From Thuidium tamariscinum (taxonomy: Eukaryota > Streptophyta > Bryopsida > Hypnales > Thuidiaceae): a stretch of 64,000 nucleotides of DNA. This document shows, piece by piece, positions 1-64,000 of this stretch. Position 1 is the first letter of the stretch; the number at the start of each line of letters is the position of its first letter. A program made the position numbers and the translations under genes. The stretch is from the NCBI GenBank assembly GCA_947034885.2, contig OX344756.2, positions 20,257,489-20,321,488 on the forward strand, written 5' to 3'. The notes beneath the pieces were generated by a model, which was given only the letters and a program-made list of their open reading frames with translations, had not been told where the DNA came from and did no database searches.

Positions 1-628
1 TGAAAAGAACAAAAATAAAATATATTCTAAGAACGAACTCCCATTAATCAATTAGCATAGGTAAAATGATGGCGGCTTCATGAAACGAAAACTAGCATTG
101 AAATAACCCTTCAGGTCGACTCAACCTAAATTGCATCTTCTTCTAGAATATAACAATCAAGTGCACTATTTTTATGCCGAATCAACCTAACTTGATTCCA
201 CCTCTAAGAAACAAGTGCACAGAAGTTGCAATTTAGGTCGACTCAACCTAAATCGTAATTCTTCACTAAATAAAAATTAATCCATTAATTTGTGGATTCA
301 TTCCAAAACAACATCTCCATCAAACACTCATACATCAAATGCAAGAATTCGTTGAAAATACCAAGCAGTCAATAAAAACCTGCAATAAAGATTGCATTCA
401 CTATAACAATAATTTTTATTAAAAGTATTTAGGAAAACCAAAGCAAACAAACTAACACCTTCTGCAATGGTTTGGTAGAAACCAATATGCAACGAAAGAC
501 AATTTCCAGCAGAGCCAAATCAACACCAAATCCAATCCAAACCAATTGCTGTAATAATAACATTTGACGACATATATGATGTAACTTAGACACTACCACA
601 GGAAGTACGTCTTCAGAACTATAACACC
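1..628. other. AT-rich 3' flank of the DUF7869 gene, no gene seen
   Basis: No supportable coding frame. It contains two copies of the 21-bp palindrome family (111-130 and 232-252), plus a half site near 180 that keeps only the right arm (ATCAACCTAA). The rest is AT-rich and would hold the 3' untranslated region of the minus-strand gene that ends at 629. Confidence 0.6.
111..252. repeat. 21-bp palindrome family, copies 1-2
   Basis: Two copies, at 111-130 and 232-252. Both have the arms AGGTCGA and TCAACCTAAA around a central C; the right arm has A where the consensus has G. They lie 3' of the DUF7869 stop codon. The family consensus is TTTAGGTCGA, one variable base, TCGACCTAAA. Confidence 0.85.
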
Positions 629-3169
629 TTAAGTGAACATTTCAAGGCTCCGGTTTATCACTTCAATTTGAGTAGCTGGAATCTTCAACAAGCATTGTCG
701 AGTATCTTTCTTGATTTGAGACTTCCATGCTGTCATCAAAGCATTAGTATGCTCCCAAATTGGAGGATCATTTATATCCACCTTCCAACGCAGACCTTGT
801 GCACTATCCCAACCAGTATAGTAGTCTTGCACATCCTGGTCTCTTGATGTCGGACGGAAGTACTGGATGAGCACACAATTTGGGTGCTCCGGGTTGCAAT
901 CCGGATTCGACAATGCCCTTGCAATCCAAACTGGCCGTGTATCACCATCTGTAGGACAAACTGCTACAAAATAACCTTCAAAGAGATCACGACCAACCCT
1001 AAAAGATGGTTGTGGACGACCACGCAAAGGCCCAACATAAGCATCGTCCTCTCCAAACTCCTCAAGTTTATCACCATCTTCTCCTAATTGATCGGCTTCA
1101 ATGGCTTCAACTCTAGTACTTGGCCAGAAATCGTCCTTCAAAACCGTGGATGGAAGTAGTGGTTCTTGCAAAGCATTCTTCACATCACGCCAGTAGTGTA
1201 CCACATGCTCATAACGCCTCCGACACTCTCCTGTGACATCTGCATTGCATAAGTTCTCCCAATACTTCACGAAGCCTCCAATGCCTTTTTCAATGTCCTC
1301 CAATCCTCTCATTGGTTTGGGGGAAACAGGCAATGGCATGCCACGAGGCCACAGACTACGTCCCTCAGAATCTTCCTTCCACAATTTGATACCTCTACCA
1401 TCCTCCCCTAACCATTCAAGATCAGTGCAAAGCAATTTGTACTTCATAACTAGAACTCCATTTGAATCCAAGTAGAACTTTACTTGTTGTGGCTTTGTAT
1501 GTCCAACAAGCATCTCATCACCATCAACAAATGAACCCGCTATAAACCCCTTGAAGTCTGGCACCTCTTCAATGAGGTGGGGAATAGTTGGAATGGATTC
1601 CACGTCCATGAACGACTTCATGAGTGCTGGAACTGTTGGGAAGTTCTCCTTCTTCAATAGCATACTCCATCTCCCAAACAATGCATCGATGTCGTCGTGT
1701 GTGTGCCCAACTATCATGAAGTTCACGTAGACCTCTCGAAAAATCTTGTTGGCCACCAAAAGAGACCAGAAACAAAAAACATATCGATTCTTGTTATCAC
1801 CAGTGGCATTGTCCATCTGCACATTAAGAATCGGAGGCAATGGTGTTCCAAAAACAAAGGTTTGTGGTGGCGGCGGTAGTGCCGCTTCACACAATTCCGC
1901 ACCCTTCAAAACCTTTTGAAATAAGTTGGTGGACCCTGACCCCACAAACAACATTCTTGAAGAAGACTTTGGTGGTTCTTCTAAGTCTCGTAACAACCTT
2001 GCCATGGAGCCGATAGTATAGTTCGAATCATGGGGGAAGATATCCAAGCCATAATGGGCATACCAGACATCACCATGACCGTGGGCAATCATACCCGTGA
2101 CGGAAATTGGCAACTTTACAAAACCGTTGGTGTCCTTACTCTTGTGTGAGAAGACAGGGCAAGCAGTCTTGGCATGATCCATCTTGTCATGCATGATTGT
2201 GAGACACTCATGTGGAGAATTGAAAGAACAGTAGCGATTGGCGTAGTAGTACTCTCTATGAGCACGAGCAATAGCTAGATGTTTGTCCAACCTCCGTGAC
2301 CACTTTAAAGCGCTGACAGATCCAGCCAAAGCGCTCTTCCTCAACTCCTGCAATTGATCACAAGTGGCACACCTAGCAAAATTGTCCCCTGGCTTTTTTA
2401 CTTCGAACTCAAAGAACTTCTTCGACCTTATTTTGCTCAAATTGGAGAGGGAGATATTTCTCAACCCAAAGGCAGCGTTGGTGTCATTGATTGTTTTCAT
2501 TTGACCTTTCCATTGAAAGGTAGATGGCAAAATCATAGAGACAACTTTCTCTCCTGACTTGGTACTCCGTGTTTTATGTGGCATGTGGTCTGCCTCCTTC
2601 TCGAGGAGGCATTTCAGTGTAGCAGCTGCCTGCTCAGTGTGTCCCCTTAGCTTCAGCAACCCGAAGTTCCCATGGTCCCTTGCTTCCCGTTTGTCGTTCG
2701 CATATCGTTGGTAGCAGTAGAATGTTGCCTCTGGAACTCCAGAAATGAGCATCCACGCTCTCATGCACACACTGATCCCCTCCACGACAACCATTTTCCT
2801 CCCATCCGAGTCACGATGAACGGACCTATGAACTTCTGTCTTCATATGGGCCCTGAACTTGAAAGTTGAACGTTGGTACATGCGTTCTCGAAATGCTCGT
2901 ATCTTCTCCCTCGGAAACGGCTGAATGCAATTTTTGGTGCAGCAGATTTTGCAGGACACAGCGTTGATGGACTCTTGTGTGAGAAGTTCCTTCGCTCTCA
3001 ACCCAACTTCACGTGGTGGATTTCGAACCACACTCGTGTACGGTCGAGCAGATGTCAGTGATGGCGGGTTTGAAATACTTGCTTGGAGGCGGTTAAAATT
3101 ATCCCGGGCCTCGTGGTCACGAAGGCTAGCACCTCGACAATGCACGTAATCGATTGGCCAAGCCATCAA
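629..3169 (-). CDS. DUF7869-type transposase-like protein (RNase H-like fold suspected)
   Basis: This is an uninterrupted 846-codon frame, the longest in the window. Cysteine clusters CKICC (73-77) and CATC (267-270) suggest metal binding. Three acidic motifs follow: MHDKMDHAKTACP (326-338), VQMDNATGDNKN (450-461) and GHTHDDIDALFG (488-499). Their order and spacing match DUF7869-domain proteins, which occur in many copies in non-seed plants and invertebrates and look like DDE/RNase H-fold transposase relatives; that fold assignment is inference. The last ~150 residues contain a WIARAL segment like the small chromatin-reader domains often found at the end of plant versions. The frame ends in TAA. 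The upstream 94 codons (3185-3466) are in the same frame, separated only by one TAG, so the true start is probably 3466. Palindromes lie on both sides. No terminal inverted repeats were found, so whether it is mobile or domesticated is open. Confidence 0.75.
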   Translation of the reverse strand: MMAWPIDYVHCRGASLRDHEARDNFNRLQASISNPPSLTSARPYTSVVRNPPREVGLRAKELLTQESINAVSCKICCTKNCIQPFPREKIRAFRERMYQRSTFKFRAHMKTEVHRSVHRDSDGRKMVVVEGISVCMRAWMLISGVPEATFYCYQRYANDKREARDHGNFGLLKLRGHTEQAAATLKCLLEKEADHMPHKTRSTKSGEKVVSMILPSTFQWKGQMKTINDTNAAFGLRNISLSNLSKIRSKKFFEFEVKKPGDNFARCATCDQLQELRKSALAGSVSALKWSRRLDKHLAIARAHREYYYANRYCSFNSPHECLTIMHDKMDHAKTACPVFSHKSKDTNGFVKLPISVTGMIAHGHGDVWYAHYGLDIFPHDSNYTIGSMARLLRDLEEPPKSSSRMLFVGSGSTNLFQKVLKGAELCEAALPPPPQTFVFGTPLPPILNVQMDNATGDNKNRYVFCFWSLLVANKIFREVYVNFMIVGHTHDDIDALFGRWSMLLKKENFPTVPALMKSFMDVESIPTIPHLIEEVPDFKGFIAGSFVDGDEMLVGHTKPQQVKFYLDSNGVLVMKYKLLCTDLEWLGEDGRGIKLWKEDSEGRSLWPRGMPLPVSPKPMRGLEDIEKGIGGFVKYWENLCNADVTGECRRRYEHVVHYWRDVKNALQEPLLPSTVLKDDFWPSTRVEAIEADQLGEDGDKLEEFGEDDAYVGPLRGRPQPSFRVGRDLFEGYFVAVCPTDGDTRPVWIARALSNPDCNPEHPNCVLIQYFRPTSRDQDVQDYYTGWDSAQGLRWKVDINDPPIWEHTNALMTAWKSQIKKDTRQCLLKIPATQIEVINRSLEMFT

Positions 3170-3184
3170 TGAGTAGACCCGCTC

Positions 3185-3466
3185 CTAGGGGATGTCCTCT
3201 TCAGAGTGAGTCTTCGAGATGTGAATTGCAACATGGGTGTCCCCGAGAGGGCCATTTGAGCCCAAGACGAGGTCTGAGGTTACACTATGACAAGTTCCTT
3301 CCCCGACGAGCGTCCCCTGAATGTTGTACAATGTAACACACATTGTATTCCAAAGTCGGCGAGGCAAACCTTCACACTCGGGAATGCCGATATTCATTCC
3401 CTCGAGGACTTGGAACTCGTCGTCTGAAGAGTCCAAGGAACCCCCATGCATGATCGAGGAAGACAT
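3185..3466 (-). CDS. N-terminal part of the DUF7869 gene, ended by an in-frame TAG
   Basis: The 93 codons start with MSSSIMHGG and end EEDIP at TAG (3185-3187). The next codons (ERVYSL) run without a frame change into the 846-codon frame below, so both pieces are probably one protein of about 945 residues. TAG is one C-to-T change from CAG (Gln). The frame is acidic at its start (DSSDDEF) and has no recognisable domain. Just upstream on the minus strand, TTATGCAG precedes ATATC-ATG, a plausible 3' splice site, so the start codon may follow a 5' UTR intron containing the palindrome cluster at 3553-4139. Alternatives are a genuine stop with re-initiation at 3169, or readthrough. Confidence 0.55.
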   Translation of the reverse strand: MSSSIMHGGSLDSSDDEFQVLEGMNIGIPECEGLPRRLWNTMCVTLYNIQGTLVGEGTCHSVTSDLVLGSNGPLGDTHVAIHISKTHSEEDIP

Positions 3467-3552
3467 GATATCTGCATAATAAAATTAGAGTAAGTAAGTA
3501 GATTTAAATGAAAAGAGATCAGAACACAATGAAAGCATACTTCCATAAGCCA

Positions 3553-4139
3553 TTTAGGTCGAATCGACCTATTCTACCATTCCTAGAATATAATTCTGTG
3601 TCATTCAATGCACATCAATCTTCTTGCGCCAATTCAATTTCATTTAATTGGAAATCGGATTTTCTTTAGAAATCAAGGATATTGCAGTGTGTTTCGAAAA
3701 TAGTTCCAGGCCATGAATTAGGTCGAATCGACCTAAATATACCTATTTCGTAATCGTTTCAGATGATCTTATGCTTTCATAAACAAATAGGTGTAACTGT
3801 ATATATAGTACCTTCCAGTTCATTTAAAGTATGCAAAACATTCCCACACACTTCAGATAGGCCTATCTTTTAGGTCGATTCGACCTAAACTAATCTGCCT
3901 ACTCTTCTTTCAGATATTATTGATAATCATATTCGAGTACCATTCGATTCTTTATCTCATTAAGAATATTTCTGGAACAGTTCAGAAGATACTCAGTTTA
4001 GGTCGAGTCGATCTAAACCCTAGTCGTCCTAGACAAACTAGTACTGTAAGGTCCATTTAGGTTGACTCGAGCTAAATGGGTCCCTCTGCTGGGAACTCGG
4101 ATAAGACATTCCACTACATTTAGGTCGAGTCGAGCTAAA
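3553..4139. repeat. 21-bp palindrome family, cluster of six (copies 3-8)
   Basis: Copies at 3553-3573, 3718-3738, 3869-3889, 3997-4017, 4056-4076 and 4119-4139. The copy at 3869 has perfect arms; the others carry one to three arm substitutions. Central bases differ (GAATC, GATTC, GAGTC, GACTC) while the arms stay fixed. The cluster lies immediately 5' of the minus-strand DUF7869 gene, probably within its leader or first intron. Confidence 0.9.
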
Positions 4140-6716
4140 TGGCTCCGGATTCTGCGGGAGTCGTCCTTCGTAATACCGCTCTTGTATGTTCCGGGTTTTA
4201 CGGCGAGAAAGTAGGAGTCGTCTCTCTGTCGCAGAGACTGTCGAAAGCACAATCGAAACACACAACGTCGCATCGCAATATGCACCACTGGAGTTTGAAA
4301 TGCTATCATAAACAATCAACAAGCAAATGTATCTGTCGACGAGGAATGCTGTGCGACTCCAGTGTTTGACAACATATTAATGTTCACAGTGAACTGCACA
4401 GAATACCCTGCACAGGCTACAGAAATATAGTATTTCATACCCAAAGTCACCAAAGCTTTCCTCCACGACCTTCGACACCACGGTCCTGTACAGCGTATTG
4501 CAAACAACCTTCAATGCACAGAACACCTAACGCTCGTAGGACACGCCGCGCGCAAAAGAAAGAGCAGCAAGAGACCTCAAGAATGTGTTACCGAAAATGA
4601 GAGAAGCTCGCCCTCTGGAAGGCGTTGGAACGTAGGTCGAATGATGACCAATTCCTGGCGGGAGGGAAAAAGGCGGCAAGTACAATGGGGACGTTTGAAT
4701 TAGGAAGTACCGCCTGCAATTTCTTCGTCGCTGATCGGAATCTGTTGTCTTCCATTCCTGTTTTTGGAAAAAAGTAGACGCGGAATTGTGGTATTTAATG
4801 ATTTCGGCTCGTTTCTAAAACTGTGGGACACTTCATGGCTACACTCAGGCATTAATAGAATTTCATTTCATTGGAGTCCCAAAAAAACATAATAGTATCT
4901 CCAAGTTATAGAATATTTTAGAACAAGTACTTCTAAAACTGCATTCCATTGTAAAGTACAGGGCACACATCCGATTTGTTGCACGTTGTGAAGGGCAAAA
5001 ATTCCGCTCTTTCTTTGGCCGTCATAGGAGGTCATCTTTGCTGTCTACAGCTTCAATATCACTTCTTTAAATTCTGTATCCAGATTTTAATCTCCGATTT
5101 ATTCCCTCCTCCTTGTCAGGCTTTTCCTTTTATGCGTTTCCATTATGGTACAAAATTCTCTCAAGAATTTCAATTCACGTTTCATACAATGATTGGAATA
5201 CAGCACAATTATTCTTTCTACTTAATATTGTCTTGATTCTCAATTCAGGAAGAAGTCCACCGTCCCAACTTTTAAAATAGACTGCATTTTAAGTTACGAG
5301 AAGAATCTTCTTGTCAAATTTTGAGCCTCTAGATGCTTTGTAGCTAATTAAAGGATATTTTTAAGCGTTTTGTTTAGGAATAAAATTTGTAGTTCTTGCG
5401 TAGTAATGGCCATTAATTAGGGGAAATATGACTCTTTTCCTATAGAACTATTGGATTTAGGATTCAAAATTTAAGGTTTCATGTTCAAGGTTTTTAAGGT
5501 CCACGGTTTCAAGCTCAGATTCGAAGGGTAAATTTGTAGGGTTACAATTCCTGAAAATTTTAGTTTGCACATAATCAATACATCTCTCGTGCAATTGTAA
5601 AGTCTAGAAGTAGTCATCTTTAAGACATACAATTTCATAAAGATAAAACTTTTAATGCGTACAACATAGACGTTGTTTCAAATTTAATTTTCCCACGAAA
5701 TTTTAAAGATCTCAATTCCACCTACCTTTGTTTAAGAGATATTGAACTCAAATGAAGAACAATTGGAGGCCTCATTAATTTCTTCTAATCCCACATTTAC
5801 TTCATCCCCAAAAAATGGAACATTGTATTTTATAAACAAAAATCCATTAAAAGACATTTTCGTTAATGCAAAAGCATAGGAAAAAAAACGTACAATTAAC
5901 AAATATTTGTATACCTCCTAAAAGATGCACAAAGGAATTATAATTTGTACAGCTTGCCCCTTGAAAATTATTCACGAACAATTGAAATAAAATTTGAAGT
6001 GCTTCTTCTTTGAAGAAACTAGATCGTTCAAGTACTTTGATTAGTATGCCTTAAATAATTGTAGAAGTTGCAAATGTTTAATGAAATTCAAATGCATATA
6101 AAAAACAAAATTGTAGGCTTGGAGGACTTTGAGCTCCTAAGGTTCATTGAATTGCAATAAACATCCTAAACATTTAGACAAAAATTTAATTAAAATTAAA
6201 ATTATTTGATTGGAACAATATTTCATGGAATTTCCATGAACTACGACTGGAATACACAAAATTGGTACAAGATGGTTTTTTATTAAATTTGATCTTCTTA
6301 TATTGTACAATTAAAATGAAGACCAAACTTTGATGACCACATTCTAGAATATCCTATCCATTTAATCAAGTTCTCAAAAAGAAAGAAATATGGTTGAATA
6401 TAAATTATAAAATTGCAATGTACTATTTTCGCATATGAAAAATTGGTACCATTATTTAATCCTTTGATATGTTTATCATATAATACACCTAGAATTTGAA
6501 TGAAGTTTTCTTAAATTTTTTTAAAATGAAACTCATTCTAAAGAAATGCAAATGACCTACAAAACAATAATCAAAACTACTATGTATAATTCATATAAAT
6601 TCAAAGAACATTGCAATGGGCAATTGGGCATAGGAAAATAGTAGAACTTATATATATAATGGTTTAGGATTGAAAATAGTGTCCACTAGTTCTTACACAT
6701 TAAACAGTAGAATATT
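4140..6716. other. Non-coding, AT-rich; possible promoter side of the DUF7869 gene
   Basis: No supportable gene. 4140-4760 is less AT-rich and would hold the promoter or first leader exon of the minus-strand gene; a palindrome half site (TAGGTCGAAT) lies near 4632. From 4860 to 6716 the sequence is low-complexity AT-rich DNA with faint similarity to the satellite further right. Confidence 0.5.
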
Positions 6717-6759
6717 TTGAAATTTAATTTGAATACAAAAGATTCGTATTCTATAACAT

Positions 6760-7700
6760 TTGACATCTACATTTCTTTTGGCTTTAATCAAGTTAATTTA
6801 AAAACATTTACATGTAATTTCAATTTAATAAAAGAAGTACGCCAAAGTAACTCAATTTCAACTGAAGGATTAAATAGGAATGAAACACTTGGGAAGTATA
6901 ATAGAATTCCGAATGGTTCATACAACATGAAGGTTCATTGGCATTCCAACGCACACATTTTTTTTAGTGGCTTCCATGCACGTGAATTTTAAAACATTAG
7001 CAAACTTTTGCGGTTTCCTTTAGAAATGCTGGGGTTGCTTTTTATGTTGCATTTAATAAGAAAAGAGCAATAAGTATGAAAGAAATTAAAATGGGCCAAA
7101 AAACATGAAATTTTAATGGCATTCCAACTTACAAATATTTCTTTTTGGCTCCCATGCATGTGAATCTTGAAACATTTGCATGCTCCTGCGATTTCCTTAA
7201 AATATGGCAGGGCTGATTTTTTGGTTGCATTCAATGAGAATGGAGCAATAAAATCCAAAAAAATTAAAATGCATCGTAGAACATCAAAGTTCAATGGCAT
7301 TCCAACTTACACATAATTTTTTTTTAATTCCATGCACGCGAATTTTGAAACATGTGAACACTTTTGCGATTTAATTTCTCAAAACAGTAGGGCTGCACCC
7401 TCTTTGTCGCATTTCATGAGAACGGAGCTGTAAGATCAAAAGAAATTAAAATGGGTCATTGAACATGAATGTTAAATGGCATTCCGACCAATGTAAACAT
7501 TGTTTTTTAATTCTATACAAATGATTTCAAAACATTCGCATGCTTTTGTAATATAATTATCAAACAATGGCAAAAAGGTGTATACTTTTGAATCAAATAG
7601 GGCTAAAACAATTAGATTTCATGACGACTAAATTAATCATAGAATATAAAAGTTTCGTAGCATTGTAACTTCGATTTTTTAGTATTTCACTTTCTTGTAT
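6760..7700. repeat. Diverged tandem repeat of about 178 bp, related to the main satellite
   Basis: The landmark GGCATTCC recurs at 6940, 7118, 7296 and 7478, with a weaker copy near 7659, giving spacings of 178, 178, 182 and about 181 bp. Each unit carries a degraded form of the CATGAATGTT core, an AATGGCA block and a poly-T block in the same order as the 9-12 kb satellite. This looks like an older part of the same satellite. Confidence 0.7.
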
Positions 7701-9030
7701 AGAAATTTCAAAACATTAATAAGTCTTTGAAGTTATCTAGAAAACGACAAGCTCTGTATTACATAGGAATTATATTTGTAATCAAATACCAATGCTTTAC
7801 TTCAAAACAAGTCATTCAACATGAGATCACTCCATCATTTCTTCTTCCTTAATTTTCTCGGGCTTCTATGCAAAGTAATTGAAGAAAATAGTAGCAATTG
7901 AATTAGATAAGGATAATTGATTATTTGAGATTCAATTCATATTGATTACAACATATTATTCTTCATAGAGAAACGGACATTGAAATTCCTTCAATTTTTT
8001 TTTGGTTTTCTTGGTGGTGAAATCAAGAGTTCTTAGGCATTTGCAATCAATGTAACTAATTTTGTGAGATTGCACGCCTTTTCACTATGACCCACAAATA
8101 ATGATTTTCAAAAACGTCATTATTTTCTTCAAAGGGATAGCTCCAAGACGTTCAAGATTGTTTTTCGAGAATTTTCATATAGAAGAACGTTTATAAGTTG
8201 CATCTATTAGAATTCTCATTTTAGATTGAAAGCAACATTCTTTTTCAAGCACTTGAATATGACTTTTTTGTACATCATCAAATTCTAATCAAATATTAGG
8301 CATTGTAGTTTGAATTGAGATTAAATTTGTTTAACTCAAGGTTTCATATTGAAAAGTACGCTTGTCCTAAAGCATTGATGATAATAAAAAGACTTTTAAA
8401 ATAAAAGAGTGGCACTACAATCTAAAAGCGTGCATGTCATGTTTGAAGTAATGAATACAATTGACAACTAAGAACCTTATGATGGCAAGCGTCATGATGC
8501 CATTATTGTTGTAAGGAAAAGCATTGATGTAGCTTGTGTCATATTATTAATCCAAACCATCCATTGAAGACATATCAATTGAAAGGCCATTGTTTTGAAA
8601 ACAAAGAATGTTTTCATTTTTTCTTCTATTCCTATTTATTCCAATGAAATAATACTGATTTCATTGAAAAAAAAGGATAGAACACTAGTCTGTGGCACTA
8701 TATTATGAGAACAACAACAATAGAAAGGAAGGCAAATAAAAATTAATTTAATCTCATACGGTAAGATTATGATATCCTAAGGTAAATGTATAGAAAATTG
8801 AACTTCAATTTCTATTGAACTGCATCTAGACAAAGCATTTAAGAAACAGAAAGCAACTTCCATAGTGTCTCAAGTCTAAACTCTAAAAAGTTTATCCAAT
8901 CTATGAATTTATCCAATCCAATCCAATCAATGAATTTAGTATGATCCAACATCCAAAAGCACTAATTACAAGTTTTTCAAATAAAACCAACGCAAACAAT
9001 TATTTAAAATATAAAATCCAAAATGGATAA
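7700..9030. other. Non-coding AT-rich spacer
   Basis: No gene and no clear repeat structure. A short direct repeat of TTTATCCAATC-type sequence lies near 8890-8930. It separates the old and young satellite tracts. Confidence 0.5.
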
Positions 9031-11880
9031 CGTCTACCTTAGTTTGTCCCCCTTCACGTGAAATTTCAATCCTATGTCCGTGTAGAAAAAAGCACAAAGG
9101 AAGTGGCAACGTACCTTATTTTTCAAATTAAACAAAAATAAACAATTTCAAGTTTGTAATGCAAATTTGTCATAAAACATGAATGTTTCATGACATTTTA
9201 ATTTCTCCATAGTTTTTTTATTCTCCATTCGCATTGATTATCAATTCTATAAGTCATTCTATATTGAATCCAAAAAATGGTAGGGCATCCTTTTTTTTGA
9301 AATTAAACACCAAATAGAGAATTTCAAGTTAGTAATAGGATTCTGTCATAAAACGTGAATGTTATATGATATTAGAACTTCTCCATATTTCTTTTCGTCC
9401 TCCCTTTCCGTTGGTTTTCAATCCTATAGATATATTTTGAATTAAGCCCAAAAAAGGGCAGGGCATCCTATTTTTTGAAATTCAACAAAATATAGACAAT
9501 TTCAAGTTTGTAATGGGAATTTGTCATAGAACATTAATGTTCTATGACATTACAACTTCCCCATATTTTTTTTGGTCCCCCTTTTACGTTGATTTTCTAT
9601 TCTATACGTCATTCCAAATTGAATCCGGAAAATGGCAGGGCATCCTTTTTTTTGAAATTACACTAACAAGGCACAATTTCAAGTTTGTTATGGGAATTTG
9701 TCATAGAACATTAATGTTCTATGACATTGCAACTTCCCCATATTTTTTTTGGTCCCCCTTTTACGTTGATTTTCTATTCTATACGTCATTCCAAATTGAA
9801 TCCGGAAAATGGCAGGGCATCCTTTTTTTGAAATTCAACAAAACATAGGCAATTTCAAGTTTGTTATGGGCATTTGTCATAGAACATTAATGTTCTATGA
9901 CATTGCAACTTCCCCATTCTTTTTTATTCTCCATTCGCATGGATTTTGAACTCAATAGGTCATTCTTAATCGACCATGAAAAATGGCAGGCAAAGTATTT
10001 TTTGAAATTACACTAACAAGGCACAATTTCAAATTTCTTATGGGAATTTGTCATAGAACATTAATGTTCTATGACATTGCCACTTCTCCATATTTTTTTT
10101 GGTCCCCCCTTTGCGTTGATTTCCTATTCTATAGGTCATTCCAAATTGAATCCGGAAAATGGCAGGGCATCCTTTTTATGAAATTCAACAAAATATAGAG
10201 AATTTCAAGTTTGTCATGGAAATTTGTCATAGAACATTAATGTTCTATGACATTGCAACTTCCCCATTCTTTTTTATTCTCCATTCGCATGGATTTTGAA
10301 CTCAATAGGTCATTCTTAATCGACCATGAAAAATGGCAGGCAAAGTATTTTTTGAAATTACACTAACAAGGCACAATTTCAAATTTCTTATGGGAATTTG
10401 TCATAGAACATTAATGTTCTATGACATTGCCACTTCTCCATATTTTTTTTGGTCCCCCCTTTGCGTTGATTTCCTATTCTATAGGTCATTCCAAATTGAA
10501 TCTGGAAAATGGCAGGGCATTCTTTTTATGAAATTCAACAAAATATAAAAAATTTCAAGTTTGTCATGGAAATTTGTCATAGAACATTAATATTCTATGA
10601 CATTGCCACTTCTCCATATTTTTTCTGGTCCCCCCTTTGCGTTGATTTCCTATTCTATAGGTCATTCCAAATTGAATCCGGAAAATGGCAGGGCATTCTT
10701 TTTATGAAATTCAACAAAATATAGAAAATTTCAAGTTTGTTATGGGAATTTGTCATAGAACATTAATGTTCTATGACATTGCAACTTCCCCATATTTTTT
10801 TTGGTCCCCCCTTTACGTTGATTTTCTATTCTATACGTCATTCCAATTTGAATCCGGAAAATGGCTGGGCATTCTTTTTTTGAAATTCAACAAAATATAG
10901 ACAATTTCAAGTTTGTTATGGGAATTTGTCATAGAACATTAATGTTCTATGACATTGCAACTTCCCCATATTTTTTTTGGTCCCCCTTTTACGTTGATTT
11001 TCTATTCTATACGTCATTCTAAATTGAATCCGGAAAATGGCAGGGCATCTTTTTTTTTTAAATTCAACAAAATATAGACAATTTCAAGTTTGTTATGGGA
11101 ATTTGTCATAGAACATTAATGTTCTATGACATTGCAACTTCCCCATATTTGTTTTGGTCCCCCCTTTGCGTTGATTTCCTATTCTATAGGTCATTCCAAA
11201 TTGAATCCAGAAAATGGCAGGGCATTCTTTTTATGAAATTCAACAAAATATAGACAATTTCAAGTGTGTAATAGGAATTTGCCATAGAACATTAATGTTC
11301 TATGACATTGCAACTTCCCCATTTTTTTTTATTCTCCATTCGCCTGGATTTTGAATTCTATAGGTCATTCTTAGTCGAGTTCAAAAAATGTTAGGCAAAT
11401 TATTTTTTGAAATTTCAGTAAAAACACACAATTTCAAGTTTGTCATGGAAATTTGTCATAGTAAGAACATTAATTTTCTATGACATTGCAACTTCTCCAT
11501 TTTTTTTTTGGTCCCCCCTTTACTTTGATTTTCTATTCTAGAGGTCATTCCAATTGAACCCAAGAAATGGCAAGGTAAACTATTTATTGAAATTAGACAA
11601 AAAATACTCAATCTCAAGTTTATAATGAAAATTTGTCATTGAACATGAATGTTTTATTACATTCAACTTCTTCATTTTACCTTTGGTCCCCCTTTTATAT
11701 CCATTCTGAATTCTATTGGCAATGTGAAAATTAACCGACACAATGAGAATCGAATGTGTTTTATGAAATCTAGCATAAATTGTAGATAATTTTAAGTTTG
11801 GAATGGGAAATTGTGTAGAACATTTTTTTAGAAGGTATAACAACAATTTCAAAGTTCTTTACTAAAGTATTTTATGTCCA
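9030..11880. repeat. Satellite array, about 15 monomers of 174-178 bp, each with a 28-bp palindrome
   Basis: Palindrome starts are at 9168, 9344, 9522, 9699, 9875, 10049, 10225, 10399, 10575, 10751, 10927, 11104, 11280, 11454 and 11634, with a remnant near 11809. The core is TGTCATAGAACATT followed directly by its reverse complement. It is perfect in nine central monomers and imperfect at both array ends. The rest of the monomer has a poly-T tract, GGTCCCCC, a TTCTATTCTAT block and GGAAAATGGCAGGGCAT. A second monomer type (TTATTCTCCATTCGCATGG) makes a 350-bp dimer. Open frames across these units repeat with the satellite and are not genes. Confidence 0.95.
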
Positions 11881-12930
11881 GATTTTTGAATTCTGAGGAA
11901 TCTAATGATTATTTAACATATAAGGTAGGAATGGAAAATACTATTTTATATTTCAAATATTTAAGATTTAAATAGGGTGTCTAATTGAATTATCATTGTG
12001 ATGATTAATACGTGTCATTGAAGACTTTCTTCTTTATTTTATACCGGACATTGTTATTATAGATTTAATGTATGAAATCTATAGGACTAGAAATTTTATA
12101 TCATTCGATAGAATTTTTCAATCAATTAATTCAGCATTAAAGGCATGAAATTTATAATAGTGGAGAACACCTTGTAATTGGTGGAATTCTTCCTTTTACA
12201 CTATTCCTCTCTAAAGCAATAATAGAACTTAGAGATGATTATTCAATATTTCCTACAAAACAGAACATGTACAGATTTTGAGAATGATGAAATATATTGA
12301 ATTAATAAGAGATGTAAATAATTAGAACGTGAAATCTTGTATATAAAGTATTGCACGAAGGAGATCACAGAATTTGTGAAGTATTTGATTAGGCTTTCCA
12401 ACACTTCAATTTTTTGGAATGAAGGGTATAGGGTATAGAGTTCTGGGTTTAGGAATTTAGGATTTAGGGTTCCATGCGAAAGGTACATTTTTAATGACTT
12501 GTGGTTATTTTTTACATTTTTTTAAAGGGACCTTATAGAATTTTTGGAAATAGAAACATATGAAACATGGCGCATGTCGGAAGTATCTTTTTGGATTAAA
12601 AAAATGTGTTATAGAGTTTTGCAAGTCGATTTCAAATGTCATAGCTTTGAATGCATTTCATGTGATTTTGAAAGTAGACTACTTTGATACAAGGCTAGGA
12701 AGCCCACAAGAAGATTTGACACCAATTTATTTGTGGACTATCTATCTGAAGTAATTTAAAAAAGCCAAATGTTGTTGGCATTAGAAAAGTGAGTGCGAAG
12801 ACCAAAATAATTCAAATTGAAACCACGGCTTCAGGTACACGATCACGGCTATAGGTGACTCGCGGGAGTAGGGAGCCTAAACCCGTGGATTAGAGAGCCT
12901 AAACCCGTGAAGACGCACCCTAACCCTAAA
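11880..12930. other. Non-coding; degraded telomere-like and short repeats
   Basis: No gene. At 12421-12475 there is a run of degenerate TTTAGG/GGGTTTAGG motifs. At 12870-12910 GAGCCTAAACCCGTG occurs twice in tandem. Base composition shifts towards G+C from about 12820, leading into the leader of the next gene. Confidence 0.5.
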
Positions 12931-13645
12931 GCCTCTTGTGCACACATTTCGGGTCTTCTTGTCGCGTACGAGGTATTCGCTCCTGTGTTCGCGCTCCTTG
13001 TTCCCGTGTTTACCTTCGCTCCCTTGTGCCCGTGCTTACTCGCGCTCCCTTGTGCCCGTGTGTACTCGTACTCTTGTTTACTCGCGCTTGTTTTTGTCCG
13101 TGCTTTGTCGCGCGTTGACTGATTTCAAAGCTCCATTTCTCTCGCCGATCCTGCGCGCTCCGTCAATTGCTCCCGGTTTCTTGGAGTGGCTCCCGCTTGA
13201 ATCTCGTGGTGTACTGTTGTCTGCTCTCGCGGTGCGTGGCGTCCGGGTGGTGTGCGGTGGGCGTTGGAAGCGGTGAGTTTTCTGTTTGTGTTTGCTTTTC
13301 GTTTTCTTGTCTTTGCTTCGCGATCATGCTGTTAGGAGATGTGTTTTTCATTTTGCATTACGATCTTGCTGATAGGTGGGGGCGGCAAATGTGAGTTTCG
13401 TTTTTTGAGTTGCTGAATGGGTGATTGGAGGGAAATGAGAGTTTCGAGAGTGATATTTGTTTGTGAGCTTCTGATTCTGTGTTTCAAATGAGTTGGCTTC
13501 CGAATCGGGGGTTTTGTGTGTTGAATTTGGCGAATCAACCCTAAACCGATGCACCTGTTCATTTGTGTGTGACAGGTTGGTGTGAAGATATCACCAACGA
13601 GGGTGTCTCGTGTTCTGTGGACGCTGGGCAGGCTCTGCACTTCAG
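12930..13645 (+). promoter_or_regulatory. Probable promoter and 5' untranslated exons of the ParB/methyltransferase-like gene
   Basis: The sequence turns G+C-rich and pyrimidine-rich. A short tandem repeat (CGCTCCCTTGTGCCCGTG, two copies) lies at about 13018-13060. Splice-like signals follow: AAGCG before GTGAGT (donor at 13272), TGTGTGACAG (acceptor ending at 13575), and CTTCAG before GTGAGG (donor at 13646). This suggests a leader exon ending near 13271 and a 70-nt exon at 13576-13645. The next acceptor (TTGCAG at 14792) sits one base before the ATG. No clear TATA box was seen. Transcript data would be needed to fix the start site. Confidence 0.45.
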
Positions 13646-14163
13646 GTGAGGAATTTGCTTGCATTGTAGTTGGGGTTCCATAATGATGCAGAATGGTAAT
13701 GTTTTGTGTGTGATTTAGGGTATGTATTGATTGTATTAGGTCGTCATTCACAACGTGGGTGTTTCTAAGTGTTTAGTTTGTGAGATTATGGTATGTTGAA
13801 CTTGTAATTAGGGTTCTATTTTGTGATTTCCCTTCTCTCTGAGTCTGTGAGAGAGCAGTCTGTGTTCAGCTGGAAATTACGTTGACCAGCATTCAGAATT
13901 GCAAGTGTTTTAGATGAGAGTTATCTGTGTGTTGAGCGACAGATTGATGTCAATTTTACAATGTTGAGAGTTTTAGTTAATGGTTTCTTACTTGTCTGTA
14001 GAGCTTTCAGTGCATTAGGGTGTGTGAGGAATTACTGATTTACTCGTTCGGTACTTGGAGTTGAGAGATCTTGTTTAACTTGAGAGGAGTTGGAGAGGTG
14101 AATTGCTTATTTCGTGAGTGTATCAGCTGTAGACTGTTGAGCGAATTTGAATAACAGTCAGGT

Positions 14164-14756
14164 TAGATCGATGTCAGATTAGGTCGATGACAGTTTAGGT
14201 CGATAATGAGAAATGTTTATTCTCTTAGATGAAAGAGGACATCAATTTAGGTCGAACCGACCTAAAATGACTCCAACATCCACACAGATATGTATGGGGT
14301 ACAGAAACTTCATGTGATATGTGAAGAGAAAAATGTTGCAAACACCAATTTATAATATCGCATTTTAAGATATAGCAGGCAATCATTTTAGGTCGTGTCG
14401 ACCTAAACTGACAACCCATATTTCAATGAAGAAATCCAGGCTATAGTAAGTACCCGAAGTAAAAGTAACGACGAAGAGTATAAATAAAAAAATCAAAACA
14501 CTTAGGCCAGAAAAGCCGTTAAGCACATTACACATTACCTCAAAAAGAATAACTTCTATGTAAAATAAGGAATTGAGATTTAGGTCGAGTCGACCTAAAC
14601 CGTAAGAAATCAGAGAAAACAAGCCAAGGTCTCTAGCGTGTAAGATATGTATAGTTGAAAATGGTCCTACATGCTTCAACTAAAATATAATTCCAGTGGA
14701 GACAAGCATTAACATGCCGAGTAGCCAACATGTTCGTTTAGGTCGAGTCGACCTAA
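14164..14756 (+). repeat. 21-bp palindrome family, four copies and half sites in the 5' intron
   Basis: Full copies at 14246-14266, 14387-14407, 14579-14599 and 14737-14756; the third has perfect arms. Half or degraded sites (TAGATCGATG, TTAGGTCGATG, TTTAGGTCGATA) lie at 14164-14205. All lie in the inferred 5' intron 13646-14792, and the last ends 36 bases before its 3' splice site. Confidence 0.9.
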
Positions 14757-14793
14757 CTAGAGAACTGATAAAAATTGACATAAACCTTGCAGG

Positions 14794-16233
14794 ATGGAGG
14801 AGCAGGTCCCAAAGCTCGAGCAGTTCTTTAAAAGACTAAACATCGCAGCTGCTGCTGACGATGATGGTGACGACTTCAACAACGAAGGGGAGTATTGGGA
14901 GCTGAAAGATCCCGAAGTAGTTGAATGCTGGTCCCTCATGCTCATTCCCATGACGCATAAGTATTGTTTTTGTCGAAAGTACAAGGACCAGCTGCCGTTT
15001 TACCCAATCTCCTACGACGAGAAGATTAAGGAGGTCTCCCCCGACATGGGCACTATGATCAAGATCCATTGTGTCACAACGCAAATCGGGAAGAAGGACG
15101 AGGAGCAATATCACTTCACACTCGTGATCGACTCCTTGAAGATTCCTTTCTACATTACGCATTTCCTCCACACTCTCGAGAATTCACCTTACAAAGATGA
15201 GATTCCAGAATTAGAGAAGAAGGTGGACAACGGATATTGGAAAAACAAGAAAGGATCTCAAGTGAGCGGGAAGAACCTTTGTGACAGACTACGACAACTC
15301 TTTGTTGATTTTGCGGTTTTGAAGGGAAAGATGGATCTGAAGAAGAGTCAGACCGCACCACGATCAGTGTCTCATGATCCTCCAAGCCAGATTGAAGGTC
15401 AGAGCTTCCAAGGCACGCTAGGGACCCAGCAAAGTCGTGGGACTAGACGGAGTATTCAGACTGGCACACCACCGGCGGGGCCTAGGAAGAGTAACCTGGC
15501 CTCTTCTTCTGCTAAGAAGAAGACGGACAAGGACCCAAAAACCCCTGTTCCCGCTGACCTGAGCTTCGCATCAGCTGTCACAGATGTGCCCTCTGCACAT
15601 GATCCAAAGCGTGTGGCGGACTACAAGGAGTCCACGGAGGCATACAAGAATTACTGGGCAGTAAGCAGTGATGCATACATCTTCGACATAGACGAGAAGA
15701 AGAGGCTGCCAATCGACAAGCTTGTCGCCGCGCCAGCCGACGTGAACATCCGCAGCCACGAGCAGCGGCTTGTCGAAGACATGTTCCATTTTTTGATGCA
15801 CATGCCAGATAAAACTGGAAAACAAACGTTGTGCGTCATGCTGAAGCACCAGATTGAGAAGCCGAAGAGAGAGGACTGGGAGCAATTGAAAAACGGCGAG
15901 TTTTACATAGTCAACGGCCAACACAGTGTGTCTGCTAGCAAACTGATGGTCGAGAGAAATGTGGATGAGGCCATCCTCAAGCACTTCCGTGAGTGGGACT
16001 GCTACATAGTGTGGTCTGACAAAACTGAGATTCTGAAGACCATCTCCGCATACTATAATCGTGTAAATCACTTCGTGGCTTTGAAGCCCTCCTGGTCAAC
16101 AAATATTCTTGGAGCAAGAACATATTGGATCAACATGGACAGACCACGGAACCCGAAGGATGCCGCCCCAGTGGGAACAACTTCCGTCGCCAGGCGGAAC
16201 GCTGATAACAAGAAGAACTCCTTGAAGTTCAAG
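14794..16233 (+). CDS. Exon 1 of ParB-like / methyltransferase-like protein: ParB/sulfiredoxin-like domain
   Basis: The exon holds 480 codons, starting at an ATG one base after an acceptor and ending SLKFK in phase 0 at AAG before GTAAGT. Residues 1-180 are acidic then mixed and unrecognised; 185-260 is a polar Ser/Pro/Lys-rich linker. Residues about 295-430 read like a ParB N-terminal (sulfiredoxin-fold) domain: IDKLVAAPADVNIR, a helix starting EQRLVEDM, then FYIVNGQHSVSASKLM (370-385) in place of the bacterial DGHHR/GERR signature loop, then WDCYIVWSDKTEILK and YYNRVNH. The best analogy is prokaryotic and phage proteins in which ParB precedes a DNA methylase, as seems to happen here with exon 2. 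In bacteria such domains bind nucleotide or act in DNA recognition or modification; the function in this protein is unknown. No stop breaks this exon, suggesting recent or continuing constraint. Confidence 0.65.
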
Positions 16234-16242
16234 GTAAGTTCA

Positions 16243-16340
16243 TTTAGGTCGAGTCGACCTAAATCTCTGATTGACACTCTAACTCCGTTGAGTATACGTT
16301 TATGAATCTGTACATGTTATTTAGGTCGAGTCGACCGAAT
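16243..16340 (+). repeat. 21-bp palindromes, copies 13-14, at the start of intron 1
   Basis: A perfect-arm copy at 16243-16263 begins 9 bases after the donor GT at 16234. A second copy at 16320-16340 ends GACCGAA instead of GACCTAA and lies 16 bases left of the transposon in the same intron. Confidence 0.9.
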
Positions 16341-16355
16341 TCTGTATTCTTACTA

Positions 16356-17087
16356 GGGTGAATGCAAGAAAGACCGACCGTTTTTTGCGTCACACTTGTA
16401 GTTTCCAAGTTGTAATTGGCTATATCTTTTGCAGATTGAAGTCAATGGACTTGAATTTTTTTGTGAATATCAGCATTTAGACAATAATTAGGGAAATTAT
16501 TTTTCAGAAATTTTCAAAAATCATTTTATATTTAAATTTCAATTAAGCTAATTTGTCACACTTTGCAGTTTAGGGGTTTTTAGTACTAGGGACTACTCAA
16601 AATTAATAATCTAGAGCTGAAATTTGTGTGGTCTATTAACACACTAAAGAGGCATGTGTCCACCAAAAAAAAATTTTAAAAAAAATTATTTTATATCTTC
16701 TACATTCATGCAAATAGGGTTCCCTTGCGAGCGCAATTGTGAACATTGAAAATGGTTTTAAGATCATTATTTTGATGAAATCTCTTCATCATGAAGTATT
16801 CTCAAATTGCCAATTTTTAGTTTTTTTGAAAATTACTTTTCCTATTTTTTACAAATTAAAATGTCAAAGTATCTATTTTCTTCAAAAACCTTGTTTTGCC
16901 TATTTTGTGAATAACTTCTGATCCAAATTTTTTTTGGATCTGAAATTTTGGTGACATAATGTTTATAGTATTATTCTAATTATCCATATTTTTTTTAATT
17001 TTTAAATATTTTTTTCCAAAAGTTCACTAGTACTAGCTAGTACAAGTGAATGCTACAAAAACCGGTCGGTCTTTCTTGCATTCACCC
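16356..17087. mobile_element. Non-autonomous TIR transposon, 732 bp, 4-bp TSD (copy A)
   Basis: It has perfect 25-bp terminal inverted repeats beginning GGGTGAATGCAAGAAAGACC at 16356-16380 and 17063-17087, flanked by the 4-bp duplication ACTA (16352-16355 and 17088-17091). It sits wholly inside intron 1 (16234-17116), making most of its 883-bp length. The interior is AT-rich and non-coding. A second copy in reverse orientation lies at 44178-44910. A 4-bp TSD is known for Sola and Ginger type transposons, but with no transposase present the superfamily is not settled. Confidence 0.9.
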
Positions 17088-17116
17088 ACTAATCAGTTAT
17101 TACTGTGTTCAAACAG

Positions 17117-18469
17117 GAATTTGTGAAGGCCATGAACGTGAGATTCGCCATGCTAGACGTGGTGAAATCACAGAAGTCTTCACGAGGGAAAGACGCCGAA
17201 GAGAAGCTTAAGATCACGAACGAGTTGAAAATTATCACGGCGCCAGACGACGTGTACAACCTCTGGAGCGAGGTGATTTCTAGTGCTGCTCATGGGGAGC
17301 TCATTGACCCAGACACCTTGGTGAAGTTCAAGGACAAAACGGGGTGGAAGTCAGAGAATGGGAACCTGACACACAAATTTTTTAAGTGGTTGGGAAATCT
17401 CTCTTACGACGACCTGAAGAAGCTCGCGCAGCACATTCTTCACATGAACCCCAAGAGGCAGAACCTTCAATACCCCAAGGTGACCGTGAAGATGATCTCT
17501 TCAGTGCTGGAGAGTTGCTACACGGCAAAAGATTGGGTGGAGAGGCGCAAAAGAAAGTACCTGGTGAAGCGCGAGCTGCACCTCTTGGATCCTTCCTTGG
17601 GATTGTTGAATGCGTTCAACACTCTGAATGTTGAGAAATGGAGGCAATTCAAGATCAGCCGCTCCATAACGAGTGCCACAATGAACGTTCTCCTCGAAAA
17701 ACCTGGAGAGGATTATTGGAAGGACGTGAAACAAACTAAGTCCAAGAACAAGACCGCGGAGGAGCTTTCTCCCTACGTTGCCCAGTTCTTCAAGGCCTTC
17801 TTGTCGCGACGCAATAATTTTGTGAAGCCACAAACTATAGCACATTACAGGACTTATCAGATTGAGACGGACAGGCACCACGATTGGCCCGCTGGCGCGT
17901 GGCTGCAGGAGATGGTTCAGGGCATTGATTTTGGAGTGATTGACTTCAGATACACTCCTGTGGTTTTGAACAAGGGAAAGTGCACACCATTGAACCCATA
18001 TTTTGACGCGGTGATGTGCTCTTTCCAAGCAATGAAGAAGCCAACACTTGAGGAGATCCCGAGGTGGATGTTCATCTGCGCAGATGTCGTTGAGCAGACC
18101 CAAGTGCTGACGTTCATTTCCCAGAACCCTGTCTTGAAGGAGTACCAAATAGACAATGCGGATTACTTGCCTGCTAGGAATGAGAGAATGGGAGACTATT
18201 CTGCAAACAACAGTAAGGCGGTAGAGAAAGTGCACCTCATATTCCTTCAGGACAAGTCCAGAGTGGAATGCCACCTTCCAAGCAAGACGAACAGGGCTCC
18301 TGATACAGATGTATTCAACAAGCCCCGTATGTACAATGAGATTGCGTTCAGGATACACAATACAGAACTCCGCATGGAGTTCTATTTGAATATCCTTCGC
18401 CGATTTGCTCTCAGATCATTGAACGTGTTGTCGGTGTTTGGTGGAGCAAAGCTGACATGCGCTGCCATG
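17117..18469 (+). CDS. Exon 2: beta-class DNA methyltransferase-like domain with degenerate motifs
   Basis: The exon holds 451 codons (protein residues 481-931), in phase 0 at both ends: acceptor AAACAG at 17116, donor ATG before GTAAGC at 18470. The first 250 residues are basic and helical and not recognised. IDFGVIDFRYTP (about 751-762) aligns with the motif IV region of beta-class N6-adenine/N4-cytosine methyltransferases, with DFRY replacing the catalytic DPPY. RWMFICADV, then EKVHLIFLQDK, fit the following strands. The end, FYLNILRRFALRSLNVLSVF plus GGAKLTCAAM, matches the late motif I block (VLDPFxGSGTT) of this class, with GGAKLT instead of GSGTT and Ser replacing the motif Asp. Motif IV before motif I is the beta-class order. 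The changed residues argue for a pseudo-enzyme or binding module. Alternatives are a chance resemblance, or a distant family with other chemistry. Confidence 0.55.
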
Positions 18470-18478
18470 GTAAGCTTT

Positions 18479-18587
18479 TTTAGCTCGAACCGACCTAAAT
18501 CCATCACATTCCTCTTTTTCTACACACTTTGCACATTTTTATGTTAGAGAAACTTGTAATCTCCATTTTAGGTCGAGTCGACCTGAA
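18479..18587 (+). repeat. 21-bp palindromes, copies 15-16, at both ends of intron 2
   Basis: Intron 2 is only 176 bp (18470-18645). One palindrome (18479-18499, arms TTTAGCTCGA and CGACCTAAA) begins 9 bases after the donor. The other (18567-18587) ends 58 bases before the acceptor CCCAG. Confidence 0.9.
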
Positions 18588-18645
18588 TTGGTGGTGGTCC
18601 TGATATCCCTATCATTGTCTAACAAAAATGTAATCCTGTTCCCAG

Positions 18646-19725
18646 ATGCAAGGATACAGAGTGTTCGCCGTCGGGACATCTGATGAGTCTGAGCTGTGGG
18701 CTGAAATCATTGAGGTCGGCAAATCACTAGACCAAGACGACTTTCTTCCAAAGGGATATTTCGTGGATGAGGAGCTTCACCCACGGAAGCCGCCAACCGA
18801 ATCTACACCGTCCTCGTTTCGACGAAGAGCGTCTCTGTCCAGGGCGAAGATGCCTGAAGTTGAAGTGGAGGAATTGTCTGACAACAATGCCAACACTGAC
18901 GACGACATGGAACTGACGGACACACAAGCTTTCAATGAGGAGCAATTCACACCCGTGAACCTCACTCAGAGTGTGCAAGGGTCTTCCGCGTCATCGGGGC
19001 AGCCCATGGATGTGAAGCCAGCGAGCACACCTATCCGGGGGAGGACACAGAGAAAAAGAAAGAGAGACGAGGAGGACGATGACGATGACGATGACGATGA
19101 CATGCGGGTGTAGTTGGAAAAGATTAGGGAGTCCCGGAAGAAGGAGCGCGCCCAAAATCTTGCGCTACATGTAGAACAAGGTGAGCGGCTTGATGAGATA
19201 AAGGCACTCATCTTCTCCCAGAATGCCGACAATAAGGCGACCTTGGTAGCCATCGTGAACCACTTGAAGGGAGTCGCTCCCATCAGCGCTTCCCTTCCAA
19301 GATCGGGTGACTCACCATTGATGATCCCAAATACAGGATACGGATCCTTTGGTTCGTTTCTGAATTATGGGACAGGTCTTCCACAACCAGGGAGCTCGTC
19401 TGCTGCTCCCCAGGCTCTGATGCCAGCACCTTCTGTACCAACGGCATCGGCTTCCAATCCTCCCATTGCGCAGCCTGTTCAGCCCGCATCCGTTGGTCCC
19501 TCTGTAGAAAGAGGGAGTCCTGATGTCTAGGGTGAGCAGCCTCCTCTTCTTCTCGGAGATTCGCCAATGACTACTCCGTACCACTTCCCGATTCTGACAT
19601 CGATCCAACAGAAATTATTCTAATGGATGTTGAGGACGACGAAGTCGTTGCACGTGCCGTGGAGAGCGTCCTTGCTGTGGTTGAGGACACATTGGCTACA
19701 CTAGATACCTCGGATGCCTCTGCAG
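18646..19725 (+). pseudogene. Exon 3: end of the methyltransferase fold and acidic nuclear-type tail, broken by stops and a frame change
   Basis: The exon begins MQGYRVFAVGTSDESELW, completing the motif I/II strand of the methyltransferase-like fold. A polar region follows with a basic stretch GRTQRKRKR beside nine Asp encoded by a GAC/GAT microsatellite (about 19069-19101), a likely nuclear signal plus acidic tract. TAG at 19111-19113 interrupts the frame, which continues in register for 138 codons (LEKIRESRKKERAQ coiled-coil-like, then a Pro/Ala/Ser linker) to a second TAG at 19528-19530. Just past it the coding-like frame shifts (to about 19539-19725: SRRFANDYSVPLPDSD, then DVEDDEVVARAVESV) and runs to a possible donor at 19726. 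Both TAGs could derive from CAG. The exon is either decaying, or 19113 is the real end and the downstream exons belong to other isoforms. Confidence 0.5.
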
Positions 19726-19762
19726 GTGCCTCCAGTTAAAATTTTGATGTGCTGCTTCGCGG

Positions 19763-19783
19763 TTTAGGTTGGGTCGACCTAAT
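19763..19783 (+). repeat. 21-bp palindrome, copy 17, in intron 3
   Basis: TTTAGGTTGG with GTCGACCTAAT: three arm changes from consensus. It begins 37 bases after the inferred donor at 19726, in the 255-bp intron 19726-19980. Confidence 0.8.
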
Positions 19784-19980
19784 GTGTATCATAGTTTTTA
19801 CATAGTCTTACAGGATTATAGATGTTTTATTTTCTTGGTTATACAGATCTCCAATGTGGAAAAACCATAGGGATCTTCATTTTGATTTTTGAAAATCAAT
19901 TTTGTAAAAAATCACTCATCTTATAAGGAATTTTTATACGGCATTCTCACATTATATTTTTGACTTCTTTCCAATGGCAG

Positions 19981-20225
19981 GCGCTGTGAATGTCATGAGT
20001 GATCCTTGTGGCATTGACTATGAAATTGCAAATGCTCCTTCTCCAAAAATCATTACTTCTGTTCCCGTGGAATCCGAGCCATCCGCGAGTGACGATAACC
20101 TGGCTCTTCCTGATGAGATTGCTCGTGCTGGCCTTGCAATGCTTGATGCTACATTAATGCCATTGGAGGTTGTGAACCCAGTCGCCTTGGGAGATGGACA
20201 TGTAATCACGGGACCTCCTCTTGAG
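19981..20225 (+). CDS. Exon 4: small acidic linker exon, unrecognised
   Basis: The acceptor CAATGGCAG ends at 19980. Joined in phase 1 to exon 3 (GCA-G + GC-GCT), it reads on as AVNVMSDPCGIDYEIANAP for about 82 codons, ending GPPLE in phase 0 before GTTAGT at 20226. The composition is acidic and hydrophobic (ESEPSASDDNLALPDEIARA) with no known domain. Its open frame, matching phases and good splice borders support a real exon; the donor upstream (GCAG before GTGCCT) is weak. Confidence 0.5.
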
Positions 20226-20385
20226 GTTAGTAATATGAATGAATGACTGCTTGTTCACTTCGCGGATTCCTTTTTTTCTTTTTTTCTTCGCTGCCTTTTT
20301 TTGTTTCCCGTATTCGTGTAGTAGGGAAATCAATAACGGGAGGTTGTTTAGTGACTAGCATCGTCTTCTCTTCGTTTGATAGCAG

Positions 20386-21183
20386 GCAACAGACCCTACA
20401 TGTTCTTGTGGTGAATCGTCGGAGGGTGTTTCGGTCCCATTGAGTTCCAAGTTGGTGGATAGGTGGCTTCATGTCGTCCTGGACCTGAATGGGATCCTAT
20501 GTGTTTGCGAGGATGCAAAGTCCAAGGGTTTACCAAAGTGTCTTCGAGACTCTAGGCAGCCACATTCGGCAACCACCCCCGCGCTTGTGGGACCTAAACT
20601 AGTTTATGTCCGTCCAAACTGCGCGGAGTTTTTGCGACAATTATCTCTATTTGCCTACGTCTCAGTGTGGAGCTCTATGAGAAAGCCCACTGCTGAAGAG
20701 ATTTGCTTGTATCTCTTCAACGGCCTAAGATATCCAGATTTCGTTTTCGGGCAGAACTCTTGCACCACGCTGAAGTGCAAGGAAAGCTCGGGGTACGTCA
20801 CGGTATTCAAGGAGCCAGGCACAAACAAGGAGTTGTTTCTAAAAGACCTCAGTCAGCTTTTCACTAGCACCCGAGGGAAATTCAAGCCGACTAATACAGT
20901 CATGGTTGATGATAGTCCAGTCAAACACATTCTCAACAAGCCAGAGAATGTTGTTCTCCCGGACACCTGGTCCTACAAGGGCAATGGTCCGAAGGACACG
21001 TTTCTCCTTGACAACCTTCTACCTTGGTTGCAGTGTCTCCATCTCGCTCGCGATGATGGTTTGAAGTCCTTTCGGGATAATAGTTCCGGAAAAATGGGAC
21101 GCAGAATGTTGTGCGATGAGCGGAACCGGAAGGAATACAATAGGCTCATGGAAATCGTCAGGCAATCGAGTAGCTTGAGATAG
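20386..21183 (+). CDS. FCP1/NIF-type HAD phosphatase-like exon
   Basis: The acceptor GATAGCAG ends at 20385. 265 codons follow in phase with exon 4, ending in TAG. The order of motifs fits an FCP1 homology (CTD-phosphatase-like, HAD superfamily) domain: HVVLDLNGILC (exon residues 29-39) as the nucleophile strand, VYVRPNCAEFLRQLSLFAYV then SVWSSMRK for the WTS region, and NTVMVDDSPVKH for the late acidic motif. The canonical DxDx(T/V) is DLNGI here, so the second Asp (general acid) is Asn, as I recall for some plant FCP1-like proteins; activity is doubtful. With the ParB/methyltransferase-like exons it would make an unusual fusion. It may instead be a separate gene whose 5' exons are shared or overlap. 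AATAAA occurs at 21321-21326. Confidence 0.6.
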   Translation, partial: ATDPTCSCGESSEGVSVPLSSKLVDRWLHVVLDLNGILCVCEDAKSKGLPKCLRDSRQPHSATTPALVGPKLVYVRPNCAEFLRQLSLFAYVSVWSSMRKPTAEEICLYLFNGLRYPDFVFGQNSCTTLKCKESSGYVTVFKEPGTNKELFLKDLSQLFTSTRGKFKPTNTVMVDDSPVKHILNKPENVVLPDTWSYKGNGPKDTFLLDNLLPWLQCLHLARDDGLKSFRDNSSGKMGRRMLCDERNRKEYNRLMEIVRQSSSLR

Positions 21184-21243
21184 GGTCCTCATTTTATCGC
21201 GTCCTCTAGATGCTTCGCTAGTAGTTGTTGGAGGTGTGGTCAT

Positions 21244-21264
21244 TTTAGCTCGAGGAGACCTAAA
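21244..21264 (+). repeat. 21-bp palindrome, copy 18, after the FCP1-like exon
   Basis: TTTAGCTCGA, then GGAGACCTAAA: a degraded copy 60 bases past the TAG at 21183, in the 3' untranslated region or the following intron. Confidence 0.75.
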
Positions 21265-21497
21265 CTGTACATAGGCTTTTGGTTTTGCTCCAGTTGAGTA
21301 TGTACGGACTTACTTTTAAATAAATATTCGTGATTTCGTTTTCACTTCAGTATGTTGTTACCTCTCTTCAGCTGGGCTTGACCTTTCGCTGATTGCATTC
21401 TCTGTTTGTTTCTTCTATCTGTTTTTTCTTATGGATTGGAGTAGTTTCTAAAATAAAATCGTTCTTGATGATTGATTTGTAATCTTTTTATTTTCAG

Positions 21498-22139
21498 ACC
21501 GTTCCTCAGAAAGCTATTGCGGTCCAGGAAGTCACCCTGCCGTGCTCGGCTTCTATGGATTCCTTCCTTGAGTACGGGCAGAATGCAATCTTGAGTACCG
21601 GGAACTTCTTGTGCTCCGCAGCCACGGCCAACTCCACAATGGACTTCTCGGTGAGGCCCGTTGATGATGGTGTAGTGGATAGCCCGCCAAGTCGGACGCG
21701 TTCGCTAATGAAGTCGTGCTCTCCTTCGCCTCTTCGGTCCAAAGATCCTCTCACGTCACAGATGTCACCTTCACCTTCCACTTCCGAGAAATTGACGCAG
21801 AGGAAGCTGTATGAGCAATTCCAGCTCGAAGAACCAAGGGTGAAACCAAATTGTCCACTGCCTAGTGAATCAAGGGAGAAGAAGATTTGTGTGCGTTCTC
21901 ATGGTGGCGTACATCTTCATCTGCGAGCCAGTGCCTTAAATATAAGAAGGACGAAGTCACACAATGGAGTTCCCCTAAGCCGGGACACTCATCCGATACA
22001 AAATGAATGGGATCGGAAGTTCATACAGTTACAGAAGCTACAAGAGCTTCAACAATATAAAAAATTGTGTAATGGTTATAGTCGTGGACCAGAGATTTTG
22101 AAGGCGATGGGGACGATTAAACAACAATCAGACATGTAG
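21498..22139 (+). CDS. Possible alternative last exon, Ser/Pro-rich, unrecognised
   Basis: A pyrimidine-rich tract and TTTTCAG (ending 21497) precede an open frame of 213 codons starting TVPQKAIAVQEV, in phase 0 and therefore compatible with the exon 4 donor at 20226. It contains a Ser/Pro-rich stretch (SPSPLRSKDPLTSQMSPSPS), an ASALNIRRTKSHNGVPLSRD segment and a Gln/Leu-rich helix (EWDRKFIQLQKLQELQQYKK), resembling low-complexity nuclear proteins; no domain is recognised. It ends in TAG. AATAAA at 22392-22397 could be its polyadenylation signal. Either it is an alternative 3' end to the FCP1-like exon or a remnant of another gene; transcript reads would decide. Confidence 0.4.
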   Translation, partial: TVPQKAIAVQEVTLPCSASMDSFLEYGQNAILSTGNFLCSAATANSTMDFSVRPVDDGVVDSPPSRTRSLMKSCSPSPLRSKDPLTSQMSPSPSTSEKLTQRKLYEQFQLEEPRVKPNCPLPSESREKKICVRSHGGVHLHLRASALNIRRTKSHNGVPLSRDTHPIQNEWDRKFIQLQKLQELQQYKKLCNGYSRGPEILKAMGTIKQQSDM

Positions 22140-22391
22140 CTGTTTTCCGTAGTGTACAGCTGAGTACTACTCAAGTATATAGGTGCATTGTTCAAGCGTC
22201 ACACATTATACATTGCGTGAGTGAATGACATTCACTACAAATACATACACACTCATGACGATTTCTAAATATTGAAATGTCATATGTGGAAGAAAATTTG
22301 AAAATATACGGCTCTCTATACATATAAGAGTTTGTTATCATGGTAATGACTTTGTTCAATGCATTATCCTTGTTAATATGCTACATTGATG

Positions 22392-22397
22392 AATAAA
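22392..22397 (+). terminator. Candidate polyadenylation signal
   Basis: AATAAA lies 253 bases after the TAG at 22139 in an AT-rich stretch. The match is short, so the call is weak. Confidence 0.25.
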
Positions 22398-22559
22398 GTT
22401 CAGTTCCACTTTTCAATTTTCTCGGAATATTTGTTTATGAAAAGTGCCTTCAAATCCTTTCAATTCAATGGAATACTCTCATTTTAATGAATATAGTGTT
22501 ATTCATCAATTTATCTTCAATAATTTTCTTGTTATATTCCAACTCAAACGGAGTTGACT

Positions 22560-22935
22560 TGGAATTGTTTTGGAAGAAAAAGATTCCATTGTCTGCCTTG
22601 GATGAAGCCAATTTGGACAATTGGAAAACTCATTACTCTTCCTAAACTGAGTGGGGAGAAAAGAAAAAGTTGGAGCAGGTGTCACGCCTTCAATTCTTCT
22701 AGAGCACTCTTTGAAAAGTGTCTCCAGCCGTCGGCAGTCTCTTGCATGACTTCCTGCATCTTGTCACTAGCTCAGGGGCGGGTGGCGCCCCGGCGACGGC
22801 CCAAAGATCGAACCCTCATCGCCGGTTTGAAATTATTACGGCCGACGCCACACAGGCCATCGGCCTCCGACGGCTCGGAGACGTCCGTTGTCTCGCCGGG
22901 GCGGTATAAATACCCTTCTGCCGCTGCGTGGTGAT
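22560..22935 (+). promoter_or_regulatory. GC-rich island with a TATA-like box
   Basis: Within AT-rich surroundings, 22774-22930 is strongly G+C-rich and CpG-rich. It ends in GGCGGTATAAATACCC (about 22901-22916), a good TATA box on the plus strand, followed by pyrimidine-rich sequence. No plus-strand gene follows, so it may be the promoter of a transposon LTR or a dead gene. Confidence 0.35.
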
Positions 22936-22959
22936 CCTTTACCTGCACAAAACAACCCG

Positions 22960-23643
22960 CTAACCTATCCCAAGAAAAGAAGTGAGCTGCTCCATCACTT
23001 CTAAAACGTAGGCAGGCCAACGGTGACGAGGAAGAATGCGAAGAGGGCCACGAATTGTGAATTCGTGTCCACCTTCCACCATCCTCCGGTTGATGTTGAT
23101 AACTTCGGTGAGATTCGCAAACTGGTCTTCCAACATGACGTCGTTGCCCGGCTGCAAGATCTCGTAATTCTCCAAATAGATCAATAGTGATCTGGCTCTT
23201 GGCGGCCAGGGGCCTAAATTCTCCTGTACTGAAGGGATTCTCTCCAACGGTCGCTCACGGCCGAGTTGTTCTTCCTCATCCCGCGGTCGTCTTCGAGTGT
23301 TTGGGAACTGAGATAGCTGCATTGAATCGTCTGGTGTCTGTGACATTTCTTGTAAAGTTGGGTTGTCCGTGGGCTCTTGCATAAGCTCCTCCGTGACTGG
23401 TAACGGTGGTGAGTTGATAGTGTCGGTTCCTACTGCTACTGGTGATGAAAACGGTGTTGGGGGTGGTTCTTCCGATCTGGATTCATCCGTGGGCGTTGAT
23501 ATGGATTCTTTCGGGGGCTGTATTGGCTCTGCTGGGCTCTCCAGGGGCTCGGACTCTCGCTCTACCATGGTCTCCACTCTCGGCTCCTCCGGGTTCTCTG
23601 TCATTGAACTAAGCAAATAAGTGGCCATTTCTTTGCCCATCAA
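22960..23643 (-). CDS. Unrecognised 227-residue frame, possibly retroelement-derived
   Basis: The first half is Glu/Pro/Ser/Thr-rich (MTENPEEPRVETMVERESEP), low complexity. The second half looks folded: ARSLLIYLENYEILQ, then ANLTEVININRRMVEGGHEF and PRHRWPAYVLEVMEQL. No domain is recognised. It is on the same strand as the retroelement remnants at 25.6-30.8 kb and may be part of one, for example a gag-like product. Coding potential is moderate and no splice borders were identified. Confidence 0.35.
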   Translation of the reverse strand: MMGKEMATYLLSSMTENPEEPRVETMVERESEPLESPAEPIQPPKESISTPTDESRSEEPPPTPFSSPVAVGTDTINSPPLPVTEELMQEPTDNPTLQEMSQTPDDSMQLSQFPNTRRRPRDEEEQLGRERPLERIPSVQENLGPWPPRARSLLIYLENYEILQPGNDVMLEDQFANLTEVININRRMVEGGHEFTIRGPLRILPRHRWPAYVLEVMEQLTSFLGIG

Positions 23644-23693
23644 ACTAATCTAATCTACTCCTAAAGCATTTGGTGGAATGAGTGGAGCTCGCC

Positions 23694-23896
23694 ATCCTAC
23701 GTTCCTACATCTTCGCGCACAGGTTCAGGGTAGGTCGAATTTCTCTTCCAAAGACTAATCATGGAGCTCGCCATCCTTCATCCCTGCATCTGTCTGTCGC
23801 GCAGGTTCAGGTTAGGTCGAATTTTGATAGTCCTAATGTATTAGCGTCGCCATCCTTCGTCCCTACATCTTAGCGCACAGGTTCAGGGTAGGTCGA
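23694..23896. repeat. Three imperfect tandem copies of a 65-80 bp unit
   Basis: Each unit contains GAGCTCGCCATCCT, a CCTACATCT block and GCGCACAGGTTCAGGGTAGG followed by TCGAAT. Copies start at about 23694, 23763 and 23843. The end GGTAGGTCGAAT resembles one arm of the 21-bp palindrome but no second arm follows. Confidence 0.75.
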
Positions 23897-25635
23897 TCAA
23901 ATCCTAATCTAATTGGTCGACTTGGATTCATCGGTGCACTGATCTTCGGCTCTAGGCTCTGAACTTGGCTATCCGGTTCACGTCGCCTTCTAAGCTAACA
24001 AAACCAAGGATGGAACATCCCGGCTACGACTACTAGTTGAAAGTACAAGAGTCAAGCTCTGTCTTTTATACTAGAGTTGGGCACAAACACAAGTGGAAAG
24101 GGTTAGAGTTGGTTAACACTGGATGACCAGTGTCTTTTCTTTTACGCTAATTCTAGATACAGACAAGTCCATAAAGAAACTTCTTCAAGAAGCTAGGAGC
24201 TTGCGCACTTCCGGCCTTATTTTTATAAGGTTGCTTCCTCATGAAGCTTGGCTAGTCTGTTATTTCTAAAAATCGCAACCATTGGTTGAATAAGCATCGC
24301 TGCACCGATATTTATCAACTTGACAGTGGATGAAAGTCGAGGCTCGCGCACTCCCAGCCTTCATTCCACTGTCAGTCACTAAATATATCGTTTCCTCAAC
24401 ATACTTAGCAACAGGCTTGGATTAGCATTGGTGGCCCAATGCCTTTTCTTTTACGCTTCCCCACATTTAGATTTATGAATATTCCAAGTATACGATACGA
24501 ATCTCGAGTCTTATACCCAACAAGGGCTCCGGAGGACCTAGTCTACTCTTAGGTGAGAATTATGTCTAGTGAAGCAATCCAGAGGCCAGGGAGGCTTCGC
24601 CATGAAGATATCCCATACTTATAATAGCACAAACTTCCATGTGAAGTTACAACCAAAGATAATAAGTTTTGAATAAGTTATTGATGCACCATCGATTTCG
24701 GAAATAATATTCGTTATCATTTGGTGTACCAAGATCAAAGTTTGTGGGTTGGCCAATATTTTGATCCAACCATATCAATAATTCGTTTCTGAGTTAATAT
24801 GCCCAAAATTTCAATTCCCCAGGGGTAATTTGAATTTGGTGCAAGTAAAGGGTTGACAAAACGTACCTGTTGATCATAAAACACGTACCAAGAATTTTAA
24901 TTCGAGGTAATCATTAGTAGATTGGATACACCCTTTTGAATAGGTGTTCCAACGGTTTTGAAGGTTTTATCCTCCACAATTTGGATTTCTCCAAGCAAGA
25001 GTAATTTTTGGATTTTTAGATTTTTAATTTTTAGGATTTTTTAATAATAAAAGGAAATCAATTCAAAAGGAAATTTTTGCAGTGAAGGTTGTAAGAATCA
25101 AAGTCCCTCGGTCGTCCATATGGAGGTACCGATAGAATTTTCTTAGTTTAGGCATGGTAGGCAACTAAGAAGCCCTTATTTTTACATGATTTCCAAAAGT
25201 AGGCAACTTAAGTAACTTCTTGAAGAAGCTAAGTCTTTTCAAATCTTTTGCCCTAAGGTTGATAGAGTCTGGTTTTAAAACTCTATTTGGGAATCACAAC
25301 CAACTTTTGAAAATCAAAACCATGGCTAAGTAAGTACTTAGAACCTTCAACCTTCCAAAGCAACACTCTATTTTTGTATTTTTGGGTTTTTTGTTGTTTT
25401 TGGTTTTAGCAAATAATTAAAATCAAACAGCAAATAAAATTGAAATAACTTAAAAGCAATAAAATCAAATAGCAAAGCAAAGAAAAACAAAACAAATAAA
25501 TGGATTTCTCAAACTTCATGGGTTTGAGAGGTGGTTAGAAAATACCCGGAAGCAACCACACAGAATTTTGTTAGAGGTTTATACCCATTCTTTGAAAATG
25601 TCGGTTTTCTTCGGTGATGCTTTCGCAAATCGTTG
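23897..25635. other. Non-coding, probably retroelement interior
   Basis: No gene. The motif CTTTTCTTTTACGCT occurs twice (about 24135 and 24448), each after a CAGTG/CAATG block; CTTCTTGAAGAAGCTA-like sequence occurs near 24180 and 25220. This looks like decayed transposon sequence. Confidence 0.45.
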
Positions 25636-27575
25636 TTAGTAGATTTTTGGGGCATTTGTAATACTATAAGGGGAGTTTACAAATACCATTTCTCCATGCG
25701 TATATGGCACTGCTTGCGAAGTTTCTTGTCTGTGTATGTGTGCATCCGGAGGTGGTAATTCTTCCGAGTCAGCACCTTGGCTGCTTTGCGAAGAACTACC
25801 CACAGCTGGTCTTTTATAGGTATGTCTTGGTCGCTTGGGTCGCTTGTGACTGTGATAAGGGTGATACCGTTGCCGCCTCTTTACATCGTCAATCGTGTTT
25901 AATACCTCCTTCCTGGGATTCGCCGTCATGTTAAAAATCAAATTAAGATGTTGCTGTAGCTCTATCGGATTTGGAGCCGGGCTTGGACACTGGAGACGAG
26001 TTTGTGTATGATATCTCTCATTAGGGCATTGGAACATTCGGGATAGATCGTGACAAGAGTCACAAGTTTCGTGGTAGGTAGCTCCATCGTGTGGTCCGAA
26101 GCGGTGGGATAGAGTAGGAGGGTTGATCAACCTCCGTAGGTCTACTGTCCTCCGCCGGTGTACTCGAGCTCTTGTTCTCGGCATTTGGTCATATCTTCTT
26201 CCAGGCGGCGGTATTATTGGTCCGAAAACGGATTCTATTCGTAGTTGTAGTGGCTGATTTGTGTGGTCTCTTAGTGTTGACCCCTGAGTTGCCGGGTTTC
26301 CTTGTCTAGTTGGAAATTCCCGATCCGGAGTGTAAAATTGGTCTTCTTCCGTCGGTTGAGCTTCGGGGTCATTTACTTCCCCTTGCGTTATAACAAATAC
26401 TTCATCGTCCGAATAGGAATGCTCTTGGATCCATTTTGCAAAAGTTCCGTCATCTACGTAATCATATAATCCTGGACCAATGCATTTAATGGGGTCTTAA
26501 TCCACCGTAGCCTGTGCCCTTCGAGATTGGATGGTCGGCAATTCATGTTTGCCCTCAAATCCTAGAAGCGGGCCACGAGAAACTATGGCGACCATAGTTC
26601 GGGATTTTCTGGGCCGTAAGTGAAGGTGGGTCTTTTCTCGGCCCAGTTCACAATTCCTCTACATTGCCGAAGGAATCCCCTTCCTAATAGAACCGGGTAC
26701 CCTTCATTAGCCTCCTCTTTAAGTTTAATAACTTCAAAAGTGACTATATAGTCAATGCCCCCAGTTTGTATGCGAAGATCCTTGATTCGGCCTAATGACC
26801 TAACAGAACTTTGGTCAGTGCATTTTAAAGTAACATAAGATGGGTGAGTGACTTTTAGCCCCAACTTATCCATGGTAAAGGCAGGCATGATGTTCACATT
26901 GCTCCCATCGTCTACTAGAACCCTCGAGATAACTTTATCGACAATTTCTACGTCGATTTCCACTGCATCAAAAGTTTCCTTTGAGTTTCTTAGATCGGGA
27001 ATCAGTTCCACCTTGTTGACTTGGTCCACTCGTCTCTGATTTCGCGGCATCGTGGCTCCTTCCTTCATCTGCCTGCGCAACTGTGGGGCTAGTTGTATTA
27101 ACTGCCCAAATGATATGTCTGCTTTCGCCCGAGCTAAATCTTTCCATAAATCGTATGAGTAAGAAGGGTTGGTGGATTTGGGGGCTTTTACCCGAGTCTT
27201 GGGCGCGGGTGGAGGGTAAATACCATCGTTATCGATGAATTGATATTCATCCTCATCTAAGCCCATTTGTATTGGTGGGTTTAGATCAAATTGTACCTCC
27301 TTGGCGGTTTGTTGTACGGTTTGTTGTAAATCGGAGATCCGTGGTGATTCTTCCGATGAATCTGAGCTGCTTCCATCGTCTTCCTTTTCCGAGCTTTCAG
27401 TAACAGCCGATAGAGGGGGTACGGTAGTCTGGGCCCTGCCCCTGTGTCGTAGCACAGGAAAGCACAATTCCTTCTCTAAGGCTTTAGAATGCACTAAATT
27501 AGCCTTAAAGTGACTCGTGTATCGTTCCCAAGAGATTTGGTCGAAAGTTGACGAAAGACCGGAATACGTTAGTGG
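25636..27575 (-). pseudogene. Ty3-type retropepsin (aspartic protease) remnant
   Basis: The open frame runs from 27575 to 26583. Counting from the Met at 27494, VLVDDGSNVNIMPAF (about 192-206) is the active-site strand of a plant retrotransposon protease, with DDG where DTG/DSG is usual. YPVLLGRGFLRQCRGIVNW (266-284) matches the typical second conserved block (ILGRxFL). A Ser/Glu-rich linker comes first. At 26583 (TAG) the frame breaks, but the next frame continues (SRGPLLGFEGKHELPTI), crosses a TAA at 26497-26499 and reads through a Cys/His segment (CDSCHDLSRMFQC) to 25636. At least one frame change and one stop make it non-functional. No reverse transcriptase or integrase is seen nearby. 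Confidence 0.65.
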
Positions 27576-28712
27576 TTATCACAACAAAACCCAAGCAAAA
27601 GACTGATCCGGTCTGGGTCTCCAACGTTCCTAAGATTTCCTTGGACCTGATTACCAGATCAATCCTTTATCCTTCCAAACTAAGTCTATCTATCTATACC
27701 TGTATGTTCACCACCTTGATGCTTACGCTTACTAGATATGGGACTAAAGACCGGATACTAGTAGCTGGTCCAATCCCTAGTATAGTAACCAAGTGTAAGT
27801 TTAACCTCGATAACAAGAGGGGTCTGCTTGTTTGGGCGTTTAGGAAGGAAGCTTACTCCTACCCTTCAAGTTTTAAAGTGTCAGAAGTTCCACTTATGAG
27901 TAAAAAGAAACTACTACTACAAACAGACCGGAATACCTCACAACTGGACCGGGACTAATCCGACCCAGCAGGTCACGCAAGCACTCCTGCCTAATCCTAA
28001 CAAAGACTACAACGACGGAAGAACCAGTTAGTCTAATCCCTGGTAGAATAAGGGCGGTAGCTTATGCAAGAGAGCTGAATTTCCTCACTTAGTCCTTCTT
28101 TCTTCTACAGAGACCGGATCACCATTCAGTTGGCATTTGGCCGGACGCTCCCGATCTCAAACCCAGACTCTACAAGTGTCTATCTCTATCAAATACTCCC
28201 TAGACCTGTTTCAGAAAGCACTGTGGGATCCTGCACAAATTCCCTATCAAAACCGAATTCACTTTAAGTCCAGAGACCGGATAAACTGACCATCCGGGCA
28301 CACACTTATCCACACAAGGTTGCAATCCTAACCATCACCATAAGACTTTGACAAGGTCCCATGCACACAGTCCACTTCAGAGTGAATCAGAAAGGTTCTG
28401 ACTTGTATTTGCAACACAAAAACTTGTGAAAGTAAGATAACATAATGCGCGCCCGGATTCAATTACGAACCGGGTTTAAATACTAAACTGCAAGAAAAAC
28501 CTAAAAGTGCAAATGGAATCAACACCAGCCGCCAAGAATGCCACCTCACATTCCTCTACAACTTGGGTAGGTTGACTTCCACAAAACTACAAAAATACCA
28601 ACAAAATAGGATCACAGATCCTACATATCTGGATCCGGTCTAAGTTCAAAAGTTCCTAACCTAAATATAACTTGGTTTAGCCGCCTTCCTATCTACCTGC
28701 AATTAATGCCCC
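27576..28712. other. Non-coding spacer with repeated GACCGGAT-type motifs
   Basis: No gene. The short motif GACCGGAT or its reverse complement, allowing one mismatch, occurs repeatedly (for example near 27556, 27605, 27750, 27925, 28113, 28274 and 28630) and continues into the gag-like region to the right. Confidence 0.5.
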
Positions 28713-30803
28713 CTATTTCCTCGCCTTCTTGAGAGGCGACGCACCTTTCCGGGCTGGCTGCTTCTTCGGAGACCGGTACATCTTGATGGGCTTGGGTTTC
28801 GGTTTGGTCTTACCCCGCGCCCTGGTCTTCGTGGTCTCTGCCAATGCCTGGTCCGCATCTGAGTACTGTTCCGACTCATCACCGGAGTCGGTCTCTTCCT
28901 CCGAGTCCTCATCTTCCTCATCTGACTCCTCTTCCTCTTCATCCCGGGCCTTCCGCTTCACCTTGGATGTCTCCGCGGTCTTCTTCTTGAATCCGGTGAT
29001 GGGCGGGTGGTGCACTATCTTGCTTTGCGGGGTCTGCTCCCCCACTCTCTCGGCAGTCCGGGCTGGTCCCTGGCTTGGTGACCCGGATCCAGATCCGGTC
29101 TTCAGTATAGAGCGGACCTGCACCGTTGCCTTCGCTTCCCCTCCGGTCTTTGGTTGTGTGATGACCGTGGGTGATGACTTGCTTGGAGAATCATCCAACA
29201 AGGTGATGAACTTAGTCTTCTCCCTTGGTGGTGTAGTTCCCCAGATTATCTCCCTCAACACAATCGGCTCGGGTTCCGGCTCCTTGGTCTTCTCGGGTTG
29301 AGAAACCCTGGGCTCTTCAATCCAGGCCGGTGGAACAGATTCCTCCTCCACTGCGTCGGTCCTGGTTCCCTCTTCCTTCGCCGGTTCAGATATGCCGGCT
29401 TCTACCTCGACAGCTGCTGGTGGTGGCTGATCCTTCGGTTGCTCCTTCTCCATCTTTGGCTCTTCCGGTCCTGAGACCGGAGCAGAACTAGCTTGGACCT
29501 CCGTGACTACTGACCGCCACTTCTCCAACGCTGCCTCCATTTTCTTGTTGTAGGCCACCAGAGCTGTAAGCATCTGAGGACCCACCATCTTGCCTGCTTC
29601 CAAGACCTTCCTGTCGAAAAGCATGGCTTTGTTGACGACTTCACCCGGATGCGTGATGAACTCTCAGATTTCTCCGAGTGTGTTCCGGGCCTGCGTGGTG
29701 AGGCGTCTCTCTTCATCCAGCTCCTCCTGAGTGTGATGGAGCTCCCTCCTCAGGGCTGAGACCTGATTTGTTAGCCGGAGTACCTCCTCTCTGTCCCGAC
29801 TATCATGAGCCTCCTGAATCAATTCTCCCAACACCTCCATGATCTTGGAGGGGGGAATAGAGCCTAAGGCTTGGCTTATGGCCCGCAATAACCCTCTCTC
29901 CTCTAGGTGGTGCTTTTTGAAATCTTCCAGGTCTCGCAGGATCCTTAGCAAGGGATCCTGTTCCCAGACCGGATCTAACCTCTAGGCTTCCCCGGCTACT
30001 ACAGGGGTTTCTAGAGGTGGATCCTCTCTTCCTACCTCTGGAACCTCCTCTACTTCCTGTGTGCCTCCTTGATGCCCCTCCTGACTCTCATCCTCGGAGT
30101 CCTCCTCATCCTGGTCATTTTCAGCTTCCGGGTCTGCAATCTCATACTCTATCAATGCAGCCCCTACCTCGTAAGCTTCCATCTCCTTCTCTCTCAAGAG
30201 GTCTAACGAATGATACAGATGAAACAGGAATGGTGAAATGGGAGAGGGTTTAGATTTCCCAATTCCTTTCACCATTCGGTCCATCCGGTCCCTCATAACT
30301 AACCCCCAATCTATCTTCCTGTCCCCCGACAGTGCACCAAAGACGGTGTTGGCCACGGTGACCGTAATCCTACTAGGTCTATCCGGGTTCAAGATCGCCA
30401 TCATGAACCGCAGTAGCCTCTTGTGTCTAGCAGACACACATTCTGCTACTGTAAAGCCGTCCTTCGGGTTGGTGGGCCTGCGGAACTTCCCTTGGTGGAA
30501 TTTGTCCGTCCGGGTGCCCGTCGCATCTCCTCCTTGCTCGAAGGCGTACACCTTGCGCCACATCGCTGCACTCCACTCCTTTGGCAGCGCCCGGACCGTC
30601 CCTTTCCACTCGTTGGTCTGGCCGGCCAGTAGCTCCTCCACCATCGCCTCATCCTTCAGGTTCCAGGGGTGAGCCATGAACCCCTCGCAGCCCATCTGCC
30701 TGAGGTCTTCCTCCAGCTCCCTCTTGTCTTGTGCGTCAGTTGGCACGACCGGATTCACATTCCGGAAGGCTAGAATCCTTCCTTCCTGCACCTCTTCTGC
30801 CAT
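28713..30803 (-). pseudogene. Gag-like protein of a plant retroelement, broken by two stops
   Basis: Three open segments lie in one register on the minus strand: 30803-29982, then TAG, 29981-29664, then TGA, and 29663-28713. Together they make a protein of about 696 codons. The N-terminal part (SRITVTVANTVFGALSGDRK, then IDWGLVMRDRMDRMVK) resembles the plant mobile-element domain found in gag-like or Transposase_32-type proteins; this is family resemblance by eye. An acidic stretch follows, then a coiled coil (EVLRLTNQVSALRRELHHTQ), then a Lys/Glu/Pro/Ser-rich basic tail ending in KKQPARKGASPLKKARK, suited to nucleic-acid binding. TAG and TGA are each one C-to-T change from CAG and CGA. It probably belongs with the putative LTR at 30.8-31.36 kb. 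Confidence 0.6.
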
Positions 30804-31032
30804 CTCTCACTTGACGCCTACACAATCTAGGCGCGGTCCAACTTAACTAAACCTCTCGCGCTCAAGAACTTGTCAGCTAGCGTAGTGCTATTCGCTCAAC
30901 TATGTACCAGACCGGATTGACAGTTTATCTATCCCTTCTCTCTGTCTGTAGACCGAATACTCTATCTCTGGCCGGAAACCCTTTCTCGAACTGCGTGCAA
31001 GAAAGTGGCAGGACCTGGCCCTGCTTCCCTGG

Positions 31033-31041
31033 TCTTATACT
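31033..31041 (-). promoter_or_regulatory. TATA-like box in the putative 5' LTR
   Basis: On the minus strand GGGGGAAAAAGTATAAGACC lies about 320 bases into the putative LTR and about 230 bases before the gag-like start. Position fits a U3 promoter; no experimental support. Confidence 0.3.
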
Positions 31042-31356
31042 TTTTCCCCCGGCATTAATTACTGACCGTTAGGTTTAAACCAGTCTGGTCACGTGGGAGA
31101 GATCCCGACGATCTCTAGACTCGGTAGCCACTCATTACCTATCCGGTCTCGGTCGCTAGGTGGGCGGAATCCGGGATTTCATACGCTGTCCCTTAACGTA
31201 GTTTCTGGTTTATGGTCTAGGGTTTTCCGGTTTCCGGTCTTGGTCCCAATTATGTGTAAAAACTAAGAAAACAACAAAAAAAAATGGGGATTGAATAGAT
31301 CCCTCTTCCCGTATTTTGCTTAAGAACCTGCTTAGGTGAATTCTAGGTTGCCACAC

Positions 31357-32826
31357 AAACGAATACACATCGGCTTGAAAATAATTTGCATTGCTATGAA
31401 TATGGAATTTCAAGGTCTCTAGAGCTCGATATATGGTGGTGCCCATATTGTCTGGCTCAAAACTCTCACTCCCAACTTCAATCTTAGAGGTACCAAAATC
31501 AACCAATTTTATGTATCCAAAGGAACTTGAAGATGAGAGGGGTTGCTCTTTACCTCTCAAGGGAGTCCAAAGAATATTGTCTGGCTTCAAATCACGATGT
31601 GCCACATGCATATCATGCAAATAATACATTCCACTTGCTATTTGTTGAATAATGTCAAGCAAAACATCATAGGGAGGCAGGTAATGTCCTTTCGAAATGT
31701 GTTTAGCAATCAAGCTCTTGACACTTGTATCCATCTTTTCCATCACCAAATAAGGCCATCCATCATCATCTTTGCCCATGCCCATGAACCTCACAAGGTT
31801 GGGATGACTCAACCCTGCAAGAATGCTCGATTCTATACGAAAATTCTCCGGGGTCTTCTCTTTACATGGTCCTTCGGAATTTTTCAAGACTTTGGTAGCA
31901 CAAGTGAGGCCCATCCACCTTGATTGGTAAACAGAACCATAACCCCCCCCACCAAGTTTTTTGCCTATCTTAGAAATTCCACAATCGGCAAACTTCAAAG
32001 TATTCAATTCACCCCCTTTAACGTCATCAAGTTCCTCCAACCTCTCCAACAAATAATTTGCAAGTTCAATAGACAAGTTGAACACCGGGGCAATCTTTGC
32101 TTTTTGCAGTATCCTTTTGAAGTTTTCTTCATCAAATCGAACATCCTCACGTGATGCCATATCAAAGTCAATTGAGTTCATCACATCTTCGGATTTAATC
32201 TTTACACACATGGCTTTGAAGCAACATTCCAACTCCAACAACAACTCTCGAAATGATTCTTCATTTTTCAATTGAAAAATGGCTGAAGTACATAAATCTT
32301 CCCCTCCACATTCTTCAACTAGTAAAAATGCTTTGAGCACAAGACGGTGCACGTCTTTTAAGATGCTTTTGAACTCCTTAATATTACCAAGAGAATATAT
32401 TTGCTCCAATACCAAATCCACAACAGACCGAAGCTTCTTGACCAAATGTTGACATTGCTTTGCATTCAATGTACTTGAATTGTCTCTTGCCAATATGAGG
32501 TCAATCTTTCTACAATACTCTTGATACCATGATTTGAAATTGTACGCCATTGGAGTCGATGATGAAACCAATTGATTTCCAAAACAGCATATACTAGAAG
32601 GCACCTCTGCGTGAGGAATGCTACCATCATTCCTTTCAATAGTTGGATTTTGCAAAGGAGTCCCCTCAGTTTGACAACCTTCTTGGTCAATTGAAGGATG
32701 TTGCACATGGGTTGTCTCTGTTTCCAACAACAAAAACAAAGAACTCTTGATAGCTTCAAAGTAACTACCTTCAAAAGTTTCAAAGGAATGTCCATTGTTG
32801 AACCAATGGAGGATGTAGAAAATCAT
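31357..32826 (-). pseudogene. Ser/Thr protein kinase (TKL-like), truncated after the DVYSF motif
   Basis: From the ATG at 32826, residues 93-270 are helical and resemble the N-terminal bundle that precedes the kinase domain in plant MLKL/TKL-type kinases (YQEYCRKIDLILARD, VVDLVLEQIYSL). The kinase domain starts near 285: glycine loop GGGGYGSV (292-299), ATKVLK with Lys312, catalytic loop HRDLKPDN (410-417), DFG (443-445). The APE motif is degenerate, IYRALE (465-470) instead of YRAPE. Homology ends at DVYSF (486-490), where a complete kinase would go on with GMV and about 90 more residues; instead the frame runs into retroelement sequence for 48 codons to a stop at 31210. An insertion inside the gene is the simplest explanation. 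Upstream GAATTTGCAG at about 32871 could be a 3' splice site, so earlier exons are possible. Confidence 0.7.
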
Positions 32827-33224
32827 GGATGAATTACAAGAACTATGGCATCACATTGTAGTAATACAAGCCTGCAAATTCAATTGAAAATATAAATTAA
32901 AAAATTTCACGACTTGATTCAATCATTTACTATCTGCTACAAAATATAAGATATTCAATATTGATGTTTACCTTTACAAGTAGCTAGTGTTGATTACAAC
33001 CAAACTCTAGATAGGAAAGATGATGTGATCAAGAAATCTAGTCATTGCCATTAAATCACTTACCTTATACCACTTCAACGTAAGCTTTACAAACATGTAT
33101 TGAAAAGTTAAAAGACCAACAAAAATGTTCAAGAAATATTCACATTGTAGATACAACATCATCATAGAATGGCACTACAAAATTTAAACTACCGTGTCTA
33201 AAACACTAAATTACCAATTGTACA
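32827..33224. other. Non-coding upstream region of the kinase remnant
   Basis: AT-rich with no open frame of note. It may hold the promoter or 5' intron of the kinase gene. Confidence 0.45.
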
Positions 33225-33495
33225 CACTATAAGAAACCCTTATCTTTGGTGACAAGCCCTAATTTTTTATGACGGATTTTAGGTGATGTCAATGTTGACA
33301 ACCCAAAAGCTTTATATCAACAAAAATGTCCAATGTAACATCAATGTTGATAATCCAATGTTTTTATGTTAACATTAATGTTACATTGGACATTTTTGTT
33401 GACATAAAAATTTTGGATTGTCAACATTGGCATCACCTAAAATTCGTCATAAAAAAATTAGAGCTCGTCACCTAAGATAGGGGTTTCTTGTAGTG
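33225..33495. mobile_element. CACTA-type fold-back MITE, 271 bp, TSD ACA
   Basis: It starts CACTATAAGAAACCC and ends GGGTTTCTTGTAGTG; nearly its entire length folds back on itself (for example AATGTCCAATGTAAC near 33325 pairs with GTTACATTGGACATT near 33381). It is flanked by the 3-bp duplication ACA (33222-33224, 33496-33498), as expected for CACTA elements. Confidence 0.9.
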
Positions 33496-33899
33496 ACATC
33501 CATCAAAATTGTTTGGAAAACAATTTCTTATTTAACCTTAGTCAAAGGTGTAGAATCAAAAGACAAGAGCTCTCTTCAATGATATCACCTTCAATGCACA
33601 ATTATAACACCTTCCAAAACTATAAAATCTAAAGAAATTAAACTATTTCAACAATTTTTGTGTAAAATAGCTATGCCCAAGTTTTAAAATTGCCAAGGGA
33701 AAAATACACATTGATGACAATTCCACCACAACTAGTCCAAAAGTTTCATCAACAAAAACATTTTACAAAGAAATATGGAGGGCATTAGCTATTTTGGAAT
33801 TTTTAAAATCAAAGTTGGGTATGGAAGCTTTGAGCTTGACAATATACATGGATACTTCAACACAAAGTAGCACCACCTATTTGTTACCCCTTTCAAAAA

Positions 33900-35017
33900 C
33901 ACTACTAGAAAAATCGTGTCCAGATCAACAAAAATTTAACAGAAAACTGTTGATATGTTTTGTTGATTTGGACGTGTTGTCCCGGACATACGAGAACAGA
34001 GAAGTGTTGATTTGGATGTTCATTTTTTTGTTAATTTGGACATTCATGAGAAAGTTTTGAAAACATAAATTTTTTTTGACCAATCAAAATCTGCCACGTG
34101 GCATCTGCCACGTCAGCAAAATCCAACCTGCCACGCGGGCAAGCCACGTAGGCGCCCCCGCCACGCAGGCAGGCCACATAGGCAACCCCGCCACGTGGGC
34201 GGCCACCGGCCACAAGGTTTGAACCTTGGACCTCAAGGTTGAGGTCCAAAGGCCTAAACCACTACAACATGTATAACCACAAGTGACCTAGAATGAAATT
34301 AGAATTAATTTAGCTACTTCTTCCTTTTAGTTTGTCTTTGTTATGTTAAAATCAGCTGACTTTGGTGGCCGTTTACACATAGAAAAACAACTTATTTAAG
34401 AAAACTTTAAACTAATTAAAGTTGGCATATACAACAAAATTTCATTTAAAAAAATCCGTTTGAGATTTCAAGTCTCCAATAAAAAGTTATGGATAGAATT
34501 CAGAGAAGGTTTCTTAAAATGTCAAATACAATGTCCTCTTTAATCCTTCTCTGATTTTTGTCCATAACTTTTGATTGGAAACTTGAAATCTCAAACGGAT
34601 TTTTGGAGATGAAAGATAATTTTATTTTTCAACTTTCATTAGTTTAAAGTTTTCTCAAAAAAGTTGTTTTACTATGCAAAAATGGCCACCAAAGTCTGCT
34701 GATGTTCAAAAACACTGAATTTTGAATGATTGACTTGGGAAGAAGCATTTGTTTTTGCATAAAATTTCAAGCACGGTTATTTAGACATTGCACAAATGAA
34801 GAAACTTATATGAAACTTTTGAAATTCCTAGTTAACAAATAAGTGTTAAATTTTTTGTTGATTTGGACATTGCACTACCCAAATCAACAAAAAATTTGTC
34901 ACTGTTTTGTTAACTAGTGCCAAATCAACAAAATTTTGTGAAAACGGTCAATACAGTACTCAAATTAACAAAAATTTGTTGATTTTTTGTTGATTTGGAC
35001 ATCATTTTCTAGTAGTG
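33900..35017. mobile_element. Non-autonomous CACTA element, 1118 bp, TSD AAA
   Basis: Termini are CACTACTAGAAAA and TTTTCTAGTAGTG with 3-bp flanks AAA on each side. Subterminal repeats of GTTGATTTGGACA occur in both orientations within about 150 bp of each end, as typical of CACTA transposons. An internal hairpin pairs 34460-34480 (AAATCCGTTTGAGATTTCAAG) with about 34580-34605. No transposase frame is present. Confidence 0.85.
34090..34215. repeat. GC-rich tandem repeat of GCCACGxxGGC units inside the CACTA element
   Basis: Several repeats of 20-24 bp such as GCCACGTAGGC and GCCACGCAGGCAGGCCAC lie in an otherwise AT-rich element. It is followed by ACCTCAAGGTTGAGGTCC, a short palindrome. Confidence 0.7.
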
Positions 35018-35399
35018 AAATGAGTACTTTCAAATATTGCTTACTAAAATAGAATTTTACTATTAATAGGAATCACAATCAAATTTTAACAAACTTATTT
35101 CAATACTTTGAAACTTTGTAGTAAAATACTCTCATTAAGAACCATTTATAGGAGTTGATACTCAAGCATTGCATAGAGAGAACATGATTGTATCTAATAT
35201 TGGTTAATGGAGACACATTTATTATTACTTAATGCAGACACTCTTAATTTGAAGTGCTTTAAATCAACTATAGGTGCTTGCATATTATTGTAGAATAAAT
35301 CTAAGAACATTCAAATGACTTATAAGTAACAAAGATGAGCTTAAGACAAAGGTCATTCCTAAACACATAACTTAATTTGAATATCTACAAAAATGCATG

Positions 35400-35646
35400 C
35401 ACTAGAAGAAAACGAAGAAATCCCTGTTAATTTCAATGCAGCACGTCAGGTAGATTGTGTTGAGACTGCGTTGCTGAAAACGTAGGAAAACGCTAAAAAT
35501 GTTGAAAAACGCAGAAAAAATGCTGGAAAAACACGGAAAATGCGTTTTTTTGCGTTTTTTGTGTTTTTTCCGCGTTTTTAGCAACGCAGTCTCAATATAA
35601 CCTACCTGACGTGCTGCGTTGAAATTAACAGGGATTTCTTCTAGTG
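35400..35646. mobile_element. Fold-back MITE, 247 bp, CACTAGAAG termini
   Basis: Termini are CACTAGAAGAAA and TTTCTTCTAGTG, with long inverted arms: ATCCCTGTTAATTTCAATGC left and its counterpart at 35616-35635, both containing the CACGTCAGGTAG block. The centre is a purine- and pyrimidine-rich hairpin (AACGCAGAAAAAATG, GCGTTTTTTTGCG). Flanks ATG and ATT differ, so the 3-bp target duplication is imperfect. Confidence 0.8.
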
Positions 35647-38600
35647 ATTATTGACAGAAGTCTTGAGAAATATTAGGGTATTTGCCTAAAATAACTCAAT
35701 GAATAATTAATTTTCATGTAGAAAAATAGCAATGAGCTATTTTACTCAATTTTCCGTCATTATCAAATCTTCACAATATATATCAACTTTAGAATCTATC
35801 CTACTATTTGGAAAAAAAAGAATTCATAGAGATATTACAAATCATAATGTCATTGATTACAAAAAAAATTTAAATTTAAAAGAAGGAAAGTATTGATAGT
35901 TCACATAGTATTTGAATTAAAAGATCAAAGCATTGACATTGACATCTTCAATGCATTCCAAAATGTAAAGCATTTCAAAAACATGTCAAGTCACTAGCTC
36001 TAAATTTTATCAAAAGTGAAATATATAAAGTGAAATCAAGTGTTTTTTTTCAAGTTTTTTTTCAATTGAATTGTTCACATTTATATACTTTAAATGATTC
36101 ATTAATTTTCTATGTAAAAACATTGTTAACGATTTATATATTTTCTGAAAACACACTAATAGGTTGTGGATGAAAATTCAAATATAGAATCAATTTTGGT
36201 CCGTTCAAACCCTCTAAGAATTTACATTCACTAGTCAACATATCATTCAATAAGAGGTTTTTAATTGATATATCTCTAAAAGAAACTTTAATTTTAATAA
36301 AGTATTTATATCTACATCGCTTTAAAAGATGGTCCTTCAAATTTTGTAAGAACTTAATGGAATACATTTTAAAACAATTTAAAAATAATATTCTATCAAA
36401 ATGAAAAAGAATGCTAATTGAATATGCAAGAGTACACTAATACTTTGTCAAGGAACAAAAATATTATAGCTTACAATCACCCTTGACTAATAAGTGCAAA
36501 GTCATAGATTTTGAATTTTACATTAGATATGTAGGGTTTGCTTTACAAATTACAATTGATGTCACCAATACATATTTGAAAAAAACTTAGAACAAAAAAA
36601 ATAAATTGTTCCATATTTGATTGCATCTTTGATATTGCCAAATTAAAAGTAATTTTCTCATTAGATCTATGATTGTAAATTCTAACTACAACTAATACTA
36701 TTTGTATATTATCCAAAATCTAAAAACTAAAGCTCTACTTCAATTTAGTGGCAAGCCTTTTAACAATTGAAGTCAAGGACTTCAATCAATTGTCTAAGAA
36801 ATACCAATATTATACATGAGCAAGAGTATCAAAAATTGATTTCAATTTTTGTAATACACTTGAAATGTGTTGGAAAAATCTAGTCATATAATTAAAATAA
36901 AACTACAACAAATATAACAAAACATTCTTGAGTCAACCAAGTTTAGGTAAGATACAAGTTATAACACAATAAATTGTATGAGATCATTCTCTTAGGTTAA
37001 TTGCAATAGACACATTATATGTACCAAAATTTGTACACATTTGTATCCAAAACTTGTGACATACATGTACAAAAAGGTCCAAAATCTAGAACTTGCTTTC
37101 TAAAAGTTGCCAAAGTATTTGAATGCCATCAATTTAACAAAAAAATTCATCCATACTTTACAAGAATGGCCAATATCATATCTTGATAGCTCTCATTAGT
37201 TCACACTTAACTAAAACAAGCCATAGACATAGTGGCAAATTGAACACTCCTTGTCATAGAAACTCACCTTCACATATTTTTTGAAAAAAGCAAAACCTCT
37301 CTATATCTTCTTGTATAGATAATCACCCAAGAGAGATTTCAACACCTAGAAAATCAAGCATTTTACCACCAAAGCAAGATATAGGAATTTAAACCAAAGA
37401 AAACATTTGATAGTAGACAAATATGACTAATATTGACCACCAAAATCATTTTCTAAGATGTATCACATTTTCTATAATCTTTATACAATTTTTTACTTTA
37501 CATCAATTTCATCACATTAGTTGATCATAAAAGATGAGTCATCTTTCAAAGATTCAAGCATTATTTGGGATGAATGGAAAATTACTTAGATAAGATATGA
37601 TCAAATTGAATGCCCTATATTCACCATTCAAAAGATGGACTATGAAACATTTAGTGGATGAATAGACTTGCCATCTTGTAAGAAATGTTCACAACCTTTT
37701 CATGTCACTTCAATGGAATAATCCAACAACAAAGCCTGGATTGTTTCAAAAATTCATGAAGAGCATTTGCTAAACCTTTGTTTCTTAATGTCTTTGAGAT
37801 GCCAAGTTTGGAATATTTGCTAAAAGGCAAATAGGTAACACGTAAACCTTTATAGTGGTGAGTGGTGACAACAACATGCACTTACAATCACATGCACTAA
37901 ACATTAATTTCATTACATTGACAATACTCAAATATAGTAGGGTAGATTTGAGAGCAAAGGGGGGCCATTTCAAGGTTGTCCCCCTACTTCTTCCCTATGC
38001 TATCTAGAAATTGTAAACCATCATCTATAATGCTTGATTTTCAAATTAAAAGAAAAATTTAAAAATATTCAAATTTTCTTAAAAGTGTTAAGAAAACTAA
38101 AATTGATTTATACAAAAAAAATTCTTCAAAAAATATCTTTAAACTAATTTTAAAATTAAATTTTTTGGTGTAACATTTTCTCAATCATTGTAGGAGTTTT
38201 ATAAAAACTGCTAATGTGGCACATTCCCACAATTCAAGAATTCAAGATAACTTGCAATTTCCCAATGCCTTCAAATCCCCCCTAATGCTTTAGCAAGTTT
38301 CAAAAAACAAAGACAAAAATTTATATCTATGCTTGTGCTACTTTGAAGCCTACTAGTATACCATTGTAAAGATATATGTCATGATTTTTAACATTGTAAT
38401 TCCACCAATTTTATGAAACTTTGGTACTAGTTATGTAAATGATATATGTATGAAAACTTTTGTCCCCAAAATAATCAAATAAATAGAAAAATCACAAATA
38501 TCAACCGACTTTGCCTTGACAATAGTCATCCTCAAAAGTGAATATTTGTGGTTGGTGTTTTGTTCTCTCCTATCAAACTTTTCTAATATAAGCTTTTAAT

Positions 38601-38926
38601 TAAAAATAGGGTATCTAGCACATCAAAATCATATCAACTCTCAAGTGCAAAGAAATGGCTCCAACTCCAACCATGACAAACAAGCACTACTGTGACAATT
38701 ATCAACTTACAAACAAAAATTTGAACCAATAATCTTGCATGAGTTCAATTTTACTTGCTAAATATGCAAATTTGAAGAACTACTATAGCGTTGTCCCTCC
38801 ACACACACACACCTGCAAAGAGAGTCTCCCATCCTCCGTCCCCAATTGAATTGAATAAAATAAAATTCTATAGAACACCTGATTTGCCCACCCACCCACA
38901 AAACCAATTTTTGTACGGCTATAATG
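35647..38926. other. Non-coding AT-rich DNA
   Basis: No gene was found. No frame shows recognisable domains, and no clear repeat boundaries are visible by eye. Confidence 0.5.
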
Positions 38927-39130
38927 CAGAATACATACATTACGGATGTGCGTGGAATACGGATTACTAGTACGGAATATGGATATGTACGACGTAGGGT
39001 ACATGTACGGTATACAAGACGTGGTATAATACAGAATACATACATTACGGATTACTAGTATTGAATACTGATATGTACGACGTATGATACATGTACGGAA
39101 TATGATACGTAGTATTATACAGAATATGGG
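38927..39130. repeat. Imperfect tandem repeat of about 88-105 bp
   Basis: CAGAATACATACATTACGG starts at 38927 and 39032, and a third start (CAGAATATGGGCGG) is at 39120. Units carry TACGGATTACTAGTA and ATATGTACGACGTA blocks. Similar ATGGATATGAATA/GGGTATGGATATGAG sequence occurs near 51580-51650. Confidence 0.75.
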
Positions 39131-40334
39131 CGGGTTGTACGGATACGTATGCGTCGTGAATCCCACATCGATCGGGTGCAGTCGAACATGTTCGAAAAAT
39201 ATGGAGATACGGGGTGATGAAAATGCAGATCTAAGGGGCACTGAAAATTCAGTCACTTAATATCATCAAGCTCACAAGTTCACTCATTGGATCACTACCC
39301 TCCATGAAGCTGGGGCCTCCATCGATCACGCTTCCTCTGTCGATGTGCAGAGGAAGGGGATCCCCAAATGGCCACCTCAAATCGTAGACAACTAAGACAC
39401 ACAGACTCGAGAAAGATGTACACCACCTAAAAATCTGAACCAATTTGCATTGCAATCATCCACCCCCAAACTGGATCCTGCGGATCTTTTGCAAACGACG
39501 ATCCATTTTGTTAAAATGGCACGAATACGGCTCCATGCAGAAACGGTGTCACAGATGTGCATGAAGGTCTGAAATCTACGACAGACACGGTTTAATGTTT
39601 CCAGAGACACAACCATGGAGGTTTAAAGGTGCCAAAGTACTGCAATATCTTCCGCCCATTTCATTGAAATGATCGGTGTCTGAAGCAACGAAATCTCTGG
39701 TTTGCAGGGCTTTTCCATCCTTTATCACCATGAAATTGACAAAAGAACTCACGACGCTCACCAGCAACAACACTGTCGAAAACTGTCGATTTCGTTTCAA
39801 GTAAAGTGTGTCCACCCGACACGAGAAAGGAAACCCAACTACATATAAAGTGATGACAAAGTGGGCAGAAAACGCAAGGCACTCACCTCATGCGACCGAA
39901 AATTTCTTCCAAAGGCACAAGCTTCCGCTGATCACCCCCAGAATAACGTCTCTGATCTCGCAAACAAAAGCTCGTCGACAAGACTTCCACTTTCTCACAA
40001 GTCTCACAGAGCTCCTGGTTGCGATTCAGGGGCTGGAGGGAGAAGAGAGAATCCTTGCGTAAGAAAAACGCTAGTCGACCAGCGGACCGCGTCTTCACGA
40101 AAACACTGTCGCAACGCAGGATGTAGAGCTGCCGGCTAGAACTGAATTCCTGCCGTACCAGTGAGTCCCGTAATATAGAAATGGAAAATACACTAGAAAA
40201 GTTAACTGGAAAATGGCACTGAGTCGGAGACCCAATCGGGCTTGTTGCTTTCTGCACGATGAGATGCTTTGTAAGATATAATAATTGAAGGGCGGCCGGC
40301 AGGTCTGGCGTGGAATGTACTGAGTGTGAGCATT
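39131..40334. other. No supportable gene
   Basis: Base composition is more balanced than its surroundings and frames are open for up to about 125 codons, but none shows a domain, good splice borders or codon-like periodicity that I can defend. It may be a decayed gene or transposon interior. Confidence 0.4.
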
Positions 40335-41450
40335 CGTTTGTTTCGTTGCGGTAATACAGTGTTTCAGTTGGTGGTAACTCAACTCTCGTTCATTGGGATT
40401 TATCCCCATCCACGGTCGATGATCCAGCAAGAAAGATCGAGAATGAGTCCTCCCAGCTAGGATTCGACCCTGTCACCGAGGTACGCGGATTTGTCCGAAC
40501 ATGAAGTTACCTGCTAAATGGTGAATGATGAATGTTTTGAATTTGCACCTCATCCTACTAAGATTAAATTATTGAAAGAGCAAGCTTCCAAAGAAGATTA
40601 CACGCATAGTTAATTATCAACGACAAGGAAGAATCTGATTGCTCTACATGCACCACTAATATACTTTTTATATTAGATATTAGTTGTAGAGGGGTTAGTG
40701 TATTAGTCATTACTGTTTTTACAAGTGCCCTTCCTATTTTCAATTCAAGCACTTAAGGAATCAATTGGAAAGTTTCAAAGCACCCAAATGATGACGTTCT
40801 CAAAGCTAGAGCTGGTACTTCTTCCGCCCCTGTTTTGAATTTGCTGCTTTCACTAAGTCTGCAGTACGTCTGGTTTTGAGTCGGCTTGGCCTTGGGTGTA
40901 AAATACTCCTGCCCTGCGCTTTGGAAAAAAATCCTTCTCTTTTTGCTGTGAAATGTTCTAATCATTTGCTAAAAAGAAAACTAAAAAAACTAGGGCTTGT
41001 ACTGATGAGATATCAGGCAGACGCCGGCCTAGAAAGTGCCAATTTCTAGCTGGATAATATCTTGACGTACAATTTGACCAAGTTGTGTCTGCTCAACGTC
41101 TGCAGCCCATGCCGGAGCCCATGCCATGCCCCTCAAGTTGTGACTTCCCCCGTCGCCACCATTCATTCGGAGAAGTCTGTGAGACCGACAGTCAGTCGGA
41201 GAAATAAATAAATGCATATTAAATAATACAGAGACTATTCATGCATCTTTGCAGATATAAAATCGATCGGTACAACAGCAGTCGATCAGCTGGACCTCAA
41301 GGCAATGTGGATCGATAAATTGCACGCCTGGATCGACTGCACGACACTCATTGAATTGAAGCGCTCGTGTAGCTAGCTAATCCTTGCTTGCTCGCGCGAC
41401 CAGATCGATGCAGCAAGGAAAATCTTGGTCCGAGGTCTTCACAGTTAGAT
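40335..41450. repeat. Dispersed duplication, copy 1 (partner 62648-63925)
   Basis: Colinear blocks shared with 62648-63925 include GGTGGTAACTCAACTCTC, AAGCTTCCAAAGAAGATTAC, GAATCTGATTGCTCTACATG, TTTTTACAAGTGCCCTTCCT, ACTAGGGCTTGTA and GTAGCTAGCTAATC, all in the same order and strand. This copy is richer in CpG (repeated ATCGATC), where the other has CA/TG or other changes. Nature unknown; no coding frame is conserved between copies. Confidence 0.85.
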
Positions 41451-41956
41451 TGTTTTGTTCTTGCGAATCGAAGGGGCTCTCGATCAGTGTTTGATGGATT
41501 CGTTTATTCCACAAGAGAATTCCAGGATGATAATTGGACAAATGTTTAAGGTTGCGTCTGAATTCCACTCTTATTTGTATCCTAGTGTATCGTATTCTGT
41601 CATCGATCACGCTGTGGACATTGGCTATGGAATTCGAATTCTTCAGAAATTCTTCAGAAATTCCTTAGAAGCCTCAGGGATTGCGCGAATGGACCAATCA
41701 CTTTGGCTCTGTCGCCAAGCTCAGTGCAGAATTCTCACACAATTATATTGACACGTTTCTACGACCATTTTACAGTTAACTCTTTCATTTCATTCGGTTT
41801 AATTGGACTGACTTTCATTTAAATACATTTAATCCTCGGACACGATTGTAAGTGCACCAACATTGCGATGCTGCAAGTGTATTGCTCGATCATGTTCCCT
41901 GTTGTTGGTTTTAAGTATAAAATAGAGAAAGTACTTTCATTTCAGAACAAGATCGA

Positions 41957-42249
41957 GTGTTGTCCTGTAAGTGGATCCCGTCTATTAAAGAATACCGTGC
42001 ACTTTGCAGTTCTTTCCGTTTGACCAATTTGATGGAGATGAGGTAAGTGATATACTTATACAGAACAAACAAGCAAAAACGTGCAAAAATTTGATAAGAA
42101 AATCAGAATGTAAAGAGATAATGGCATTGGCGATTTGACACTTCATATTCTTCCCAGCAATTTCTACCATAATTCAAAAAATCAAGCCTTGCTAAACCAT
42201 GCTAGTGCTGTGCTGTAAGTGGATCCCATCTACTAAAGAATACCGTGCG
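41957..42249. repeat. Direct repeat of about 43-46 bp, 250 bp apart
   Basis: GTAAGTGGATCCCGTCTA at 41967 and GTAAGTGGATCCCATCTA at 42216, each followed by TAAAGAATACCGTGC. Could be the ends of a small inserted element. Confidence 0.7.
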
Positions 42250-42630
42250 CTGGGTACACTCTCCGGCATATCCCCATTTTTGGATTGCTCCCCGCAATGG
42301 GCCTAACAACTGAACACCAAAGTGGAGTCTCGGCACTTTTGTAGCTCAACATAGAATCAATTTGTAGCAGTGAAAGTCTAATCACGAAGAACACAACCAT
42401 GGTTCACTGTCCTTGCCATTAATTGCACGAGTCTGGGTGCTTGTTAAAAATTGTGACATTCATTCTACAGAATTCTCTAAAAACTACGACAGGAATAGAT
42501 TCAAGTTTCCTGCCTTGTGCCTTGAAAAGTATCGAAGTTGTGGAAGACTGGAAGTCCACCATTTTAAGCAGATTTGATGATAAATGCAAGCGACAGTTTT
42601 CAGTACTAGTTTCACCTAAAGAAACTATTT

Positions 42631-42960
42631 TAAGGTAGGAGGCTTGAACTCCGATAGGGCATTTAGAATCAAACATGACTCAGAGGACTCAGAGGTACAT
42701 TTTTCTTTTTGCAATATTCAAAAATGTACAAACTATGTACATTCTAGGAGGTGGTCGCTTTTAGAGCCCTATGGCTTTCAACTTCAATATTTCATAACTA
42801 ATTCCACAAAGCTCCAAAAAATATGAAACAACTTGGGTTGGATGTCATTTCCTCTTGTCTTTCCAAGAAAATTTATTGAAAAATATTTCAAGATGTTTTC
42901 CCTTCCCCAAATTCAGCTTCAGCACTTAGATGGGCGCTTTATGGACCTCCTACTGGCTTA
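42631..42960 (-). mobile_element. TAAGGTAG-family MITE, copy 1
   Basis: About 330 bp, reverse orientation relative to the other copies. The minus strand begins TAAGCCAGTAGGAGGTCC and continues CATCTAAGTGCTGAAGC, AACATCTTGAAATA, GACATCCAACCCAAGTTG; the other end is TAAGGTAGGAGGC. The interior carries a GTACATTTTTG / AAAAATGTAC hairpin. Confidence 0.8.
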
Positions 42961-43672
42961 TGTTTGATTTTTTGAACCTCATTGGAACTCCATCCTGAAT
43001 TGATATCAAGTTCTGGTGTTTACAGACTGTGTTCCTTAACTACTTAGTGGAGAGGTCATGGATAGACAATTAGCATAAGTAAATTTGTGCACAAATTCTC
43101 ATCCCTCTAAATTTTCTTAAAAAATCCTTACCTCTTCACTATCCACTATTCTAGCTCACTTGCTGGACAGAACTTCATTGCTAGCGAATGAAAAATGACA
43201 GATGTCAAACTATGCTAATGTAAGTAGAGAACTTGTTTTGCTGATTGAAGAGACGGACGTTTTTCCAATTGTAGTTGCAAGATTCTAGTTTGTAGACCTT
43301 TGGTATGATTCACCTCTTTCAAAATTGTTGATACGTATCTCTTACTAAAAAATGAAATGATTAGGGTTTGTCTGTTTGAGAAATGGACTGTCATCATGCT
43401 TAAAGAATGCAAGAAGCTTTCCAAATTTTAATGCCAAAATAACTAATCTGAACTAAACTACTCACATAATTTACCCACTTTGCAGAAATGGTGTGCCAGT
43501 CAGTTTTCAGAGCCTTCAGTTGTGTAAACGCATCAAATATTGGTTTGAACATTATTCTTATGCCAATAAGAAATACAGACTATCTTCCTGTGAATGCTCA
43601 GTCACCAGCTCACACTTATTCCTTTAAATTGGTGGTATGCCATGAGCCAACTACATGTGGGATATTGAATCT

Positions 43673-44085
43673 TAAGGTAGAAGGTCCTGAAATGGACCAT
43701 CTAAGCACTGAATCTGGATTTCGGGCAGGTGAAACTTCTTGAAATATTTTTCAGTAAATTTTTATTGAAAGACAAGAGGAATTGGCATCTATTCCAAGTT
43801 GTTTTACATTTTTTGGATCATTTTTGATTTAGTTATGAATTTTCAAACGAGATGTGTCGTAGGTCCCTATTTATGATCCTGGGTCCTTCTTAAAGTGTTC
43901 ACTGCAGCTTCTAGAGAAAAATGGGAAAAGCAAGGGAAATGATTGGCTCTTAGAATAATGAATAATATTTTTCTTAATTCATTCAATGACTGAAGAGGTC
44001 AATTTAGTAACCACATCCAATCCATTCAACCACTATTTATAGGGTCCATTCTTAATGTTGCTCCATTTCAGGACCTCCTACCTTA
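43673..44085 (+). mobile_element. TAAGGTAG-family MITE, copy 2
   Basis: It begins TAAGGTAGAAGGTCCTGAAA and ends AGGACCTCCTACCTTA. The left half matches copies 1, 3 and 4 (GACCATCTAAGCACTGAATC, AATTGGCATCTATTCCAAG); the right half has extra sequence. TA at each end could be the target duplication (mariner/Stowaway style), which is inference. Confidence 0.8.
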
Positions 44086-44177
44086 CCATTGAAGGTGGGT
44101 TCAACCCTTGTGGTTTAACATGGGACCCATTTTGGATCACAAGAATTTGTGATTTGTTATTTGTATTTTTTGTTTTG

Positions 44178-44910
44178 GGGTCATTGCAAGAAAGACCGAC
44201 CGATTTATGTAGCGTTTTCCATAGTACTGCTGAAATTTTTGGGAATACTGTATAATTAGAAAAACAATATTTAAAAAATGTAAAAAATGTGTTTTATGTA
44301 TATACCTCTAAGAAGAAGGTACCATAGGAAGGAAAAGTGAAGAAAATTTCTCTAAGTAGGAGAACTAGAAAAGTGCAAATTTTCATGAAAATGGGTACTT
44401 TGACATTTTAATTTGTAAAAAATAGGAAAAAGAATTTATTTTAAAACTAAAAATTGTCAATTGGGGAGAACTTTAGAATGAAGAGATTTCACCAAAAGAA
44501 TGATCTCAAAACCATCTTAAATGTTCAAAAGTATGCGTGCAAGGGAGGCCTGTTCGTGCACATGTAGAGGAAAGAGAATAATGATTTTTGAGATTTCTTT
44601 TGGTAGAAACATGCCTATCTAGTATGGGAATAGGCCACAGAAATTTCAGCTTTAGATCATTAATTTTGGATGCTCTCCAGTACTAAAAACCCCTAAACCG
44701 CAAAGTGTGACAAATTAGCTTAATTGAAATTTAATAATAAAATGATTTTTGAAAATTTCTGAAAAATAAGGAAATTGATTGTTGTCATGTCAGACATCTT
44801 TAGTCAAAATTTCAAGTTAATATGGTTCATACTTTAAAAGTTATGATCGATAACAACTCTGTCATTCAAAGTGTGACGCAAAATAGTACCGGTCTTTCTT
44901 GCAATCACCC
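44178..44910. mobile_element. Non-autonomous TIR transposon, 733 bp, 4-bp TSD (copy B)
   Basis: Its ends match copy A: GGGTCATTGCAAGAAAGACC at the left and the reverse complement of GGGTGATTGCAAGAAAGACC at the right. It is flanked by TTTG on both sides (44174-44177, 44911-44914). Interior blocks match copy A in reverse orientation, for example AGTACTAAAAACCCCTAAAC here and GTTTAGGGGTTTTTAGTACT in copy A. Confidence 0.9.
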
Positions 44911-44914
44911 TTTG

Positions 44915-47900
44915 TGATTTGTATTTTGCATTAAGAAGACAAATTAATGTATATGTATGAGGTGGTAGGAAGTAAGGCAAACATTGTGGGATAAATTAGT
45001 TCATAGTTTAAAAAAGAACCTAAGAAACAAATCGACTTCCCTAAATTCTAAATTAAACTGCCACCCTACGTAGGATGGCGGTGATGGTTGTCATCCTTAA
45101 TTTCAACAATTGAAGGTCAATGTCATACAATGTTGTAGTCTTGCACAAATGTTGTTCTTCAAAGTTGCAAACTTGCAAGCTACACAATTGGCCAAGTTCC
45201 GTTATCCAAGGTAGGGCCTTTGTTAGGTCACATGGACTTGGCCCACCTTTGATGATAGAATTTAACATCTAGCCAACTACAGTACATTGTTTTGGCTATA
45301 TGTACTCTAACTTATAACAACACTAAAGAGCGGTATAGAAACATAAGTTTATGAGCCTTGAATTAAGTTGTAGGTATGTAACTAAAACCATTTGAACCTA
45401 GGTGTTTATAGCATATGTACTTTTCACTTATAATATGAAAAAGACCATAACATAGGTGCCTAAAATGTAGACACCTACAACTATAGAAGGTCTCTATAAT
45501 ATAGACTATTGAATTCATAGGCTCATAGTTTTACACTTATGTGCTAGCATTTTTCTTCCAACTTATACATAAATTACATTTCGTCTACAACATTATGCAC
45601 TACTAGGCTAGAAATCCTTTTTTTTTCCTTACACCATTTAACTTTCTAGAGAATCTACAACATCTTCTTAACCTGCTAGAGTCCCAAAGTCACCTCAAGG
45701 AACAAAATGAATTTTGGATAGGATTGTATGACCTCAAATATTAATGTAATTTCTATATCTTTTTATGAAGAAAGAAAAATATATTAGCTTAGAAGGAATA
45801 ACAATTGATCCTTAGGAGCAAAAATTTTGCTACCCAAAATTCAAAATTGATGTTTTCCAAGTCACCTTCAAAAAATTCCAAATGTCAAAATAATTTTCCT
45901 TTTTTTTTTCTCATAGAAATGTTTTTGTCTATATAGAAAGATTTGATTCATTCTATTTGGACCAAAGATGAGAAAGTTATGGAGAGTCTTGGTTTTTGGG
46001 CAATCCAAGCATCTTAAAGAATTACATCTACGATTCACTTTCAAACTCAATTTTCACAATTTGAGATTTTTTTTAAAAATCCAAATGTTTTTCTCATTGT
46101 TGTATTAGAGATTTTTGATTCCATCTTAGAGCTATTAACGATTTAGTTTCTCTTCTATCTTGTACCTACTACTCCAAAAGAAAAATCAACAATCAACAAT
46201 TATCACTAATTAACAATTTTTTAAAGAATGAAAATTAAAATGCATTGTTTTTGGATTTTTTTTCCCCAAACTTTCGTTCCAGTTCTTCAACATAAAAAAA
46301 ATAGAAATTCAATATGGGTATCGTGAAGAATTTGAAGTCAAGAAGATTCAAAGTCTTATGGTATAGTCACACAAGGAGCAAAAAACATGTTTTTTTCACT
46401 TTAATTGCAAATACCTTGCAATCTATGGTATCAACACAAGTCTTCAACATGAGCACAACAATTCATTGTAGATTGCAGTTGCTAATGGTCTATACCTTCT
46501 TTTATGTCATCTTATATATTAAAGAGGACTCTAGTGTAGGGAGATTTTGTATGCAAGTAGGCCCAAGGGTGAGGCCGGCATGGCAAGCTTTTGGGTGACT
46601 TTCCGTATAGAATGCACCTACACCAAAGTATTCTTTTATATTAAGAATAGCAAAATCAACCATTTTTCTCCCTACAACGCATTTTGCTTCCCAACAATGC
46701 CTTTAAATGTGTTGAATCAATCACTAAGGCTCTTAATACTCTTAGAATAGGAACTCAAATCCTTTATGTGCTAAACTTTGAGCTTGTAATGGGAAGAAAG
46801 ATGCATGAAAAGTTTCAAAAAGACAGTAAGGGTTGGCCTTTCAATAAAGGTAATGCACATTTCCTACAATGACAATGAATATATTAGAATTTTTGAGTAA
46901 TTTTATTTATTGACATCTATAGTGCAGTAAGGGAGGTGTCTCACATCTACTATTGTAAATGGGTCCCTGACAAGGCAAATGGAAACCAACTCATGGTGAG
47001 CAAAATTATATTAATAGTGTACATTTCAAAACTTGAATGTACAGTACACTACAATGGGCTTACTCCCATTTGTGTCCACAATGGACTCATTTACCTTACA
47101 CAGCATGTTACTCTATGCAATCTCAGCTCTGTGCATTTCATTATAGAGACATAATCCTTCTCTGCGTTCACAATTTTGTGACTTATGTCTTGGATATATA
47201 TTTACACTAGCTGCCAATCTTTTATACAAAGAAGTTAGTCAGGTCGGAATCGGAGTGGAGTTTGACACACCATGCTCTGGAAATGGAATGTGAAGAGATA
47301 CTCGTCCCCTAAATCTCAGATCTATTCACATCATAGATTTTGGAGCTTTTAGGTTTCAGCTGGGTGACTACTATTTTCTGCTCTTGGAAACCAAATTCAG
47401 GTGCTGAATCAATAGCCAAATTACCAAATATGATTCCAGAGATTAATTCCAGTACTGGTAAGCTTAGTCCTCTGCCTGAGTGCCTGACTGATGTGACTGA
47501 TGTCTACTTCATGCTTCTGTTGGTTTCAGTAAACAGAACCAGGGGCCTTTTCCACTTCTTGTCATCTTCTTCTCATGTTTTAAAGTTTGCTTGGTGTCAA
47601 ATCCACTTCTTCTTTTTGAATCAAATGGATGTCAAATCCACTTTCTCAGGCATGGGCCGGTTTCTGCAGTGGGGTAGATAACTCATCTTGTCAAAAGTGC
47701 AAATGTCCTTACTGCCCTCATGTCTGCAAACTTGTGAAACCCATGCCTAACTTGTTCTTGCCCGTGTTGTTGCAGCACAATTTAAGTTTGCTGCAACATA
47801 AAATGAAAATAATGTATTCAACATATCGCACTCCTTCATTGAAGTTCACGATTGTCCAGTGAGTGTGGGGATTGAAGCTATGGCATCTCAACAGCCTTTC

Positions 47901-50900
47901 AGCTGGTGAATGCCTTGGTAATTCAAGAGCATGCTTGGCAAATTCCGTTTCACTTATGTTAAAAAGAAGAAGAAGCAGGTTCCACAGTAATTATTTAATT
48001 CTCTCTCAAGCTTGGCGCTGTCGCTCACCTTTTCCTTCTTTGAAAGGACATCTCACTCACTCATCTCCTTGTCACGGTGACTTTCAAAGTTTGATCCTCA
48101 AACCGTGGCTACCCAAGACTGAGGGTGGAACTTGTGTACACAAATAGCACGTCAACCATCTTTGGTACAAAATATTTGGCTGGTGTGAGAAAGATTGGAA
48201 ATGGACGCATGTCACTAAGCACAGTGGACTTGGGTTGGATTGACACAACTTAACTTACATTCTCTAGCTAGTAACTTAACTTACTAAGAGGGCTTTGAAG
48301 CAGCTCAAAGTGGGTGCAGAGTATGGATCAATTGCATTTAGTAGTCAAACATTTGTAATCATGTATGATGCTTTTGGAGGCCAAAATGACAGTGCAATCC
48401 ATCTGCATTTGGGTTTTTCAAATTACCCACATGAAAGTGAATGGAACTGTCATTGGATGACTCCTGGAGGTGATCATCAAATCTCGCGACATTGGCACAA
48501 TTTGGGGGAAAAAAAAAGATCGTATTTTCATCTAAACTTCAATTTTTGTTTCCAGTTGCTTGCCCTAAAAAATGCCAAGGTTGTGGAATTCTGCCAATTC
48601 GATGAAATTGAAGTTGGTGGCACATGGATTCCCATCTGAATAATAATAAGTTCCAACATGGGCATTTGCATACAAGTATTCTCAGTTAGTTAGATCATTA
48701 ATTCTTCAGAGTTGGACGAGGCAAAATGGAACTCCCTGCAAGTTCAAGCATGTAGTCCAGTTTGAAGCTTAGTTGTATTAGTTATGAATCTTCAACAACA
48801 TGAAAACATGTTTGTTTTTTGTGAGAATTGAATTTGTTATGATCTATTGAAGCAAAAGGAACTCCAAACCTTAGCAAGCCAATGCAAAATTTGCATGACT
48901 AATGAAGCCAACTGAAGTGCACTACTGTACAAGGATATGGTTAATTTCACCAAACTCAATCCTAAAAAAGAAATACCAAATTCACTCCAAAATCATGAAA
49001 AAAGAAAATGTCCAATCAGCAATCATGTCAGAAGCCCACACATGAACACAAAATTAAATTGAACACAGCAATCATGACAAATACATGAAGTATTGTACCT
49101 CCTAATTGTTGTTATATTGTAAACTTTGCTCAGTCCAAACTATTGCATAACAACCCATATGTGCTCTCAAGTTGTATCCATGGATCATGTAATGTTAACC
49201 CTCAGCACCCTAGGGACAAAAAGATCGCCTCTCCATTTTGAAAGATGTTCTTGTGTGACTGTTATAACCTTGTCAATGGTATGGTCAAAAAATACATTCC
49301 TTTCCATGTACCTGCAAGCAAGTCTTTACTACCAATAAATACGGTCAGTTAATGTGAATTTTTTCTTACGTGATAGCTTAATTGAAGTGAGTATAAAAGA
49401 GTTTGGATTTCAATAAATATGAGCTGGGCGCTCAAGGGTTAAGTTTATGCTTCTCACATTCTCAATGAATCTAAGAATTTGAATGTTTTACACACTTTAC
49501 TTGTTAACCTTGGATCCCACACTCGAAGAAAACCTGTCTTAGTTGGCTTATGTGTGGAATATATCATCTAAACCAGTACTAACTTAATGGTACTCTAATT
49601 AAGGCAACAGATTCATCATGTGGTCTGGAAAGACCATCATTTTGAGAGAAACTTCAAGTGAGGATTTGAAGTGGGATCAAGACTTAGGTGTCCCAAATCT
49701 TCCATCCAATAATAAAGAGAATCAGTTAGAAATGATAAACAAGAATCTTGAGAGAGTGCACCGTTGATTCTAGGCTCGCTCACACATATGCTCGCTCACA
49801 CATGGGTATGAGGGATATCACAAGATGAGCATGAAAACAAAAAAAACACAAAAAAAACACAAAAAAAACATGGGTTGATACTGAAATTGGCTCTTTGTTT
49901 GTGATGGATTGACTGCAAAGTTCAAATTTAATGATCTGTCATCCAGGGTTTTTTTGGCTCTAGCCAGATTGCACTAGGAAAAAAAATTTAGCTAAAAAAC
50001 ACCCAAAAAATGCTAAAAAACTTAGATGAAATCGCCAAACAACTTTGAAATTTAAAAAAACATTAGATGAAATTACCTAGTTGTGGATGAAAATGATACT
50101 ATACATCCAATAAGTGGATGAATGTTGTAATTTGAAGCACCACTATAACATTTTATATCACCACTATGGCACTTCTTCAAAAATGAAAAAAACAAACCAT
50201 ACTCTCATCACCAAAAACTCTTATACAACAACCCCACCCTGAAAGACTATATTTTAAGAGAATCTTTATGAAAACTCCTCCAAATTGTACTCAAGTGCAT
50301 GTGAATTTTGGTATCATTTTCTTTCTTTTCACAAGAATGATGCATCTTAATTTCAGTTTAAATTAAGCATTGGGGGTTTTAAATCATAATTTGAACTTGT
50401 ATTTTTTGCATTAGAAATTTTGATAAAAAAAACTTGAATAGTAGCTTTGAGATTGCCCATGCATGGTCTTAAGGGGGTGGAAGCTCATCATTGATTGAAT
50501 GGTCATTTGAACGAGCTACATGATGCTTTTTTTTTTTCTAAATTTGAAATCCAAGTTGGGGTAGTCTTCCTATGGCCTCAAACATTAGACGGGAATTGAA
50601 GCCTCCAAAGGCCGTTTCGGAGTTGTTCTGTGAAACTGTTCCCGTAACTGCTGGTTGTTGTGAGGCCATCATTTATCCAAAAATAAATAAATTGGGGTCC
50701 TAAAATAAAATTATGACATGGCACTCTCTCAACCACGTAGGATTTCTGTTCACGTGGCACAAACTGAGTTCTCGTAGTCCAAGAACCCACAGTCTTCCAA
50801 TGGTGTCAAAAATCCTCTAATGTGTCTTTTAAAGATTAATCCCTATATAATGTTGTAGCCAAGAATAGACTACTAAACCCATATTCTTCAATTTTGGTCC

Positions 50901-53233
50901 TTCTATATAAGATTGTTTTTGCACACAAGCTTGTCACAAAAAATCTTGTAGAAATAATAAAACAAGTGCCCATTTCCAAGCAATCTCACAAAAAAATTTG
51001 CTCTAAAAAACAATTTATACTACATGCAAATTATAGCCCTTGTATATAGAAGTTGCAACAATTGTCGTATTATATGAACAATACTATCTAACATCCTTTA
51101 GGAGTTTTGTAAGCTTTAATGAATTAGAAAAGGCAATTTAAGGTGGACATGCCTATTATTACCCTAAATTGCAATCAAACTATCTCAAGGTGAACTCCAA
51201 GAACTGCACATATTTTTGAAGCATTTTGAAGTAATGATCTATTTACTTATAAATGATCTAGATTTAAGACTCACTTACATTTGGATAAATTTGAAGTTGT
51301 TGTTTCTCATCATGTTTGAAGTTGAAAACACTCAATCCACAAGCTCTTATAATCTCAACTCTTCATATTGTATAAATTGATATAGTATAGTGTATTTGAA
51401 TGGATAGTAATCCAATGTGATACAATGTTACAAAAAGAGACAACATGGTTGTTTTTCAATTTCCCTGACACACACCCCATCCCACCTCGTCAAAAAATTA
51501 TGAACAGTCAAATTTGAAATTTTAAAAATCCCACCTTCCCCCTCCTCTAAGGAAAATTAGCAACCGTTAGATACATGTATTGAATACGAGTATGAGATAT
51601 GGATATGAATATTGGGCGTGGGTATGGATATGAGTACGGAATATGATAACTATCCCATATGCATTGTGAGAAGGCCCACCCTCTTAGAATTATAAGAAGG
51701 TAGGGGGGAGAGGGGCAAATTCAGAATTTAAAAAGATTAGTATTAAATTCTTAAAACTTCAATCATATTGGGGGAAGGTTGGGGTGAATAATTAAATTTT
51801 TGAAATTTTGAAATTTTTGAGCTTATAGTGACAATTTGTCACACAATGACAATGACAATGAGTTCAAAACAAGCAATTACCACTTCAATACAATCTTGAA
51901 GCTTCAACAAACTTGAAGCTAAGTACCCTTGTCTAATTTCTTAATTTTATATTTCAAAGTCTAATTGGTTTCAAACACTACTATCAATTCAAGTTATCAC
52001 CAAAAAATAATTATGGGGTAATTGGTACATTACATATCAACAACCTAATTTGCATTTGTAGTACTCAAATTTGTATGGGCATATCTATATTTGTACAAAA
52101 CTAGATATCCTTGTGTGCCCATATCCATTAATGCCGAAGGTACCAAAATCTAGAGTGTTTGTAAAACCTTGAAGTTAAACAAAACCTAACCAAATTATTT
52201 TTGGCAGCTCGTATTTTTTTAAAGTTCTTTATGGAGTTTAGTTTTAGCCTAAAAAACTTGACCTTGAAAATGATTGATTGTGATTTTTCCATTCAAGATT
52301 TTGTGCAAGGGTGTCCATTGCAATCTTGACTTTCTGTAGTGTTACGGGCTCCTGGAATGAGCCTCAAACACACTAGATCTTAGAAAAAATAAACACATTA
52401 AATATTCAATTCAAAAAATTGTAGAGTTGCTATTGAAAAGCCATAAATTGATTGGGGTTATGCATCTTGTGCCCTTCAACCTCACAGTTTTTTGGTGACC
52501 AAGTTTTTAAATTTGACATGTGAAAGGAGGATCAAAAGATTTCAAGTCACTTTTGTAGTTTCAACACCTTCATGATCAAGCATCATAATCTTTCAATCCA
52601 TAAGTGTCATTGTCTTTTTTGTTTTTCCTATATAATCTCTAATATGTCTAATTTGAATTTGTATAGTTACACTCTTTTTTTAAATTGATAAAGCTTATCA
52701 AAACGTAGACATTTTCTTCAATTTAGAACAAATTCTTAGAATCTCAAAAAAAGCCTTGGGCATTTAAGGTTTAGTGTGGAATTCTGTCATCTATGACTAT
52801 GAATTGAGAAGTTTGTTTGCTGAGTGGCTGTACATCCCAAATTCACATTCGGCAGAGTATTCATTTCCTAGTACTTCAAAAAATGATGAATGGGTAAGAA
52901 AAAATTCCAGTTACTTGAGAGATTGAACTTTTTTGGTTTATTGCTGGAGTTCAAAAATAAATTTCAGTTGACCTCAGTTTTCCATGAGATTCTCACTTGG
53001 ACTAACTTACCCAAGTTACCCAACCCCAGGCAAGAGCATGTCATCTCACTACAATCTGACCAATGATTCTGATTGGGTAATTATAATTTCATCTGCTGAA
53101 ATTCAATCAGTTTGAGATTGACAGCCAGAGGAGCCAACATATTTAATTTAATTTAATTTAATTTATGTATGGAATATTTGTTTATTGACACAAATGAAAT
53201 GGAATTTCACTGTAAAAGACATGGTCTGCCAGC
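44915..53233. other. Long non-coding, repeat-rich stretch; no gene supported
   Basis: Frames of up to 114 codons occur (for example 47340-47681 and 48295-48639), with locally better composition at 46.3-48.7 kb, but I recognise no domain and see no consistent splice structure; a decayed gene is possible. Simple repeats include AAAAAAAACAC near 49840-49870. The rest is AT-rich and unassigned. Confidence 0.4.
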
Positions 53234-53529
53234 CACTACACTAATGATGGTATATAGTGTTGGCAACACTAATTACGAAGCTCAACATTAAATGTCAACA
53301 ATTTCATTAGTGTTACCAACACTAAATGTCAATATAGGCACTATTTGACAACTTTTTGAATTTTTTTGGAATGTAAATTTTTAACAAGACTTCATTTAGT
53401 GTAAAGGATAATTCATATTAGAAATGAGCTCATAAGAAGTGGTAAGTACAACTCTAAATGGGTATGGTAAAAATTAGGTAACACTATTTGTACCATAACA
53501 CTAAATACCATCATTAGTGTACTGTAGTG
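53234..53529. mobile_element. Fold-back element, about 296 bp, CACTAC termini
   Basis: It begins CACTACACTAATGATGG and ends CCATCATTAGTGTACTGTAGTG; the termini are inverted repeats apart from a 5-base indel. Interior repeats of GTGTTGGCAACACTAA and TTAGTGTTACCAACACTAA form further hairpins. Confidence 0.75.
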
Positions 53530-54539
53530 GCCTGGCATCAACATATTTTACAAACAAATGGTTAAGAGCAATTTACCAGTTCCAACCTGTTTATTGTACC
53601 CTGCATTCAGGATGCCCACTCCCTATCAACTAATAAATTAGAACTAGAAAAATCATGCGATTTTGTAAGAACAAATACTTGGAAATAAGTTAGACTTAAC
53701 ATAACATTCAGTAGCACTCTGCAGGCTGCCTTCTCAAGGAGGGAATGGTGTGGGATATTCCACACCAAATCACTAACTTTTATTCAGTAGCAAGGCAAAG
53801 CAACAACGTGTCAGAGTTTCAGCTTGAAATTCGTGGATGACTCTGCCTGCTTGGTAGAAAAGGCAGAGTCTCTTCTTGCTAATGAATGTTATGAAAGATT
53901 TGTCTCACTTCCCCAATACAATTTATTTTAAAAAAAAATAGTTTCCTACAAATTCCAACATCTGTTTTCAGAAATCGGTAGATTTTGTCAACCCTGACTA
54001 CCCAGTACACATACATCTGAAACATACATCTGAAGAGCTGATAACTTCATGGAAATTAGAGTCCATCATTCTCTTGTGATGAGCTTACTTTCCTAATCAA
54101 CAATTTTGTATTTATTTATTTATTTTTAAACTTAGGTTATAGAGTTCAAGAGTTGAAGTTGGAAATCTGTCTGAACTCAGTCCTCCCAGCCAAGTCATTC
54201 CACAGGTGCAAGTAAAAATTTAAAAAACCCTATTTTATGCCAGAGTAATTAACCTTATTCATCTCTCTCAGTTAACCCCTACGCGTCACAAACCAAAGAG
54301 CTCCAAAGGCAGGACAATTCTAAAAAAGACATAACTTGAATGTGAATTGATTATTACAATCTTCACCATACAAATCTATAGCCAACAACCTCATCAATCT
54401 AGATTCATTTTTTTTGGAGAAATCCACAGTACAGATGCAAACATTATAAAGTTTGATGAACCCAGTATCCCTGAATCAAAGGTTTGAAAAACATCCCTTG
54501 TAATGCTCAAGGGTTAAGTTAACTGATGGCCACTGATTG

Positions 54540-54660
54540 CAAATACAAGCTCAGAATTTGCAAATTTTATCATGCATGGAAAAGTTAAAAAATTCCAGTG
54601 TTTTCCCAAGTGGCCCAGCAGTGCCGGGGTCAGTTCACCCTGGCCCCAGCCAGTCCTTTG
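54540..54660 (+). repeat. Single end of the GGGGTCAGTTCACCC repeat family
   Basis: TTGCAAATTTT, AAAAAATTCCAGTGTTTTCCC, AAGTGGCCCAGCAG and GGGGTCAGTTCACCCTGGCC follow in the same order as in the inverted ends of the element at 60333-60825. No partner end is seen nearby. Downstream (54.66-55.25 kb) the DNA is less AT-rich and has open frames without any recognised domain. Confidence 0.65.
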
Positions 54661-55184
54661 CACATTGTTAAGTTCATTTTGGCAATAATAAAAAAGCTCC
54701 TACTCACATTTGTGGCCAATGAGAGACCCCAATTTGGGGAAGGACCGTCAGACTCTGGTCGCGGTTCCAGCTTTGCGTTGCCCCGGCCCACCTGCTTTGC
54801 ACTGAATCTAATATTTTCACGGATTCCACGTCTGGAACCAGCTGGTGGTTCTTTATACCCAAGCGTGCCTCGCCCCCACGGCAGGCAGACGCTCAGACTG
54901 ACTTCAGACTGTAGGAAGATAAGTGCAGTGTTCTCGCAGCCATAGCATAAGCTTATCCCCGGAGAGTTTCGCGACAAAAACTGTACAATACGCTGTGCCT
55001 GGCCCCCAAATAAGCGTACCACACGATTCTCTGGATGAGCTCGAGCCGAGTAAGCGTAGCGAAGCTCAAGTTGCGCTTGGGTTGGTTTGTCTCATGTTGT
55101 TGGTTTGTTTGTGGGTACCACTGCTCGTAACATATATTCAGTTTAGCGCTTCTTTTTTTGAATGGAATTTTGCTCGGCCTGACA

Positions 55185-55240
55185 GATTTTGGACTCTTTG
55201 GCACTCTCCCTCCAAATTTCAGCCAACAAATTGACACACG
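55185..55240. repeat. Dispersed inverted repeat (partner 58960-59045)
   Basis: GGCACTCTCCCTCCAAATTTCAGCC here is the reverse complement of a block at about 59001-59026, followed in both by a CAACAAA...GACAC block. Confidence 0.75.
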
Positions 55241-55357
55241 ACCAAAAAACACCTTGATTTTGTTGTGGGATTTCCTTGCCAAAAAATGACAGTGTAGGAC
55301 AAGCCAATTAATTAAGGACCTGTTTACGCCCCCAAAACACATGGGTTGGAGCTTGAA

Positions 55358-55425
55358 GAAATGGAGTGTTTTGCTTGGAAGATAGCTACAGTACCAACCC
55401 AAACGTTCCAATCAAAACACTCCAT
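55358..55425. repeat. Short inverted repeat
   Basis: ATGGAGTGTTTTGCTTGG pairs with CCAATCAAAACACTCCAT about 30 bases further on; it lies in sequence (CCTGTTTACGCCCCCAAAAC) typical of small plant DNA transposons. Confidence 0.6.
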
Positions 55426-55617
55426 GTAGTGGAAGTGGTTGGTGCCTACCCAGCAACTCTGGTCTAGCCAAGTCCTGCAGCACTCACACAAATATTTGTC
55501 TGCCCTGCCCTGATTTTTGTTTTTTTTGTCATCAGAAACATTCATCCAATGGAATGAATTCATTCATCACTCAATTGGCTTGTTCAAGTTGTGAGCAGTG
55601 ATTTGTTTTTGTTACAG

Positions 55618-55690
55618 TGGAAACACCCAAAACCATCAAAATAAGGAATTCAGCATAGTTGGAGGCAGCATTTTCTTGAAATGATATTTT
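55618..55690 (+). repeat. Dispersed direct repeat (partner about 63925-64000)
   Basis: TTACAGTGGAAACACCCAAAACC, AATAAGGAATTCAGCATAG and TTGGAGGCA are shared in order with the last 75 bases of the window. Confidence 0.8.
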
Positions 55691-57401
55691 TCTAGTATTA
55701 GAGAGTGAAAATCATAAATATTCAAAAAAAATTAAATTTTTCGGCTACAATATGTAATTTCTACAAAATTTCAAAATGTTGGCTCCCTAGACCTGTGAAA
55801 CCATCCTATAGGTGCCCCAAAAAATAAACCCTGCAAAAATCAACACTCAGCCAACGAGATTTTCTTATGTGTCCTTCTATTGTGTCAGCAAATTATAATC
55901 ACACATGTGGCGAACACATTAAGGGAACACTACTTAGACATTTAGGTGAATCTACTATCCATTGCAAGGAACATGCACGGGAATGGGTGTTTTACCCTTA
56001 GAGTTTTGGAAACAGAAGGGACAAGTTCAATGCCTAAAAGGTAAGAGAAACACCACCACAAATCTAGGTCAAGTGCCAAACAATCTAGTGAAAAAGAGGG
56101 AATTATGGATTAAAAAGATGTGAAAAAATTTCAGAAACTTCTCCCATGTGGATTGCAATATATTGGCATTTGAATTGAACAAAATCCTTTTTTTGCTTTG
56201 CAATGAACGAGGCAATAATACTTTACAAGCTCACATTTGTATGAAAAAACATCCTTGTTGGTGGTGCTTCTTTATATTCATTCTTCAAATCAAAGTGACT
56301 AATATGCTTGAAAAAATTCAAACCATTTTGAGTTGTACAACATGTAAGGAAAAAATAAGAAGTAGAAAGAAGTAGAAAATGATTCAAAATACAAAATTGG
56401 TAAGAATTTATTTACAAAATTGAAAAATGTCAATCCCAATGGTGATAATGTTATAATAAACAATCTTTCACCCAAAGTTTTTATTTTGAAAATATTGAGA
56501 ATAAAATCAAATAATAGACTTCAAAGTTTATTTTTAAAATATAAAATCCATCACTACTTGCAAACAAAAACTCCTTATAATTTTTGACCCATTGATTGCA
56601 ATGGAATGATTAAAGCTTTTCATTTGAATGGTATTAGGTAAATGATTGATATTGGGTTTGCCTACCTTAACCCTTAAATGTTGGACCTATTACCATTTTT
56701 TTCAATCCTTGTGCCAACACACAATTTGTTGTCATTTCAGGATTAAATATGTACCCAACAAATTTGTATCTATTTTTCAAAGGTGAAGTTATATCTCTTT
56801 TTTACTTCCCAAAATTTATAGATTTTTTTTAAGAAAATTGATTTCTTTGAATTTTTTTGAAGAAGTGAAGAAAAATCATACCAAATAGAAATTATTTCAA
56901 AAAATCTGAGAGTTTCACCATGTGTATACATTTTAGTGGCAAACATCATGGTGTAAACTCAATTTCCTTGTCATTCTATAGTTACAATCCAAAAGACATT
57001 GAAAATACATCCAAAGTTCAAATTGCAATAAAATATTCAAAATTATGTTTTTTTTTTCAAAATTCCAATTAAAGAAGAAACTAGAATAGATGGCCTTCCT
57101 TTTGTTAGTTGGGTTCAAGCTCAAAAAATATTGTTTTTTGTGGAGGAAATTCAGATTTAGAGCAAGGAGCAACAACTTCCCAAAATACACTAAAAACAAC
57201 ATATTTTATGATCCATTTTTTTTCCTAATTTCTTATTCTCGTGAAGAGAAACACTCACAAAATTGCAAAGTGAACTAGGTACTCTTCATAATTCTTTGTG
57301 AAAGGTCAAAAAAAAGAAATGGATGAAAAATTGCTTTCATCTTCCTTCTTCACTGTTTCAAAGTCATTGGAACTCTGCAAAATGGCATCGCTGGCATTTT
57401 T
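55691..57401. other. Non-coding AT-rich DNA
   Basis: No gene; frames are short and A/T-rich. No clear repeat boundary was seen. Confidence 0.45.
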
Positions 57402-58340
57402 GGGTTAACCCCTAAAGGACTAAGGCATTTTCTGGCTTGAAAACCACTCAAAATTGCCATGTTTGCTACTTCTTCCCAAAAAAACAAAAGAAAACAATTT
57501 TCTTAAAATCCAACCGTAGGATCTTGTAAATTACTTGTCTGAAATCATGTGGTAAGATTTTCATGAAGTTTGACCGTACGGATTGGAAGATATTAGCATT
57601 CAAAGTTGGAAAAAAAAGTTTTTTTGAACTCTGACTTGTAATTTCAGATGACTTTGATTGCCATTTGTTGAATTTTTTTGCACTATGGACCATGAAGTTA
57701 AAATTTTTTATGTTGAACATTTGAGTTGAGAATTAGGAGAAAAAATTTCAAAAGAAAACTACTTGATTTCCATTCATTAAAAAATTGTTAAGTAGAAGTA
57801 GGTCCAAGATTGAACAAAACACTAAGTTGTTAATAACTTTAAGATGTAATTGAAAAACCATGATCCCAAAGGTGAGCTTGTTCTTGCAAACATCCTAAAC
57901 CCTATCAGAAAAGAAAATTTGAAAAATTTGAAAAATTGCATTCAAAAATGAATTCTATAAGTTATTTTTTGAAGAAGGTGCTTAGATTGCCCAAAATACA
58001 AGACTGTCCGTAACTTTCTCATTATTTGTCCAAATAAAATGAACCCAAGCTTCAGATGTAGAACAAAACATAATCTTTGAGAAAAATAAATAAAAAATAA
58101 AAAAATAATTTCTTTTGTGTTTTGTTTTTTCTGCCCGGCATACTGCTTTTTGGACTTAGAATGGCATAACTTTTGCTTCCAAGCACCAATTGAAATAAAA
58201 ATTATATTTTTGGAGAGCTAACCTGATTTCCCATCTTCAAAAAAAGTTTCAAAAAATCATAGCAAAAATTCAGGTCACACAAGCCTGCCCGAAATTCCAA
58301 GTGTCCCTCGAGGGGACTTTAGTCCTTTAGGGGTTAACCC
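57402..58340. mobile_element. TIR element of about 939 bp with palindromic termini
   Basis: A perfect 22-bp inverted repeat: GGGTTAACCCCTAAAGGACT at 57402 and AGTCCTTTAGGGGTTAACCC ending 58340. The outermost GGGTTAACCC is itself a palindrome. The interior is AT-rich and non-coding. The target duplication could not be resolved because of the palindromic ends. Confidence 0.7.
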
Positions 58341-58959
58341 CTAAACACCTCAATCCTTTTTTGAATTTTTACACATTTTTTCTTATAGCTTTGTACAAAT
58401 ATATCATTTGCCAGATTGTAATGAATTTGGTCATTAAGAAAAATTATCTTTTCTAGATTCAAATATTACATTTGATAAATGAAAAGTTAGTTGGATGAAA
58501 TAGTGCCTTGAAACCCTCTGTTCATTGTCCGCAATATGGACGTTAAAGCACTTCAGGGGTAAACATGCTCTTTCGTTCTTGGTATGGGCCTGATGGGACC
58601 CAGTTTGAGTTTGTGTTGCCAAGAATGCCAACAATGCCCTAATCCAGGCCAGCAATGCCTTCAGCACAAAGGCCGAGCAAGAGCCTCCAGTCAAGTTGGC
58701 TGCCTTTGGTCATGGGATCATGGCCATAATTCCTTTTGGGGTTAAGGGGGAAGCTGTTCAGGTGGAAACTGTCCATTATTTCCTTCCATTCCGTTCCCCC
58801 ATTGGCTTCTGTCAGTCAGTCACTGGCTCAGGGTGGGGGTCATGCGGTCGGTCATGGGCTCATGGCCATTCAGTTGCTTCATTAAAGAACTGCGAACCAG
58901 TGACTGAGGCGGAAACACAGTAAAGTTAAGTGAAGTTAACTCCCTGCATCAGTGAGGGT

Positions 58960-59045
58960 TTTTTGGGTGTGCGTGTCAGTTTGTTGGCTTTGGGGTATAG
59001 GCTGAAATTTGGAGGGAGAGTGCCAGAGGAGCCAAAACCTACATA
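58960..59045. repeat. Dispersed inverted repeat (partner 55185-55240)
   Basis: TTTGTTGGCT, GGCTGAAATTTGGAGGGAGA and GTGCCAGAGGAGCCAAAACC; opposite orientation to the partner, with an inserted TTGGGGTATA. Confidence 0.75.
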
Positions 59046-59098
59046 ACATTCAGCAGCACATTGGGGCTCCGCCTGTTTTTACACTGAAGGGTGTGGCA

Positions 59099-59427
59099 TA
59101 AGGTAGAAGGTCCTATAATGGACCATCTAAGGGCTGAAACTGAATTTTGGGGAGGTGAAACATCTTGAAATAATTTTCAGTATATTTACCTACAAAGATA
59201 AGTGAAATTGACATCTAACCCAAGTCATTTTATATATTTTGAAGCTTTTTGAATTAGTTATCAAATTTTGAAGTTGAAAGGGCTTAGGGCTCTAAAATGG
59301 TGCCCTAGCTAAAATGTACACTGTCAGTACACTACTGCAGGCTATGAAAAGCAACATATACAAACATTGTACATTTAAGATAGGGCACCATTTTAATGCC
59401 CGCTCCATTTTAGGACCTCTTACCTTA
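59099..59427 (+). mobile_element. TAAGGTAG-family MITE, copy 3
   Basis: 329 bp. It begins TAAGGTAGAAGGTCCTATAA and ends AGGACCTCTTACCTTA. Contains CATCTAAGGGCTGAAACTG, AACATCTTGAAATAATTTTC and an internal TGTACA-type hairpin. The flanks GGTGTGGCA and TTCCACACCC are inverted to each other, so it may be inserted within another hairpin element. Confidence 0.85.
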
Positions 59428-60332
59428 TTCCACACCCAAAAGCCTCTCCATCCTCCACATGTCCACTTATTTCAGTAGTTACTTATGAAACACTGTTCGG
59501 GTGTCCAATATTCCACACCCTTCAGAAGGCAAAGACACCCAATGCTACTGAATGTTATGTAGCAGGCCAAGCAAAATTTCAATCAACAAAGAAATGCTAT
59601 GTTACCTCGAGTTGCATAAGTTACTCATTTCATTTGTCAAAAAAAAGGGGAATATAAAAAACAAGGAACATTCCCAATGTATTACAGTAAGGTTACCAGC
59701 TGCATCAGTACTTGTTTTATTTGTTAAAAGAAAGGAATGGAAAAACTTCCAACATACTAAGTTACAGAAAGTTTACTCCCTGCATGCTTGTTTCATTCGT
59801 TAAAAAAAAAAGAGAAAAAACTCCTAAGGTGGGTACATCCAAAAGTGCCACTTATTCATATTGTGTCTAGTTATAGTTATTATGCTGTTCAGATTTTTAT
59901 ACTAACAGTCTTGTTGGCGAGTGAAAGCATGTTCCAACACACCCAAAAATGTAGGATTTGGATATCGTGTGCAAAAGTTATTAATAGTCAAAGTTTGTTT
60001 CTGAAAGTGCCATCTATAGTCTGGGTACATGACTCATTTTGGAAATGTATACACATTGTAGATGACACTTTAAGGTCAGGTGCCATTTTGGATGTACTTC
60101 CCTTAGAGTGTTTTTGTTTTGTTTTTGTGGTGAAAACTCCCAGCGTATTACAGTACTACTGAGAGTTGTAAGGTTACTCCCTGCCTCAGTACTTGTTTCA
60201 CTCTACATTTGTTAGAAAAAAAATAAAAAAATAAAACAGAAAAAACTTGTGTACACTCCTGCCTTGATGGATTGATTTTACCATCCCGGCCTTGCAGGAG
60301 TCAGTCAGTCCACTGGTGAGGGAGAATTTCCT

Positions 60333-60825
60333 GGGGCAGGGAGAACTGACCCCCTCGCTCGGCCACTTGGGTAAAACGCTGTAATTTTTTTTTTTCACAC
60401 AATTTTTTTTTGCAAATTTTGAATTCATATTTGCAATCAGAGACCACAAATTAGCAAGGGGAGATGAAAGTAGGGGTGATCACGGCCCAAACTAGGAGGC
60501 TTTTTGTTTTGATTGCACCTCTAGTAAAACATGGTAAGGCCGAGCGAGGGGGCCAATCCACCCAGATCATTTCTTGGGGTGGGTCAATCTGCAGCTGAGC
60601 AGCTTAGCTAATTTAGGGCGGGGAGAACTGACCCCCTTATTGCCCCAGTCAACGATAGGTTGACTAAATTGCCCCCTATTTTGTGCCGTATATTTCGGAT
60701 TTTCCTCTCGCCTCCCAGCTAATTAAGGGCCTCTAATTCCACATATGAATTCAAAATTTGCGAAAAATAAAAAATTCCAGGGTTTGCCCCAGCAGGGCAA
60801 TAAGGGGGTCAATTCACCCTGACCG
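60333..60825. mobile_element. Inverted-repeat element with long (about 110 bp) diverged ends
   Basis: The left end (GGGGCAGGGAGAACTGACCC, TTTTTGCAAATTTTGAATTC) reappears inverted at the right end (GAATTCAAAATTTGCG, GGGGGTCAATTCACCCTGA). An internal copy of GGGGAGAACTGACCCCC lies near 60618. No coding frame. Confidence 0.7.
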
Positions 60826-61960
60826 CTAATTTACCCCCCTCGACTTCCCAGCTACCGAACTCAATGAAACCAACCGGACTCCATCAATGAAGGGGCCGGA
60901 ACTCCCGAACTCCCAAACTCCCGAAGGGAAGGCAAGGGGAGTGTACCTTCTCTTGACTCCACCTTCACCGACGACGACGGACTCCAAATCTACAACAATC
61001 CATGCATCTCGGGGACAGCCTAGGCCTTAGCAGGCCAAATGGATCTGAAAATGCAACATATCATACTAAGAGCATCCCCACGCCTATGCAAAACAAGACA
61101 CAAACTGGGCAAGTGGCTGGGCCTAGCCAAATTTGGTGATGGCTCAGCCAAATGGCAAGCTATCACCAAATCGAGAATCAACCCAGCATGCCTTTTTTTT
61201 TTTGTCTTTTTTCCAACTTCTGAGGCACTTGGGATTAGAAAAAGTCTTTCTCATGTCGGAATCTCTTTAGGTGGCACCTTGAAGTCCAAAATGGGATGAC
61301 AATGCCCTAATTTTGAAAGATAGATCTTTTTATTGTAATTAGATTTTGGCATTATAATTGTACCATCATACTCAAATGTTTTAAATTATTTACTATGTGA
61401 GGGTCAAATAGAAGAATCTTTTCAAAATATAAAGATATCTATATTACAAAGTTTGGTCATATGAAACGTAACATTGAACACTTCCTAGATTATATTTTTA
61501 TTACTTAATGGAGTGATTTTTGAAATGAAAGATGCGCATATGGATGTTCTCTACATATCTATGCAATTGGGTTCAAAAAACATATCACCAATTGTTTTTA
61601 ACAAAATATTATGTAAAACCATGAGGAGTGATTTAAAAAATAGACCAAAAATAGAATTTAGCTTTTTAAAAATTAGAATTTGGTATGTTTGATTGGAATT
61701 GCATAAGAATGGAGTGTAAATCATGGAAGATGAAAATTTTCAATTTGGTTCCATACTATGCAAACAAATTTGAATGGTAGAGTAGGAAGTTTGTATGATT
61801 ATTAATTGGTACCATACAATATAGTTCAAAAGGCCATATAGGTCTAGAACTAAGGTAGTCTGCTCGTAAAGCGACCATTTAAACCTACCTATCTCATCAT
61901 TGACAGTAATTAATACATACTTCAAACAACATGTCACTTATTCCTTAGATTGAAGTCACA

Positions 61961-62600
61961 TTAGGGCCGCTTCACACTATGGCCAACCAAGTCGAGAAGC
62001 CATGGGAGTGAGTGACCCAAACTTTGGCGAGAGTCCGAAGAAATGGGCTATTAAAAGGCAATAAAAAATAGGATTTAAAGCCTTTGTCCGGTCATAGTGT
62101 GAAGCCTCTAAAGGCCAAGTCCAAAATCCAAACCCTTGGAAATGAACTCCCATGGCCTCTCAATTTAGATGGCCATAGTGTGAAGTCTATAAAGGCCGAG
62201 TCCAAAAGGTCCAACCCCTTGGAAAGGAACTCCCATGGCCTCTCCACTTGGACGGCTATAGTGTGAAGCGGCCTATGGCCAAGCCCAAAGTCCAAACCTA
62301 TGCCAATTTAATGATTAAGATCTTATTAGATTCTGATTTTTAATGAAAAAACTCCCACGGCTTCTCAAGTAGAATTTGGGTCTTCATTTTTACTTGACCC
62401 AAATTCTAGTTGAAAGGCCGTCGCCATGTTAGCATTTGCTGGCCATGTAGGCAGTTTTTGGGACATCAAATTTTGATGAACTTTGGATTGTGCTACGTAG
62501 TGTGAAGGGTCAAGAGGCCAAACTCATGGTTTCTTGAAATTTGATTGGTGGAAACCAATGGACTCTCAACCTTTGGCCATAGTGTACAATGGCCCTTAAA
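61961..62600. mobile_element. TIR element with internal 82-bp tandem repeats
   Basis: The left end TTAGGGCCGCTTCACACTAT and the right end TTGGCCATAGTGTACAATGG plus CCCTTAA form inverted repeats. Within it a unit beginning GGYCATAGTGTGAAG occurs at 62090, 62171 and 62254 (spacings 81 and 83), each with CTCCCATGGCCTCTC. The element is non-coding and may be hAT-like. Confidence 0.7.
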
Positions 62601-62647
62601 GCACAATTATTGACTTTTAGAGCAAACCACCTTAGTGTGCATATGTG

Positions 62648-63925
62648 CATTTGTTCATTTTGTTGTGGCAGATTGGCAGTGTTTCAATCGAGTGCCGTGG
62701 TGGTAACTCAACTCTCATGCCATGGGATATACCCCCATCCGACAATGATCCAACAAGAAAAAATGATTATGGAAAGAGAAAGCTTCCAAAGAAGATTACA
62801 CCTGTAAAAAAAAATAGACGACAACAAAGAATCTGATTGCTCTACATGACGTCATGAACCTCTAAGGAAGGAGGCCCATAAAGTATCCATCTAAGAGCTG
62901 AAACTAAATTTGAAGGGAGTGAAGTGGAATTGGCATCTAATTCAAGTTGTTTCATATTTTTTTGGAGCTTTGTTGTGAAATTAGTTATAAATTTTTGAAG
63001 TCAAAATGACAAAGGGCTCTATAATTGTCTACCCCCTCAAATGTACATTATTTGTACATTCCTGTAAAGATGGAAAAAAAACATGTATAAACAATGTACA
63101 TTTGAGAAGGTGGATTGTTTTAGAGTATGAACGGTTTTCAAGCCTCCTCCCTTTACATGCTTTTTAGATTACTACAGATACTAAGCATAGAGGAGTTAGT
63201 ATTAGTCACTATTGTTTTTACAAGTGCCCTTCCTATCTTTAATTCAAGTATTTTGGGGATAAATTGGAAAGTTTAAGAGCACCTAAATGATGACGTCCTC
63301 AAAGATGGTATTTCTGTTGGCCCTATTTTGGATTTGTTTCATTCATTGAACCTCCACTATGTCAAGGTTTGAGTCTACTCAGCCTTTGGTGTAAAATACT
63401 CCTTCCCTGCACTTTATAATGAAATCCACTCCTTTTTCTATGAAATGATCTAATCATTAGCTACCCCCACAAAAACAAAACAAAACAACAACTAGGGCTT
63501 GTATTGATGAGAATCCAGACAGACGCCTAGAAAATTCCAAATTTAGCTGGGTAATATTTTGACAATTTGACCAAATTGAATCTTCACGATGTCCGCAGCC
63601 CATGCCCCTTAAGCTGTGATTGACCCCGTGGCCACTGGCCACCATTCATTTTGAGAAGTCTGTGAAACAAACAATTAGTCAGAGAAATCAATCAATAAAC
63701 AAATAACAAAGTAATACAGAGACAATTCATGCATCTTGGCAAATATAAATCTCAACAAGAATAGTCACTAGTCAGACTTCAAAGCAATGTGGATCCTTAA
63801 ACCTCAAGCCTGAATCCACTGCAAGACACTCAGTAAGCTGAAGCTCTACTGTAGCTAGCTAATCTTTGCTTGATGAATTAGACCGATTCCGCAAGGGAAA
63901 TATTGTTTCGAGGTCGTCACAGTTA
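62648..63925. repeat. Dispersed duplication, copy 2 (partner 40335-41450)
   Basis: Same blocks and order as copy 1. It differs by a MITE insertion at 62863-63155 and by loss of most CpG sites. This copy looks older or more heavily mutated. Confidence 0.85.
62863..63155 (+). mobile_element. TAAGGTAG-family MITE, copy 4, nested in the duplication
   Basis: It begins TAAGGAAGGAGGCCC and ends GCCTCCTCCCTTTA. Contains CATCTAAGAGCTGAAACTAA, TTGGCATCTAATTCAAGTTG and an AAATGTACATTATTTGTAC hairpin. The corresponding place in copy 1 of the duplication (after TTGCTCTACATG, 40655) lacks it. Confidence 0.85.
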
Positions 63926-64000
63926 CAGTGGAAACATCCAAAACCGTCCAAATAAGGAATTCAGCATAGTTGGAGGCAATGTTTTTCTAAAATTGATGTT

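What the first reader, a model, noticed from the sequence alone, without database searches (positions are those of the whole stretch)
111..21264. Family of 18 interspersed 21-bp palindromes limited to two gene loci
Copies with arms TTTAGGTCGA and TCGACCTAAA around one variable base start at 111, 232, 3553, 3718, 3869, 3997, 4056, 4119, 14246, 14387, 14579, 14737, 16243, 16320, 18479, 18567, 19763 and 21244. None lies in an inferred exon, none occurs in the last 42 kb, and none in the satellite between the two loci. Arms are conserved while the surrounding DNA is not, and copies lack longer shared flanks, so they are not remnants of a larger repeat. This is not a known plant repeat type that I recognise.
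Basis: seen in the sequence. Interest (0 to 1): 0.9.

Follow-up and report, generated by a model that had tools for sequence, protein, structure and literature searches.

The report
Palindromic sites around transposon-like genes
In this 64-kb stretch, nineteen near-identical 21-letter mirror-image DNA words sit only in the non-coding parts of three neighbouring genes, one of them transposase-like, and look like docking sites for one paired DNA-binding protein that serves just this gene cluster, probably a mobile element.

Summary
All 18 palindromes are there with at most 3 mismatches, against 0.01 expected by chance; a 19th decayed copy lies at 171. By matrix score the 19 sites (19.4 or more) stand clear of everything else in 64 kb (next 6.6), and all lie in 110-21264. 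None overlaps a coding exon, although about 68% of the two blocks is coding. The neighbours are a DUF7869 protein (gene A; E=2e-42) with DDE-like spacing of acidic residues, a 1086-aa protein of no recognised family (B), and an NIF/SCP-type phosphatase (C).

Substitutions do not preserve base pairing (167 of 190 pairs; control 167.6 +/- 2.2), no copy has a flanking duplication of 3 bp or more, and half-sites recur in a tandem triplet. That favours a site for a dimeric DNA-binding protein. Best reading: operator or synapsis sites of a multigene DNA transposon. No element ends were found, and the deciding genome-wide test could not be run: the server answered none of 16 requests. The core also occurs in Rhizobiales repeats, with different flanks.

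The parts
110..130 (.). palindrome copy, 2 mismatches; 3' of gene A
   Evidence: matrix score 19.4 against 6.6 for the best non-site
232..252 (.). palindrome copy, 1 mismatch; 3' of gene A
629..3184 (-). gene A main open frame, 851 aa, DUF7869 (PF25273) with D333-124-D458-38-D497
   Evidence: ORF; Pfam E=2e-42; acidic residues; DDE reading is inference
3188..3484 (-). gene A N-terminal piece, same frame, separated by one TAG at 3185-3187; apparent 3' splice site just before the ATG at 3464-3466
3553..3573 (.). palindrome copy, 2 mismatches; 5' region/5' intron of gene A
3717..3737 (.). palindrome copy, 1 mismatch; 5' region of gene A
3869..3889 (.). perfect palindrome; 5' region of gene A
3997..4017 (.). 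palindrome copy, 1 mismatch; 5' region of gene A
4056..4076 (.). palindrome copy, 2 mismatches; 5' region of gene A
4119..4139 (.). palindrome copy, 1 mismatch; 5' region of gene A
14157..14204 (+). three half-sites in direct tandem, period 16 (unit GTCAGATTAGGTCGAT), about 40 bp before the next palindrome
   Evidence: two of the three score above 11 in the half-site scan
14246..14266 (.). palindrome copy, 1 mismatch; 5' of gene B
14387..14407 (.). palindrome copy, 1 mismatch; 5' of gene B
14579..14599 (.). perfect palindrome; 5' of gene B
14737..14757 (.). palindrome copy, 1 mismatch; 5' of gene B, just before the apparent 3' splice site TTGCAG
14794..16233 (+). gene B exon 1 (480 codons)
   Evidence: no relative in Pfam, NCBIfam, PHROGs or PDB
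16243..16263 (.). perfect palindrome, starts after the first 9 nt of intron 1 of gene B
16320..16340 (.). palindrome copy, 2 mismatches; intron 1 of gene B
17117..18469 (+). gene B exon 2 (451 codons)
18479..18499 (.). palindrome copy, 2 mismatches, starts after the first 9 nt of intron 2 of gene B
18567..18587 (.). palindrome copy, 1 mismatch; intron 2 of gene B
18646..19113 (+). gene B exon 3, ends in TAG; the frame stays open to 19530
19763..19783 (.). palindrome copy, 3 mismatches; between genes B and C
19974..20225 (+). gene C exon 1 (84 codons)
20386..21183 (+). gene C exon 2, NIF/SCP-type phosphatase (PF03031, E=7e-17); motif DLNG in place of the usual DxDG (usual form recalled)
21244..21264 (.). 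palindrome copy, 3 mismatches; about 60 bp after the stop of gene C

Best explanation
The palindromes are binding sites for one dimeric DNA-binding protein: two contiguous 10-bp half-sites TTTAGGTCGA facing each other across one free base pair. They are dispersed through the non-coding parts of a multigene DNA-transposon-like unit made of gene A (DUF7869, DDE-like), gene B and gene C. The protein is most likely encoded by the unit itself, with gene A or gene B the candidates. Binding at gene starts, introns and gene ends would couple expression of the three genes and/or hold distant parts of the element together for transposition, as TNPA-like proteins are thought to do on the subterminal repeats of plant CACTA elements. 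Shown: the site family, its dyad symmetry, its confinement in this window, its avoidance of exons, the half-site tandem, the DUF7869 match. Inferred: protein binding, that the three genes form one mobile unit, that DUF7869 is a transposase, which protein binds.
For: 18 sites with 3 mismatches or fewer, chance 0.01. The set is discrete: 19 sites score 19.4 or more, best other place 6.6. 0 of 19 in exons, P about 2e-10 if placed uniformly and independently in the two spans, which were drawn around the sites. Dyad matching is 13 to 18 of 19 at each arm position and mostly near chance outside. Mutations hit pairs as randomly as in controls, so the sequence of each half-site is what counts, not pairing. 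Half-sites also stand in a direct 16-bp tandem beside a palindrome, which suggests that the half-site is the recognised unit. Gene A carries DUF7869 and three Asp at DDE-like spacing 124/38. Genes A and B each carry a single in-frame TAG, and CpG observed/expected of A-C coding and palindrome-bearing DNA is 0.63-1.09 against 0.42 for 33-64 kb; both fit a mobile unit without proving it. [quoted passage not shown]).
Against: No terminal inverted repeat bounding the unit was found; only exact matches were sought between the flanks, two 11-mers and one AT-only 9-mer matched to the right flank and were not judged terminal, and the left end may lie outside the window. A 40-nt, 73% inverted pair 506-545 / 23496-23535 lies inside the first copies and was not followed. 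Known subterminal repeats lie at element ends, whereas these lie also in internal introns. Satellite arrays (6924-7372 and 9114-11696) separate gene A from gene B, so one unit is not shown. No DNA-binding domain was recognised in the pieces of A, B and C that were scanned. The CpG difference is also seen in the retroelement-like stretch 24-31 kb (0.70) and in part in 4.8-13 kb (0.59), so it does not single out these loci. The two TAGs could be real ends or an unseen intron.
Confidence: 0.45

Rival explanations
1. Host regulation: the sites are operators of a host transcription factor (or silencing factor) that co-regulates these adjacent genes; the genes are ordinary or domesticated and not a mobile unit.
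For: 10 of 19 copies lie 5' of the A and B coding starts, and A and B are divergently placed with apparent 5' untranslated introns.
Against: Sites also lie 3' of genes A and C and in internal introns. A DDE-like DUF7869 gene with an in-frame stop is more like a transposon than a regulated host gene. A host factor would be expected to have sites elsewhere; none is in the remaining 43 kb of the window.
Confidence: 0.27
2. Each palindrome is itself a tiny mobile or insertion-derived element (end-to-end terminal repeats, an excision footprint, or an introner-like intron maker).
For: Arms alike, flanks unrelated. Both coding introns of gene B have a palindrome exactly 9 nt after the exon (P of the same offset 0.011 in a simple placement model made after the fact).
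Against: 0 of 19 copies have a direct flanking duplication of 3 bp or more; 2 of 19 have one of 2 bp against 1.4 at random places, so a 2-bp duplication in all copies is excluded too. Introns 1 and 2 are not significantly alike outside the palindromes (masked score 63 against 52.7 +/- 6.1, largest of 300 shuffles 74.5). Confinement to these loci. Introners as described in PMC9860276 (start of abstract; passages) insert into many genes across a genome.
Confidence: 0.13
3. The copies act as RNA hairpins (splicing, termination or stability) or DNA cruciforms.
For: Perfect copies fold to about -9.7 kcal/mol as RNA; the 10 copies from 14246 to 21244 lie in or beside + strand gene models.
Against: Pairing is kept no better than under random substitution (167 of 190 pairs; control 167.6 +/- 2.2, 68% of controls at or above; mean energy -6.7 against -6.4 +/- 0.6). 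Four of 19 copies fold at 0.0 to -3.0 kcal/mol.
Confidence: 0.07
4. The palindrome derives from the Rhizobiales interspersed repeat that contains the same core, by transfer from a plant-associated bacterium.
For: The exact pattern is found in 46 stretches of the prokaryotic collection (257 Gb), all from Rhizobiales (Hyphomicrobiales) by title (order checked for Bosea, Aestuariivirga and Sinorhizobium). From 1 other such palindrome in the 368 kb fetched, about 0.7 hits per arm sequence would be expected, so a coincidence is not trivial.
Against: The bacterial copies have their own conserved flanks (GAT before and ATC after the arms, each base at 0.80-0.96); in the window the third base before the arm is G in 0 of 19 copies and the first base after it is A in 1 of 19. 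The window copies lie in and around spliced eukaryotic-type genes.
Confidence: 0.03

Closest known systems
Subterminal repeats of plant CACTA (En/Spm) elements, e.g. soybean Tgmt* (PMC2613891; section 7 read, other passages)
   [quoted passage not shown] here the copies are spread over 21 kb including internal introns, no CACTA ends were found, and the protein carries DUF7869 and no recognised transposase domain
Baculovirus homologous regions (hrs) bound by IE-1 (PMC6669502, passages)
   Same: Dispersed imperfect palindromes (30 bp) bound by an element-encoded protein; a single palindrome is the minimal requirement for plasmid replication in AcMNPV
   Different: Viral, longer, unrelated sequence; no viral genes were recognised here
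Bacterial ParB-parS type partition sites (recalled)
   Same: Several identical dyad sites placed around the genes of one unit
   Different: Bacterial; gene B has only a GQH motif that resembles ParB/Srx-like proteins by memory, with no family match
Rhizobiales REP-like interspersed palindrome
   Same: Identical core, TTTAGGTCGANTCGACCTAAA
   Different: Longer element with conserved outer flanks, in bacterial DNA, in 39 of 46 stretches not inside a mechanically called open frame of 120 aa or more
Introner elements (PMC9860276, passages)
   Same: Repeats located in introns, near splice sites
   Different: Here copies also lie outside introns, have no flanking duplications, and the introns share nothing significant but the palindrome

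Membership tests
CACTA (En/Spm) DNA transposon | CACTA-type terminal inverted repeats with 3-bp target duplication | tested here: inconclusive
   No exact inverted match of 9 bp or more between 1-110 and 4140-5200; one AT-only 9-mer between 1-110 and 21265-23000; two 11-mers between 1-320 and 21265-24000, not CACTA-like; imperfect repeats between the flanks not sought; the left end may lie outside the window
CACTA (En/Spm) DNA transposon | tnp2-type transposase domain | tested here: not met
   Gene A matches only DUF7869 in Pfam up to E=10
CACTA (En/Spm) DNA transposon | repeated binding motif in subterminal regions | tested here: inconclusive
   Repeated motif present, but ends are unknown and copies are also internal
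DDE-type DNA transposon in general | catalytic D-D-D/E triad in an RNase H-like fold | tested here: inconclusive
   D333/D458/D497 spacing fits; structure prediction without relatives failed (mean pLDDT 34.7)
Introner / MITE | target site duplication around each copy | tested here: not met
   0 of 19 copies with a flanking duplication of 3 bp or more, 2 of 19 with 2 bp (random 1.4)
RNA hairpin element | base pairing maintained through substitutions | tested here: not met
   167 of 190 pairs kept against 167.6 +/- 2.2 in controls
Rhizobiales REP-like palindrome | conserved flanks GAGCCGGATGAT / ATCTGAATCCGC around the core | tested here: not met
   Flank bases of the 19 window copies differ
Known structured RNA (Rfam) | match at the gathering score | tested here: not met
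   0 matches in the window

The most novel reading that the evidence does not exclude
A multigene eukaryotic DNA element whose own dimeric protein has an element-wide network of identical operator sites, in introns, gene starts and gene ends, so that one protein regulates all genes of the element and pairs its distant parts: a parS/hr-like architecture in a plant-type transposon with a DUF7869 enzyme.
Probability: 0.22. Interest if true: 0.75.

Novelty: new variant of a known kind. Interest (0 to 1): 0.5.

Why it matters
If the sites follow the A-B-C genes through the genome, they define a new large transposon type with a built-in operator network, give a function-first handle on the uncharacterised DUF7869 family, and give a ready DNA target for finding which protein binds. 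A full-text search for DUF7869 returned 0 papers in the library held.

Tried and rejected
Rejected: RNA hairpin or cruciform; individual tiny insertions with target duplication; homologous, introner-like introns; identity with the Rhizobiales repeat; Rfam families; tRNA or tmRNA. The 79-bp tandem at 23683-23913 carries three half-sites (GTAGGTCGA or TTAGGTCGA), but it lies in a retroelement-like stretch and counts as one event; I left it out of the family.

Led nowhere: exact palindrome in viral contigs, 0; relatives of gene A, of its DUF7869 part, of gene B exons 1 and 2 and of gene C in viral contigs: 1, 3, 4, 3 and 3 stretches matched a peptide pattern, none confirmed; gene A in plasmids and gene B exon 1 in phages, no match; PDB by sequence: nothing for gene B exon 1 up to E=10, one match for gene A at E=1.5 which I take as noise, nothing for gene C exon 2 up to 0.001 (gene B exons 2 and 3 were not searched there); AlphaFold without relatives, mean pLDDT 34.7 and 32.0, not used for fold searches; exact terminal repeats. 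Ten paper searches: in the listings that I saw no title reports this palindrome family. Listings were partial for four: 20 of 219, 20 of 69 (the palindrome's letters), 20 of 99, 20 of 38. Of PMC2613891 I read section 7 and passages, of PMC6669502 and PMC9860276 passages only. Mistakes of mine: the stop count of gene C (9) comes from a wrong start phase, one search shows the open frame; the exon bounds of genes A and C were off by 1 to 4 bases, and repeats the overlap check with the final bounds (0 overlaps).
Full report
What is there. Two start positions are off by one (110, 3717), and a 19th copy with 4 mismatches lies at 171. A symmetric matrix built from the 19 sites gives them scores of 19.4 to 37.0; the best other place in 64 kb scores 6.6, less than the best score in 15 of 20 random (Markov) sequences. 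The sites used to build the matrix score high by construction; the gap below them is the informative part. The family is thus discrete, without a tail of half-decayed relatives. All copies lie in 110-4139 or 14246-21264. The heptamer AGGTCGA occurs 29 times in 1-24000, both strands counted, and 0 times in the remaining 40 kb.

Anatomy. Gene A runs on the minus strand (ORF 629-3184, N-terminal piece to the ATG at 3464-3466, one TAG at 3185-3187) and matches DUF7869 (PF25273, E=2e-42). D333, D458 and D497, in MHDKMDH, QMDNATGDNKN and HTHDDID, stand 124 and 38 residues apart, as in DDE/D enzymes; that reading is inference. Gene B (exons 14794-16233, 17117-18469, 18646-19113; 1086 aa; frame open to 19530 beyond a TAG) has no family match in Pfam (best E=0.034 for exon 2 and 0.098 for the whole, HEPN-like, below cut-off) or NCBIfam, none for exons 1 and 2 in PHROGs, and none for exon 1 in PDB. 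Gene C (19974-20225, 20386-21183) is an NIF/SCP-type phosphatase (PF03031, E=7e-17) with DLNG where DxDG is usual (recalled). Intron 1 of gene B carries a nested insert of 732 bp with 32-nt inverted ends and ACTA on both sides.

Where the copies are. Three lie 3' of gene A; six lie 5' of it, upstream of an apparent 5' untranslated splice site; four, plus the half-site triplet, lie 5' of gene B; two each lie in introns 1 and 2 of gene B; one lies between genes B and C; one lies after gene C. None of 19 overlaps a coding exon, although about 68% of the two spans is coding (uniform, independent placement in spans drawn around the sites: P about 2e-10). In both coding introns of gene B the first copy comes exactly 9 nt after the exon (chance of equal offsets 0.011 in a simple model, noticed after the fact). 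The two introns are not otherwise significantly alike.

What kind of site. Dyad matching is 13 to 18 of 19 at each of the ten arm positions and mostly near chance outside, with 9 of 19 (P 0.04 each) at distances 13 and 18. Substitutions are spread so that 167 of 190 pairs remain, the same as when equal numbers of random substitutions are dealt out (167.6 +/- 2.2). So selection for pairing is not seen, which argues against RNA hairpins and cruciforms. No copy has a flanking duplication of 3 bp or more, and 2 of 19 have one of 2 bp, as at random, which argues against one insertion per copy. Half-sites in direct tandem with a 16-bp period beside copy 14246 suggest that the 10-bp half-site is the recognised unit and the palindrome is its dimer form.

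Best reading. A dimeric DNA-binding protein serves this gene cluster, and the cluster is most likely a multigene DNA-transposon-like unit. The nearest working analogue is the repeat array of CACTA elements: in the 20.5-kb soybean element Tgmt* direct and inverted motifs can form 14 palindromes, confined to 159 and 732 bp at its ends; a legend calls such motifs domains for TNPA-like binding, while the text says that recognition remains to be determined (PMC2613891, section 7 read; other passages). Here the copies are dispersed, also in internal introns, and no ends were found, so membership in CACTA is not claimed; the tnp2 domain test was not met. Baculovirus hrs (PMC6669502, passages) show that dispersed palindromes can serve one element-encoded protein.

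Against it. Satellite arrays lie between genes A and B; no DNA-binding domain was recognised; the higher CpG of these loci (0.63-1.09 against 0.42 for 33-64 kb) is shared by the retroelement-like 24-31 kb (0.70) and partly by 4.8-13 kb (0.59). A host operator family remains a serious rival.

A surprise. The exact pattern occurs in 46 stretches of prokaryotic genomes, all from Rhizobiales (now Hyphomicrobiales) by title (for the order of Bosea, Aestuariivirga and Sinorhizobium); several stretches come from the same genome. There it is the core of a longer interspersed palindrome with its own flanks (consensus CTAGAGCCGGATGAT-core-ATCTGAATCCGCTCTAG, from the 45 of 46 copies with enough flank). 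The window copies do not share those flanks, so I take this as coincidence or convergence. A rough density control, resting on a single other palindrome in 368 kb, puts the expected number of hits per arm near 0.7, so the coincidence is worth remembering.

Limits. Protein homologues could not be fetched, so DUF7869 could not be folded with an alignment (single-sequence models: pLDDT 34.7 and 32.0).

Noticed in passing
window 9114-11696: A 176/350-bp satellite array; nine of its units carry a perfect 28-bp palindrome TGTCATAGAACATTAATGTTCTATGACA. A second array of 178-bp period lies at 6924-7372.
   Followed up: partly
window 16356-17087: Nested insert in intron 1 of gene B: 732 bp, 32-nt terminal inverted repeats (97%), ACTA on both sides; its exact 11-base end occurs nowhere else in the window.
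   Followed up: partly
window 23683-23913: Three ~79-bp tandem units, each with a half-site (G/T)TAGGTCGA of the palindrome family, inside a retroelement-like stretch.
   Followed up: partly
window 22960-30806: Run of minus-strand open frames; one of them (26583-27575) has a weak aspartyl-protease match (E=0.0039, below cut-off). Probably a retroelement; the others were not scanned.
   Followed up: no
window 33263-33456 and 34348-34706: Two large inverted repeats: 86-nt arms 92% complementary with 22 nt between, and 165-nt arms 84% complementary with 29 nt between; MITE-like or small-RNA hairpin candidates.
   Followed up: no
L001-L046: Rhizobiales interspersed palindromic repeat with core TTTAGGTCGANTCGACCTAAA; in 11 of 46 stretches an open frame of 120 aa or more ends 12 positions from the core.
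   Followed up: partly
window 20386-21183: The NIF-type phosphatase has DLNG in place of DxDG (usual form recalled), so it may lack activity.
   Followed up: no
window 506-545 and 23496-23535: 40-nt inverted pair, 73% complementary, 22.95 kb apart; possibly chance.
   Followed up: no
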